Part shown: piece after piece, positions 1-64,000 of the stretch
How the letters are laid out: each line of letters begins with the position of its first letter
Position numbering within the stretch: the first letter of the stretch is position 1
NCBI GenBank assembly: GCA_012845835.1
Contig: JABAKD010000011.1
Location: 13,725,214-13,789,213 of the forward strand
Source: Undaria pinnatifida
Taxonomy: Eukaryota; Sar; Phaeophyceae; Laminariales; Alariaceae
Length of the DNA stretch: 64,000 bases
Direction: 5' to 3'
Notes under the pieces: generated by a model
The model's input: the letters and a program-made list of their open reading frames with translations, nothing else
The model's database searches: none
What the model was told of the DNA's origin: nothing
Position numbers and translations under genes: made by a program

Positions 1-76
1 TGCAAGCATGCAAGCATGCAAGCACGCAAGCATGCACCAAATACTTGTCGTTGCCCGTTCTTTCCCCGTGTCTCAC

Positions 77-184
77 TTCCGAGAGGGACTCCATCTCCGG
101 AGTGACGAACTGCTTACACAGGTCGTTGCCTAGAGCCTCTGCCAGGTCGTTCAATAACGCCGCAGCTGTCATCCGCAACTCCTC
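77..184 (-). CDS. PPP4R1-like exon 5
   Basis: It encodes 36 residues, EELRMTAAALLNDLAEALG...EMESLSE. The acceptor is ACGGCAG|GAG and the donor TCGGAA|GTGAGA, phase 0. It is the last exon visible; the next one must lie left of position 1. Confidence 0.88.
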
Positions 185-3100
185 CTGCCGTGCCAACATC
201 CATCGGGAAAACAACGCGAGCAGAGGAGGAACCAAAGCAAAAATCAGACGTCACATCGACAAATATATATATATACCAGTAGGGATGTTGTACTCAATAG
301 CATGCATGGTCGTAGTCTTACAAAGCATAGAACCTCGCCATAGGAAATCCGATGCGAGTCGACGAGGGAAGAGAGAGCTAAAGTCTTCTCGCGATAAACA
401 TGAACGCGCGTACCGTAGTGGGGAGGGGGGAGAAAAGCCTGCTTAGTGACCCCGGATCTGAGTTAACATCTGGGGAGCGACAAGGAGAAAGAAAACGTGC
501 CAAGATAATCGAAGGGATGGGAAAACATAAAAAATGTACCGGTAAAAGCGAGGAGCCTAACAAAGAACAGATGCTACTATTGGTGTAGCATGCCTCATCG
601 ATAGCGCTAAAAAGGCAAGCATACTGCAACCGTTGTGTCGACCTCGGCCCAAGGTATAGACAGCTTTCAGTTATCACGTTGGAACAGACCCCACATTGCG
701 CTCGCGGCGAGCATTCCACCCTCCCGGCGAAACCCCTAAAGAGGCGTATTTACAATGTTGACGGTAATATTCAAATCCAAGACAGGCGTCCTTCGCAGCA
801 AGAGGATATTTGACAACGATCTAACATTGGCGTCCTTCCCAGCAAGATATGACGACAACAACACAACACCCGTCTCTTCGATAGCCAAGCCAAATATTCC
901 TCAGCGACGTTTTATGCAGAAAAAAACATACCAGGTACGACGATATTCCAACACCGTCGTCCACCCGATAGCTAGACATGACGACAACAAGTCAACAACC
1001 GTGTACTTGATAACCAAGGCAAACAATCCCATAGCTACGTATTATACCGAAAAAAAAGACAATTAACCCAACAGCGTCGGCCTTTTGACTGCCAGACGTG
1101 ACGATAACAATCAATCCAACACCCGTCCCGGGTCTTTGATAGCCGAAGGTGATGACCATCCTCCAACAGCGACATATTTTAGAAGCGGAACAAATCGACG
1201 GCGATACTCTAACAGCGGCATCCCTTGAAAGCCATACCACTTACACGCAACGACAGAACCCCCAAAAGTGTCGTTCTTTTTAAGGCAAATACGGCCATAA
1301 TATAACAGCGTGCAGGGGGACGGCCAGTTAGTCAGTCAGTCAGTCAGTCAGTCAGTCAGTCAGTCAACAGGGGTCAAACCATCAGTGTCATTCAGTCAGT
1401 CAGTCAGCCATTAGCATCTCTCGCACCTGCTCATCATCGTGGGCCAGCTGCAAAACAATCGTTAGCACGTGGTGCCCGAGGTCTAACGGTTTCATCAGGC
1501 TCGCCACCCCGACCAGACTCTCCCCAGCAGCCTGCCTCACGTCCGGATGAGAATCTCCCAAAAGCTTCGCCAACGTTGGCAGCACCACCTGGCCAAGTCA
1601 GCGTCATTACAAAGTGCGCGGCGCACTGATTCAGGCGTGCATGTAGCTTTTGTTGGTTTGTTTCACTTTTTTCCTGAGTTACTCTTCACGTCCAGAGTTG
1701 TTGAAGCATGTCTCGTGACCAAGGACTAGGAGATGGCGATGGGCTAGTGCTACAGCGTTTGAAGAGCGAATCTGCTAGGGTTAGCGTTCGCGCCAGCGTT
1801 GGTGTCTGCGATCCTGGGGGGGGGGGTGAGGGGCTCTACGTCAGCCCGGGGACACATCGAGGAGAGTGGGAATGTTTATAAGCCTCGAGGGTAGGGAGGG
1901 ATCCCCGCTTAACTTAACACACGTGCTATGAATACCAGTAGGGGGATGAAGGTATCACGTCCCTTCTCATTGGTCGAGCGTCAAGGGCTGCGGGCCCCTA
2001 TTCCAGGTTCCTAGAGCGTCGGCCGCCCGGCCACCGGAGAGCGATCGCCGGGCCGGTTCACAAAGGCCGAGGCCAAGACCAAGGGCAAGACCAAGGCCTA
2101 GGCAGTCCATGCCATGCCATGCCATACCATGCCATGCTACAAGAAAAATCTCCTCGCATCCACAACGATATTAAACGGATATTATTGTTGGACGAGGCTC
2201 GGGTAACGGCCGCCGCGTCCAGAAGGGTGGGCAACAGGCCGACATTGATCATCTCGCCGCATACCAACCATCGCAATCCCGACCCCAACTATCGCGATCT
2301 CGAAAATGACACGCCTCTTCGACTACGGGTCGGTGATACAGGCCAGACCAGGCCAACAACGTGTTGCAGAGTCACCGCCAAGAGCCGCTTAGCACCTCGG
2401 TCTACAGCCAACACCGGGCCTGCAGGAAATAAGCGTGCGCATTGACAACCACGGCGCCAGCCGGAGCGAATTGCCTTGTAAGTAATCTTGGCTGAAGCGC
2501 GGAACGAACCTAGGGCAACACAGTGTCGGGGTGTGTGTAATGCAAGAACAACTCAACGTGACACTCATTTGGGTTTGGTGCCGTGTTGGAAGGCGGTTTA
2601 CTTTGGCATGAAACCTTCAATGCAGGCAGCTTGGGGCGCCTGTACCGCAAGATATTTGTTCGCATTGTTTCTACTCCAGCCGAACCCCTGCCAAGCGCCA
2701 GCTTCTGCATGGTCTACTGCTGCAGCGCCGTCGAAACAGCACCCAGGTTTTGGTGGTGAAAAAATTGCACACTTCGAACAGAGCATATAGATCGTATAGA
2801 TCGTATAGATCATATAGATCATATGGATCATACATATCCTGTATCTGCCGTTTTGAGCTGTTCTGCAGGGTCTGTACATGAAAGAGTACACGTCCAACCC
2901 TGGAAACATTTGTCAGATCATGCAGATCGTACGCCCCCCACCCGGCAACATGAGCTAGACCATGCAGATCCTCCCAGAAACATCTAGAAGATCAGTAAGC
3001 GGGCATCGGTGATCTGCCCGACGTGCGAAAGGTTGCGTACCTCGATGATGAGCCTGTAGCCGGCCTCCTTTCCCGCAGACCTACAAAACCGAGCGATGTC

Positions 3101-6100
3101 ATCCAGCTGCTCCCCCAGGTGCTGCCGCACAACGTACTCAAGGTCCTGTCGCGGGAGGGGCGGGCGGAGGCAGACGCCGGGCCAAAACATAAGCGTCAGA
3201 TCCCCGTTTACATTATCAGCATGTGCCGCTCTAGCAGGGGGGGCGGGGGGGGGACGCAGACCCTGAGCAAACCCATAAGCGTCAGATACTCTTTACACTA
3301 TGCCCAGCACGAACCGTGCACAACGTACTCAAGGCCCTGTCAAGGCCCTGTCAGGATGGGGAGGGGGGGGGCGGCGGGGGGGGAGCGGGGGGGGGGGGGG
3401 CGAGGACAGCCCAATATGCGTCAGATCATCGTTATGACCTCATCAGCACGTGCCGCATTATTGAAGGCTTTTCGTTCTCGCTTGCTTCCCACCGACCACG
3501 ATTTCGAGCGCATCCGAGGAGTTGCTTGTGTTCAGGCGGGTTGCCCTCAGTAGCCAGCTCCGACCACCGCAAGTATCGATCGGGATAATGCTTGTCCTGT
3601 GATACGCTACGAACAGATGCGATGGCAGCAGCCGTTACTCAAGTAGCTGTGACACACAATCGCAACAACACACCTTCTTGGCCCTCGGATATACTAGATA
3701 GAACGAAAGAAAGCCGCCGGCTTACTGAATATCCCTCATGAGGGCATACACACCGCGTAGAGTGCGCGATCGGAGTAGCACGCACAGTTTGTAAATACGA
3801 GTTTCGACGAAAATGTTCGATCTCACAGCTGAAGTGTACCAGGTATTACGTTTTTAATAATAAAAACATGACTACAGTAATCTAGCGGCACGACGCTAAT
3901 CCTACGCTGGGAAGGGGTGCGAGAGTAGCAGTCATCCTACAAGTAGAGGTAGCGTACGATCACAATTGCAGCAGCAAACCGAGCAAGCACGGAGCGCCAA
4001 CCTACCGCAACTCCAAAGCTCATTGCAAGTTCACCGAAAGCTCATCGAAAGCTCATAGCGAGGTGACCGCAAGCTCATGGCAAGCTCATCGCAAGGTGAC
4101 CGAAAGCTCATGGCAAGCCCACGGCAAGCTCATCCCAAGCTCATCACGAGATCATCGCGAGCCTATCGCAAGCCCGTCGCAAGCCCACCGCTACGTCATC
4201 GCGAGGTCATCGTTGGTTATCGCAAGACGACCGCAAGAAAGCGGAAAAATAGAGATAGCAGGAGAAGACGGGGCAGTGCTCTACGCAGTCGCACGGCATC
4301 AAACGACCGGCCGTGTATTCAATCTTCTTCTGCTTACTTGACACCCAGCTAAGCTAAATAGCTCACTGTTGTCAATTCCATATTCCAAAATGATGTCTCC
4401 ATCGGCTTCCTGATCCACTCGACTACCAGAAATTATCTCAATTTTGCCCGTTCATTCTCAGAATGAAGCTTCAATCGCGATATCGCACCATGCAATCGCG
4501 ATATCGCGCCATGCAATCGAGAACGGCACGATACGACCCGCCGTCTAATCTGCACTTGACATGGAACCTCAATCGCATGTTACAGCCCAATTTGTCGATT
4601 TGTCAACGTTCTGTTGGGCGACCAAAATCTCACCTCGGCTAGCGGACCAATCAGAGGTACCACGGACTTGACCCATTGCTCAAAGCCAAAAGCTGTCAAG
4701 GTATAAATCAGCCCAAGTTGTCAACCACGATACTCAAAATGACGCCTCCATAATCAATGCGCCAGTCTCAATACTCAAAATGACGCCTCAATTCGCTTCC
4801 TTATTCCATCCATCATACGTGATCCAATTCTCAATCTCGGTTGTTGTCTGTGCGAGCAGAACTATCAGGCACCACCGAATTCACGGGTTGCTCAAAACCA
4901 CCAGCCGTCATGTTTCAATACTTAAAATAGTGCCTCAATCGGCTTCCTCCTCCCATCCACATCCAACTCCTATAAAGTGCCCCATTTGCCATTTGTCAAT
5001 TTTCGTATCTGGAACTCAAAATGAAGCCTCAACCCGCTTCCATATCCTATCCAATCGTAATCAAAGTGGTCAATCTGACAGTCTCCTTTCTTACCTCGGC
5101 GAGCGGACCAATCAGAGGCACCACCGACTTCACCGATTGCTCAAAGCCAACAGCCGCCATGGTGTCCGCCAGCATCTGCATCGACAGTAGGAGACACACA
5201 CAAGAGATTCATAATAAGACACGTAGTACTGGTACACCAATATATACCTGCGGTAGACACGGGAATTGCACCACGCTGTGTAATAAACCGCAAAGATAAC
5301 GGTCGGAACGAAGAGCGTGACAGATCCTCACCCTATACGAAAGGAAAGATGAACTACATACATCAAAACCAGACACGGGACCTTCAATTCCAACGGGGTT
5401 AGGCGGCAAAAATTGAACAGGCCACGCCATAGCGGTCGATAGAACGCCCCGGCAGCACGCCATGGTGGGATGGGTGCGAGGTTCGGGATATCGCGCATGA
5501 GCTGGCCTCAAAAGACAATCCATGGAGGCGTGACACGCGCAATATGTTCAGTGGGGTCATAGCAATATTCCACACATTGCGCAGATCACGATCTGCATCA
5601 TCTAGATCCTACATTTTCCGCAATGAGATGGTATACAAGAGCCGTGCCATACAGACCCCACCCGGCACCAAAACATGTGCGCAAGAGCCGTGTCGTGCAG
5701 ATCGCACACGGCACACATGATCTAGATCGTGCAGATCGTATAGAGCAGGGATATGCGTGTCCCCATAGATGTAGATCATCTAACCTGTCCGAGGTGTGAA
5801 TACAGCCCGAACAGGGGAAGCATGCTACGGTGGAGGGGTGCAGCATGTGTGTGTTCCGAGGCTCTTAACCCGATGAGGATGAGGAGCTCTATACCTCTAT
5901 GTACCTCATATACCAGGTATATTTTTCAGGAGAAAAACTGAAAGTGCAACCCGATGAAAACAGGCAAGGTACACAAAAAAAAAAATGGCAAAACGAAAAA
6001 GAGGAGTCCCAAAAAATTGGGTTAAGAAACCCCGTCGGTCAGAAAATACGTCAGGCAAAAAGAGGTACATTACATGAACCTCTATCGTAGCACGCGTCCC

Positions 6101-9100
6101 GCTCTATTATGCCAGGAACATATTAAAGAGTATGTGTATTTAACCCTTTGGGATCGAGAGGGTGATGAGTGGGTGACGGTTACAGAACCGACCACACGAC
6201 ACGATTACAGCCCGGGCTCCTGGGGTAGAGCATGTACTTGAAAAACAAGGTAGAGAAATATAGCACATGTCACGACACATGCGCAGTATAATGGTCCTTG
6301 GGTCCTGTTGAACGCTCCTTTCTAGATCGTTGATACTGCCAATCTGCGTCGCTGTAGCTGGGTCCCACGAATGGTCAATAGAGCTGACTAGAGTAGTATG
6401 ACTACAGTAGTATGACGACAGTAGTATGACTACAGCAGTAGTAGTATGGTAGTATGATAGGGCTCTTCCAGAAAGGCGGTGGTGTTCCAGGGCAACATGA
6501 CCGCCTTGTTGCGTATTGCTTATTGGGGGAAGCCGCCTTATTCACTCTAGGTTATGAGTACTGCTGTAGTTGCTGTAATGCAATCCCTTCCCCAGACGCG
6601 CCAAGCGATCTTGACCACCTTGTATCGGGATACCGCCTTACTCAGACCGCAGTATTGCCCCCCCCCCTACTGTGCACGCGCGGGCGGCAGCTCTTGTCTC
6701 CTAGGCAGAGACGAGGCCGACCTCATACACACGCCCATAACACACGCGGTATTAGAGGACTGAATCATGTAAGCTTGTCTGCAACTGAGATTTCAACAGA
6801 TCTGCCACACTCCCTGAATATCCTAGAGCACAAAACACGCCTCTTCTGCGCTGCTCTGATTCCATACTTGGACCATTAATTGTGAAAATGAGGTAACACA
6901 ACCGATCAAAAGCGTTAGATGGTCGCCGGTAGGTGCAGAGGAGTAGCATAACATGCGGCGGGTTTAATTGATAGGGCAGGGCAGGCTTGCAGCTTCATTG
7001 GCAGTACTACGGCAGTGCCAAGTACCGGGTACGGTATCGAATACTGCTGTGTGTAGGCATATCAATACCGGTATACATAGCGGCAGTGACTTAACGCTTA
7101 GTGGAAGAACATACCCGCCACGGTACGAGTACGGTAAAGATAGTAGTAGCAGGAGCGGCGACGACGTTGGCAGGATGCGAGGGTCGTACAAGACTCTTGC
7201 AAACGTCAAGAGGTGGAGAAGAACAAGGAAAAGGCAAAAACGCCGTGCAAGCGAAGACTCGTCGCATAAAGAAACGCCAAGATTCGCTTCATCGCCCATC
7301 ACTCATCACTTATCATTCATCACGGCCGGGGTGGATTGGGCTGGGATACTTATTTCTTCGTGTTTGTGCACGCCGGGCCACTTTCCGTGCCCGTGCGTAT
7401 ATACACGTAATTACTGCTACTGCTGTACCATATCATACCACACCACACCATACGATACCATACCATACGCCATATCGGGCATGATGATGCTGCTGTTCCG
7501 GGTTTCAAAGAAACTTAACCTCTTTGCTACTGGAAACCCGTTTTGGGGACAACATTACTTGGATTTAGTATAGGGAGGGGTTTGGGGGCTCCAAAGGGGT
7601 TAAGGATGCACGCAAAATCTAATTTTGCTACCTGGTACTCGTACAGAGTGTGTAAACGGTAAAGGAAGACTAAAGCTGCGGCTACGAGTACACGAGTACG
7701 CATACAAGATGAGCACAAAACAAAATCGCTCGTGAAAAGCGGTGGTGCGATTACCACGTATGCATCAGGGGTGTGCACTGACTATTGCCGGCGTATCACA
7801 GAATAGGTTCGTTGTTGCAGCGTGCAAGAACGAACGGGCAGTTTAATTGCTGACATGCCCTTTGCGCTTCGAATTGCCTCGAGTCTGCTCCATGCATGCC
7901 GGTACGGCGTACTTCATTCATATAAGTGGCAAAGTATTATACAAGATGAGACCTATATGTCTTATGAAAAAGATGCACTTCAGGGTTTTGTGGCTTGCTG
8001 TTCTCCGGCGGCCGAGCTTTTCTTCTCACGCTCTCGGCTGCGGGGCAAGCAAACCGCCCATCGGTCCATTACGATTCATGTCTTCATTCCCGCCGAGCTC
8101 TGTGGCGGTGTTCCGCCTCGCTGCTCAAGCCGAGCAGGTGCATGGGAAACCCCCACATATATTTTTAAATCGCTCTCTCGATTTTTGTATTCGCCCCGCT
8201 TTCCCGCCAGCCGTACAACATCATCAGTCCAATTGTTTTACCCATTATGCTGCCTGCGATGACGCAGCAGCAGCGGCGGCAGCAGCACTTCTTGTGGCAG
8301 CCACAGACGGTGCTTCTGTGTGTATGGGTCTGTGCTACTGTATATGAATGGGTGGGGTGCGTGTTGTCATAATCGAACAAAGCGATCAAGAAGATCGGTG
8401 TTCATTTTTGCAAAAGCAGCCGCTCAGCCAAGCAGCCACAAAAGCAGTATACATCCGTACAGCCGCAGTACAGCAGCAGCCGTACAACGGCAGTCGCGCT
8501 GCAAGCTCTCGCCGTTGTCAGCAGTCACGGTATATGTGCGTGTGGCAGACGCACTGCAGCAGGAAATCGAACCACGACAACATTAACATGTCCAACGCAA
8601 CAGTCGAATACACGTCGTCGGATCTCATACCAGGTATACGAAGCATTCAGCAGTAGCAAAATCAGTACTGTAGCTAAAGCCTGTACATATCGTTTGAACG
8701 CCCGACTTTCCCCTTTTCGACTTGCGAAGCTCCCGGGATATCAAGTCAACCCCATCCCGAAGGGGACCTTGTGTATATGTCATAAACGCTGCCACATTAG
8801 ACTAAGCGGTACCGCCCGTGCTATGTGTGCAGCGACGTGTATGAAACGGAACGGTGAGGGTGTTATTTTCAACTTGGTTATATTTATATTGTTTCTGCCG
8901 CTGCTGTGGTTGGCATTGTGCGGTGTGCTATCGTCGTTATCTTTCAACTTCTAGGACGCACCGTCCTGGACTTTGCAACCCCGTTTGTCGGCGCGCGTAT
9001 GACAGGGGGGTAGGGGGGGATTTCATCGGACATACTGTGAAGCACGAGACTATCTATCATACCGGCCGTGCTATTTCTCGCGAAACATGAATCCGTCGGA

Positions 9101-10213
9101 TACAATAAATTAATGGTAAAACAGCAGTTGCTGTTGAAGCTAGCTATACTATGGCGGTATGCCAGGTTTTCTTCGAAGCCATCCTGGCGCGACATTTTAC
9201 AGGCTTCCTTACGATTGACGCACCGCTAGAAAGTCTACGTACGTACGTACTGATAGTCGTATACTGTATGCATGCCACTTTGTCAAGGCGACGACCAGCT
9301 TATTCTCGCCTCGTATAATAGTGCTTTTTAGGGCAGGTGCCATGCCATATAGGTGCGTCATCGTTATAGCCATAAATAACCCCTCGTAAGAGTACGAACA
9401 GAGTTTCAGGTACAGAACTCTGGACGCGTAACGAAAAGCTGTTGTGGTACGAATCATCATATGTGTCATATCATACCTTACCGTCCATACCGTCCGTGCA
9501 GCAGTTGTAGCGAACTCATTTCGCCAAAGGCATACCGGTACACCACCCTGGCTGTATATGTAAAGACCGGTTTCATTAATTTAATCCCATTCATTAATAC
9601 GAAACCGGTCCTTATATTTCCCAATAGAGTCCACAGCACATGGTGGGTTCTTTTTCTTTTTCCCATCAATATCGGACTTCTTCGAACAGGTTGGCCTTAA
9701 ACTACAGCAGTAAGTTCCGTCGATCATCGATCTCCCTGCTGATACGAACTTCTCTCGATGTGTCTTTCCACGTCCTATCTAAGCCACCCATGGTTCACAC
9801 TACGCGTACTAGTTGAAAGCGTGTTTGAGCCGTACATGTAACAGCGATAAGTGATTGAGAGTTGCCCAAAGACAGAGCTGCAGCCGGCACCAAGCAGAAA
9901 CGAGCCCCCCTGCCTCTGGGGGGGGTATACATGGAGTGACTTGAGTTCAACAATTTCTTCTGAACACCCCCAGTCAATTGCTACTTACACGAATAGAGTT
10001 ATCTCCCTCTCGAGAGGGGGATGCACGTTCGGCAGGCCTCTAAAGCCACCGACGGATATGGGGACGCGTGTGTTTCCGTAGCATCCCTACCTTGACGTGC
10101 ACGAGGCGTTGCAGGGCGATGGAGCTGCTGCTGTACCGCACGACCCTTTGCAGCTGGGTAAGGTCATCGTCGATAGACAAGTCCTCGAACGTTGGTCCGC
10201 CTTGCAAGTCCAT
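77..10213 (-). CDS. Protein phosphatase 4 regulatory subunit 1-like HEAT-repeat protein (5' part; 5 exons, continues left of window)
   Basis: Joined exons 10213-10091, 5175-5095, 3145-3041, 1588-1427 and 184-77 give 193 residues starting MDLQGG. Every junction is phase 0 with GT donor and AG acceptor. The chain is built from helical HEAT-type repeats (for example HPDVRQAAGESLVGVASL and EELRMTAAALLNDLAEALG). The order of segments (acidic N-terminus, then LQRLVHVK, VVPLIGPLAE, YVVRQHLGEQL, GHHVLTIVLQLAHDDEQ) matches the start of PPP4R1, the scaffold/regulatory subunit of serine/threonine phosphatase PP4. Family role (established knowledge): it binds the PP4 catalytic subunit and directs it to substrates in cytoplasm and nucleus. 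The start was chosen as the first ATG after an in-frame TGA. A PP2A A-subunit is the alternative, but the N-terminus fits PPP4R1 better. The remaining C-terminal repeats lie outside the window. Confidence 0.85.
340..545 (+). mobile_element. SINE-1, 5'-truncated
   Basis: It begins at GATGCGAGTCGACGAGGGAA and runs through GGGGGGAGAAAAGCCTGCTT and CCCCGGATCTGAGTTA. The tRNA-like head is missing. Confidence 0.6.
780..1240. repeat. Three-unit degenerate tandem, about 120-130 bp
   Basis: GACGACAACAACACAACACC (849), GACGACAACAAGTCAACAAC (979) and GACGATAACAATCAATCCAA (1099) each precede a GATAGCC/GATAACC motif. Confidence 0.55.
1330..1415. repeat. CAGT microsatellite
   Basis: About ten CAGT units, an interruption (CAACAGGGGTCAAACCATC), then further CAGT units, close to a PPP4R1-like donor site. 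Confidence 0.85.
1427..1588 (-). CDS. PPP4R1-like exon 4
   Basis: It encodes 54 residues, VVLPTLAKLLGDSHPDVRQ...VLTIVLQLAHDDEQ. The acceptor is TTGGCCAG|GTG and the donor GAGCAG|GTGCGA. It contains a complete HEAT unit with the conserved D-VR turn. It reads straight into exon 5 as LAHDDEQ + EELRMTA. Confidence 0.9.
1589..3040 (-). other. PPP4R1-like intron 3
   Basis: It contains a CATGC short tandem run (2105-2140) and a GATC-rich palindromic cluster (2785-2960). The rest is unique-looking sequence without a supported exon. Confidence 0.65.
2785..2960. repeat. GATC-rich palindromic cluster (family O)
   Basis: Tandem ATAGATCGT/ATAGATCAT 10-mers (2788-2832), then scattered TGCAGATC units and CCACCCGGCAACATG. 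Similar clusters are at 5585-5790, 41195-41530 and 53090-53170. Confidence 0.6.
3041..3145 (-). CDS. PPP4R1-like exon 3
   Basis: It encodes 35 residues, DLEYVVRQHLGEQL...GYRLIIE. The acceptor is GCGACAG|GAC and the donor ATCGAG|GTACGC, phase 0 on both sides. The YVVRQHLGEQL helix is the HEAT signature of the family. Pieces of the acceptor side of this exon are repeated in the adjoining intron (3186-3465). Confidence 0.88.
3186..3465. repeat. Tandem partial copies of the exon 3 acceptor region, with G-rich runs
   Basis: ATAAGCGTCAGATCCCCG (3190), ATAAGCGTCAGATACTC (3272) and ATGCGTCAGATCATCG (3416) recur, with CACAACGTACTCAAGGCCCT (3317) copying exon 3 coding sequence. G runs of up to 12 lie between. 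Confidence 0.6.
3757..3850 (+). repeat. Family B element, diverged, carrying an inserted TACCAGGTA
   Basis: GCGCGATCGGAGTAGCACGC, GAGTTTCGACGAAAATG and CTCACAGCTGAAGTGTA match family B. Right after GTGTA, where other copies continue TTTTT, this copy reads CCAGGTATTACG. Confidence 0.65.
4015..4235 (+). repeat. 11-bp minisatellite (CGCAAGCTCAT type)
   Basis: About twenty degenerate units of roughly 11 bases, GCAAGCTCATC/CGAAAGCTCATGG/CGCAAGCCCATC. The open frames across it are repeat translations. Confidence 0.7.
4634..4703 (-). pseudogene. Tandem duplicate of PPP4R1-like exon 2 (copy 1)
   Basis: The reverse strand reads TAFGFEQWVKSVVPLIGPLAE-like codons followed by a donor GAG|GTGAGA. It is nearly identical to exon 2 in its last 20 codons and in frame. 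It lacks a phase-0 acceptor: the nearest AG (TTGACAG) would enter out of frame. It is therefore probably a dead exon copy, although the donor survives. Confidence 0.7.
4850..4912 (-). pseudogene. Tandem duplicate of PPP4R1-like exon 2 (copy 2, degenerate)
   Basis: The reverse strand reads MTAGGFEQPVNSVVP and then loses the frame through a small deletion where exon 2 has LIGPLAE. The donor is destroyed. It lies about 216 and 245 bases from the equivalent points of copy 1 and exon 2. Confidence 0.65.
5095..5175 (-). CDS. PPP4R1-like exon 2
   Basis: It encodes 27 residues, MLADTMAAVGF...VVPLIGPLAE. The acceptor is GATGCAG|ATG and the donor GAG|GTAAGA. It continues directly from exon 1 (..LVHVK + MLADTM..). 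Two degenerate tandem copies of the same exon lie downstream in the following intron at about 4850-4912 and 4634-4703. This copy is taken as functional because only it has both splice sites and an undamaged frame. Confidence 0.85.
5585..5790. repeat. GATC-rich palindromic cluster (family O)
   Basis: GATCACGATCTGCATCATCT, CCCACCCGGCACCAAAACAT and GATCTAGATCGTGCAGATCG. Confidence 0.55.
6453..6664 (+). repeat. Family F (GGCGG/CCGCCTTAT) element
   Basis: GGTGTTCCAGGGCAACATG, CCGCCTTGTTGCG, CGCCAAGCGATCTTGACCAC and TATCGGGATACCGCCTTACT are the family landmarks. Other copies are at 17495, 36525 (reverse), 41576, 45276, 46738 (reverse) and 57118. Confidence 0.6.
7515..7603 (+). mobile_element. TTAA-type 89-bp MITE (piggyBac-like), family A
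   Basis: It starts TTAACCTCTTTGC, contains GGAAACCCGTTTTGGGG and ACTTGGATTTAGTATAGG, and ends CCAAAGGGGTTAA. Short inverted ends plus TTAA at both borders match the target preference of the piggyBac superfamily. It has no coding capacity. Confidence 0.75.
10091..10213 (-). CDS. PPP4R1-like exon 1 (start codon exon)
   Basis: It encodes 41 residues from MDLQGGPTFEDLSIDDD to ALQRLVHVK. The ATG is at 10213-10211, with an in-frame TGA about 17 codons upstream. The donor reads GTCAAG|GTAGGG. An AG just upstream (AATTACAG) could be the acceptor of an intron in the 5' UTR. The acidic start followed by the first helix pair is typical of PPP4R1 N-termini. Confidence 0.85.
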
Positions 10214-11091
10214 CCCTCGCCTGTAATTCCACGACGACGCGGCACACGCCGCGGATCAGGCTTGACGGTGGAAAGCACCTCTCCCAGGCAACGACTAGAA
10301 AGCGCTCCTCTCTCTGCTGCCGTCTATCGTACCTCCCTAGTCGATACCAGGGGATGATTTTACAGATGCCCCCGCCTGTTCCAAGCCAAGTTCAAATTGT
10401 ACAAACCCTTAAATAATTTTTGAAATATTTAAACTTCGGAAAAAAAATTAAAGTTTTTGAGAGTTCGTTTTATTATTATTTTGCGAACCTACTCTGTTGA
10501 AGCGAGAGATGCTCTGTTTGTTTGCTGTTGAAGCGAGAGATGCTCTGTTTGTTTGCTGCTGCTGCTGCTACTGCTGTGCTGCTATGTGCGCTGTGTTGCC
10601 GTGAATGACTGACACAACATGCTTATTATCTGCTGGCTAGTGCGCGGGATTGCTCAGTCTTTCTTTTGCGCAGAAGACTAGAGTTGCTTCTTCCTCGACA
10701 TTTGAGAACCGCCGACACAAAATCATTATTCCTGTTCGACTATACTTGACATTTTCGTCAATCCAACATCCAACACAAAAGCTGTGTGTGCAGCGTCGGT
10801 AGTGTATCTGGTATCTGGTATGTGGGGTTTATCTGGTATGTGTTCCGGTATATTTTTGTAATTTTTTCATTTCGATTTGCATTTTTTTCTCCCGTTTTTT
10901 GCGAATAGGGATACCCGGTTTCCCAGCCCGAAACCGCCACAGAGAATAATCGTACACCCCTTCCCCGTCCTGCTGAACCAACCTTTGGGGCCTTCCGCAA
11001 GAGATGACGGGAAAATCGCATCACGCCTCTTCTTCTCTCTGAACACGTGTGACACACCTCGCGCCAACAGCTGCAGGCAACCCATCAGGAC
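10214..11091. promoter_or_regulatory. Divergent intergenic region, probable bidirectional promoter
   Basis: These 878 bases separate the two start codons and contain no convincing exon. They hold an AT-rich stretch (about 10405-10485), a perfect 31-bp tandem duplication (10494-10555), a GCT run (10555-10575) and three TATCTGGTA-like units (10805-10845). I see no clear TATA box at a credible distance from either start. Promoter function is inferred from position only. Confidence 0.5.
10494..10555. repeat. Two perfect 31-bp direct repeats in the divergent promoter
   Basis: The unit begins CTGTTGAAGCGAGAGATGCT and ends GTTTGTTTG, and two copies abut exactly. A GCT microsatellite follows. The unit could hold a duplicated factor-binding site; that is inference. 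Confidence 0.8.
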
Positions 11092-11351
11092 ATGGAGTGC
11101 GCACAAGGCGTTACACCGATCCTCCCTGCCGGGGTGAGGCCCGCGCCGACCGCTGTCGACGAGCCGGCGCGAGAAGATAGATCAATGTCGGGCTGGTTAG
11201 GAGAAACTCCGCCGAGTAATCGAGTTGTTGTGCAACAACCCACCCGAACGAGAAGGCTTCGAGGAAGCTGCGACTTCTGCACGAAGCGGAAACGCAAATG
11301 CGACGGGGATCCCGACCTGGCGCAGACTCGACACGGGGACAACCGGTGCAG
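11092..11351 (+). CDS. Zn2Cys6 gene exon 1 (start and first half of zinc cluster)
   Basis: The ATG at 11092 is the first after an in-frame TGA 13 codons upstream, and it gives 86 residues. A second Met (residue 32) is an alternative start. The exon ends CGGTGCAG|GTGAGG after cysteine 4 of the cluster (CDFCTKRKRKCDGD, then 12 residues, then C), leaving phase 2. Confidence 0.85.
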
Positions 11352-14300
11352 GTGAGGCATTGCCCCGATCTTCGGTCTCTTTCCGTCCTCTTGGCATCGA
11401 CGCAAAGCAAAGCAAGCGGCTGCTTCCCTCCGTGCCCCCCTCCTCCTCTCGCACGGAAGAAGGTTTTTTTTTTCTTCATTCGAAACCCCGTCGCACCGTC
11501 ACACAGAGGCATGTAAAAATAATATGTAAGGAATTTCTTGGAGAGCTCTCTAATTCTTTTGATAGATCCAAGAATGGTTCAATCACAACTATTGAGCCTC
11601 ATTTCATGTCGTTTTGCGGCGTGGCGGGGTGGGTGGCGGGGGCATTCGCGGATGTTCCCCACGGCTTCCCGTTCCCCGTTAACAACAGAGAGGGGGTCAT
11701 TGGTCTTCCCAAGCGAAGGAGTTAGTGGCTACGTTGCCCCTCCGACTATCATGAGAATCTCTTTTGACTTGACGATCCACCATGTCCCTCTGCATGTATG
11801 TCTGGTACCTAAGGAGACGTAGAATGCCGAGCTTTTTCTTTTTTGTGGATCAAAAATATTCGATGGTCGCGAGCTACTGTTTTTTTTTTTTTTCATCCTC
11901 CGGCGGATGGGGAAGAATTAAGCTTTAGCTCACCACACTTCCGCGTATTTCCATACGCGTCGTGTGTCGATACCTCGTAGCGGTAGCACCCCAAGCCCAC
12001 CTAATAATATTGTTAGCAATGCAAGAAAGGGTTGTTGTGTTTCGTTTTTTTTTTTTCGTCGTTTCGTTCGTTTCGTTACTGCTCTCGCTTCTCACCGCCA
12101 CGTTTCTACTTTCTACGATTTTTTTGCGTGCGATGGATGCTTGCGGGTGGGGCGACCGACCAGAAAATGACGAAATCGTTTCGAAACTCTACGCGAGGCT
12201 GGCTGGCAATTGTGGTGGGTAGTTGTGGGTATGGGTACATATGATAGTCGGTGGGTAGTAGGCAGTGGTGTTGAATCAAAACCTCACCCAGGGTATCGTG
12301 TGTTGTTTGTGTTTTGCGATGTGTGTGTTGACTTCGTACCCAGTGCGAGTTCGTACCAGTAGAGTACGTACCATATTGGCCCTGGCCATCGTATTGCTCG
12401 AAGTACGCGCATTTTCGATGTTGACGCGATGATACGAGTACTGGAGCACATCGCCTGATATCGTCTGTGTGTCGGTGGCTTTCCTATTTCCGATGTTGCG
12501 CTGAACGACCGCAACGGAATGACTGCTTCATGCCCGAGTCCCGCATATTGCCGCCGTATCATATATGCCCTCTTCCTGTTTTAAGCAGAGTCGACCTCTC
12601 GTTGCATCCTTTTTCCCAAAAGCGTCATGGACAATCCAAGAGATAATAAATTTGTAAATCACAGCAGTAAGTAAATTCTCTCATATCTACAAGGGCTCCG
12701 CTCCGCGGGTCAGCCGCTACACTCGCGCAAGGAAGAATACAACACAATGTGTAGGGGGCGGAACTACTTGTGCAGAGCTGATTGCCCGGTGCTGTGCTGA
12801 GTGCTTGCTGGCGATGTCACTCTCAGTGCTTGCTGGCGATGTCACTCTCTGATCGACAGTATCGGTGAGCCTGATAATCTACAAAAACAAAACAAACATG
12901 AAGAGGACCGGGGGGATAATCAATCAAGAAAGCAAGAAGACAAGTACACGCGTACACGCGTACATACCGCCACCTGGTACCTGGGTATTTCGCATGGCAC
13001 CTGGTATTGTGTATGTACGAAAGAAAGAACAGCGCAGCCCAGCACAGTACCGCAGGGCACGGCACGGCACCGCCCGGTGCTGCGCTGGGCCTCTGAGCTA
13101 CAGTTGCTGAGCTGAGCCGGGAGTGTTCTGGTGTAATTCAACAAAATACCTGGTACGTACGCCTACTCTGCTACTGGCCTGGTTTACCGGGTGACAACAG
13201 TTTTTTGCTTCGATGACTGTCATGATTCGCCGGCCCATCGTAGACAGCAAGCAGCATACGGTTCATGACAGAGTAGTATAGTAGTAGTCCATGCGAGGGA
13301 GGGGAAGAAAGGACGACGCCTGAGACCACGGCTTGTTCGTGAGGCCGCTAAGCACCCTGTAAAAGGACGACGCCTGAGACCACGGCTTGTTCGTGAGGCC
13401 GCTAAGCACCCTGTATGGGTTGAAGTGGTACGGGTAGTCAGGGTAGCATTGTCATGAGTCTAGCGGTACAACCGCTGCGCACCGTGTGATGGATTCGCAC
13501 ATCTGTGTGTGCTCTTCCTCTTTACACCCATCTACACCCAGCACAACCAGTGTCCGTGCTGATGCCTCGTAGAGAGACGAGCTCCGTGGTCGCAAACTAC
13601 AAGACAGAGATACACATTGCAAACACAGCAAGGTGCTTTGGCCATGCAATGCCAAGGCAAAAATCACGCGGGCAAAAAACAAAAATATGCTAGCCAGCAA
13701 ACACACCAACCAATTGCAATTAAAACAGGGTGACGTGTGGTGTCGTACCATTCGGCACGATGTGAATACTTCATACTTTTCAATTGTCTTCATGATTTGT
13801 CTTCCTTATTTCATATAATATGCTTTTTCTCATTCTTCTGTACTGCAAAATACGCGATCGGAGCGTCACACGCAGTTTGCATGTATGATTTTGATCAGAA
13901 TCCTTTTTGCTGTAGTCGATCTCAAAGCTGTGAGTTTTTCTATGTTTTTTCTATCTTTTTAAATACTCACAGCTGACGTTTTTCAATATTTAGAAAATTC
14001 GTAATTGGGTGTGCTGGCTTGCAGTTTTTGCTCTTTGCCCGTGCTCATTGTGGTTGACATTTTTTTGCTCTTGTTTTTATCCCATTCTGTTTTTTTTTTG
14101 CTTTTTCAAGCATCAGCACGCACACTCGTTGTGCTGGATGGAGATGGTTGGAAATATCAGTTTAATGCGAACAACACACACGCTTGAACCAGCGCTTGGT
14201 CGGGACGAAACATATATCTTTCAACCGTGCAGTGCAGTAGTAGTGTTCCCTCTATAGTGCCTGTGTGTGCCAGCCGGAAAATACCGGCACTATACCGGCA

Positions 14301-17300
14301 ACCGGCACTACACGTACTGCCACTACTGGTTGTTCCCATCTGCGTCAATCCACTATAGCGGGCGACTGGCACTGCTCAACCGGCACTGTAGAGGGACCTT
14401 TTCGGTACCAACGTGCCAATCAAGCCCCTCTTGTTGATATGTTGGGATGCCACACTTGACAACGGTAATTTCAACTTGATCGTATCTGTCTTTGCCCATG
14501 CCATGTCCGGCTATGCGCTTTAACATCGTCCACCGAAAAACACTGCCAACTCTTAATTTTTTCCAACACTAGTTCCAAGTGTTTTACCCCATATCCGGAA
14601 TAAATGCAGTGCTAAAAAGGTTGAGCATATTTTACTACTGGAAAAATACCTCACACTAACTACTGCCTGGTACACTATCAGTAATTCCAAGTGATTTATC
14701 CCCGTCATGGTATTGTAGGTGCAGTTGTCAAGTAACAATATGCATTGGCTTATACTGCATTCCTGGGTGGCTATCTCACCTTCTTGGCCAACCCTCATAG
14801 GGTTCGGCCGAAGAAGGCCGGCTAGTCCACGGTTTTGACTTACCCGAAGGGGCAAGGTTAACACCAAGTCTGCGTTTTGCAGATGGACAAAAACTGGTAC
14901 ACAAACCAAAGTGTATTATGGAGCTTGAGCTTTTTTTACCCGGATCTCCAGGAAGATCTAAGAAAAGAAAACAAAAAAACTGGATAGAGCTACCGCTGTG
15001 GCCGCGCTGAACTGCGGGGGCTCTTAGCGCGGTATGACGACGGTGCAGGAAATCGTACCTGGTATTGATTACGATCGATTTGATTTTTTTTTTGTATTAT
15101 CGTGTACTGGTGGTTGTGATGAAAATGTTAATTCGTTAATGTCATCATGATAGCATGTTGGTGTTGTTGAAATGTAATCAACATTTCGCTCTTCCTCTCG
15201 GTTAACGTTTCGATGAAAACTGCACTTTAACATTCAATATTACTGTATTACATACTACCTCGCACTGGTAGGTACTAACATTAGCAATACACTATTAATA
15301 CCCGTGAAGAGTCCTACATTATCATATCATGGCATGCCGAGATATCACAAACATATTTGTAGCAGCAGAACAAAAGCACGAACTTTTATGTTCGAGTTTC
15401 GAACACGGAGCTTTGCGTGCATAAACGAGGCGGGCAAGCGCAGCGATAAACAAGGTGCAGCGACAAGCATGAACATTAACATTTATGGTCGTGTGAACCC
15501 CGATATGTTTCGGTCGCCGTTTCGACGGATGCACAAACAAGGTTCGACGTATTTCTCGATCTGGCGGCCGCGTTATTTCGTTTTTTGTTTATATTAATTG
15601 CATGAAGTGTGTGCACCAATCCAACAGGTATTCAGACATTTCACAGCAGCAGTGTTCAGTATTAGGTAGCCCTGGTCGTTGCTACTCCTTCCGATTGACC
15701 GAGGATTTTTCCTGCAGGCATGGGAGAGCACGCCATAGTGCTTCTTCACACCTTTTCTGACATGGGGACCCGTGGGCGGGGCACCTGGTCCCACTCCCTG
15801 GGACCTGAGCCCTCCAAACCTTAAACTAACCCGGACTACAACAGTTGTAGTATCTGGATACAGATTTCACCCACCGACGGTGGGGGATTGGCCGACCACC
15901 GACCACAGCCACCGGCCGTATTCGAGCCTGAATCGAGATCCAAAATTATGGCTTAGCGTCCAAAACGGGCTTTGAATGCGAGTAAACGAAACATCCCTTT
16001 GAACACTTTTTAGAAGGGGCTAACAACGGAAGCTGTTGGGATGGAAGGCGGAGGCATTGTCGCGCCCTCCAGGCTCCGAACTGGCCTTAGTTTAATGAGT
16101 TGCGTCGACCACAGCCAGCCAACGTATCCGACGCTGAATCCGTCCAAAATCGAGGCCGAGCAACAACAGCCAGCAACAAGAAGCCTTAGACGTGCATGCA
16201 ACTGCGAGCACTTTGTTAGAGAGACTGACGATAGGACCTGGTGAAGTGGACGAGGCATGATCGCGCTCTCCAGACTACAACCTGACCTTGGACATTTTGA
16301 TGGTTTGCACGGAGCACAGCCAGCCACCATATTTAAGGTTGAAGCCATCCGAAGTCGACGGCAGGCAACAACGGACGACAAAAAACGTCTCATCTCGGCG
16401 TAAATATCGCTTGAAGCGTTCTCTAAAAGGGGCTGACATTGAAAGCTTTTTGGATCGATAACGGAGGCGTTATCGCGTCCTCCAGACTCCAAACTGACCG
16501 TGGATATGTATTGCGCCAACCGGCGGTGAGAGACTGGCCTGGCCGGCCACACCCAGCCACCGTATGCTAAAACGGTCCAAGGTCGCGGCCGAGCAACAAC
16601 AAACAACGAAGCACATGCTGGAAACAAATGATCACCTCGAACATTTTGTAAAAGGGGCTGACACAATAATCTGGTGGGATCGAAAACGGAGACGTTATCA
16701 CCATATCAAAGGAGGCGTTTGCTGCATGTTCGTTCACATGCGAAAGGATAGTCGATATGATGGACTATATGATAACATGAATGCACATGGTGGGGGAGTG
16801 GGGACACGGCGCCAAGCGGCGTCGGACCGTCCCCTCGTCCCACCTAATATGTGTGCACTTCTTTTGTAGATCCCTCGCTTTTCCAAACGCAGGTCCAACT
16901 GCCGGTGTTGCATTGGCATTGCCCACGAAGTAAAAGTAGAAATATCCAGCGTGCATCCATTCATGCATAATCTGCCGGGTAAATACGATGTAAACGAGCA
17001 GCAGTGCAGCAGTACGCACAGCAGTACGCGTATCACCCATTTCCGAACGCCGAGTTCGCCGTAAAAATGCGCATTTTGCCTTCCCTCTTTTCCGACGATG
17101 TGTTCTCCGTGGTCCCTCCCTGCTCCGCTTTGTTCGGCGGGGGGATTTTCGACCATTTCGTTTTCCATACGTCGTACCAGGTGAATAGTTGTTCCCGATC
17201 TGACTGACCGACCCATCGTTCGACCTTTAACGTATCCCGTATCGTCTGGTTCTAATATTTATTGGATCACTCTAGTACCATCGTTAATAGGATTATTTAT

Positions 17301-20300
17301 TGTAATAGTAGTATACACTACGATAGTAGTATACACTACCATGGCCACAACAATAGTAGCCCCCCCCCAGGAAAAGCAGATAACGCGGTGGCGTGCTATA
17401 TGTTGTTGTTGTTGTTGTTGTTTTTGTTGTTGTTGTTCTCACATTAACTCGCATAATCAAGTCCGTGGTCACAGGACAGGCTCAAAATAGAGCAATATGA
17501 CCGCATTATTAGGGAAAGACGTCTTGTTCAATATTCAATCAAAGCTATGAGTGCGATTCCCCGGTGACGCCAAGCGATTTTGGCCGCCTTGTATCGGGAT
17601 GCCGCCTTATATGCGAATACCGCCCTATTGGAGGGGGGGGGGGCAACTACCGTTTTGTACATATGATACTGGTATATAAAAGAGGTATGATATCACGATA
17701 TCACACCCCCTGAGGTTACCTTCCGAGACTATCTTGTCCGAACTATGGCAGCAGCACGAGAAGCTGCAGTCACAAGATACACAGCCTTTGCGGTGTTATC
17801 AACCCACAAAACATACAAGATAATGTGCCCAGCCAGTATGCTTCGATTTCTGAGGGGTCCGCGCATTTTCTCAGATTTTTCCAAAACGCGTGGCGAAGCC
17901 GCGCTCGGGCAGGAGAGGAGCCTTAGCCTGGATTGGGGTTAGGGTTAGGATTGGGGTTGGGTTGGGTCGACCCCGTCTGGTAAATTTTCTTCTTGAACAT
18001 GCGAAAAACAGCCTAAAATCCCTACCCTCGGTATATTTCGTATATAGACGTGGTACTTTCTTCAGTTCATTTTGTATCATCGCTCTTACTCTCCAGCTCA
18101 ACTCGGGACTCTCCCCTCAACGATGGTTCATAATAAATCTTGATGTTTCGAGCGCAGCACGATGCTGCTGCTGCCTTTTTTTGCTCTTTCTCTTGCGCTA
18201 CTCTGTTGTTGCCCGCTCTTCATATTTGTAGAAGGTGGACACTTTTTTTGTCTTCACTTGACAAAGATGGTACTATTAATAATCCCTTTTTATCGTCATC
18301 CCTCGATCTGTCGATCTATCTATCGATCTGCGATAAAATGCCCCAAAATGGGTAACAGATGACGACATCGTGACGTTCGGAGTCGGAACGGGAAAACGGA
18401 AAACACCAAAGCTGAAACGATTAACAGAATCACCAAGCGTGAGGGTTACTGCACATACGTATACGAAAATAATACGTACGTATCAAAACACACGCAAAAA
18501 AAAAAATGTATAATAATACCAGATGCAAGTGCAGACGCGGACACGCCGACAGGGTTTCAACGTTCAACATTCACGGTCCGAGTTTGTACGGCCGGTGGCT
18601 TTGCCACACGATACGTAATACGGCGGAGAAACAAATAAAGTGGGCAAATACGTACCAGGTAAATGATATCATAATACGGACTTGACCGTATTCTCGCTTT
18701 GGAACAAACATCGGGATTCAAGAATCGGGAATAACGGCCCCTATTTCCTACGTATGATACTTGATATACCAGGTATATTAAAAAAATAATTTATATAAAT
18801 ATAAATACACTCCAGCTGTAAGATCGAATATTTAGTCGAAACTCATCTTTTGCAAGCTGTGTGTGATACTCCGATCGCGCGTATTTACGGGTTGTGTCCT
18901 CATTAAGGATATAGGTCGGCGATTCCCCGTGGAGCTACAGCAGTCTAGCTTGTACCAGGGTCAACAGAGTGATGTTAGTCTGTGCGCGGAAACTATGTAA
19001 CCCTTTTTCTGAGGGGGACAAAATCTGACAGCTGTGGAAGGAAATGCATCCGTTTATCAAGTGAATCCTGTAAGTCGAATAACCCGTGAGGGGAGGGTGG
19101 AGTTTTGAAGGACGTGGGGGCCTGGTTTTGATCAAAAGGGAGCGGGGGAGGGGGGCGGGGAACGGGCGGGGCAGCTCAATTTGTGCGTGGAAACTATAAA
19201 TCCTTCAAGGGGATAAATCTGACGGTTTTGGAAAGAATGCACCGGTTTATCATAGGTGGGGGGGGGCGGGCGGGGCAGCTCAATCTTTGCGTGGAAACTA
19301 TACGTCCTTCAAGGGATAAATGTGACGGTTTTGGAAAGAATGCACCAGTCTATCATGTATATCCTGTAAGTCGCACAACCAGTGAGTAGAGGGCGGAGTG
19401 TAAATATCATACCACCGTACAACCTTTTCTACGGACTGCAGCACTTGAAATGCAGTCCACTTCATTCCGAGCTATATAAATACGATGCAGAGAAACCGGG
19501 TGCCGAGTAGACCACAGACCCATGGCATAGACACCTCCAGTATAATTTATAATTTATAATTTGGCAACGCTTCTACCCTGATTCCACCCGGATCTGCTCC
19601 CACTCGAAACCCTCCTTGTACGTATATACTCTAGCCAAATCGCCTTTCTGTGCTTGCCATGTGCATCTGTCTATTAGTTTGCTATCACGGAGCTTTTCTC
19701 TGTAGGAGGCATCGGTACGAACAGTTGGCTGTGCTGGATGCTGATGGGTGGAAATATCAGTTGAAATTGGTGTGAAGAAAACACACAGCAGCAGTAAAGC
19801 CACCCTCGGGTCGATCAATAGGGGTAGGGGTGTTTGCGGTATCCGAAATTTGGTAGTGTAAGAACGGTGTATTAATAGATGCACGTATACATTATATGAT
19901 GTAACAACTAATAGTACAGGGTTGTTCTCACGTTATCTAGCATAATCAAGTCCGTTAGTACTAACTGTGTACTTGAGCCGTCGCGCGTCACCATCCAAGG
20001 CCAACCCGACCGAAAAGTCGGTTGCCGGCCTACTGTAGTTTTGACGCGTCAAGGCGCCTTTGCATTTATCATACTAGTTTTAGTGTGTGGAGTTACTTGA
20101 CGCTTGACGGTTGTCCGTCAAGGGGCAAGATTGCCGTCAACCCACATCTTTGGAACCCACGACAAACCAGCGAAAAACTGCTGTTAATGAGTTAAAAATA
20201 CGTTTTCCTCGTACCAATTTTAATGTTCCTAACGGTTCTAACCTATTTTTTTGGTAGATTAGTTGTCCGTGGGTTGGGTGTGACGTTCGTCGGTTTCGAA

Positions 20301-23300
20301 ACTGTTCTTACACATTCGTCGATTCCTGGGTGGCTATCTCACCTTTTTGGCCGAACCCTATAGGGAACCTTCTTAGGGTTCGGCCGAAGAAGGGCGGCAA
20401 GTCCACGGTTTTGACTTACCCGAAGGGGCAAGGTTAACACCAAGTCTGCGTTTTGCAGATGGACAATAACTGGTACACGAACGAAAGTGTATGGAGCTTG
20501 AGCTTTTTTTACCTTGACCTCCAGGCAGATCTATAGACTATATATTCATATATTGCACTGCTGTACTCGTATGGTTCCCGACCCAAAATACTGGGGTTCG
20601 CGAACACCCTACCTCGATGTATGTATATTAAACCTGGACAAGGGTTGAGGTTGGAGTTAGGGTCAAGTCGGGACCGGAGCCCTCGTAACCGACCCTCATC
20701 CCACTCGGGCTTGTTTCCGCAGGGCCCTGAGCCCTCCAAACTCATTTCCACTGTATGAAACCCGTGTGGAAATGCAGAGGGAAACATTGTGGACATAAAG
20801 TGTCGATTACAGCATCCACCGGCACACAGGAGGCAATCCGAGCCGCTAGCGTAAGGGATGTGCCGCACTACGTGTAATGTTTGGAGAAGCGCGGCACGCG
20901 GACAGCATGCTGATATTCGCACTGCTTGGAGCTCTTTCCTGGACGCGTGGGAGTGTCGAAATCGCTTGTCTTTTTTAATAGAAATATATGGTGCCCCTAA
21001 GGGTTAATAGGCGTAGAATTGCCGCCGGCGGGGCCTAAGAAGCGCCCTGGATCCCACGCGATATTTTCCAAGCTCGGGGTTTCCACCACAATGGCCGCAA
21101 CAAGACGGGTACAACACTAAAGCTAGTGTAACAGCGTCCCGCGTCTGGCAGTCTCGTGTTTCGTTGTACAAACACTACTGCTGTAAATTGCATCTCGCGT
21201 GCATAGCCGTCCAGCGTTTGGCCGCGCAAGTACACAGCAGAAAAAAATACCACGACGTCTACCGCATGTTCCATCATGACTCGACAGCCCTAAAAAGAGC
21301 ATCAGGCCTGGGCTGGACCTACGCTGGCCTGCCACATATACAGGGAGTAATCAAAATATGCCAGAGGAATAGACACAATCAGGCAGTTGATATCACCTCA
21401 TTGTGTTTCTAGCCATACATGCCGTAGCTCCAATTCATTCCCCTTCCCCCCCCCCCCCCCCGCCCCTACGCCCCATCCTTTCCCGCTACCCGAACCATCG
21501 CCTAGACCTGGTACCACGTGTATAGCAAGTCCCTACATCTATGCGACCTGAAGCTGTTGGAAACCCCCTTCCTTCCCCCCTCCCCTCCCCCACCCCCCCC
21601 CCCCCCCTCTCCCATTCGAACACTCTGCCCTCTCCTCATTGGTTGTACGACTTGCAGCGCACACTCGATAAACTGATGCATTTCCTTCCACAGCTGTCAG
21701 ATTTTGTCCCCCTCAAAAACTGGTTGTATAGTTTCCGCGCACAGACTGACTAACATCATCCTGTTGACCCTGGTACAAGCTACACCGTAGTTCCAAGCGG
21801 AGTCGCCGACCTATATCCTTAATGAGGACACACCCAGCAATACGCGCTAGTGGAATATCACACAGCTTGCAAAGATGAGATCCGACAAAATCTTCGATCT
21901 CACAGCTGGAGTGTATTTTTACTTTTATAATATGCAGGGAGTACACAGGAACCTGCGCACGAACCCTGTAGACCCAAGTAGACCCAAGTAGCTCACTCCA
22001 AAAGTTGACTCACATTAAAACAATTTTGTTTTTATGCGTATCATACTGAAATCCATACATGCCTGGTTTTGTCCCCCTCAACACGGGTTATACAGTTTCC
22101 GTGCGCAGAACAAGGTTGAACGTTCTTGGTGACCCTGGCGTTAGCAGGGGAGTCACCGACCTGTACCCTTCAAGAGAGTACACACCCCATAACACGCGCG
22201 ATCGAAGTATCACACGCACACGCAGCTTGCAGCGCTGAGTTTTGATCAAAACCTTTCTGGTCGATGTCACAGCTGAGGTGCGTTTTTCATTTTTTAGATA
22301 TATCTGCATGCTCTGTGAACATGGTATCATGAGATATCATATGTTCGATATGCGTGTATGTACGATAATCCATGATCGCATGCGTGATCAGCAATCCGAA
22401 GCATCCGCCGAAACAAACCAAAACAGCAACACGAAGGGCTGGGCTGTCGGAAAAATATGAAAATGAAGCGAGACACGAGACAGAAGGAATACGTACCGAA
22501 CCAACGGGCTGTGATATCCACAGAAGGGTGGTACGCAAGAGCTTATTATATGTGACGGCGTATAGCACACCCTCTCGGACGAGTTTCGTATGCCGATTTC
22601 CCGACGACGGGTAGAGTCTAAACGCCGAGCGACACGCCTATCTAGTCTATGGAAATATCTGGACGACACCCTTCACCCTCCCAACGCCGCCATCGTTGTT
22701 ACTCGTGCCGCGCTGGTTTCGGAGGAAACCGGCTCAGCATTTTGTCCCTTTACAACTGGAAACCCGTTTTTGGGGACAAAATTACTTGGATTTAGCGTAG
22801 GTAGGGGTTCGGGGGCCCTCAAGGGGTTAAACCCCAGGCACCCCAGGGGGAGTGTTTAGGCACCTCAGGGGGGGTTATACACTAACACTAACACTGCTGT
22901 TATTCGTACACGGTACTCCTTAGTACCGTCATACATAGAGTCATATAGCAGTATATAGGGATCCCCACGGGGGGTGTTATACATTAACACTAACACTGTC
23001 ATATACGGTACTCGTTACGACCGGCATACATAGTCATACAGCAATATACCGGTCGCCCCGGTGGCGTATCAGATTATCCTCGAGCCTGGTACAGGTCAGT
23101 TTCGTGAGTTCGAATCCCGAATCCCCCCAAGTGCACACTCGTATAAATTCGTGGGGACTTTTCCTTGTGCACAAAATGACTTGCGGAAAGCGCGAGAGCG
23201 TGAGTTAGCAACACTAGATGAAAAAGCGACGAGCGGTGGGATTGCTGAATCCTATGCGCGATAAAAATTAAAGGCAAGAACCGGGGGGGGGAGAAGGGAC

Positions 23301-26300
23301 GACACCTGTGACCACGGCTTGTCCAGAAGCTGGAAAGTATAAGTCTGCAAAAAGTAAATAAATATATATACAAGGGTCGCGTCCATAAGTAGAGCCGGTA
23401 AAAGCGCTCGGCGCAGATGGAAACCACCTACTTCGTACGTATATCGGCAGTGTGCAGAGTAATGCCTGTTGTCGCAGTAGGGCCACTTTTTCCTTGGCTG
23501 GCGCATACTGGCACTATTAATACCTGGGAACCCCTATTGTGTTGTACGTACGCAAGATAACACAACGCCTCGAGCGTTTTCCAAGCTGATCTCATAGGCA
23601 AGAGGGAGAATGCCAGCTCCGCGCGACATCTACGGAAACACACGACGGTATTCAGCGCTAAGGCTGGAGTGCGAATACAATGGATTAAATTCACACGACA
23701 CACGACGCGTATGAAAATGCGTGGAAGTAACACGACGTGTATGAAAATACGTGGAAGTGTGGCGAGCTTGATGTTCATTTTTCCTTGTTCGCCCAGCTCC
23801 ATCCGCCGAAGAATAAAATTAAAAAATAAGCCATAATTTTCGTCGCGTGTGCCTTTCCTGGTTGAGGCGCCTGTACCGCTCTCAATCCGCAACTCATACC
23901 AGATAAAGTACTGCAGCAGTAGTTTAGTTTATTTTTTACTTTTTTGTTACTCTTTCATGTTTCATGTTTTATTTTATTATTTTATAACTATTTTTCAAGG
24001 ACGTCAGCCGTGAGTTTGACGAATTTCAGGTCAATACTCATCTTTGCAACCTGCGTTGTTGGTACTCGTAATATACAAATATTTATACATGTATTTACGT
24101 ATTTGTTTTTTCTAGCCATTTTTATTCCTTTTTTTGTATATTTCTTCACTTATTTACCGGCTTGTTTACTTAGTCGTCTAATTTTCTCTCTAGCTCAACT
24201 CGTGAAGAGGCTTTACCCTCGAGCTGTTATCCTCAGCAACCTTCCGGACAAGCCGTGCCGTGGTCACGTCTCTCCCCTTCTCCCCCGGTACTTGCCTTCG
24301 TTTTTATCACGCTTGGGGTTCATTCAGCATTCCCACTTTTCAGCTATGCTGATGCTTGTCGATTTTCACCGAATTTCGCCAACTCAAGCTTTCGCGCTTT
24401 CGGCCTGTTGATTTGTAAGAAAGAGGCTCCTAGGTTCGAACCTACGACCTCGACCGCCTGGGACGCCGACTACACCGCTAGGGGACATGTTTGTGCTGCG
24501 CGCTTGTCCTATCGTGTATGCCTCTCCTTACGTTGGTCTTGAGGCACTTCCCCTGCCCCCTTCCTAAGCAGCTTCCTCAGCAGCCTGGGCTGCTCCGTGG
24601 CCGATGCTGTTAATGTGAAAAATATCAACACTTGTTTGGCTTCGTTTTTGCGGTGTTTAGAGTGTTCATGCTCGGTCTGTACGATTTGCTTTCCTCTACC
24701 GGTATTTACTTAGTTGGCGAGTGTTTTATTTTGTCTCTTCTGTTTCATAGTGTCTGACCACACATTGTGGGTCTCTAGGATGACGAGTCAGAACAGGCAC
24801 TGGCTGGTATGGCGATGTCGTCGGGTCGAAATAAAAGCTTTATTGTGGGGAAAGTAACAGCCAGAAGAACAAAAACAACAAGAAGCCCTCAGAGGGCCAA
24901 TGAGATTGCGCCCATGGGGCAACGTGCTCGGTGGCCGTTGCCATGAAGCCTGCCATGACGCGTGGCAGAGACATGACAGAGAGCACCTCGTTTTCAAGCA
25001 GTTGTTGCGTTGTTGTTGTCGTCGCTTCTTGTCGTTGTTTACCTCTGGTTTGCTTTTTGGTTCGCCAGCAATCAATAGTGTAGAACGTGGGATGTATTAC
25101 GACACGCTGTCTAGGTGTTCTAGTTTTCTTCGTTTTTTCGGCAGCAGTGTTGTTGCACGTTGCGTTAGGGTTGGACGGTTGGGCTACTCGTCAAAACAGC
25201 AGTAGTACGTTTTGTGCCTGACGTGGTAAGGATCAACAATGTTGACTCTGCTAGTGGTCGTGTTGGATTGTGGCTCATATCGGAACGATCGTTTTGTCCC
25301 GATTTGATCAAATGGGCCTAAACAAATAATAAACAACTGATACCCGATAGACAATCCTATATCGGATCGGATGGGATCGCTACGTTAAAGGCCGGATTCC
25401 TACGATATACCAGGTACCGGTATACGATAACCGATATGAGATTCGAAAATACTGAAGCACAGCAGTTCGTGGTACTGCGAAGGAGTGCGAGTTATTTGCT
25501 GACCCTTGACGCCGAATTGTTAGCCATGCCTTTGAACCGCCTCAAGGGAGGGGAGGGGGCCGCAGAGCGACATTCCCTCCCATCTAGAATTATGGCGTTC
25601 TTATCGGACGTCGGGACGCTTTTTTTCCCTCATGTACGATTTCCGATATTTTTGCACACATTTCCGATATGATATAGAACACTAACAGCAGCGATAGCAC
25701 GAACCATATATTTTTTCTTGTTTCCTCGCCCGGAAGCGGCTGGTGCCAAAATACATATTTCAATGGGTTTCGACATGAAATTCTGTAGGCAGGTGGTGCG
25801 TGTTTCTAAAGCACAGCATCCACGACAGCATCCAGGCGGCGGCCCTACTAATTATCCGTTAGCCCGTGTGGGGCCCATGTACTACATCATACAAGTACTT
25901 TTTTTTATTTTTTTTCGTTCACACACATCTACTTTCCAGCTTCTGGACAAGCCGTGGTCACAAGTGTCGTCCCTTCTCCCCTCGGTTCTTGCCTTCAATT
26001 TTTATCTTATAACTATATCATACAGCGACTAAGCAAAGTATAAGCGCGTTATTTTCATGGTGCGAGCACGCAGCACACCTCAGGAGTGCAAGCCATGCGC
26101 GTGTATTACAGGCGCTTGCATTGAAGTTCTACAGAAGTAAGATCGTCGTGAGCTGATGCATTATCAATAGCAATTGGTTAATAGTATATAGCAACCCGGG
26201 TTGGTTCGTGTGAGGGATGAGTCCGTCGGCAGGTGTATTCGTCATTTTTCTCCCCTGGAGCCACCAAAATGGCAGGGTTGATACATACAGCCCCATTCAG

Positions 26301-29300
26301 CCTCGACCCCTCTGCTCGCTGGTGGAGTCGACCTCCGTAAAATAGTTGAACGTTGAATGAGCTTTTCATCCGGTCTGCTGCTGTAGTCGGTCGCCCCGGT
26401 GGTCTATATATAGTAGTAGCGGTTAATATGGGCAACCTCGAACGCTACTAAGGTTGAGAGCCAGGGGTTCAAATGTCGATTTGGGGATTCTATTTTCTAG
26501 AGACCAGTTGCCGAGAGCGCTTTTACAGCGTGGGTAAGCACAAATCGTAAGCGCAAATCGACGCGACAAGACGAGGGAGGAAAGGGCTGAATCCTTCTGG
26601 CGATGAAAATAACCGCCCGTACGGTGGTGGGGAGGGGGGAGAAGAGCCTGCTTCGTGACCCCGGGTCTGAGTTGGGTCTAGGGAGGGCGAAGGAAAAGGG
26701 CGAAGATAACAGATGGGATGGTGACCAAAAACGAATGAAAGTACGTGTGTGTTGTTCGTATTAAACTGGTTTTTCCAGCCGTCTACACCCAGCAACCTGT
26801 GTCCGTGCTGGCGCCTCATGAAGAAATGAGCTCTGTGGTCACAAACTCCGAGACAGATGAACATTAAAGTACTGCACGGTGATTTGTCCATGCAATACTC
26901 CTCTCCAGCGCGTATCATAGGTTTTTCTTCTTGCAGCCTTTTCTGATACTTTAGCATCACACGATCTTTCTTTTGCTCCCTTATTTCCTTTGCTACCGAT
27001 CTTATGCCGGTACAGTAGTATCTTCTTCCTCTTCATGTGTTTTCTTCCGTAAAACAGCCGTTGTTGTGCTGTTTTGCCCGTGCAGCAGGTATCTGCTCCT
27101 CTTCAGCGCGTATGGTGTTCTTATGGCAATTGCAGTCTTTCCTTTCCTTTCAGATGTTCTTCCATCACTTTCTTCAGAGCACCTGTTGTTTGCTTTGCTT
27201 TGCTTTTTTTCTCTTCTTTTTTCCTTTTTTTTCTCTTTTTTTCATGGTCTGGCTTGTTTTGTTGTGTTTTGGTACCCGGTACGCTCGCACTTTATTTGCT
27301 TTACCCGGATGCATTGCGACTGTTTGGTTCACTCTGTTTCACAGTCGTCGTCTGTGACTTCATAATTTGTCTCTGGAATGAAGAATCAGCACAGACACCG
27401 GGTGTACTGATGTCGTTGGGTAGAAAGAACGATTTGATGTGAAGACAAGACGTGAAGACAACACACAAAACACGCATCATCTCGTTGGGTATAGTGTACA
27501 GAAAGAGCATAAGATGTGAAGATGTGAAGACAACGCACATCCTTTACAGCTGCTGCCGGCTTTTTTGTCGTTTTGTACTTGTAGTTCTTATCATGTTATT
27601 TTTTTTCATGGTCTGGCTTGTTCTGTCAAGGACGCGTATATCTTCACGTGGAAAAATACTTTGGGTGGGGGAAACAGCCTTTTTCGGCTTTTTCTAAAGT
27701 TTTCCTTTATTCCCTGTCATTGCAGGACAAAAGGTGTCCTTTGGAGGGGGGGACTAAAATTATCATCCCCGGGTGGTTCATGCACTATATTAAGCACGAG
27801 TATACGATTCGTTCAGGCCTCTGGGCAGTCATTTTCAGTCGTTTTCACTGCATACAGTAGTGGCAGGGCAGAATGCGAGTGCCTGAGTTTTTGTTTGTCG
27901 GTTTTAGTTGATCTTTTACTTGTTCATGCCCCCGATGGTTCCGCTCTGCAGCCGTCCATCGAATATTGGAAAGTCACTATTAATACTACTCTGTACTGCT
28001 GATAGCGTTCGGATGTACGAACGTTATATAATTGTTTATTTGTACATATCCCTTCCATGACTAATTACTTATTTGTATCGCTTCCATGACTCTGCCCACC
28101 GTGACTTAAAAATCAATCCACTCTATAAAATATAAAACATGATGTGTGGAGTTCATAACAGTCCCATCCTGAGCATCAAACATCGAAGTCAACATCGTCG
28201 TCGGAGTCCGGGCTCTCCATCTCCTTATCGCCAAAAACATGTGACTCAACTGAGCCAGGGTCCCAGGCGATGAACGCCTTTAGAGCGTTAGAAAAAAATC
28301 CAGGGGGGTTCAATTCTATATGGACGAGGCGTTATCAGCCCGGTGAGAAGGGACGTGAGGAATTTTCTTTGAACAATATTGTCACCTTCAGCCCTATTAT
28401 TTGCTTGTAGCTACCGCCACCGAGAAATGCGCATCCTTCTGTTTTGTTTCGCTCTCGTACCCGGTACGCTTGCATTTCAGTTTACCGTGATCAATTGCGG
28501 TTGTTTTTGGTTTCTCTGTCTAACGACAATCCTGTGACTACAGAATTTATACCAGGTACGTGTCAAGGATGAAGAATCAGCACGGACACTGGTTGTACTG
28601 ACGTCGTTGGGTAGTCAAAACGGTTTAATGTGAAGACAACACACAATGATGCCAACCGGTCGCCCCGGTGGTCTAATAATAGTGTGTGTGTGTGTTCTTC
28701 ACATTAAACCGTTCTTCTACTCGTCGACATCCAGCACACCCAGTGTCCGTACTATAGTGGTAACCCTCGGATACTACTAGCGTTGATCCTTGAGTTTGAT
28801 TCCCACCGTGGTGAGATTTTTATTTATTTTAATAATAATCAACTGCTGAGAACGCCCAGCAGCGTGGGTAGGTACAATTCGACGCGAGTCGACGAGGGAT
28901 GAAAATGCTGAGTTATTCTCGCGATAAAAATGGGAGAGGGGCCCGCTATGTGAGACCCCGGATGTGAGTTACTACTGGGAGGGAGAGCGAGTAATGCGAG
29001 GATAATAAATGCGATGGACACGCGGTCGCAAACAAAAGTTGCAAGCCAGCACACCAGACTTTTTCCAGTAAAACGGAAAGAGGAAATAAAGATTTAGGTC
29101 ACAAGAAACTAAAATCCAACAGGAAAAGCAATTGGAACGGGTGAGGAAAACAGGACGGCACGACCTGAACGAAAAACAAAACAGATAGCCAGCCGGTACG
29201 ACCGCCCAGTAGATGACGCCACCCAACCAACATCGGGGGCAGCAACCATTCAGTAGTAGTATTGGGTTTTGGATGACGATACTGCCGCAGGAGTAGGAGC

Positions 29301-32300
29301 ATTTCCGGATGGTCTTCACCTGCGCATTCTTCTTCTGCCGCCAGGGAGTGTTGTCAATACCGTCGTCGCCGCCCCCGTACCGAACACAAGAACAAAGACT
29401 AAATGATTACCAGGTGCAGAATAATTAAGCAAGCAGAGACGCAGCAACCAAGCAGATGACACCAACTCAGCCGGCATCGGTGTAGCACCCAAACTCGTTT
29501 CCGAATGCAGCTGCTAGCGGGTAAGGAGCATGTGCTGGCTGGTCTGTCCTCTACCATATGCTGTAATGTCGACGGCGGTGTCCATACCGATACCATCGCA
29601 TCAATAGCCCACAAGGGCGCCCCTAAGGAAAACAGTAAGGGTAAAAGCAACTGGGAAAAATAAACAAGGGGAAGAAAGGGAAAAATGGGATGGAAGGGAA
29701 AAGGGGAAAAACGCTTCAGTGAGGACGTCACATGTCACAGATGTGTGTTTCTTCATACTTAACTGATTTCTCCGCTCATATACTGTACCAGTTTCCCCAT
29801 CAATCACAACCAGTTTCCGTACTGACTACGACGATTGTACTTGGTATATTGTATCTGCTTTTATTCACTTATTTGATTTATCCGCCGGATGGAGAAAAAT
29901 AACGCCACACGTCCACGTATTTTCATACACGTCGTGTGTCATTTTTCACTACCTGGTGTATCACTTTTTTTTTCTGCTTAAACACCGGGTAAGATCTACC
30001 GGTAGAGCGTTGGTGGTGTGTGTGTGTGTGTTCTTCACCGTTCTTCTACTCGTCGACATCCAGCACACCCAGTGTCCGTACTGATTCTTCACCCTAGAAA
30101 GATCAGCTCTGTGGTCACAAGCTACGACACAGAGATAATGCATCGTAATGCATTCGACAACGCAGTGTCATGCCCTAGTACTGGGTACGACAGGCACAAC
30201 ATACATACGTCAGCAACAGAAATACATTGGAAGAGAGAAATACGAAATAAACAAAAACAAAAACAAAAACAAAAAGCAAAAACAAAATAAGAAAACAAAT
30301 AAAAACAAAGATAAAAATAAAACAAAAAATGAAACAAACAAAATGAAGGGGAAATCGAAGAAACAACCCAACCGGAAAGGAGAGCCAAAGCTCGGAAAAG
30401 AAACATAATAAAATGAGGTGTACCCACGTCGGGAGAGGCCCTTTCATTCGGAGGTGTTATCTCCGTGCTTGGTCTTACCTTTTACTACCGAAAAAAACCT
30501 CCGCTTGTTTTAAGTATGTGGCCGATAGGTTGTTCTAAGTGTAATGCTCTAGAGAACTATTGTACGTTTGTCTGCTTCTCGATTTGGTGTCATGTGGCTT
30601 GCCGGTCAAGACTTCCACCCACACGATTGGTACATATTTTGCAGTCGATTGAGGTACGGTATTAAAAATGGTAGGTGGCCCTTTTTAACGGATTATGGTG
30701 CGTCGGTCCGGGCGGCAGGGTCCCCTACATACCGACTTTCCTTGACAAATGTGACCCTCTTGAAGTTACTAGCATTCTATGTGGCGTTTTTCAAGCGGGC
30801 GACAGTATGGTGATCCCCTTATAAGGGACTTCCCTTGTTGAGTGTTGTGTTCACTGAAGACTACCAAGTTTAAGGGACGTGATCCCTTAAATTGGGGCGT
30901 AAACGGTGTGGAGAAATCTAGGTCCCTTATTATACGTACCGCTCGCTTTTTGCGGGGCCCCTTAATCCCTTTGGCACGGCACGTCAGATATGGGCTCAAA
31001 ATACGTGGAGTTTCGTAGTCTAGGACAATTTTGGGACTTGGAAATGGGCCAGAGGGGACCACCTACTCGCTCGGTGTACCGTCCCCCGTCTCCCGATGTG
31101 GAAATTGTTGAATGTTATCTTTTTTTTTCGTTTTTTATTCTCCGGCGGGTGGGGAAAGATACAGCTTAAGCTCACCGCGCTTCCACGTATTTTTATACAC
31201 GTCGTGTGTCAATTCAACTCAATTATATTCGAAATCCAGCGCTGGCAGGTGTATCCTTCGGTTCCCGTGGTAGCGATAGCTTGAGCTGTCCTGTCCCTAT
31301 CGGCGGTCCCCGTTACTACTACAGCAACGTGCATCTTTTTTTATGACTGATATTTCGTGTACAATGCCGGGCACTTCTTTTTGTCCATCGGATGGATTGT
31401 CTTCGCACTTGTTGCTCCAACCCCCCCCCTTGCCCCCCTTTCGTGTATGTGACAAGAGAACCGGAGTCACATCGTATGATGAAATACGTACCAGGTAGCA
31501 GGCATTCCTTTCCGCCCCCTGTTCGACCGACTTAAGTGCAGGCCTTCTTTTCGAACGGTTCATCATTTCCTTCCATCAACTCGCGTAACCTTTGTGTGTA
31601 CACGCGTTACCAGTAAGCTCTGTCGGCACGTCAATTTTCGCTCGAGAATAATCCTCGGGGAGGGCTAGAACTCGCGAAATCGACATTATATGTGTGTGTG
31701 TTCTTCACATTAAACCGTTCTTCTACTCGTCGACATCCAGCACACCCAGTGTCCGTACTGATTCTTCACTCTAGAAAGATCAGCTCTGTGGTCACAAGCT
31801 ACGACACAGAGATAATGCATCGTAATGCATTCGACAACGCAATGTCATGCCCTAGTACTGGGTACGACAGGCACAACATACCTACGTCAGCAACAGAAAT
31901 ACATTGGAAGAGAGAAATACGAAATAAACAAAAACAAAAACAAAAACAAAAAACAAAAACAAAATAAGAAAACAAATAAAAACAAAGATAAAAATAAAAC
32001 AAAAATGAAACAAACAAAATGAAGGGGAAATCGAAGAAACAACCCAACCGGAAAGGAGAGCCAAAGCTCGGAAAAGAAACATACCAGGTAATAAAATGAA
32101 ATAAAATAAAGTAAAGTAAAACCAAAATAAGATAATCCAAACACGAACCAAAAACCTGGACACGCAAGGAGGGAACAAGGGGGAAAATTTTTTTACATTA
32201 TATGTATGTACATGTCACTGCTATCGTTAATGAGGACACGCACCCAGTAGTACGCGCGATCTCGGAGTATCACACACAGCTTGCAAAGATGAGTTCCGAC

Positions 32301-35300
32301 GAAATCTTGCATCTCGCAGCTGGAGTGTATTTTATTTCTTTTTTTATATGCATGTCATTGATGGTGCAGCAGTTGCGAGGCTTACCACCGAGATGCCTTC
32401 TCCGAAATGCTGTGCAGTAGTAACCTCGCTACAACTAGTGCGGGTTGACTAGTGCGAGTTGCCTTCTTATACAGCAGTGCCTGTGAAGTAGCCTGGGTAG
32501 ATGGGAAGAGCAAGTATTATAGTGGCAGCGTGCGGATTAGTGCCGGTTGCCGCTGTAGTGCCTCTAATGCAGATACCGGCACTATAGAGAGACCACTACT
32601 ACTGCGTCGAGAAAGCTACTGACTAGACCACCGGGGACGCTGGTAATATGGTAGATGGCCCCTTATGCTTAACCCTGGGACAACCAAACCGGTGCAATAC
32701 AAGAGACCTCACAATTCTACGCACCGTTTTTGCCCACTTTAAGGGGCCTCGCCGCGCATAGTGGACGCAACACTCACTTGGGGGGCCCAGGTTCCTTAGA
32801 AGAGACCACCACACAGTAGTCTTCCGGTTGAAAAACGCCGCATATATTGCTAGAAACCCTTCACAGGGGCCGCGTTTGTTAAGCAGCTTCGGCATATTGG
32901 GGGCCCCGCCGCCCTGATGCACTAAGGTCCCTTAAAGGGGGGATATTTCGGTGTATAGGGGATCTTTCTGGCCCGACGCAGTATGATCCTTTAGAAGGGG
33001 TCACCTGCTGTATCGGCCATGACGGTAAGGGAAGTACCCTTCGCGTCATATTGTTGCCGATATCATATCTTACCGCCGGTGTGATACTAGGTCAACATAT
33101 ATACCATATGGCTGAGCGTGGAAGGGCAGTAATACTTTCTATTATAAGACACATTGCTGCCACTGCTGCTGTTAGTATTGAACTTCGGCGTTCGGCGTAA
33201 ATCGTTTCAAATGTGCTCTACTGGTATTATTTTCTGCAGTATTCTTCGTGATGTAGACTTCTCGTGCTCGTGGGGTGGAGTTAATACGTGGTAATTTCCT
33301 AAATTCCAAGTCTGGTAAATTCTTCTTCCGTCACTAAGATTAACCTACAGGTTTGCCGTAGTGCCAGGTGTGCCGCTGTGCCAGGCAAGTATTATTTTTT
33401 ACAGCTCGAAGGTGCGAAGGGTTTTCCCGTCCTGGCTCATGAACTATGACAGCGTGGCGGCCGATTGATGACTGCAGCACTATAATACCTGGTAGTCTAC
33501 AGCAGCAGCAAGGCGACTTTTTTTTTTTTCTCATGTTGCCATCGTGACGCCTTCTTTCCTCCGCACCGACTGCTGCCTCTCAATGCACCCTGACCCTAGC
33601 CTCTCTATGCATACTAACCCTTTCTATCGCGTCGCTCTGTGGTCTCGCCGCGCACTGACGTCGCCGACGCCGACGCGGATATATTTCGATACGGACACAT
33701 ATATGTATATCGATGTAAATCGATATTTTACGTGGATATCAGAATCGGTGTCGATATCGATGTATATCGGTATCGGTGTCGATATGCTATCTACTGCCAT
33801 CATGGTATCATACTAAAGTATTGTGTCGTACCATCCATGATAAAGGCTGTAGTAAGTTATCATTTTTTTGTTTCTCATCCCGTCCCATGTATTTTCTTGT
33901 CACCTTTTCTTTCACTTTCTCCCTCCCTATGGTGGACGTAACTCAGACCCGGGGTCGCTAAGCAGGCTCTTGTCCCCCGTCCCCGCTACGGTACGCGCTT
34001 TCATTTTTGTCTCGAGAATGACAAAGCACTGTTCTCTCTCATCGACCCGCGTCGAATTGTGCTTACCCACGCTACAAAGCGCTCTCAGCAGTTGCTATCG
34101 CTAGAAAAATAAAATAAAAACTCCATACTTGTATGGAGATTTGAACCCCTGACTCCAACCGTAGCAGTAGTGTTGAAGATTAACCACCAGACCACCGGAG
34201 CGACCGATCGATGAGTTTCCTTGATACGCGGTCGCCCAACACTGGCTTGACTCCCCAAGGCTAGTCCCACCTACCCAGACCCTCGGCTCACTATTAAAAA
34301 CACGAAACACAGTTTATCTCCGATCACAGCACACCACAGATTGCGGCTACGAAAGGTTGGTTTGACTCCCCACTTTTTTTTTCGGCTACAAGACCGATGC
34401 TTTTTGCTCGGCTACAAGACCGATGCTTTTTGCTCGGCTACAAGACCGATGCTTTTTGCTCGGCTACAAGACCGATGCTTTTTGCTCGGTTACAAGACCG
34501 ATGCTTTTTGCTCGGCTACAAGACCGATGCTTTTTGCTCGGCTACAAGATCGATGCTAATGGAAAGCTGATAGTTTGGCCAAAAAGTTTTCAAACTTTTT
34601 TGGGGGGTTATTTGCTGAAATATTCCAGGTGACGTCGCTTTGGGGGGGAAAACGATCAAAATGTACCCTCGGGTAATGTTTTTTGGCTCTTTTTTGGTCA
34701 TGCGGACCAATGGGTCAATCTGTCAATTTTTCATGAAGCCTTGATCAACATGGTCCACCAAACACGATTGGCCTTCGATCTTGAGATGGTGACAACCCAT
34801 GGTCACTGCTCTTCGTTCCGGCGAGGTCACATGAGTGTAGGTGACAGCGCTGAAGAGCTGCATCTCGATCCATGCCCTAGGGCGTGAGAGGTTGCTTGTG
34901 TTGTCCTGTGGGCGTGCGTTGTAAATGCAATTGAGTTAAATCGACACGCGACGTGTATGAACGTACGTGGAATGTGGTGAGCTTAAGCTTCATTTTTTAT
35001 TTTACCCCATCCGCCGGAGGATAAAAGAAGAAAAAAAAAAAGTCAAATCCTCTAAGCACATAATTCTGTTCTTTTCCTCGTTGGGAGACGATCGTAGAGA
35101 GTTTTTTGGCTCAGTTTTCTGCACACCAGCCGCCAAATGTGTTGTGAACAGAAGCCTGATCGGCTCCCGCCACAAATCACCGGCCGTAGAGTGAGCACTT
35201 TACACCAAGGGGGGGCCGGAGCCCCTAACGAGCTCGCCACATTCAGAGTTCACCACGTTGTCGTTGATTTCGTCGAACGCGTGTGTGGAGAACACGAAAT

Positions 35301-36890
35301 CACGCCGCGTCTAATCCAAGATCTGCTTGAGGATGATCGCCGCGGGAAATATTTTTTTTGCGCGAAATTGGAAAGTTACACAAAAAAATATTCACCATTG
35401 GGCCCATAGGCGACCGTTCACGCAAAGTTTAGCTGGGATCTTGGGGAATTTCAAAGTTTTGGCCTTCCATTGTCATCGGTCTAATCAGACGTTAAATCTC
35501 CAAAACAAATAACGGATTTCGCCTAACACGGAGCTCGACTCTCTGGGGAAGGCGTTGGCACGAACACTGGTTGTGCTGGACGTGGATGGGTGATGGGTGG
35601 ACATATCTGTTTAATGTGAAGGACGCACACCCACCCGCTCACACTGACTCGACTATTGTCGCCTAACCAGATCCTGGACTCACAACACTTGTAGCCCTTT
35701 AAAAACCTCAGCACCGTTTCCTTTTTACAAAACTGTTGAGGGTTGTGTGTAAGATGTTTTGTACTTACACACGGGTTAAATGTAACATCTCCCATCACAC
35801 AGGGCAACAACCCACGGATTGCGTTCCTTTCCTATTCTGCTGTTTTTTACCCTACGTGTTACGGTAACAGTTTCTGCATCCAGAAAAATCGACCGGAATG
35901 CCACTACAGCGAGAGGCTTCCCACCGGGCCGCGCGTGGATGGCCGCCAGGACGCCAGCAGGGGTGGAAGGAGCAGCCTGGACAACGCCGCGGCCGCGTTC
36001 AACAGGAAACGCCTCCCTACCGGGGCCGGGGATGATGAGGGAATGCCCCCGGGGGTGGTCGTTGCTCGAGCGGCGCAATTACGCGACTGGATGCTCCGCG
36101 GAGGTGGGGGCGGGCATGGGGCGGGGCCGCCACCACCGCCAGCGACCTTGAAGCGGTGAGTATCCGGACGGGGGGGGGAGGGGCAGGAGTTTCGTGTCTG
36201 GCGTGTTTGTTTTTTGTTTTGTAACTGTGTGGATGCCGGGGGGGGGGTCACATGGTGTGATGTATGGCCATACCCCGTAGGACCATAGTGGTGTGTGGTA
36301 CGTGGTATGACAATTTTTACCCTCGCACCCGTACCATGCCGCGACAGAGAAGGTCGGGTTTCCACCGACCAGGTAGACTTTGCGTGTACAAAGCGCGAAG
36401 CGCCGTGAGGTGTTCAGCGAGTCGCGTGAAGGGGGCGGGGGGGGGGGAGGGTGGGGCATTGTCGATCGTGGGTGACATTCATCTTAGCCTTTCCCTACTG
36501 CGAAAACAATGGTACTGTAGGGGTCCCTCAAAAAAGGTGTTGCGAGTAAGGTGATGTCCGATATAAGGCGTTAAAACTCGCTTGGCGCGACTGTGGAATT
36601 GCTCTACAGCATTAGTACACTACTCATAACCTGAGTACTACTAGTAACTACTTGTACTATTGCTACTATTAATAGACTGATTAAGGTGGTTTCTCCAATA
36701 AGGCGGCCGTATTGCTCTCTATACCACACCACACCACCGCCTCACTGAGGGACCCCACCCCTACTATTGTACTACTGTACTATTAATAACTACTGTATTA
36801 CTACTGCTGTACTACTGTACGCCTGGATATTAGTTAAATCCCAACAGGAACTTTGCCTCCCGGGACTTCGGCGTAGTACATATTAGTAGC

Positions 36891-36922
<32 letters not shown>

Positions 36923-36923
36923 C

Positions 36924-36954
<31 letters not shown>

Positions 36955-37282
36955 CGAAGTAGTAGTAATAGCACTAGTACTACTAGTACTAGTAATAGTA
37001 GCAGTACTATTACGGAGATCTATTGTTAACGGGATGAAATCACACCCACAAAAGGAAAGCATTGCCACCTTTCAGGCCTGCTCTCCTTCGCTACGACTGT
37101 GTTCGGTTGAGGCTCGGTATACCTGGTACGACTAGCCAACAAAATAAACGTGACTCATACGCTATTAAACAAAGTCGGGTGCTTTTCGCCCCCTTCGTTG
37201 TTCGGTAATAAATCAACAGGGGATCTCCGTAATAGTGCTACCAATACTAGTACTACAAGTAGTAGTAGTAGTGGCTGTAGTG

Positions 37283-37322
<40 letters not shown>

Positions 37323-40300
37323 CATTAGCAGCGGTAGCAGTAGCAGTAGCAGTAATAGCGGTAGTAGCAGTAGTAGCAGTAGTAGTATTAGTAGTATAGT
37401 AGTCCTATTAATATAGTGTTACTATACTACTAGTAGTACTAGTAGCAACGGGATTTACCTTCTTGGGGCCCGTGCATAATAGCACATAGCGACACAATCA
37501 CGCAACCAATACCAATCGAATCGGTCATTGGTCATGAACGATAAGCAATGTAGTACAAACATAATGTGCGCGATCGGAGTATCACACACGGCTTGCAAAG
37601 ATGAGCTTCGACGAAATCTTCGATCTCATAGCTGGAGTGTATTTTTATTTTTGTAGTATAATGTTATGTTGGGTCCTGACTCATGAAAGTTACTACAAAC
37701 AGGTGACCGGTCCGGTGTATTACGCAGCTCGCAAAGATGAGTAGCGACCCTAAATTCGTCGAACTCACAGCTGACTTAGTTGCTAGAATAATTTTATAAA
37801 ATAAGAAATGCGGTCACTTGCATATCATGAGTGCACAGCACACGATAGGTGATGCTACGCGTGTAACATGCAGCTCTTTGCGTTGGAGTCACGCGTTATA
37901 GTCACCACCCCCTAAGCTATGCGTTGCAGCCCGTGTAGCTTCGTGTGGCTGGTGCTGCAATCGTCAGTTTTAGTAAAAATATTCTACCAACTAAGTCAGC
38001 TGTGAGTTGGACGGATTTAAGGTCGATACTCATCTTTGCAAGCTGCGTACTACACCGGTCGCTCGTCTTTTACTAAGTTTTCATGAGTCGAGAGCTAATA
38101 TATTATGACATTTTTGTTCTTGAATACTTGATCATGCATGTCTTGAGCGTTAGAAAACAGTGTTATTCGTCAGTTGTTTCCAAGGGGGTTAACTCTAATC
38201 TATGCACAAAGCAAAACGGTAAATAGCAACGGTAGATATGTAATAAACCGCCCGTTTTTGTATGTATTTTGTGGTGCCTGGCGGTAGCGCGGATAGGCGG
38301 GGGCGGGGAAGGAGGGCGTAGGCGACTGGACTGGCAGATGGATAGACGTGGCTCAGTTGAGCGCCATGGCAATGCCAAAATTATTTTTTGAAGTTGTACA
38401 GGCTAACCGTTTGACCGGGTTGTCCCGTTAGATCCGTTGCTGCGTACAATCTAAAAGCTTTCTACCTCTCCCGGGGTGGTGTTGATGTTCTCACATTTGT
38501 TATTTTCCCCGAGATCTTGCTCGTGGTAACCGGTATGGGCTATAGCCCATATGCCGGCACTGTCCAGGACACAGGCACTAAATCGGGAAGAGAGTTAACT
38601 TACAGAGAGAGTTCCAATCGCGCCAAGATATTTGACCGGGACTCTAGAAAGAAGTGGCACTGTTCAACCGGCACTATTGGTAGCCCTCCAAGCGATCTCG
38701 CCAGCACCATAGAGAGCAGTGGCACTATTCAACCGGCACTATTGGTAGCCCTTCAAGCTAACTCACCGGCACTATAGAGAGCAGTGGCACTGTTCAACCG
38801 GCACTATTGCCTCCCTCCCTACTCGTACCTGGTGGCAGGGTATCGATTACAGCAACGGATGCGTCAAGTATTCCCACGATTAATAACGGTGCACACGGTG
38901 CAAAGACATGTACCTCGCGAGCGCAGCAACATGTTACATTTACGGCTTTGCGCTCACATTTTTAGACGGCTGCTGACACTGCCGAATTTTTCATTGTTTT
39001 GGGCGCTATAGCTGCGTCTTCAAAGGCTAAATAAATGGTAGCACTGCTGCTGTTGTTATAAAATATAGACTACAAGCCCGAAGTTCGACGAAAAGGCACG
39101 TTTTACGTAGTCGGTATGCTCCATAGTTCCAGCAGGATATTATACCATGGCTCTTCACGGGTCGAATCACTGCTGACGGTTCGGGTCCAGTCGAGTCAAG
39201 GTGACCCGACCCGACTCAAGGTGACACGACCCGACCGACCCGACCCGACCCGACCGGTGATATTCGAAAACCTCCGGGCCCATCCCAACCAGGCTCGTGA
39301 GGCGTGGAGCGCCTTCTGGCCTGACCCACCTCGACCCGCGAGGTTTCCCGGGTCGGGTCGTAATCCGCGAAAGCTGTGTGACATACCAGTACCTGCGCGC
39401 TCACGGTAGAAATGTGATAACCCACATAGAATATTACAAGTACCAACAACGCAGCTTGCAAAGATGAGTGTTGACCCGAAATTCGTCAAACTCAAGGCTG
39501 ACGTCCTTGAAATATTTTTTTAAAATAACGTACCAGGTACAGATATACGGAACTATTCATTGTTTTGGACGCTAATGTATGCCTCGATCACGAAGGGCTA
39601 TGTACCAGTATGATACTTAGTAGTAGTACTCCTGTTTTGTGTTCTATGTGGCAAAGGGGTGCGTACCTATTTTTATGCATGGTGTTGTGTGTATTTTCAC
39701 GCTAAACTGATATTTCTACCCACCCAATATACATCCAGCACAACGGGTGTCCGTGCCGATAGCCCCTAGAGAGGCAAAGCTCTTTGTGGTCGTAAACTCC
39801 GAAACAGAGATACCCACTGCAAATGCGGGTGATTTGGCCATTCAATGCCGAACGTAGTGAAGGCGGGGGTGAAACGCGGAACATAAGCCAAAACGAGCAC
39901 ACCAGACTACGTGCCAGGAAGGAGATGCAGTATTATATTCGGAAAAAATCATTCGTTCGTAGTAACAGTATCATTCATATTGGTATTTTACGTGCTCGTT
40001 CACGCTACTTAGACGCCTCATAATTCCGAAATGTCCATTGTTTTGGGCGATAAAACTTGGTCTCGAGAAGGTTAATGACTTTGCTGTAAAACAACAATAG
40101 TAAATACGCCCGGATTTCAACGAAAATGCGCGTGTTCCGCAATCGGTGTGGCTCACACCTTCAGCAATGTCAGTACCTGGTCAGGCATTGTGGCATGGCA
40201 TGAGCGTGGGGTTGTGCGGCTGTAGGTTGGGGGCGGTTGGTGCCCTAAAGATCCGACTTTGTTAATGCAGTGCTGTTGTATCTGATCATACAATACGGTG

Positions 40301-43300
40301 TGTACGCGGCGTGTTTTCGGGTGGTATGGGCGCGTGTGGGCTGGCTGCTCCCCCCAGAAGCTGGTTGATGGCGTGCTTGTGCTCTAGCTGTTGTGGTTGC
40401 TGCGCGAGGGCGGTGGGTAGGCGAAGGGGTCGGTCTTGCCACTTCCCCCGTCAAAGGACCCCTACGATACACACCGCGGTATTGCTGTGGAGAAAATCGA
40501 AGGACCCGCTTTGGTTCCAACATTAGTACAAAACGGTCATTATATTTCCGTCCAGGCGCTGTAGTATGTGTCCTTCGTCCTACATCATTGTACATTGTGT
40601 TGGTTCTTTTTTTCTTGTTTTTTGCTCATACCTTCTGGTATCTTGGCACGTTTCTTTCACTTGATCTGTCCCTGGACGCAACTCAGATCCGGGGTCATTT
40701 AAGCAGGCTCTTCTCTCCCCCCTCCCCACTACGGTACGCGCCTTCGTTTTTATCGCGAAAAGGCTCTCCGGCACTTTCTTCCCTCGTCGACTAGTCGACT
40801 GTTAACAGCATCAATTTGCGCGTACCCACGCCGCTGGGCACTCACAGCTGTCTTATTTGTTTTTCGTTTTTGCAAATAAGCTTAACCCCTTTACAACTGG
40901 AAACCCGTTTTGGGAACCTAATTACTTGGATTTAGTATAGGGAGGGGTTCGGGGGCTCTAAAGGGGTTAACAATACACACCCCACGTGGGATTCGAACCT
41001 ATAGACCAACTCGAATAATTATGTTGCTGCTGTTAATAGTATGGTAGCATTCGAGGGTAACCACTATTTCTAGACCACCGGGGTGAACGGCTCTAACAAT
41101 TTGCTGGTGTTACTTGTATGAAAACAAGTATGAGTGCCCCGACGGTCCAGAGTGGTAGTATTACTATTTAATAGTATTGCACAACTCGCTGGGACAGATG
41201 GAAATCTACTGTAGATGATATGGATCATCCGCAGCGACAGATGACAATCTAGATCATCTACGGCGACAGATCACGATCTAAGTGATGTACATCGACAGAT
41301 CACGATCTACATCATGTACGGTAGATCCTATAGCTGCCGCTGTATGGGATGTTGTGCATGATCTGTAAATATATACATGTGGAGTACAGGTCTAACCCCG
41401 TAAGAATGTGCTATTAATAGATCGTACAGATCGTACGGCTTCGACCCGGCAACCAATAAGCTATTGATAGACCATACAGATCTTCCTGAACGATCTAGAT
41501 CGTCAAGCTGGGATCGATCATCTGCCCGACGTGTTTAGTATTGAACCCCTTTGGAACTCGGGTACAGTACAGCACATGGAGTTCCCCAATTAAGCGGTGG
41601 TGTACCAGAACATGATAGCCGTCTTGTTGAAAGCCGCCTTGATTAATTCTGGGTTATGGATGCAATTACCCAGTCGCGCCAAACCATTTTGACCGCCTTG
41701 TTGGATAGCCCCTACTGTATGGTACTACGGTTACCACTGTTAATAAGTATTTCGACACAAAATTGCGAATGTGGTAGTATCAAGGCATCTGTACGTGGTA
41801 CGATGGTACTGCTCTACGAACAAGAACCCTGCAAAGATGAGTTTTGATCAGTTGTTCGATCTCACAGCGTAAGTGTCTATTTTTCTTCTTTTTCTTTTAT
41901 TCCTGAAAAGGTTTTATGATGCACTGACCCCCCGGTTACTGGTGTATGCTGTATGCTGTATGGTGTATGCTGTATTAATAGTGTTTTGTAGAAGTGCGTC
42001 TTAAAGTGTAAAGGTGACGACTAAGGACCGAACGTAGCACGAAGTCACTGTCCGTCCGACCTGGCAATGGTTTTGTGTGATAGCGAGGAGTGAGGAGCGA
42101 AGGGCAACACGAGCTGGCCGGCCGGCCGGCCGTCCCAGGCAGGCAGGCAGACGGGCTCGTGACTCATCATCGCTCGGTGCGAAGGAATCTTGTACCTCGT
42201 CCTTTTCTTCTGCTTGGCTCGCGTAGAAATAACGGTTTTAAAGAACGGGTGAATCGCTTTGGGAATTTTATTTTATATTATACCATGGCTTTTACTCCAG
42301 CTCAACCCGTACATATCATACTTCGTAAAAGATTTTACCCTGAGCGACCTACCTTCTCGACAAGCCATATGGTCATGGTCACAGGTCTTCCTTCTCCTCT
42401 CACCCCCGGTACTTGCCTTCAATTTTATAGCGCATAGGGTTCAGCATAGCCCACTTTTGAGCTTTTTTATGCTCGTCGATTTGCATGCAATTTCCCGAGA
42501 CGCGAAAAAAAGTGACTTGTGACTTGATCACAGCATCGACCATATGAACCAATCCGATCAATCCGATTTGCTGCTGCTGGTGTAGCAGATACATGTGTTC
42601 GAACGGCAGCGCAAGAACCTGTGAGGCAAGCGTGAGGCATGACGATGCGAACTCGGATTGCCTCGAGTTTTTCCTAGACGCTTTTGATGACATCCCCTGC
42701 GTCGCCTATTGGTCCGTATACTATAACCAAGATATAATCAAGTCCCACAAGTGCCAAAACCTTTTTTTATACTTGTACTTCGAAGTATCATAGTATAAAG
42801 ACCCGAAAACGATGTTTGCGGTGTTTTTGATTATCAACCTGAAACGAAGTGTGTGCAGCAGCACAAGCCGGAGAATGTTGCGCGCGTGTATCGTACACCT
42901 GTACCTCCTCCCCTCGCACTTGGGACATGCCAGTATCCTCGACACCCCCCTAGCCCGGGTCGCTTCGGTGGCCGATGCTGTCTGTAATCGTCAAAAAAAT
43001 CAACACTTTTTTCCTGCGTACGAAGTCCACAAGGGAACTCCACCGACGCTGTTGTGAGGCTCTTTACTTGGAATTTGATTAGAATACATGTTGCAGCGGT
43101 GAAAGGGTTTAGTACTACTGTATTAATGTCAAGAATGCAGACTCACACACATTGCTACTGCTACTGCTGCTGTTGCTGCTGTTGCTGCTGCTGTCCTGGT
43201 TTTTATTTTTGCTGTTTTTGTTTCTACAGCGCGCGCTTGGGCCCGTCGGCGGCAACCGGGCTGGTGGGCCTGCATGAGAACGCTTACATCGGCGACTTCT

Positions 43301-46300
43301 TTAGGACGCTGGGATTCTTGCCGCTCACTAACGAGAGGTAAGGAGACGTTCGTAGGAGATGGAGGAGGCGTGTTCCAATAGGGGTAGTACGTTGTCGCCT
43401 ATCAACTTGTGATTGGCGGGGGGCTCTTCACTAATAGCTGAGGATTTATTAATACCTGGTACGTACCAGGTACCTGGTATTAAACATCAGGGCCTTTCAT
43501 GGGTCGGATCACCACTCGCGGGTCGGGTCGGCTCGGCTCGGGTCAGGGTGATCCGGCCCGATCCGAGCCGACCCGTGATATTGGAAAACTTTCTGACTCG
43601 GCCCGGCCCGGCCCGGCCCGGCCCGACCTGTGAGACTTGGAACGATCTCTTGACGCGCCCCGGCTCGACCCGCGAGTTTTGTTGAATCTCCAGCGGGGCG
43701 GGTCAGGACCCATGAAGAGGCCTATTAATGTAATACTATTAATCCAGCAGTAAATAGTAAATATCGCTGGAACAGGATCGAGCAACGAACACTACAGTTC
43801 TTCCGGCCCGCAACTTGTTAATCCCTTGTTGTTTTGTTGCTTTGGATTAAGGGATTCATTCGTCGTGCTGTTCGTACGTGTGTTTTTGTCAATGTTTTTT
43901 TTCGTTGTAAAATACCTACCGTATAGGAAATGGGACTGCTCTGCATTGGGTTGAAAATTCCTTTTTTGCTGTACTTCAAGGTTTGGGTGCGGTATATACG
44001 GTATAATATCATGTAATTGCTCTATTAATATTCAGGAGCCGCAGAAAAGTTAAGCGAAGCCCTACCGCAAGCATGCGCGCTAGGCCACAGAGCTGTCAGT
44101 TGGTTGACTTGTAGTTGACTATACCTATACCCTATTATTAATGTTGACACGCTGGTAATATTAACCCCTTTACAACTGGAAACCCGTTTTGGGGGACAAA
44201 ATTACTTGGATTTAGTATAGGGAGGGGTTCGGGGGCTCCAAAGGGGTCCAGTCGCCGACTTGTTATTTTATTTAAAGGGTGTTTCAGTTATTAATAGTTG
44301 CGTACGGTATTGTTGTGCTGATCTCTGAGTTCTGACTATGCAGATGGTGAGTTATTGCGTGTAAGTCGCCAACGAGTTATTAGTTGGCTGGGTGTTACAG
44401 GACGTTGCGGTTGGTTTCGTGTGTGCAGCTGGCGAGTTGTGGTGTTTGCAGCTGGAGGGTTGTCGTGTTTGCAGCTGGCGAGCGCGTTTGTGGCTCGACG
44501 TGTGGTGTTTCTTGTTTTGAGGGTTAACAAAACAGTACAGCTTTGAGATGAAGGATTGTGGTGCACCAGGTACATGTTTCATGGCTGTAAGCCGGTTAGC
44601 TGTCTATTACTCCGCCCTCAAACGAAGTAAGTTGCTACGCATAAGTCGACAATTAGTTGCTAGTTGGCTAGGTACATGAATACTGGTTGCGTTCGGTAGA
44701 TTTGCGGAGTTGTGCGTGATTGCACCTGGCGGGCGCGTTTGTGGCTCGATGTGTGGCGTGTGTTTTAAAGCACGTAAAAAAAAACTAAAGCTGTGAGATC
44801 GAGGATTGTGGTGTTTATGTACTATGTAGTGACTGTGTAGTGACTGTGTAGTGACTGTGTAGTGACTGTAAGTGACTTAGCTGTCGGAGTAATTGCTCCG
44901 CGACCAAACGAATACCCAGCCCACGAGCCTTTTCAAGGCTTGTGTTTACGGGGAGATGCTCCAACACAAGCCAGTTGATGTGTATTGACGTAAACCAGTT
45001 AGCTGCCTTTTACTCCGCTGTCGAACGAATAACCAGCCCAGGAGCTTTTCGAGGGCTTGTGTTTCCGAGATGCTCGACCGCAAGTCACTTGGTTGAATTT
45101 TACTCCGCCACTGAAGCAATAACTACCCGCGGGGCTTTTGCAGGGCGCGCGTGGCTGGGGGGGGTGGGGGGGGAGAAGGTGGCTGAAAATGTTTCTTGGA
45201 CACTCGCACAGGCAGCAGTACGTGAAACGACAGCACTATCTGTTGTATCACGAGAAGGGTCCTCCAGTAAAAACAGATGAGGCGGTGGCGTGGTATGGTA
45301 TAGAAAGCATTATGACCGCCTTGTTGGGGGAATCCGCCTTATTCGTTCCGGGCTATGGGTGCCCTTTCCCCCTCGCGCCAAGCAATTTTGACCGCCTTGT
45401 ATCGGGATACCGCCTTATATAGGGATACCGCACTAATGGGGGACCCTTACTGTATTCAACAAGTTGGGAGGTGGGAAATTTTGGCGAAAAGTTTGGTCGA
45501 AACGTCAGAACCTCTTAATACCTTAATGATGAAACTGGGGTATGACTCGCTATGCGTTACGAAACAATTCAAGCCTGGCCCAAAATAAGAATTCCGCGTG
45601 CGTACTGAACTATTCTGTAGTTCAAGTTGAAGTTGCTGTTGCGGGTGGCTGGAACGATGAAAGAGGACTGAGCGGGGACTCTCCTCATCTACCCCCCCCC
45701 CCCCCCCTCCCTCACTATCCCTATTGCATGGGATTATGTGTGGAATGGGTATTCGAAAATTTGGCCAACCTGAGGTTCGAGCATTGTGATAGAATCCATT
45801 TTTGAGAATTTCATATTAATATGTTGATAATTTTATTATTCTGTGTGGTTCCAGTGTGTCGATATAGTTACGTTCCGTATCCAGCACGTTTGGCGTCGCA
45901 TTGCCGAACGTTTGCTTTTTTTTTCTGCTGCGTTTGCATGTTTAAACTTTGCCTCGTAGTTTGTGACCACAGATCGCTAGTGTCTTAACCCCTTTAGAGC
46001 CCCGAACCCCTCCCTATACTAAATCCAAGTAATTTTGTCCCCAAAAACGGGTTTCCAGTTGTAAAGGGGTTAATGAGCTGTGAGATAGGCCGAAAAGGAT
46101 GTTGAAAGCTGCGTGTGATAATTTCGATCGCGCGTGTATACTAGCTACTGCTGTAGTCTACACCCTCGTGGATGATGTCTAGGATGAAGCATCGGCACGA
46201 TGACTGGATTTGCTAGATGTCGATGGGTGCCTAGAACGAACGATGTAGTACGAACGGCATATGCCACTCTTCCATAGGCCTCGAATAACCAGTACCCACA

Positions 46301-49300
46301 ACAATGCTACCCTAAAATATCGAACCCGACCTATCCCCCCCCCCCCTTTACGCCATTTATGGTGAAACATTGCTCAGATGAATCACGCCGAAACAAGCCG
46401 GAGTATCTCGCAGCTTGCAAAGACCGGCCAGTATCAACCATTAAATTGATCGAACTCACAGCTGGCGTAGTTGAAACAAATTTGTAAGATATACCCGGTG
46501 TAATGGCCAAACAAGCCGGAGCATCACGCAGCTTGCGAAGATGAGAATCGGGCCTTGAATGCACCGAACTCACAGCTGTATGATACGTACAAATTGATTT
46601 TTTTTCATGACTTATACTGGTACCCGGTAGATAGTATTAAAACATGATGGACTCCATTAAAACCCCACTTTTCAATACCAGGAAACACCATCGCCCCCTG
46701 TGGTTTTGTGGTAAACCTCGTATCACCTGGTACAGCAGTATGGGTCCCCCAATAGTGCGGTATCCCGGTATAAGGCGGTATCCCGGTATGAGGCGGTATC
46801 CCGGTATGAGGCGGTATCCCGGTATAAGGCGGTATCCCGGTGTAAGGCGGTATCCCGATATAGGGCGGTCAAAATCGCTCGGCGTGACTGGGGCATTGCA
46901 CTCATGACCCGGATTGAATACGGCGGCTTCCCCCCACCGCCCAATAAGGCGGCCATGTTGCTTCTCTATACCACACCACACCACCGCCTTATACCGTGCT
47001 GGCGGGCTCCTACCGTAAAAAGCGTGTGTGCGATACGCACATTTCGACCCAAGTCGACGAGGACGAAAATCCTTGTTGGGCTAATAGTGAAGGCGTGCTC
47101 CGTTGTGGGGGGGGAGGTGGGGGCATGCTGTTACCCCGGATCTGAGTATACGAAAAGGCAGGGAGCTGGAGAATAAACTCGAAGATGGGGGAGGGGGGGG
47201 GGGGGGCAAATGTTTTTCCACTCTGAATCCTACTGGTTGGTGGGTGGGATACGGACATTATTCCACTCTTGACTCATACGAAGTGTGCGGTATGTTTCGC
47301 TGTGGGAGACTGGCGCCAAATGCTACTTGAGGGAGGCGTGTGACCATTTCAATAATACAGAAATGTTGCCGTGTTTTCGTCGCAGCTGATAGGTACCTGG
47401 TACAGTGTGGTAGGTGTCACGCTTGTAGGATATTTAGGATGTTGTATGAGCGACGGTTGTATATACCCGCGACGTTAGGTGTGGTGTTGGTTTGGTTTTG
47501 GTTGAGTTTCGTTTAGTCTAGTTTAGTCTAGTTTAGTCTAGTTTAGTCTAGTTCGGTTTTGTTTTCGTTGTAACAGTGGGGAAGGCGGGATAGACCGGAA
47601 GGATTAACATTTATCATCGGCGGGGGTGTCGGTGGGCAGGGTAGTCAAGCCGAGCGGGTAGAACGTAAAACATCAGGCATGCCCGAAGCTTTTTGCAGGC
47701 GCGAGCCTGGTGCATGTGCTAAAACTGTGTGTATATACACGAACTCTATTTCTTTTTTTCCATTCCTTCTGTTTTCTTTGCTTTTTTTGCTTCGTCTCCC
47801 TCCCTTTTCTTATCTCGGATAAGGAGCCTTATATCACCCCCTCCCGTCCCCACTCCGGTGCCTACCTTGTTTTTACCGCGAAAACGGTTCAACATTTTAT
47901 TCTCTCGTCGACTGTCGTCGATTTTGTCCCATAGGCGTCATGTGTGTGCCTAGTTTTATGGAAAATGTCTACTGGGGGGCGGCTCAAAGGCGCGAAATCG
48001 ACCTTGTGATGGCAATACGATGATTGTCACCAAACCACCGGGGACGCCGGTTTGGGCATACAGCAATGTTATACCCCCATCAAGACCACCCTATGCCAAG
48101 CCAATTAAGACACTTTTGTATGGTCATATATGTTGCTACTGCAACAATGATGCCATGATGCTATACTAATAAAAGAGTTCCAACTTTTTTCGTGACGAGC
48201 CGATTTACCTGGTCTAATCTCCCGAAATGCCTTGACCATTTTTGAGCCTCAAAACCCCTCCCGATGCTAATTCCAAGTAAACTGCACCCAAACATGGGTT
48301 TCCAGTTGCAAATGGCTTAAACCGGGTGGTCTCAAAACCGGTACACCACTGCTGTAGGTGAAGCGTTGTGCTTGCAACGCGCTGGACATTAGGCGTACCG
48401 TACAAAGTCGAAGTAACAGACCGCGGTTTAACCCCTTGAGTGACCGCCGCTTACAGTAAAACTAGTATATTGTGGCCATCCCTTGACACGCCAGACATGA
48501 TCCTTGACCGCCCCTTACTCTAAAACTAGCATATTGTGGCCATGCCTTGACGCGCCAAACATGGCCCTTGACTGGCCGCCACCTACACGAAGACTATTTT
48601 TTGGGCAGAAATCACAACTACCTATTTACCAAGTGTCAAACAACCAGCCGGATTCTTGCTCGGCCAGTCAAAATGAGCATGGAACCGACGCAGACCCGAC
48701 CAGAGCCCCCTCCCCCCCCCCCCCCCTCCCCCACCGCGTCCGCTGCTGTTCTCCGCCCTCATCAGCATGATCCGCAAGGCTATTGTGACGTCCGTGTTCC
48801 GCACAATGCAGCAGCACGATTCAGGGGCGTTTCCGGGGCGAGCGGGTGGAGGCGGCGGGCCCATGGGGGGAGGGTGGTCAGACGGCACCCTAGCTCACAC
48901 GACGAGCGCGGGCAGATATGCAGAGGTCGAGGCTGATGCTGCGTCGTGCGTGCTGTGGTGTACCGTGGCGCTCGGGTACTTGGTGTGCGGTCGTCCCAGG
49001 GAAGCGGTGAGTTTTATCCGTGTGTGAGGCGTCTTGGGCGATGGGGACAGGGGGAGGGGTACGTTGGAGGCGTGTGCGAGACGTGTTGGGTTTTAGGGGA
49101 TCGGGTAGTGTACGGTCGTCTCAGGAAAGCGGTGGGTTTTTTGCCGCGGCTTGTCTGCCTGCCTGCTTGCCTGCCTGCCTGCCTGCACACGCTGATTTCT
49201 GACGGCGTTTTCTTCTTCTTGCTCTAGGTGTTTGATTTTGCTTGATTTTTGTGTTCCTACGACCATGGTTTGTTTTAGTTTTTCGTGAGAGGCTTTCTTC

Positions 49301-49797
49301 GACCCAAGAGTTGTTGGCGCCTGTCTTATTACCGTAGAATATGAATGTAGGAACAGCAGCAGCAAGTGAGGGAGGTTAGGAGGGGGTACACCAGGGGTCT
49401 TCCAATAAGGCGGTATCCCGATGTAAAGCGGTCAAAATCACCCCGGCTCGTTTTTTCCTCTTTTTTAGCATCAGGAATGCGAGGGAAGTGCTACTGCCTA
49501 TCGTACTGCTGTGCCGCGATTGTTTCCCCTTTGTTAGGCTCGATTTTTTTTGCCATTTCGGCAACCCGAACCTTAGACGAGACGAGGCTGCAGATGTGGT
49601 TGAGGGGGGGGGGGGCGGCGGCACTGCGCAAGCTGCTGTTCTGCTGGCGTCGAAAGCGCGCCATAAAATGTTTTTGGTTGTTTTTGTGGAAGCTCGTCGC
49701 AAGTTGGGGCTGGTCGGTTCGCCACTGGCGTGGGTTCTCTGCCTTGCGCTGGCGGGTTAACTAACCAAGGGCGCTGTGGCTGTTGTTGTTGTTGTTC

Positions 49798-49856
<59 letters not shown>

Positions 49857-51643
49857 CTTGTTTTTCTTGTTGTTGTTCTTGTTGTTCTTGTTGTTCTTGT
49901 TGTTCTGTTGCCTTTATTGCTAACGGAGAGTGCTTTCTCCGCTGTCGGTATGGTAATTGGTGTTGTTTTGTTTTGTCGTTGTCTCTGAACGACATTGCTC
50001 TGACCGCTGTTTTGCTGCGTTTTGTTGATTGTGGAACTATCTGAGAGTGGCCGCTGCTGTTGCCATAGAGTTTTTGTACGATACCTCTTCAACTAACTGA
50101 CTTAGAGTGCTCTGACCGCGGATGTTTTTTGTTTTGGTTGATGTCGCTTCTGAAACTTACGGAGAGTGCCGTGACCGCCTCCGTTGTTGTCGTTGTTGTT
50201 AATGTGTTGCTGATGTCTCCGAAGCTACAGGCGAGTGCTCTACCCGCTAATAGTTTTGCTTCGCTTTCTGTACTATCTGAGAGTGCTCTAACCGTTTTGT
50301 CGTTCATGTTTTATGTTCCCTCTGCCGGCTCTGCCTCTGTACACAGGTGGTAGGGTACGTGCAGCTCGCCCACGAGGCGTTGGCGCTCTGCGTCAAGAAT
50401 GCTTGCGCCGAAACAGCCAGGTGAGACTAGCTCGAGTTTCTACGTAAACGTCTTTTTTTCTGCGTTCACTCGTGTTTCTAAGATAACGTTTTTGTTTGTT
50501 GTACGTATATTAATAGTTGAAACTATATACCAGGTGCTCGTTTAGGCTGGTTTTTGTTGCGCTGTTGCCAAGCTTTTTAGCTTTTCCTATGATTGTTTTG
50601 AAGAATTCCCCCTCCTCTTTTTAACTTGGCTGCCCATGGGGTTTCAAGCCAACCACATCACGAAGGGGAGGCTTGCACACACGTATTTTTCCATTATTTT
50701 AGTTTGCGCCATTCCTATTACCGTAGTGTCCGGAAGATGTGAGGTCGTTGCATGTCCGGACGAATGTGGTTTACGAATTTATGGTGTTGATGGGTTTTTT
50801 TTTCTGTACCCGACGAGGAACATACGGAAGCGAGTTGCACCGTGCGGTTGCTGCACCCACGTTTTTTTCGAGAAAATTACTCGGAATTAATGTAGTGCGA
50901 AAATAATTGCAGCAGTGAAAGGGTTGCAACTAACGACTTAAGTCGACTGTTGATATTTATAATTGGCTGGCGTTAGTAGTCGACTAAAGTCAGGCGAGCG
51001 AAGCGAGTCAAAACAGAATCCCCCTGGCCGAGGGCCCCCGCTGGAGGATCTCGCCGTGGGGATCTCGCTGAAGGCGCCGCCGGAGGCAAGAAGTACGTGA
51101 TTTAGCACAAATGTACACTCAAAAAGCGTACCAGGTATGATAACTCGGCGAACTTTAGCCCTGGGTGTGATCACGAAACGGGTACGTTTTTGTTTGTTTC
51201 GTGATCACACCCAGAGCTAAATTTCGCCGATTTATCATGCGCTTTTTTAGTGTACAAATAAAATGTACCTGTTTCGTGATCACACCCAGAGCTAAAGTTC
51301 GCCGATTTTTCATACGCTTTTTGAGTGTACAGTTGTGGTAAGTCGCGTATTTTCTTCCTCCCGCGGCGCCTTCAGCGAGATACCTCCAGCGGTGTTTGTC
51401 TCATTTGATCAGACTTAACCGGGATGCACCAGCAATATGCACATGCCGCCCCCATTTGGAGACCTCTCAGTGGTATTACATTGTGTCGTAACGGTCAATA
51501 CTCGTGCGGCATGCCGTGGTACACCAGTAAAATAACACAAAAAAAACGCGTAGAAAATAGACTGGCATCTCTTGGACGACAGCAGCATAGAACACCATAG
51601 ATTTTTCATCGTGGGTGGTTCAAGAACGGTTTATAGTCAAGCC

Positions 51644-51678
<35 letters not shown>

Positions 51679-54600
51679 CGGCCGAGGCGGGGCTCCCTGA
51701 AGGCGCCGCCGGAGGTTAATGAATAATACTGATACTGGATTTGGCATTGTTTTACACTCGAAAGGTATAGGAACAGTCGGCCACGTTCAGCTCTGGGTTT
51801 GATAACAGAACAGGTATACATTTTTTAGTTCGTTTCAGTTGATCATACGTTACAGGGATGCACCATAAATATATAAATGTGGACAAGCGGTCCTCGTTCG
51901 GGAGTCTGTCACCGCATTTCGTTGTGTCGTTACGGTCAATACTACCCGTGAGGCATGCAGTAGCACACCACCAGTAAAACGACAAAAAAAAAGCGAGGAA
52001 AGTGGATTGGGATCTCTTCGATGACAGGCGACGACAGGAACATGTAGAAGAATATAATGTTTATCGTCGGGAATTCAAGAACAGTTCATAGTGGAGCCTA
52101 GGAACTCCCCCCCCCCCCCGTCCCGGCCGTGGAGCGGCCGCTGACACCGCCGCCGGAGGTTAAAAATGCTGGATTTAGCATTATTTTACACTCGAGGTAT
52201 GGGACAAATCGGCCAAGCTTAGCCCTTGGTGTGACCACGAAACAAGCACATTTTATTTAAAGTTCGTCTCAGTTTATCAGACGTTGTAGGGATGCACCAG
52301 AAATGTGGAAATGCCGTCTAAGTTTGGGGACCTCTCGCCGGTATTACGTTGTGTCGTTAGGGCAAGTGCTCGTGCGGCACGTAGTAGCACAACACCAGTA
52401 CAAGACGAGCACAAACGAAAACGCGGAAAATAGGCTGTAATCTCTTTTACGACAGGAGCATAGGGTATAGATTATTCATCGTCGGCGATTTAAGAACGGT
52501 TCGTAGTTGAGCTAGCAAATACCATGTCATGTCATGCCCTCCGTGGTATTAGATGAGTTACCGTTAATATTATTCTTTATAACGAATACACACAAAACCA
52601 TTATGTGCCCTATCATACAAGTTTTTATTTCTGAGCCATATGGTCTTCGCTGAATAGACACGCAGCTCAGAGCGGGCATCGCTCAAATACCCGAGCCAGA
52701 GGCGCTTACCATCCACAGGGCACTAAACATACTATTAATAAGGGGAGAGACGCAGCACTAACGGCACAGTCGATGGCGATCGGTTGATGCGGCATGAGTT
52801 GCAGAAGACCTCTCTGTGTGCTCGTAGCGTGGTAGTTCTACTTGGAGACGCCGGGAAATGCGCACCCCGTACCAATCACACCTTCCTACAACCAAGGAAA
52901 CCCCAATACGAAAAATAGTTGGATAGTTGGCCCCGCCGCAACTAACGATAATACCTACCGGGCGACTTACTATTATAGGTTGGAAGCTCTTGTCTCAATG
53001 TCAACCATTGCACGCATCAGACAAATCATAACTACTAGTGTAACCCCATGTCGTAATATAGATTTTACGGGTGGCAGGTAGAACCGCTGATTTGTATGAT
53101 CTGTAAAAATCCCGGATCATGTTCGCTGGATGGGATCTGTGTGACACGGCTCTTGCGCACATCTTGGCCGCGTGCGATCTTGAACGATACAGGTCTCACT
53201 AAACATAGCACAGTGTTGCTAGCGTAGCGTAGCAAGAAGTGGGAGGCATGCTAGGATAGAGGCGCACTTTTTTTTTTTTTTTTCGGAGGCTCCTCACTGA
53301 GCTCGATTACCTCTCTCGAAAACAAAAATTGGGGGGAAATGGGGGGAAATGAGAGTGCTACTCGATGAACAGTTGTAGGGCTATGTACGAGGTACCTGGT
53401 ATTCAACAAGAAATTGTTCCGACGAAAATGGCGAAATTCCAGCAATTTTGGGCTAAGGAGCCGCGTCAATCTTGACACAAATTCAGCCGAAACGGGTATT
53501 CTGGGACATAATACGAGGCGTATTGCAAACCCCTACATCTATGCGACCTGAAGCTGTTGAGAACCCTTTTGCGCCCCCCCCCACCCCCCACCCACCCCCT
53601 CGAACACTCCGCCCTCTCCTCACTGGTTGTACGACTTACAGGATATACATGATTAACTGGTGCATTCCTTCTAAATCCGTCAGATTTATCCCCTTGAAGG
53701 ATTGTTATAGTTTCCACGCACATTTTTGAGTTGCCCCGCCCTTCCCCCCCCCCCCACCCCCCCCACCGCTCCCTCTTGTTCAAATCCATGCCCCCACGCC
53801 CTGAAAACGCCGCCCTCCCCTCACTGGTTGTTCGACTTACAGGATACACTTGATAAACTGATGCACTTCGTTCCACAGCTGTCAGATTTTGTCCCCCTCA
53901 AAAACGAGTTTTATAGTTTCCGCGCACAGACTGACGAACATCACCCTGTTGACCCTGATAGCTACACTGTAGTTGTAAGGGGAGTCGCTGACCTATATCC
54001 TTACTGAATACACACAACCCGTAATACACGCAATCGGAGTATCACACGCAGCTTGCAAAGATGAGTTTCGACAAAATCTTCGATCTCACAGCTGGAGTGC
54101 TTTTTATTTTTATATTTTTCTGGGGAAAGGAAAGCGCTACTCGATCATGATCAGTTCCATGGCCTAATGAGTACCCCCGCCCCACCCCCCACCCCACCCC
54201 CCACCCCGCTTTCGTCCGCCCCTCCCTCCGGCTTGTGTTTGACGTCAACACATTCTTGACATCCCCGGCGCGGTGTCTGGACGATGGTCATGAATGCCTG
54301 GTACGCCGACCCGGTGTTTGTACGGTGGCTATGGATGTCTGTTTCCGCAGGGCGGTGACGGCAATGGCGCTCGTACAGAACTTCTTGGGCAACGAGGTAC
54401 GCCGACATTTTAAAATAATATCGTAGCCGCTTTGAGGCCCACATAGCAAGGGCGCCCATCCGTACTGGTGTTGGTGTTGTTGTTGGTGGTGGTGGTGGTG
54501 TTGGTGGTGGTGGTGTAAGGCGGTGGCCCTCTCGGCCTTACTGTCTTACCAAACACCAACAATGAAGCAGGGCACAAACGAACGAGCGAGTGAGCGGACA

Positions 54601-57600
54601 CAGACAGGGGCTGGGTCCGCCTTTCTCTTATTGAACCCATTCATTAGCCACGTGTGGTCATTAGGGATACAATTGTTTGAATTCGTGTGGTTTCATTTTC
54701 GCGGTGGAATTTGGGTTTGGGGTATCCCTCCGCTAAGACCACCCGGTTTAAGACTTTCCGGTGGATAAGACCAGAGAAGTGGGGCTTGCGATACTTGTAA
54801 GCGTCTACCAGTATCATAGCGTTAGCCCGCAGCAGCACAAGAAGGATCATGCTGCGCCCACCCCGTCCCTTACGAGCCTTTGCATGGCTGTGGCTCGGCG
54901 ACGAATTTAATGGTTGCTAACCTCCACTGGCCGATGCTGAAATCGTCATTTTTTGGTGAGCATTTACTCGGCCACCTCTATAGCCTGTAAGTAGACGTGT
55001 GAAGTCCAACCGACTCACAACGTCAATGTTTGCCGATGAAACGATCACTGGGATTGCGGTGGTGGGGAGTAAACACCACCCCTACCCACCCCTACTCTTG
55101 CCCGCCTCCGCCGTTAACTCCTTCATTGTTATTTTCCATGTTTCTTGGGCGCATTGTCGCCCGTTCAGAACTGCACCCACGTTTTTGGGGACACATTACT
55201 TGGAATTAATGTGGGTTACATTTTACAGTGGTGAAAGGGTTAGCGGCGACAAGACGTTAATAGCGTCTTTCGTTGTTCTGTTGTTTTTTTTTTCGCGGAT
55301 TTTTTCCGATTTGTTTGGGCTTGTCTTAACGGTGATGATGGCAGGTTCTGTTCGACAACTATGTGAAAATCGCGGCGGCTATCGTGAAGAGGCTGCCCGT
55401 CGAAGACGTCCCCATGGTGAGCTAGGGTGGGAGGCTAGGGTGCCGCTGTTCTCGATCATATGATGTGCATGCTTTGAGTGATGTGTGTGATGTGTGCGTC
55501 TTGTGTCGTGTTTGGTTTTGTATGATTTTCGCCCCTGTCGAAGATGTCCCCGCATTGACCGTGAATGGGAGGTCCCCATCCGCTGGATGAAAGAATATAA
55601 AATAAAAAATAAAGATCTAGGCTATCGTTTTTCGTATCTTCCGATAATATGGCATGATTTGAATATGCTGGTAAGAGCTTTGTTTAACGGTTTTGTGCGA
55701 GGACGCTTTTTTTTTGCCTGTTACAAGATGTCCTCGCGGTAGGCTTAGTTGAGAGGGTAGGCCTCCGCTCTTCTTCGTAGGACGCGATTTGCATGCACAC
55801 TTGTAACGTCTCATGTAATACCGCTTTTCACGAACGATGGACGTTGTGAGTGATGCGGTGCACTCGTGCTCCCGCGTTAATGCGGTCCCCTTTAGTGCGA
55901 TGCCCCGGTTTAGTGCCATCCGCTATCTTCCCGTGGGTCGGACGGTGTCAGGGTGACTCGGCCCGACCCGCAATGTTTGAAAACCTTCTGATCCGTCTCC
56001 ACTCGACCCGTGAGATATCCGACACTTGCTGACCCGACCCGACTCGACCTGCGGATGTTTGATGTACCATGGTACCTCTTAACCCTTAGTTAGGGCCGGG
56101 TGATGACCTTGCTCGCCCTATACAGTGCTATTAGTAGTGTTGTGCACCAATCCGGGATAGTGCGGGGTCCCACTTTAGTGCTACTTTAGTGCGGGCATCG
56201 TCGTCTGGAAAGGCAAAGACACCGCACCAATGAGGAACCACGACTGTTGCCGTACTCACACAAGTTCGGACTTTGTGAGACTTCCAGCTTCAGTGCCATC
56301 GACAACATCATTTTGTTGACACGCCAGTGCGAAAGATCGACCGCGCCGCACAGGCGATTGTGGGGTGAACATCCATGTTTTTCCACCGGGGGGGGGAGGG
56401 GGCGGATATATTTATATCTATATATATATATGTATTCGAATCAGTCTCCTTCCTTCATCCGTAGTACTCGGAGCAGGTGCCAACATGCCGTCGCTTGGTG
56501 TAAGGTGTTCCCGGCCTCTCCCGTCTTCTCTTCGGTTATCTCGGCGAACCCTATAATTGATGGTGCCTGCCAGAGCGAGGCCCGCTCGTTGTAGTACTGC
56601 CTCTGAGGTGGAAACCCCCGGAAGAGATGCTGAGATATTTCCGTGCATCGGTGTTGTGATGATTGAACATATGTGTAGAGTCTGTTTTTCTTTACCCTTG
56701 TGGGAGTTGATTGTATATTGATCATAGTATACGGGCCCAAAAAGCGACGAGCCAGCGCGATCTCAGCAAAAACGTCTAGGAAAAGCTTGAGGCAATCCGA
56801 GTGTCGTGTCGCCATGCCTCACGCTTTGCTTGCCTCACGGTTATCACCGCTTCCTGCGTTGCGTTTCAACACGTTTCCTGCAGCAGCGGCTCGGGTTGCT
56901 TCATGCGGCCGATGCTTTAATCGGCATTTTTTTTTTCCGTGAATTTTTTGGTGTTAAGTCCCAGCAAAGAGAATGTTAATATTAACCGTTTTGGAGGTGC
57001 TCTATCGTTTTTGGCGACACACTACTTGGAATTAGTGTGGGACTCTTTTTTGCAGTTCTAAAGGGTTATTCGCTTCAGAACTGCACCCGTGTTTTTGACG
57101 CTACAGTATGATACGTATGATACGGGTCCCCCAGTAAAGGCGGTGGTGTGGTATGGTATAGAAAGCAATATGGCCGCCTCATTGGGGAAGCCGCCTTATT
57201 CAATATTCAATCCGGGTTATGAGTGCGATTCCTCTGTCGCTCCAAGCGAGCTTTGACGCCTTATATCGAGATACCGCCTTATATAGGGACACCGCCTTGT
57301 ATAGGGATACCGCACTGTTGGCGGACCCCTACTGCTGTAGTCGGTAGTAAATTAGTGTTGGCTCGTTTTGGCAGCAGTGTTTGGGGTGAAGGAACGCGGT
57401 CACTATGATAACGTGTATCCCCATATACTTTAATACCTCGTAGAATTGTGACTTGCAACAAAAAAAATGCACCCCTAGCGGTGTCTCTAAAGCCATGCAC
57501 CCCTATTTAATACAATATTGCTACTACTGTTTTTAAATAGCAGTATGCCGATACTGAGTGTACCTGGTACCAGGTCCCAACCCAACCCAACCATAAGCCT

Positions 57601-60600
57601 AAGGCGTACCAGATAACTTATGACAGTCCCAAAATAATACGGCGTGGGATTAGGGTGTGTGCATAAAATACACTATTTTGGGTAGGGATGCATGACTCAT
57701 ATGGCTTATGGCTTATGGCTTATATACTTAGGGTTAGGCGTAGGGTTAGGGGTACGATTAGGGGTAGGGGTAGGGGTAGGATTAGATAGGGGTTTACCAG
57801 CGTATATATTTTTTGCACTGAATCGGCTGGCTTGATACTAATAGTCGCCGACATATTAATGATTATTATCAGCTTCGACTTCGGTATGTGGTTGGCTTGA
57901 AATACTGGGCGGGTGGTAAGGGGGGGGGTGTCTCTTGTAGTAGGGGGGACACAACTCTCGTCAAAACTAAAGAAAAAACAATTATTAATAACCACCGCGC
58001 AAGTAACCCGGCAAATAACACCGACTGTGACTATTAATACTCGTACATGGCTTACCAGGCACCAGGTAGTCTACAAGGTTTCCCTCGGGGATGTATGGTT
58101 GGTTGGTTGGCTTCAAATCCCGCGAGTGTCGCGGGTTAACGCCGTTACAGCTGGAAAGCCGTTTTGGGAAAAAAAATACTTGGATTTAGCATGGGGAGGG
58201 GTTTGGGGGCTCTGAAGGGGTTAAACAAGGGAATAGAACTCGCATAACCACTGACGGAAGGATAATTAGCCACCAACAAGGTGACTAACGCCGACAAGCC
58301 GTATTAATACTTGGTCATAGTACTAAATATTATAGCCCATACGAGCTTAAGGCTTAGTCTACAGGGCTTTCCTTCGGGGCGTTGGCTTCAAATGCCGCGA
58401 ATTTCGCGAGTTGAAAAGGGGGACGAACCTGGTGTAAAAATAGAAGACAAAACAATAGGCCATCGCGCAAGTAACCCGGAAACTAACGCCGACTATAGTT
58501 AAATAATAGCACAAACGGATTTATGGCTCAAATCTACAAGGTTCCCCTGCGGGATGTTGGCTTCAAATCCCGAGGGGGGGTGACGCAAGCTGAAAAGAGG
58601 GAGAAAACGCGTGTGAAAACTAGAGGAGTAACAATTAGCCACCGCGCAAGTAACATATTATTGACAAGGGTATACACGCACACCCACCCCGTAACACGCG
58701 CGATCGAAGTATCACTGGTCACACGCAGCTTGCAAAGCTGAGTTTTGACCCAAAAACCTTTTTGGTCGATCTCACAGCTGTAGTGTATGTTTTCATTTTT
58801 TTTCGTTATTATATAATGCAGTAGTAGCCCAAACGAGTTTATAGTTCGTCTACAGCAGTTAGTTGCTCGCAATGATGTTGTGGACTTGTGTGTCTGTTCA
58901 CCTGACTGGCGCGTTTTATGGACGTGTGGTGTTAATAGCTATCAAAGTGTTAAAACTAGGAGAAAGAAAAAAGTCGGTTAGTCGGCTAGTTGGTTTTTAC
59001 TCCCGCCACCCGATTATTACCCACAGTAGCATATTAAAATGAAGTAAGTCGGTTATGAATAGTTGGTTTTTCACTCCACCCCAAGTATATCTACAGGTGA
59101 TAAGTACAGTAACAACTCGCAGTCCTATACCAGGTATACAATTTTCCGTTGGCGTCTGTTTTATATTTCTGGCATTTTTCTCGATTCTCGCAGGCAGGAC
59201 ATGTCTAACATATTGCTGTTGTTCAAAGCGTTTCGTACCTTGCTGGTATCATGTATTTAGTTACTCATTTTGTCTCGTGTATTCTAACTTTGTTTTTTTC
59301 ATGTATTCGTGTATTTTTTTCGGTGCCTGCAGGACTTGACGAACACCCTGCTGTTCTTCAAGGCGTGCGACATGTTCGTCGGCAACTTCCGCTTCGGGAG
59401 TGGGCCTGTGCGCGAGACGATGGAGGCTATGGCTAGCGAGCAAAACGCTACCCTCCCCAAAAAGGTATCCTAACCTCTCGCAAGTAATCCTACTACTACT
59501 AGTAGTAGTGGTGGTAGCAGTAGTAGTACTAGTAGTAGTACTATTAATAGTAGTAGTACTAGTAGTACCAGTAGTAGTAGTGGTACTACTAGATTAACTA
59601 GTACTAGTAGTACTAGTATTAGTAGTAGATGCTACTGTGGTAGTAGATGCTAGTAGTATGATAGTTACTAGTAGATGCTACTGTAGTAGTAGATGCTAGT
59701 AGTATGATGGAGCCGGTGCCCCCGGTGGTTTAACGGCAAACCTCGAACACTACTAACGTCGAGTCAGGGGTTCCATTCTCGGTATGGTATGGAGATTTGC
59801 ATTTTCTAGAGACACGGACTGCCGAGAGAGCTTTGCAGTGTGGGTAAGCACAATTCGACGCGAGTCGACGAGGGAAGAAAAAAGTGTTGAATTATTTTTG
59901 AGAGAAGAATGATAAAAATGATGAAAATGATGAAGACGAAGGCGCGTGCCGTGGTAGTGAGGGGGGAAGAAGAGCCTGGTTAGACCCTGGGTCTGAGTTA
60001 CTCACGTCTAAGGAGTTAGAGGAGAAAAACATGTGCGAAAATAATAGATGGGATGAGAAAGAAAAAATACACGAAGAAGTGTAGTATAGTCCACCCACCC
60101 ATCCATCCATCCACTCATGTCTATCATCTCCCTCTCTCCCGCTCGCGGTCGTCCATACACCCACCCACCCAGTAACAAACCCACCAACAAACCCACCCGT
60201 TCATCTCTAACTCTCCCTCCCGCTCCGTTCCACCCCTCCTCCCCGCCTCCCACCACCCCTGGCAGAGGCCGACGATCCTCGCTCAGCAAGACCTCTGCCG
60301 GTGGATGCTGGAGACAGACACTCGCCTGGGAGCGTGCTTCAACCAGGACATGTTTGACGCTAACGTGTTTGACGTTAATGGCGAGTGCGTCTCAACCCCC
60401 ATGTCCTGCGCTCATCAGGACAAGGCCACGCCCTATGTCCCGGGCACGAACGTAGTCTACGATGACTCCCAGGGAAGAGGGGGGTTCGGCTCGGATGGGA
60501 CGGACACGAGGATCGAGAGGCTTGGCCCGTTCGTGGAAGAAGAGGAGGAGGATGGGGGCATTATGGGTGGGGAGCCGCCCCCCCCCGGGAAGATGAGCAG

Positions 60601-63600
60601 GGTGTTCGCGGCCGAGACGGTGGGCGACTACGACATGTTGGACCGGGCCATAAGCATGTGAGAAGAGTTTTTTGGTCCAGGGCTTTCAATGGGTCATGAC
60701 GCGACCGTCAGGACGTTTCTGTACTCTGGCGGGTCGAGTCCGGTCGGCCGAGAGGTCTCACGGGTCGGGCCGGGTCACTGACCCGGCCCGACCTCACCCT
60801 GACCCGGCCCGACGCGTGCAAGAGTGGCCCGACCCGCGAGAAGCGTTATTTTTTTCCAGCACAGCATGCGTTTTAGACGCTCATAGACTATTCTGCCGGT
60901 ATAAACGTGACCGCGTGAGAGCTGGTTCCGCAAAGTTGGCGCACAGGACGAAATATGCAGACGGGAGTGGGGGACAAAGTGTAAATCGAGGAAACATGGA
61001 ATTGTCGCGCCTGATTCTTCCGATTGTTTTTCGGTTGAAAGCTTACCAAGCAAAAAGCGGTTGAACCTGTTTCTTGGATTTGATAATAACGCCTCCTATC
61101 CGAGTTTTTGCGTATTCGAAAATACTATGCGGTACCCACCTCTAGTCATGACATTGGTTTCTTTTTGCTGCCTCTTTTTATTTGACGCCCTTTTCTGTTT
61201 TTATTTTTTGCTGTGCCTATCCCTTCCCCATCCTCACCCTCACCCTCACCCTTTTTTGTTGCCCGCCCCTACGGTCTGGTGCGGCTGATGATCCCTCGCT
61301 TTGTTCAGCTCGCCCCTCCCCATGAATCATGCCTGGCTGTTCCTTCCTTCCGCCGCCTCTCATGTTTTTTCCTCCGTTTTTCTGTCCCCGCCCCCGCCCC
61401 CGCCCCCCCTTCCAGTAGCCGCTGCGATGTGATCAACCCACAAATCGTACCAGATACAGTACCAAATAAAGTGCGATTGTTGAGGTGGTAGGCACACTTT
61501 TCTCGGTTTTCCCAAAAAAGCGGCGAAGCCGCGCTCGTGTGGGAGCCTTGTTGGCCTTGGCCTGGGTTAGGGTTGGGTAGTTGGCTCGACGCCCTCTCGC
61601 GATTTGTTGAAAAACACACACAAGAACAAAACTAAAAGTTAAATTACCTCATGAATTGAAATGTATTTGGCACATTATCTGGTATGGATTGTGGTTCAAA
61701 GTCCGGTAAAGACGCCGCCCCCCTCCTATTCCTCCTATCCATCCTATTAATAGTGTTTTCCCCCTCGTTACTATGGTTTGGTTCGATTGTTGAAGTCCCG
61801 CTTGTCCATCTCGGCCCGTCCTAAGTTTCTTTTTTGGTTGTCCCTATAATCCCCTCCCTTCCCCCTCCTATCCTGCCTCCGTTTTTTGCTCCAGCTGTTG
61901 CCGTTTGGTTTTCGGTTGTTGTATTTTTGCCTGTGCGTGCAGCCCCTCCCCGCGTGTACTTTAGTTGTCCCCACCCCCTTCCGTCATATGATGCCACTCC
62001 CTCTACTGACTGCTGTTTTTTCCCCGCTCTTTGCGTTGGGTTTGGCTCCGTTTTCTTTACATCCCGCTTGTTCGCTCAGCCCATTCCCTCGTGTCTTCTT
62101 TTTTTGTTGTTGCTGTTGCTGTCCTCACTTTGCTTTGCCCCGCTGCTGTTGTTTGGTTCGTTTTTTTTTTTCAAGCCCCGAGGTGAGAGGTGGCGCGGGC
62201 GAGCTGTACATCAGGAGCATCGCGGCGTACATCGACATGGTCGAGGGGAACATCTCTGAGGCCTACGAGCACATGGTTCGCGGAGCGGAGGTCATGATCG
62301 CGAACCCCGGCATCTGCAGACTGTCCGCATGGTGGGTTGGGTGCTGGTTGGGTCGTTCATACCGTATAAGGGTCTCGTAGCGGACCATTATAATATCTTG
62401 ACGATAAGACGTGACATTTTCGCCAATCGTGATATTTTGTCACGAACCATGTGTCATCGAAAGTTTTGAAGAAATACTTGTATCCTTAGAAGCTGAATGT
62501 CGCGACTCGCTGTCATTTTTTTTTACTCGATATTTTAGCAAACGTGGTACAATGCCAAATACAAATACGATATCGCCAATCGTAGTTTTTTTTTGTTCGT
62601 TACGAATTAACCTAATAGCACTCAAGAAAACATCGCTCGTGGGATGAAAATACCAGGGCATTTCACGGGTCATGACCCGACCCGCGGGTCGGATACGGAA
62701 TACTTCAAACTGTCGCGGGTCGAGTCGGGTCGGATCAGGAGGTGCTCGAAATTTCACGGGACGGGTCAGGGGTTTGTCAAAACTCACGGGTCGGGTCGGG
62801 TCAGGCCGACCAGAAACCGACACGAACCGCGAGAAGCGACCCGTGAAAAGACAAACACCCGACCCGATTCGTAAAAGTACGTTTTACACCCCGTTAGGAT
62901 AGATTTCCGAGGGGGTCGGGCTGGTTACTGTTGCATGATTTCAAGGGCCAGGAGACGCTTCCTGATGGGATGAAGGCATAGGCCTAAGACTCAACCAAAT
63001 CAGCTATCCCTAACCCCAGCCCTGGCCCCAGCCTGGAGTCAAATGCGCGTCGTACTTGACCACTTTTAGAGCCCCCGGATCCCTCCCTATACTAACTTGG
63101 AGTAAATTTGTCGAAAAAAAGGGTTTCCAGGTGTAAAAGGCGTTAAATCCGAATTGCGGACCACGTTTTTTGCCTCCCTGGCCAACGATGAGTTAGTAAA
63201 ATTGTCCCAGAAAATTCCGCCGGAAGGTGTCTCTCTTCCCGCCTAACATACTTACCGTACAGGTGCACCAGCCATTGTTGTTTCTTAGGCTTCTCGCTTG
63301 AGTAGTTATGTATCCCACCCCAAAAAATGCTTTTGACAAGAAAAAAATGCGAGTGCAACCCGCTGAAATATGTTATGGTGTCCTGTTGATAGTCCTATTC
63401 ATACGGATAAAACGAATAAAAAAATGAGGGAAAAAAAGGGGGGGGGGGGGATTACATTCCAGTAACATGAGGTTGAGGACTCGAGATTTTTTTTCTTTCT
63501 TCTTTGTAGCCAAAAGTAAACTACCTCTATCGTATAGTAGCAGGCGTCTCCCCTACACTACCCTACCCTACCCTCCCTCCCTCCCACCCTCCCTCACTCA

Positions 63601-63835
63601 CTCACTCACTCACTCACTCACTCCCCCCCTCCTTCCCTTCCCTTTCACTCTTTTGTATCAGGGGACACCTGGCTCACTGCACTCTGGCCATCCTGGCGGT
63701 GACGGGGGACTACGAGAACTACGCCAAGCTGCGACTGGCGTACAACAGCATAGCCGACAGCCCCGGAATGGAGAGGGCTCCCCCTTGGGAAGAGTGGACT
63801 GGCATGCGCCCTATGTGCGGGACTGTCTTCTGCAG
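11092..63835 (+). CDS. Zn(2)-Cys(6) binuclear-cluster transcription-factor-like protein (11 exons, 3' end beyond window)
   Basis: Eleven exons (11092-11351, 35871-36155, 43230-43337, 48766-49006, 50347-50420, 54351-54396, 55345-55416, 59333-59464, 60266-60657, 62176-62331, 63662-63835) join with matching phases into 646 residues plus two bases. Residues 52-99 form a zinc cluster, with cysteines at 60, 63, 70, 86, 89 and 97 preceded by RTRRLRG. In the known family two zinc ions held by six cysteines contact DNA in the nucleus. Residues 183-220 (GLVGLHENAYIGDFFRT, GFLPLTNES) and the helical remainder (YVQLAHEALALC, ALVQNFLGNE, LLFFKACDMFVGNF, YIRSIAAYIDMVEG) resemble a body I associate with stramenopile Zn-cluster proteins (inference from memory). 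Introns run from 0.8 to 24.5 kb. Function is inferred from the domain only; targets are unknown. Confidence 0.85.
13302..13415 (+). repeat. Two near-perfect tandem units, about 57 bp
   Basis: AAGGACGACGCCTGAGACCA through CGCTAAGCACCCTGTA occurs twice. It shares GACCACGGCTTGT with the SINE-2 body. Confidence 0.75.
13483..13720 (+). repeat. Family E element
   Basis: It reads CACCCAGCACAACCAGTGTC, then GTGGTCGCAAACTACAAGAC and GGCCATGCAATGCCAAGG. About ten relatives occur in the window. Confidence 0.6.
13850..13945 (+). repeat. Family B element, diverged
   Basis: It reads CGCGATCGGAGCGTCACACG, then a degraded core and CGATCTCAAAGCTGTGAG. Confidence 0.5.
14105..14190 (-). repeat. Family E fragment, reverse
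   Basis: GCATCAGCACGCACACTCGT, GTGCTGGATGGAGATGG and AATATCAGTTTAATGCGAAC match the reverse of the family start. Confidence 0.55.
14757..14965 (+). repeat. About 195-bp dispersed direct repeat, copy 1
   Basis: It begins TTCCTGGGTGGCTATCTCAC, contains GGGGCAAGGTTAACACCAAG and TCTGCGTTTTGCAGATGGAC, and ends TGGAGCTTGAGCTTTTTTTA. Copy 2 is at 20323-20535 in the same orientation. Confidence 0.8.
15830..16710 (+). repeat. Satellite of four units, about 206-224 bp each
   Basis: The landmark AGGGGCTGACA-type (AGAAGGGGCTAAC, AGAGAGACTGACG, AAAAGGGGCTGACA twice) recurs near 16012, 16219, 16425 and 16649. CCACAGCCAGCCACCGTAT and GAGCAACAACA recur with it. Units are about 70-80 percent alike. Confidence 0.7.
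17495..17640 (+). repeat. Family F element
   Basis: ATATGACCGCATTATTAGGG, ACGCCAAGCGATTTTGGCCG and TATCGGGATGCCGCCTTATA follow the family order. Confidence 0.6.
17815..18100 (+). repeat. Dispersed element with TTAGGG core, copy 1
   Basis: GCGAAGCCGCGCTCGGGCAG, GGGTTAGGGTTAGGATTGGG and GGGTCGACCCCGTCTGG. It pairs with 61470-61625, which has the same order of blocks. Confidence 0.6.
18808..19410 (-). repeat. Family B long element, reverse, with internal tandem units
   Basis: The complement carries the core GCAAAAGATGAGTTTCGAC and CACAGCTGTCAGATTTTGTC. About 85-bp subunits (GTGCGTGGAAACTATAAATC..GAATGCACCGGTTTATCA) repeat near 19172 and 19275. Confidence 0.6.
19700..19795 (-). repeat. Family E fragment, reverse
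   Basis: GCATCGGTACGAACAGTTGG, GTGCTGGATGCTGATGGG and AATATCAGTTGAAATTGG follow the family order in reverse. Confidence 0.55.
20323..20535 (+). repeat. About 195-bp dispersed direct repeat, copy 2
   Basis: It has the same landmarks as 14757-14965, with a short extra GGGAACCTTCTTAGGGTTCGG duplication of the GGTTCGGCC section. Confidence 0.8.
21525..21935 (+). repeat. Family B long element
   Basis: It begins CATCTATGCGACCTGAAGCT, contains CACAGCTGTCAGATTTTGTC, and ends with GCAAAGATGAGATCCGACAA and CTCACAGCTGGAGTG. The same order is found at 53525-54110. Confidence 0.65.
22060..22285 (+). repeat. Family B element
   Basis: GGTTTTGTCCCCCTCAACAC, CACGCGCGATCGAAGTATCA, GCAGCTTGCAGCGCTGAG and GTCACAGCTGAGGTGCG occur in family-B order. 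Confidence 0.6.
22743..22830 (+). mobile_element. Family A MITE
   Basis: It has the same core (GGAAACCCGTTTTTGGGG, ACTTGGATTTAG) and the right end AAGGGGTTAA. The left TTAA is mutated (TTTGTCCCTTTAC). Confidence 0.7.
23055..23345 (+). mobile_element. SINE-2 copy
   Basis: GGTCGCCCCGGTGGCGTATC, box B-like GAGTTCGAATCCCGAATCC, then CGCGATAAAAATTAAAGGC and GACCACGGCTTGTCCAGAAG. It shares the head style of SINE-1 but has a different body. Confidence 0.6.
23995..24085 (-). repeat. Family B core (subfamily with ACGTCAGCC end), reverse
   Basis: The complement reads GTACCAACAACGCAGGTTGC, AAAGATGAGTATTGACCTGA and GGCTGACGTCCTTGAAAAA. It matches 39430-39515 closely in the opposite orientation. Confidence 0.65.
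24225..24495 (-). mobile_element. SINE-2 copy, reverse
   Basis: Box B on the complement is GTAGGTTCGAACCTAGGAGC, beside a GCGGTCGAGG tRNA-like head. CGGACAAGCCGTGCCGTGGT and CCGGTACTTGCCTTCG mark the body. Partial relatives lie at 25935-26015 and 42350-42500. Confidence 0.6.
25935..26015 (-). repeat. SINE-2 body fragment
   Basis: CAGCTTCTGGACAAGCCGTG and TCGGTTCTTGCCTTCAATTT match the body of SINE-2 in reverse. Confidence 0.55.
26388..26745 (+). mobile_element. SINE-1 copy
   Basis: The head is GGTCGCCCCGGTGGTCTA, the box B-like is AGGGGTTCAAATGTCG, and the body includes AGCGTGGGTAAGCACAA and GGGGAGAAGAGCCTGCTT. Confidence 0.7.
26752..26890 (+). repeat. Family E element
   Basis: It reads GTCTACACCCAGCAACCTGT, GTCCGTGCTGGCGCCTCATG and GAGCTCTGTGGTCACAAACT, and directly follows a SINE-1 copy. 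Confidence 0.55.
27268..27480 (-). repeat. Family E long segment, reverse
   Basis: GGTACCCGGTACGCTCGCAC, CTGTGACTTCATAATTTG and GAAGAATCAGCACAGACACC match 28455-28655 over about 200 bp. Confidence 0.6.
28176..28331 (-). other. Unidentified 51-codon open segment ending in an acidic C-terminus
   Basis: On the complement it reads NALKAFIAWDPGSVESHVFG then MESPDSDDDVDFDV and a TGA. It is preceded by a pyrimidine tract and CTCTAAAG, a possible acceptor. The acidic tail and biased third positions look coding. I cannot assign a family, and no matching upstream exon was found. It may be a remnant of a transposon-encoded protein or a nested gene's last exon. Confidence 0.3.
28455..28655 (-). repeat. 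Family E long segment, reverse, with TACCAGGTA
   Basis: GTACCCGGTACGCTTGCATT, CTGTGACTACAGAATTTAT and GAAGAATCAGCACGGACACT match 27268-27480. A TACCAGGTA (28550-28558) sits where the sister copy has none. Confidence 0.6.
28660..29040 (+). mobile_element. SINE-1 copy with a family-E insertion in its head
   Basis: GGTCGCCCCGGTGGTCTAA is followed at about 28680-28760 by the family-E segment (TTCTTCACATTAAACCG, CATCCAGCACACCCAGTG). The SINE then resumes with GTGGTAACCCTCGGATACTA and ACAATTCGACGCGAGTCG. Confidence 0.62.
30016..30415 (+). repeat. Family E long copy, sister of 31690-32099
   Basis: It runs from a TG run through TCGTCGACATCCAGCACACC, CTACGACACAGAGATAATGC and an AAAAC-rich tract to CTCGGAAAAGAAACATAATA. 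It is almost identical to the downstream copy, with an 8-bp gap (ATTAAACC) and an empty TA site at 30406-30407. Confidence 0.8.
30655..31090 (+). repeat. GGGACC/CCCTTA-rich element (family N), copy 1
   Basis: TTACTAGCATTCTATGTGGC, GTTTTTCAAGCGGGCGACAG and many CCCTTA/TAAGGG steps. An inverted relative is at 32610-33020. Confidence 0.55.
31690..32099 (+). repeat. Family E long copy, sister of 30016-30415
   Basis: It has the same sequence as the upstream copy but contains CATTAAACCG near the start and TACCAGGTA at 32082-32090. Confidence 0.8.
32215..32345 (+). repeat. Family B element
   Basis: It reads CGCGATCTCGGAGTATCACA, CAGCTTGCAAAGATGAGTTC and CTCGCAGCTGGAGTGTATTT. The frame from the ATG stays open: MSSDEILHLAAGVYF. 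Confidence 0.65.
32610..33020 (-). repeat. Family N element, inverted copy 2
   Basis: The complement has TTTCTAGCAATATATGCGGC and GTTTTTCAACCGGAAGACTA at positions equal to those in copy 1. Confidence 0.55.
33873..34207 (-). mobile_element. SINE-1 copy, full length, reverse
   Basis: The complementary strand carries the head GGTCGCTCCGGTGGTCTGG, box B AGGGGTTCAAATCTCC, ACAATTCGACGCGGGTCG and the AGCCTGCTTAGCGACCCC block. Confidence 0.72.
34383..34558 (+). repeat. 26-bp minisatellite, seven near-identical copies
   Basis: The unit is GGCTACAAGACCGATGCTTT plus TTGCTC. Only single-base differences occur (GGTTAC once, GATCGAT once). Its 26-base period rotates the frame, so a 26-residue repeat peptide appears in translation; this is an artefact. 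Confidence 0.85.
35540..35628 (-). repeat. Family E fragment, reverse
   Basis: GGCACGAACACTGGTTGTGC, GGACGTGGATGGGTGATGG and ATCTGTTTAATGTGAAGG match the family. Confidence 0.55.
35871..36155 (+). CDS. Zn2Cys6 gene exon 2 (second half of zinc cluster)
   Basis: The acceptor is GGTAACAG|TTTCTGC. The first base completes Ser87 and gives C-S-F-C then E-C, finishing the C-x2-C-x6-C-x15-C-x2-C-x7-C cluster. SERLPTGPR follows, then a low-complexity basic, Gly- and Pro-rich linker. The donor is AAGCG|GTGAGT, phase 2. A second AG 13 bases downstream (CATCCAG) would break the phase and the cluster. Confidence 0.85.
36525..36745 (-). repeat. Family F element, reverse, diverged
   Basis: AAGGCGTTAAAACTCGCTTG, CCAATAAGGCGGCCGTATTG and CTATACCACACCACACCACC match the reverse of the family. 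Confidence 0.5.
36883..37440. repeat. TAG/AGT trinucleotide microsatellites
   Basis: TAG runs at 36883-36955 and AGT/AGC runs at 37250-37440, separated by unique sequence. They give artefactual Ser- and Tyr-rich frames. Confidence 0.85.
37555..37655 (+). repeat. Family B element, intact core
   Basis: It reads GCGCGATCGGAGTATCACAC, GGCTTGCAAAGATGAGCTTC and GATCTCATAGCTGGAGTG, then a T-rich end. Confidence 0.65.
37676..38098. mobile_element. Fold-back element with about 110-bp terminal inverted repeats made of family B core
   Basis: Left arm 37676-37798 and right arm 37978-38098 are roughly 85 percent identical as inverted copies. Both carry GACTCATGAAA at the outer side, GCAAAGATGAGTA near the middle and CTCACAGCTGACTTAGTTG at the inner side. 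The central 180 bp is unrelated and non-coding. This is a MITE-like structure. Confidence 0.7.
38640..38815 (+). repeat. Three-unit tandem, about 60 bp
   Basis: GTGGCACTGTTCAACCGGCA / CTATTGGTAGCCCTCCAAGC recurs three times. Related GGCACTATAGAG segments occur at 14230-14400 and 32460-32600. Confidence 0.65.
39170..39385 (+). repeat. CGGGT-rich dispersed element (family G)
   Basis: CACGGGTCGAATCACTGCTG, then runs of GACCCGACC/GGGTCGGGT with a GTGATATTCGAAAACCT spacer. Other copies are at 43490-43720, 55925-56060, 60680-60850 and 62650-62880. Confidence 0.65.
39430..39515 (+). repeat. Family B core
   Basis: GTACCAACAACGCAGCTTGC, AAAGATGAGTGTTGACCCGA and GGCTGACGTCCTTGAAATAT. The frame from the ATG reads MSVDPKFVKLKADVLEIFF. 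Confidence 0.65.
39690..39905 (+). repeat. Family E element
   Basis: ACATCCAGCACAACGGGTGT, GTGGTCGTAAACTCCGAAAC and TTTGGCCATTCAATGCCGAA match the 13483 copy. Confidence 0.6.
40612..41090 (-). mobile_element. SINE-1 copy interrupted by a family A MITE
   Basis: The tail (AGCCTGCTTAAATGACCCC on the complement) and the head (GGTTCGAATCCCACGTGGGG region at 40980-41000, GGTGGTCTAGAAATAGTGG near 41080) lie on either side of the 89-bp MITE. Confidence 0.65.
40882..40970 (+). mobile_element. Family A MITE inserted inside a SINE-1 copy
   Basis: TTAACCCCTTTACAACTGG to AAAGGGGTTAA are both intact. SINE-1 sequence lies on both sides (tail 40612-40850, tRNA-like head 40976-41090, reverse orientation), which defines the element borders. 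Confidence 0.8.
41195..41530. repeat. GATC-rich palindromic cluster (family O)
   Basis: ACAGATCACGATCTA-type units recur (41245-41320), then AGATCGTACAGATCGTACGG, GACCCGGCAACCAATAAGC and GATCATCTGCCCGACGTG. Confidence 0.6.
41576..41725 (+). repeat. Family F element
   Basis: GGTGGTGTACCAGAACATG, GTCGCGCCAAACCATTTTGA and CCGCCTTGTTGG match the family. Confidence 0.55.
41815..41880 (+). repeat. Family B core fragment
   Basis: CTGCAAAGATGAGTTTTGATC and TTCGATCTCACAGCGTAAGT match the core of the family. Confidence 0.5.
42350..42500 (-). repeat. SINE-2 body fragment
   Basis: TCTCGACAAGCCATATGGTC, CCCCCGGTACTTGCCTTCAA and GCTCGTCGATTTGCATGCAA follow the SINE-2 body order in reverse. Confidence 0.55.
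42601..42740 (+). repeat. Dispersed segment, inverted partner at 56720-56840
   Basis: GCGTGAGGCATGACGATGCG, TCGGATTGCCTCGAGTTTTT and TCCTAGACGCTTTTGATGAC match the complement of 56720-56840 (CATGCCTCACGCTTTGCTTG, CGTCTAGGAAAAGCTTGAGG). Confidence 0.6.
43230..43337 (+). CDS. Zn2Cys6 gene exon 3
   Basis: The acceptor is TTTCTACAG|CGC and the donor GAGAG|GTAAGG, phase 2 to phase 2. It encodes residues 182-217, including GLVGLHENAYIGDFFRTLGF. The acceptor follows a CTG-rich run and a good polypyrimidine tract. Confidence 0.88.
43490..43720 (+). repeat. Family G element
   Basis: TTTCATGGGTCGGATCACCA, GGTCGGGTCGGCTCGG, GTGATATTGGAAAACTTTCT and CGGCCCGGCCCGG runs. Confidence 0.65.
44161..44248 (+). 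mobile_element. Family A MITE
   Basis: The left end TTAACCCCTTTACAACTGG is intact. The right end stops at AAAGGGGTCC, so the right TTAA is altered. Confidence 0.75.
44340..44815 (+). repeat. Two-unit tandem, about 276 bp
   Basis: GGCTGGGTGTTACAGGACGT (44390) and GGCTAGGTACATGAATACTG (44666) start equal points. GCGCGTTTGTGGCTCGA and GAGGATTGTGGTG recur in each. A third diverged relative is at 58850-59050. Confidence 0.6.
44823..44872 (+). repeat. 11-bp minisatellite GTAGTGACTGT
   Basis: Four to five tandem units of GTAGTGACTGT. Confidence 0.8.
44880..45150 (+). repeat. Tandem of about 117-bp units
   Basis: TTTTCAAGGCTTGTGTTTAC (44933) and TTTTCGAGGGCTTGTGTTTC (45048) recur with ACTCCGC..GAACGAATAACCAGCCCA. 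A third partial unit follows. Confidence 0.6.
45276..45445 (+). repeat. Family F element
   Basis: GGCGGTGGCGTGGTATGGTA, GGGGGAATCCGCCTTATTC, GCGCCAAGCAATTTTGACCG and ATCGGGATACCGCC follow the family order. Confidence 0.6.
45985..46073 (-). mobile_element. Family A MITE, reverse orientation
   Basis: The plus strand reads TTAACCCCTTTAGAGCCCC through GGGTTTCCAGTTGTAAAGG to GGTTAA. Both ends are intact. Confidence 0.78.
46395..46580 (+). repeat. Two tandem family B cores
   Basis: Two units (about 46395-46460 and 46500-46580) each begin AACAAGCCGGAG and run through CGCAGCTTGC to CGAACTCACAGCTG. Confidence 0.6.
46738..46985 (-). repeat. Family F element, reverse, with an 18-bp internal expansion
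   Basis: Six tandem units of AAGGCGGTATCCCGGTAT lie at about 46758-46868, then ATAGGGCGGTCAAAATCGCT and CCAATAAGGCGGCCATGTTG. Because 18 is a multiple of three, both strands give long artefactual open frames. Confidence 0.65.
46995..47195 (+). mobile_element. SINE-1 fragment, degenerate
   Basis: GACCCAAGTCGACGAGGAC, GTGCTCCGTTGTGGGGG and ACCCCGGATCTGAGTATACG follow the SINE-1 body order. Confidence 0.4.
47510..47555 (+). repeat. 10-bp minisatellite GTTTAGTCTA
   Basis: Four to five tandem GTTTAGTCTA units. Confidence 0.8.
47795..48055 (-). mobile_element. SINE-like copy, diverged, reverse
   Basis: It carries CCCCCTCCCGTCCCCACTCC, TTACCGCGAAAACGGTT and TCTCGTCGACTGTCGTCGA, and ends in ACCACCGGGGACGCCGG. 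This is the body and head of SINE-1 in reverse with much divergence. Confidence 0.5.
48238..48320 (-). mobile_element. Family A MITE, degenerate
   Basis: It retains AACCCCTCCCGATGCTAATT and GGGTTTCCAGTTGCAAATGG with a final TTAA. It is an older, diverged copy. Confidence 0.6.
48425..48585 (+). repeat. Two-unit tandem, about 67 bp
   Basis: AAAACTAGTATATTGTGGCC and AAAACTAGCATATTGTGGCC, each followed by CTTGAC(A/G)CGCCA and ATG..CCTTGAC. Confidence 0.7.
48766..49006 (+). CDS. Zn2Cys6 gene exon 4
   Basis: The acceptor is CCTCATCAG|C, completing Ser218 (..LTNES), and the donor is GAAGCG|GTGAGT, phase 0. It encodes 80 residues: a helix (MIRKAIVTSVFRTM), a Gly-rich loop, then EADAASCVLWCTVALGYLVC. 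A C-rich tract of about 17 bases precedes it. Confidence 0.87.
49007..50346 (+). other. Zn2Cys6 gene intron 4
   Basis: It contains a short GGCGG-family fragment (49395-49445), a long TTG microsatellite (49776-49912) and degenerate 'GAGAGTGCTCTGACCGC' units (about 49925-50305, roughly 60-130 bp apart). Open frames here are translations of the microsatellite. Confidence 0.65.
49776..49912 (+). repeat. TTG microsatellite
   Basis: About 40 TTG/TTC units. It produces poly-Val, poly-Cys and poly-Gln artefact frames. Confidence 0.9.
50347..50420 (+). CDS. Zn2Cys6 gene exon 5
   Basis: The acceptor is TGTACACAG|GTG and the donor GCCAG|GTGAGA. It encodes VVGYVQLAHEALALC...AETA plus two bases (phase 2), continuing GRPREA from exon 4. 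Confidence 0.88.
50848..50928 (+). repeat. Diverged MITE relative (subfamily A2)
   Basis: It reads GCACCCACGTTTTTTTCG, ACTCGGAATTAATG, then GCAGTGAAAGGGTTG. Similar segments are at 55162-55242, 57006-57068 and 43063-43118. The common order of blocks suggests a relation to family A. Confidence 0.45.
51040..52520 (+). repeat. Three-unit satellite, about 440-630 bp, with an inverted segment and a C30 run
   Basis: GGCGCCGCCGGAGGC (51074), GGCGCCGCCGGAGGTTAATG (51704) and CGCCGCCGGAGGTTAAAAA (52148) begin equal units, and GGGATGCACCA recurs in each. Unit 1 is longer because GTTTCGTGATCACACCCAGA (51197) is inverted relative to 51155 and then directly repeated (51273). Confidence 0.7.
51647..51677. 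repeat. Poly-C tract of about 30
   Basis: An uninterrupted C run inside the satellite. The G-rich complement could form a quadruplex (inference). Confidence 0.85.
53525..54110 (+). repeat. Family B long element
   Basis: It begins CATCTATGCGACCTGAAGCT, has C-rich and TCACTGGTTGTACGACTTAC sections and CACAGCTGTCAGATTTTGTC, and ends with GCAAAGATGAGTTTCGAC and CTCACAGCTGGAGTGC. Confidence 0.65.
54351..54396 (+). CDS. Zn2Cys6 gene exon 6 (46-base exon)
   Basis: The acceptor is TTTCCGCAG|G and the donor AACGAG|GTACGC. It encodes R|AVTAMALVQNFLGNE. It was found by its phase fit and its similarity in character to the neighbouring helices. It is too short to stand out as an open frame. Confidence 0.83.
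54397..55344 (+). other. Zn2Cys6 gene intron 6
   Basis: It contains a GTT/GGT microsatellite (54467-54518), a 'GGCCGATGCTG' dispersed segment (54790-54970) and a diverged MITE relative ending GTGAAAGGGTTAG (55162-55242). Confidence 0.6.
55162..55242 (+). repeat. Diverged MITE relative (subfamily A2)
   Basis: It has GAACTGCACCCACGTTTTTG, ACTTGGAATTAATGTGGG and GGTGAAAGGGTTAG, in the same block order as 50848-50928. Confidence 0.5.
55345..55416 (+). CDS. Zn2Cys6 gene exon 7
   Basis: The acceptor is GATGGCAG|GTT and the donor CCCATG|GTGAGC, phase 0 to 0. It encodes 24 residues, VLFDNYVKIAAAIVKRL..VPM. Confidence 0.85.
55925..56060 (+). repeat. Family G element
   Basis: TCGGCCCGACCCGCAATGTT, TGAAAACCTTCTGATCCG and GACCCGACCCGACTCGACC share the order of the family. 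Confidence 0.6.
57118..57330 (+). repeat. Family F element
   Basis: CGGGTCCCCCAGTAAAGGCG, GGGGAAGCCGCCTTATTC and CTCCAAGCGAGCTTTGACGC, then three GGGATACCGCC-type units. Confidence 0.6.
57720..57790 (+). repeat. TTAGGG-like interstitial tract
   Basis: Degenerate TTAGGG/TAGGGG units (about nine), preceded by GGCTTATGGCTTATGGCTTA. Related TTAGGG motifs are at 17935-17965 and 61560-61575. Confidence 0.65.
57870..58660 (+). repeat. Four-unit tandem, about 180-300 bp, one unit split by a MITE
   Basis: GTTGGCTTCAAATCCCGCGA, GTTGGCTTCAAATGCCGCGA and GTTGGCTTCAAATCCCGAGG, with ACCGCGCAAGTAACCCGG and AACGCCGACTAT, recur. The second unit is interrupted at 58136-58224. Confidence 0.65.
58136..58224 (+). 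mobile_element. Family A MITE inserted in a tandem repeat unit
   Basis: It runs from TTAACGCCGTTACAGCTGG to GAAGGGGTTAA. It interrupts one unit of the 57870-58660 tandem, where sister units continue without it. Confidence 0.72.
58675..58800 (+). repeat. Family B element
   Basis: It reads ACACGCGCGATCGAAGTATC, CACACGCAGCTTGCAAAGCT and GGTCGATCTCACAGCTGTAG. Confidence 0.6.
59198..59245 (+). pseudogene. Diverged duplicate of exon 8 with exon-like borders (possible cassette exon or relic)
   Basis: After an AG (CTCGCAGGCAG) it reads DMSNILLLFKAFRTLL, then a GT (CTG|GTATCA). The first 11 codons match exon 8 (DLTNTLLFFKA) at about 25 of 33 bases. Its 48 bases are phase 0 to phase 0, so inclusion would keep the protein frame. 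No RNA evidence is available. Confidence 0.5.
59333..59464 (+). CDS. Zn2Cys6 gene exon 8
   Basis: The acceptor is GGTGCCTGCAG|GAC and the donor CCCAAAAAG|GTATCC, phase 0 to 0. It encodes 44 residues, DLTNTLLFFKACDMFVGNF and onward. A diverged partial copy of its first 11-16 codons lies 135 bases upstream (59198-59245). Confidence 0.87.
59497..59700 (+). repeat. AGT microsatellite
   Basis: Mixed AGT/ACT units with two GTAGATGCTACTG/GTAGTAGATGC duplications directly after exon 8. Confidence 0.85.
59709..60085 (+). mobile_element. SINE-1, near full length
   Basis: The head reads GGTGCCCCCGGTGGTTTAAC with a box B-like AGGGGTTCCATTCTCGG. The body follows with TGGGTAAGCACAATTCGACG and CGAGTCGACGAGGGAAG, then the GAGGGGGGAAGAAGAGCCTG segment and an A-rich tail. 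Head and box B suggest a tRNA-derived promoter. Six relatives lie in the window. Confidence 0.72.
60266..60657 (+). CDS. Zn2Cys6 gene exon 9 (largest exon)
   Basis: The acceptor is CCCTGGCAG|AGG after a CCACC-rich tract; the donor is ATAAGCAT|GTGAGA, phase 2. It encodes residues 407-536, with ILAQQDLCRWMLETDTRLG, a Cys-containing middle, and an acidic-plus-proline stretch (EEEEED, then PPPP) that may be an exposed or activation-type segment (inference). Unspliced, the frame hits TGA at 60659. That TGA overlaps the donor GTGAGA, and exon 10 restores the frame. Confidence 0.88.
60680..60850 (+). repeat. Family G element
   Basis: TTTCAATGGGTCATGACGCG, GGGTCGGGCCGGGTCACTG and CCCGGCCCGACCTCACCCTG. 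Confidence 0.6.
61470..61625 (+). repeat. Dispersed element with TTAGGG core, copy 2
   Basis: GCGGCGAAGCCGCGCTCGTG, CCTGGGTTAGGGTTGGGTAG and GGCTCGACGCCCTCTCGCG. Confidence 0.6.
62176..62331 (+). CDS. Zn2Cys6 gene exon 10
   Basis: The acceptor is a T11 run then CAAG|C; the donor is CCGCATG|GTGGGT, phase 2. It encodes PEVRGGAGELYIRSIAAYID, MVEGNISEAYEHMVRGAEVM and ANPGICRLSA, an antiparallel-helix-like, TPR-resembling segment. Confidence 0.88.
62650..62880 (+). repeat. Family G element
   Basis: TTTCACGGGTCATGACCCGA, GGGTCGAGTCGGGTCGGATC and CACGGGTCGGGTCGGGTCAG. Confidence 0.6.
63060..63147 (-). mobile_element. Family A MITE, degenerate
   Basis: It keeps TTTTAGAGCCCCCGGATCCC, CTATACTAACTTGG and GGGTTTCCAGGTGTAAAAGG with a terminal GTTAA. 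It is an old copy. Confidence 0.6.
63662..63835 (+). CDS. Zn2Cys6 gene exon 11 (last visible)
   Basis: The acceptor is TTTGTATCAG|G, preceded by a long CCCT/CACT polypyrimidine tract; the donor is TTCTGCAG|GTGAGG, phase 2. It encodes W|GHLAHCTLAILAVTGDYENY, KLRLAYNSIADSPGM and PPWEEWTGM. No stop codon is reached, so the gene continues to the right. Confidence 0.86.
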
Positions 63836-64000
63836 GTGAGGGTGTAACCTTAACCCTCAGTGTGGTCGACCTGCTGCGATGCGGCTCTTCCGAGGAAGTG
63901 CAGTACATTGGTTTGCGGTGCTTGGCGTACACATGTTTTCCTCGGTCGCGTTTTTCGTTGTTTTTCTTGTCATTCCTTCTTTTCTTTGGAATAGTTTTTG
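63836..64000 (+). other. Start of Zn2Cys6 gene intron 11
   Basis: Sequence after the exon 11 donor (CTGCAG|GTGAGG) to the window edge. It is T-rich toward the end, with no exon or repeat recognised. Confidence 0.6.

Follow-up and report, generated by a model that had tools for sequence, protein, structure and literature searches.

The word TACCWGGTA in the genome of Undaria pinnatifida: probable excision scars of a TA-target transposon

The 9-letter near-palindrome TACCWGGTA is greatly over-represented in the genome of the brown alga Undaria pinnatifida, and it is rather probable that most of its copies are repair scars of a departed cut-and-paste transposon, a TA-target, Tc1/mariner-like element with CCAGG ends and 5-nt 3' overhangs. 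The stretch analysed here, the window, is 64,000 nt of contig JABAKD010000011.1. Its 24 exact copies of the word, followed by three related TA positions, are these (no strand assigned):

929..937, TACCAGGTA, exact match; alignment of the paralogous arm ambiguous
3837..3845, TACCAGGTA, close to a repeat end; insert absent from other copies, 3' flank diverged
5911..5919, TACCAGGTA, exact match
7629..7637, TACCTGGTA, exact match
8628..8636, TACCAGGTA, exact match
13147..13155, TACCTGGTA, exact match
15056..15064, TACCTGGTA, exact match
18653..18661, TACCAGGTA, exact match
18767..18775, TACCAGGTA, exact match
25408..25416, TACCAGGTA, exact match
28550..28558, TACCAGGTA, several weak paralogues; excluded from the readable set
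31489..31497, TACCAGGTA, exact match
32082..32090, TACCAGGTA, empty near-identical copy at 30406
33486..33494, TACCTGGTA, exact match
37120..37128, TACCTGGTA, exact match
39531..39539, TACCAGGTA, exact match
43453..43461, TACCTGGTA, opens a cluster of three sites
43464..43472, TACCAGGTA, shares a TA with the site at 43471
43471..43479, TACCTGGTA, nested with the site at 43464
47394..47402, TACCTGGTA, exact match
51129..51137, TACCAGGTA, within one inverted-repeat arm; partner arm empty
53393..53401, TACCTGGTA, exact match
57561..57569, TACCTGGTA, exact match
59128..59136, TACCAGGTA, exact match
30406..30407, empty TA, in a copy of the 32082 flank, 98.7% identical
51313..51314, empty TA, in the inverted arm partnering 51129
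37640..37641, TA at the matching position in a repeat copy related to the 3837 flank; the alignment stops there

The 24 copies, spread over positions 929-59136, compare with a mean of 0.56 and a maximum of 3 in 100 shuffles of the window, an excess of ~43-fold that bears out the ~50-fold given by the first-pass annotation; a second-order Markov model expects 0.54. Among the TA-N5-TA words of the window with at least four copies TACCWGGTA is a clear outlier, the runners-up against the Markov expectation being TAAGCCATA (5 versus 0.33) and TACCAGATA (7 versus 0.51). A 104-kb sample, made up of the window and loci L069-L072 of the same genome, holds 34 copies, against 0-3 apiece for 15 alternative symmetric flanks of CCWGG and, likewise, 0-3 apiece for 15 alternative words of the form TA-xyWy'x'-TA. 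The whole 511-Mb assembly contains 85,263 copies, one per 6.0 kb, against 3,475 of the reversed word; this is a ~25-fold excess, or 81,788 copies, and the density in the window is ~2.2 times the genome-wide value. A genome-wide count near expectation had been named beforehand as a possible refutation, and the count lies far above it.

In other DNA, a pattern scan of IMG/VR returned 57 stretches in which the word is densest in a 1.3-kb piece and in stretches that have tandem arrays, and the TAG repeats of the Undaria genome occur in none of the 57. A scan of genome contigs with a repeat from the window returned one contig, of a 'Pleurocapsa' MAG, that lacks any TACCNGGTA. This 4.0-Mb MAG has 25 copies of the word and 3 of its reverse, and is not counted as enriched because ~30 would be expected (a rough figure, at ~39% GC).

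The form of the event can be read where a paralogue lacks the word. An empty paralogue could be read at four of the 39 sites examined, and all four show what is looked for in a footprint, a TA duplicated around a short insert in the filled copy and a single TA in the empty one. Every readable case fits the earlier proposal, in which 7 bp are inserted at a TA and the TA is duplicated. The cleanest is a tandem repeat that has GCG-TA-CGT in two copies and GCG-TACCTGGTA-CGT in the third. The sites 51129 and 3837 each have one empty copy that carries CA in place of TA, and similarity past the insertion point is short or diverged at two of the four sites, 32082 and 3837.

The insertions are also selective in their targets, flank preference around the target TA being a further mark of footprints of Tc1/mariner type. 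Of 36 sites, 28 lie in the context R-TA-Y, which is shared by 33% of 6,638 TAs (p = 5e-8). Neighbouring copies that share a TA, and so lie 7 bp apart, account for 4 of 163 neighbour gaps where 0.03 would be expected; three of them are independent, and such an excess is expected if scars serve as targets themselves. The central base is A or T with equal frequency: the plus strand of the window has 14 CCAGG and 10 CCTGG, the 104-kb sample has 17 of each centre, and a hand count over the first 100 entries of the genome-wide list, which all come from contig 1, gives 48 CCAGG and 52 CCTGG. The excess of one-mismatch copies is 1.19 times that of exact copies, versus ~1.13 predicted for constant production and neutral decay, so that their number about matches long steady production.

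These features can be drawn together as follows. A transposon with ends CCAGG...CCTGG would enter at a TA, duplicate it and later leave. Its transposase would cut one strand at a point 5 nt into the element from either end, and each flank would then carry a 3' overhang reading 5'-CCAGG. The two overhangs could pair at four of five positions and be ligated; the A·A mismatch in the middle, resolved either way, would yield TA-CCAGG-TA or TA-CCTGG-TA, which would explain the W at the centre. Because every jump would leave one scar, a few elements might produce many. The excision-footprint reading of the first-pass annotation is partly borne out: it accounts for the duplicated TA, the palindromic form, the A/T centre and the preference for R-TA-Y, but the intact TA-flanked element with CCAGG...CCTGG ends that it called for was not found in the window or the DDE_3 loci (~135 kb of 511 Mb read), and for that reason we infer the source of the scars. 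No occupied allele was seen at any scar site. TA-target elements with ~99% identical copies are present in the Undaria genome and count in favour of excision. The 5 bp between the TAs fall outside the footprint range of 2-4 bp, a range that comes from other elements and is not a strict definition.

Three candidate sources were rejected. A search with PF13358 gave eight matches, seven above the cut-off, and one TA-flanked transposase group (DDE_3) was recovered, with ends TGGTCCGTGCACAAC and, in L075-L078, tips TGGTCC and GGACCA. These elements have the TA duplication, inverted ends and recent copies that liken them to the scars, but their tip is TGGTCC rather than CCAGG and they cannot leave CCWGG. 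An apparently intact element at 18953-21775 (TA-CCAGGGTCAACAG ends, 23 of 25 bases matching) was discarded because its inverted similarity continues beyond the TA (18806-21915) and because TCAGGG, TCTGGG or CGCCAGGG stand there in other copies. The element at 61448-61684 (TA-CCAGATA ends) was rejected as CCAG-ended since many genome copies, among 40 scored of 450 first-look candidates, begin their alignment at query base 1, 8 bases outside the TA, as do matches to its first 29 bases in inverted orientation.

The strongest alternative, which we nevertheless regard as unlikely, is that CCWGG plus a TA is written directly into TA sites without passing through a long intermediate. An example would be end-joining or template-copying where a TA-directed nuclease or transposase has broken the DNA, although we know of no such process. 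Direct writing would be in keeping with the failure to find an intact element in the window or the DDE_3 loci, with the 7-bp insertions themselves being all that is observed, and with scars more uniform than the variable footprints of Stowaway described in the available part of PMC1925063. By itself it predicts neither a near-palindrome with an equally common A and T centre nor an R-TA-Y target. Less likely still is a TA-target source of another kind with the same overhang chemistry, such as pogo, CACTA elements with a 2-bp duplication, ISL2EU or an undescribed superfamily. The superfamily cannot be told from a scar, and 5 bp exceeds the Tc1/mariner lengths quoted in the portions seen of PMC7913693, PMC9976928 and PMC1925063. 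A functional motif such as a protein-binding site, which selection or mobile repeats carrying the word would maintain or spread, is already disfavoured and very improbable, for although the word is palindromic like many binding sites, the flanks of 36 sites have nothing in common beyond R-TA-Y and a weaker pyrimidine preceding it, near-identical repeat copies differ by exactly 7 bp present or absent, and one-mismatch copies occur as often as expected under neutral decay.

Copy numbers of transposons register only the elements that stay, and excision scars may make departures countable. With one near-identical scar per excision, in tens of thousands, the decay series of exact and one-mismatch copies could date activity. 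If the excision model is true, a genome can gain over half a megabase from cut-and-paste elements in the form of 7-bp pieces (81,788 x 7 bp), which ordinary repeat annotation is expected to overlook, and the scars would serve as population markers whose ancestral state, the empty TA, is known. A wider claim can be made only tentatively, and we hold it to be doubtful: that a TA-directed process writes one fixed 5-bp near-palindrome, either as a transposon with self-complementary 5-nt overhangs whose scars are almost perfectly faithful or without any long intermediate, the ~82,000 copies above background being a genome-wide tally of past events. Should an element bear it out, a self-complementary overhang of 5 nt would represent a new form of the cut made by TA transposons.

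Our literature search returned no paper on TACCWGGTA itself, on brown-algal footprints or on mariner in Undaria and Ectocarpus, and the brown-algal terms tried in PMC8533490 were not present. The 2-4 bp given for Tc1/mariner in the accessible text of PMC7913693 and the 0-4 bp in that of PMC9976928 are in line with the earlier remark that footprints known so far are shorter. Both the 5-bp length and the uniformity of the Undaria scars are unusual, since the published footprints, as excerpted, are of 2-4 bp or are variable fragments of 1-4 bp. A close parallel in chemistry is Sleeping Beauty/mariner, which also inserts at TA and duplicates it, and for which the model in the available sections of PMC7827188 has the 3' overhangs of the flanks turn into the footprint; those overhangs are of 3 nt, whereas the scars of Undaria point to 5. 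Stowaway and Osmar5 footprints in grasses, TIR fragments between duplicated TAs at intron sites, are similar in form, but the fragments in the excerpt of PMC1925063 are variable, of 1-4 bp, in contrast to a uniform 5-bp core in 85,263 copies of a single assembly. ZB and Passer are likewise TA-target cut-and-paste elements that leave short scars, of mixed length according to the passages at hand (0-3 bp, PMC7913693, and 0-4 bp, PMC9976928), against 5 bp in Undaria.

The first-pass annotation reported TACCWGGTA as over-represented, and its 24 copies in the window were recovered at the positions it gave, against a mean of 0.56 and a maximum of 3 in 100 dinucleotide-preserving shuffles. Under a second-order Markov model, the word is an outlier among TA-N5-TA words with at least four copies in the window (24 versus 0.54 expected), the next words reaching 5 versus 0.33 and 7 versus 0.51. 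Three copies are clustered at 43453–43479. Adding 40 kb of the same genome (L069–L072, giving 104 kb) brings the count to 34, split evenly between A and T at the centre (17 each); the same 9-bp frame with C or G at the centre occurs 4 times versus 1.0 expected. In the 104 kb, counts range from 0 to 3 for the 15 alternative symmetric flanks of CCWGG and likewise for the 15 alternative TA-xyWy'x'-TA words. TA and CCWGG are therefore both needed.

The reading of each copy as a 7-bp insertion at TA with duplication of the TA fits the few sites whose paralogues can be read as empty. Across 134,942 bases (the window and L069–L082, further stretches of this genome), 39 sites were surveyed and a readable empty paralogue was found for four: the repeat in L069, 32082, 51129 and 3837. 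L069 contains a 190-bp unit in three tandem copies; the site is GTGGGATAAGTGCG-TA-CGTTGGTG in two of them and GTGGGATAAGTGCG-TACCTGGTA-CGTTGGTG in the other. With the flanks collapsed, identity is 97.5% over 160 bp and 96.9% over 128 bp. The site at 32082 reads AAACA-TACCAGGTA-ATAAAATGA, and its copy at 30406, 98.7% identical, reads AAACA-TA-ATAAAATGA, the similarity stopping within a few bases past the site. The site at 51129 lies in an inverted-repeat family and reads as empty in two further arms, which are 88% and 80% identical and show TA in one case and CA in the other. A third arm (68%) likewise lacks the insert but has diverged beyond reading, and the alignment of a fourth contains other gaps. 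The site at 3837 sits close to the end of a repeat; in other copies the sequence is GTG-TA-TTTT or, in L072, GTG-CA-TTTT. Its 3' flank has diverged, and the TA is where several of the alignments stop. Two sites were left out of the readable set, 929 for its ambiguous paralogue alignment and 28550 because its four paralogues are weak (75–78%); one of them, in L072, reads as an empty TA and three align with gaps. For the remaining 33 of the 39, no insert-free paralogue above thresholds was found in the 134,942 bases.

The genome-wide count of the 9-mer, a check that the annotation had named, gave 85,263 copies versus 3,475 of the word read backwards, a background control, in an assembly of 511,146,479 bases and 68 contigs (the window being bases 13,725,214–13,789,213 of contig 13). 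This is one copy per 6.0 kb. Tolerating up to one mismatch raises the two counts to 255,019 and 76,145. The excess over background is thus 81,788 exact and 97,086 one-mismatch copies, a ratio of 1.19, and a simple estimate for constant production with neutral decay is about 1.13. After a recent burst, one-mismatch copies should be few. The ratio speaks for long-lasting scar production, as measured against one control word and with decayed copies not separable from variant scars. On contig 1, one series of sites recurs at a distance of about 35 kb (3,097 and 3,132 kb); duplication has therefore multiplied some scars, and the total does not equal the number of independent events. The spacings around 3,097,396 and 3,132,293 are identical, indicating a segmental duplication.

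At 28 of 36 sites (window and L069–L074) a purine precedes and a pyrimidine follows the scar (R-TA-Y), versus a background of 33% of the 6,638 TAs in the same sequence (binomial p = 5e-8). A scar starts R-TA-C and ends G-TA-Y, and is therefore itself a good target. Neighbours exactly 7 bp apart, sharing a TA, account for 4 of 163 gaps among the places listed genome-wide versus 0.03 expected; a single duplication accounts for two of the four, and a 7-bp tandem duplication would look identical.

We read the copies as probable excision scars of a cut-and-paste, TA-target, Tc1/mariner-like transposon with CCAGG ends. For Sleeping Beauty and mariner, the first nick is placed 3 nt into the element and the second at its tip, leaving flanks with 3-nt 3' overhangs to which the footprint is identical (PMC7827188). 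Here, the ends of the source element would begin CCAGG and be nicked 5 nt from the tip. Overhangs on the two flanks would then pair everywhere but at a middle A·A, which could be repaired either way to give TACCAGGTA or TACCTGGTA in equal numbers. Such equality matches the 17:17 of the 104 kb, 48:52 (A:T) in a hand count among the places listed genome-wide and 14:10 in the window. The uniformity of the scars would likewise follow from a self-complementary overhang. Both the 5-nt cut length and the mismatch step are inferred.

Certain variant words are also enriched in the 104 kb. TACCAGTA and its complement TACTGGTA occur 16 times versus 3.6 expected and TACCGGTA 9 times versus 1.8, a 4- to 5-fold excess; TACCAGATA and TATCTGGTA occur 7 times versus 0.9, three of the seven within 10805–10838. 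TACAGGTA and TACCTGTA show no excess there (2 versus 4.6). The first three words may be footprints of a related element whose overhang is 4 nt long; speculatively, a second family with overhang CCAG would yield CCAG, CTGG, CCGG and CTAG.

No TA-CCAGG...CCTGG-TA tips with longer inverted ends were found in the window. The best pair there, 18953–21775, was rejected as internal to a longer inverted structure, and an element at 61448–61684 because it reaches beyond its TA-CCAGATA. The former structure (18806–21915, about 3.1 kb) has arms formed by a dispersed repeat with GCAAAGATGAG...CTCACAGCTGGAGTG. The latter region, 61440–61700, belongs to an old repeat family, of which 40 copies were scored from 450 first-look genome candidates and are mostly 72–78% identical. 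With about 135 kb of the 511 Mb read, a few hundred copies of a source family could easily have escaped notice. A genome search with the PF13358 (DDE_3) profile gave eight matches, seven over cut-off, which form one related group:

L075, contig 18, DDE_3 locus
L076, contig 36, DDE_3 locus
L077, contig 55, DDE_3 locus
L078, contig 30, DDE_3 locus
L079, contig 29, DDE_3 locus
L080, contig 19, DDE_3 locus
L081, contig 13, DDE_3 locus
L082, contig 22, DDE_3 locus

L075–L078 hold four TA-flanked elements of about 1.75 kb with ends TGGTCCGTGCACAAC, about 99% identical, and coding relatives in the group have open frames of 767–771 aa. The four copies show that TA-target elements moved recently in this genome. 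As the source of the scars they were rejected, because TGGTCCGTGCACAAC ends cannot leave CCWGG.

A transposase of this genome drew 16 protein matches, the named relatives being only Pylaiella, Ectocarpus and Scytosiphon. The predicted transposase at L080:1–2016 shares 97% identity, across 85% of its length, with an unnamed protein of Pylaiella littoralis, which belongs to a different brown-algal order, versus 72% with an Ectocarpus protein, and may reflect recent horizontal transfer or contamination. In a contig from an 'uncultured Pleurocapsa' MAG (L058), 61 bp match the window's dispersed repeat at 92% identity, and so the contig is perhaps algal contamination. An exon-like stretch at 60176–60658 gave four protein matches (100%, 77%, 73% and, to an unnamed Laminaria digitata protein, 44%). 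From such relatives the genome is taken to be that of a brown alga. The window also contains tandem arrays:

34375–34557, 26-bp unit, seven copies
46757–46869, 18-bp unit GCGGTATCCCGGTATAAG, six copies
36884–37006, long TAG run
59500–59628, long TAG run

The scars are placed in no named family because membership would require a match to the termini of an element. Known Tc1/mariner footprints are usually shorter, as the annotation had remarked: they are given as 2–4 bp for Tc1/mariner (PMC7913693), 0–4 bp for Passer (PMC9976928) and, for Stowaway and Osmar5, TIR fragments of 1–4 bp and several kinds (PMC1925063). Compared with the footprints described there, the TACCWGGTA scars work alike but have greater length, are uniform and occur in very large numbers.
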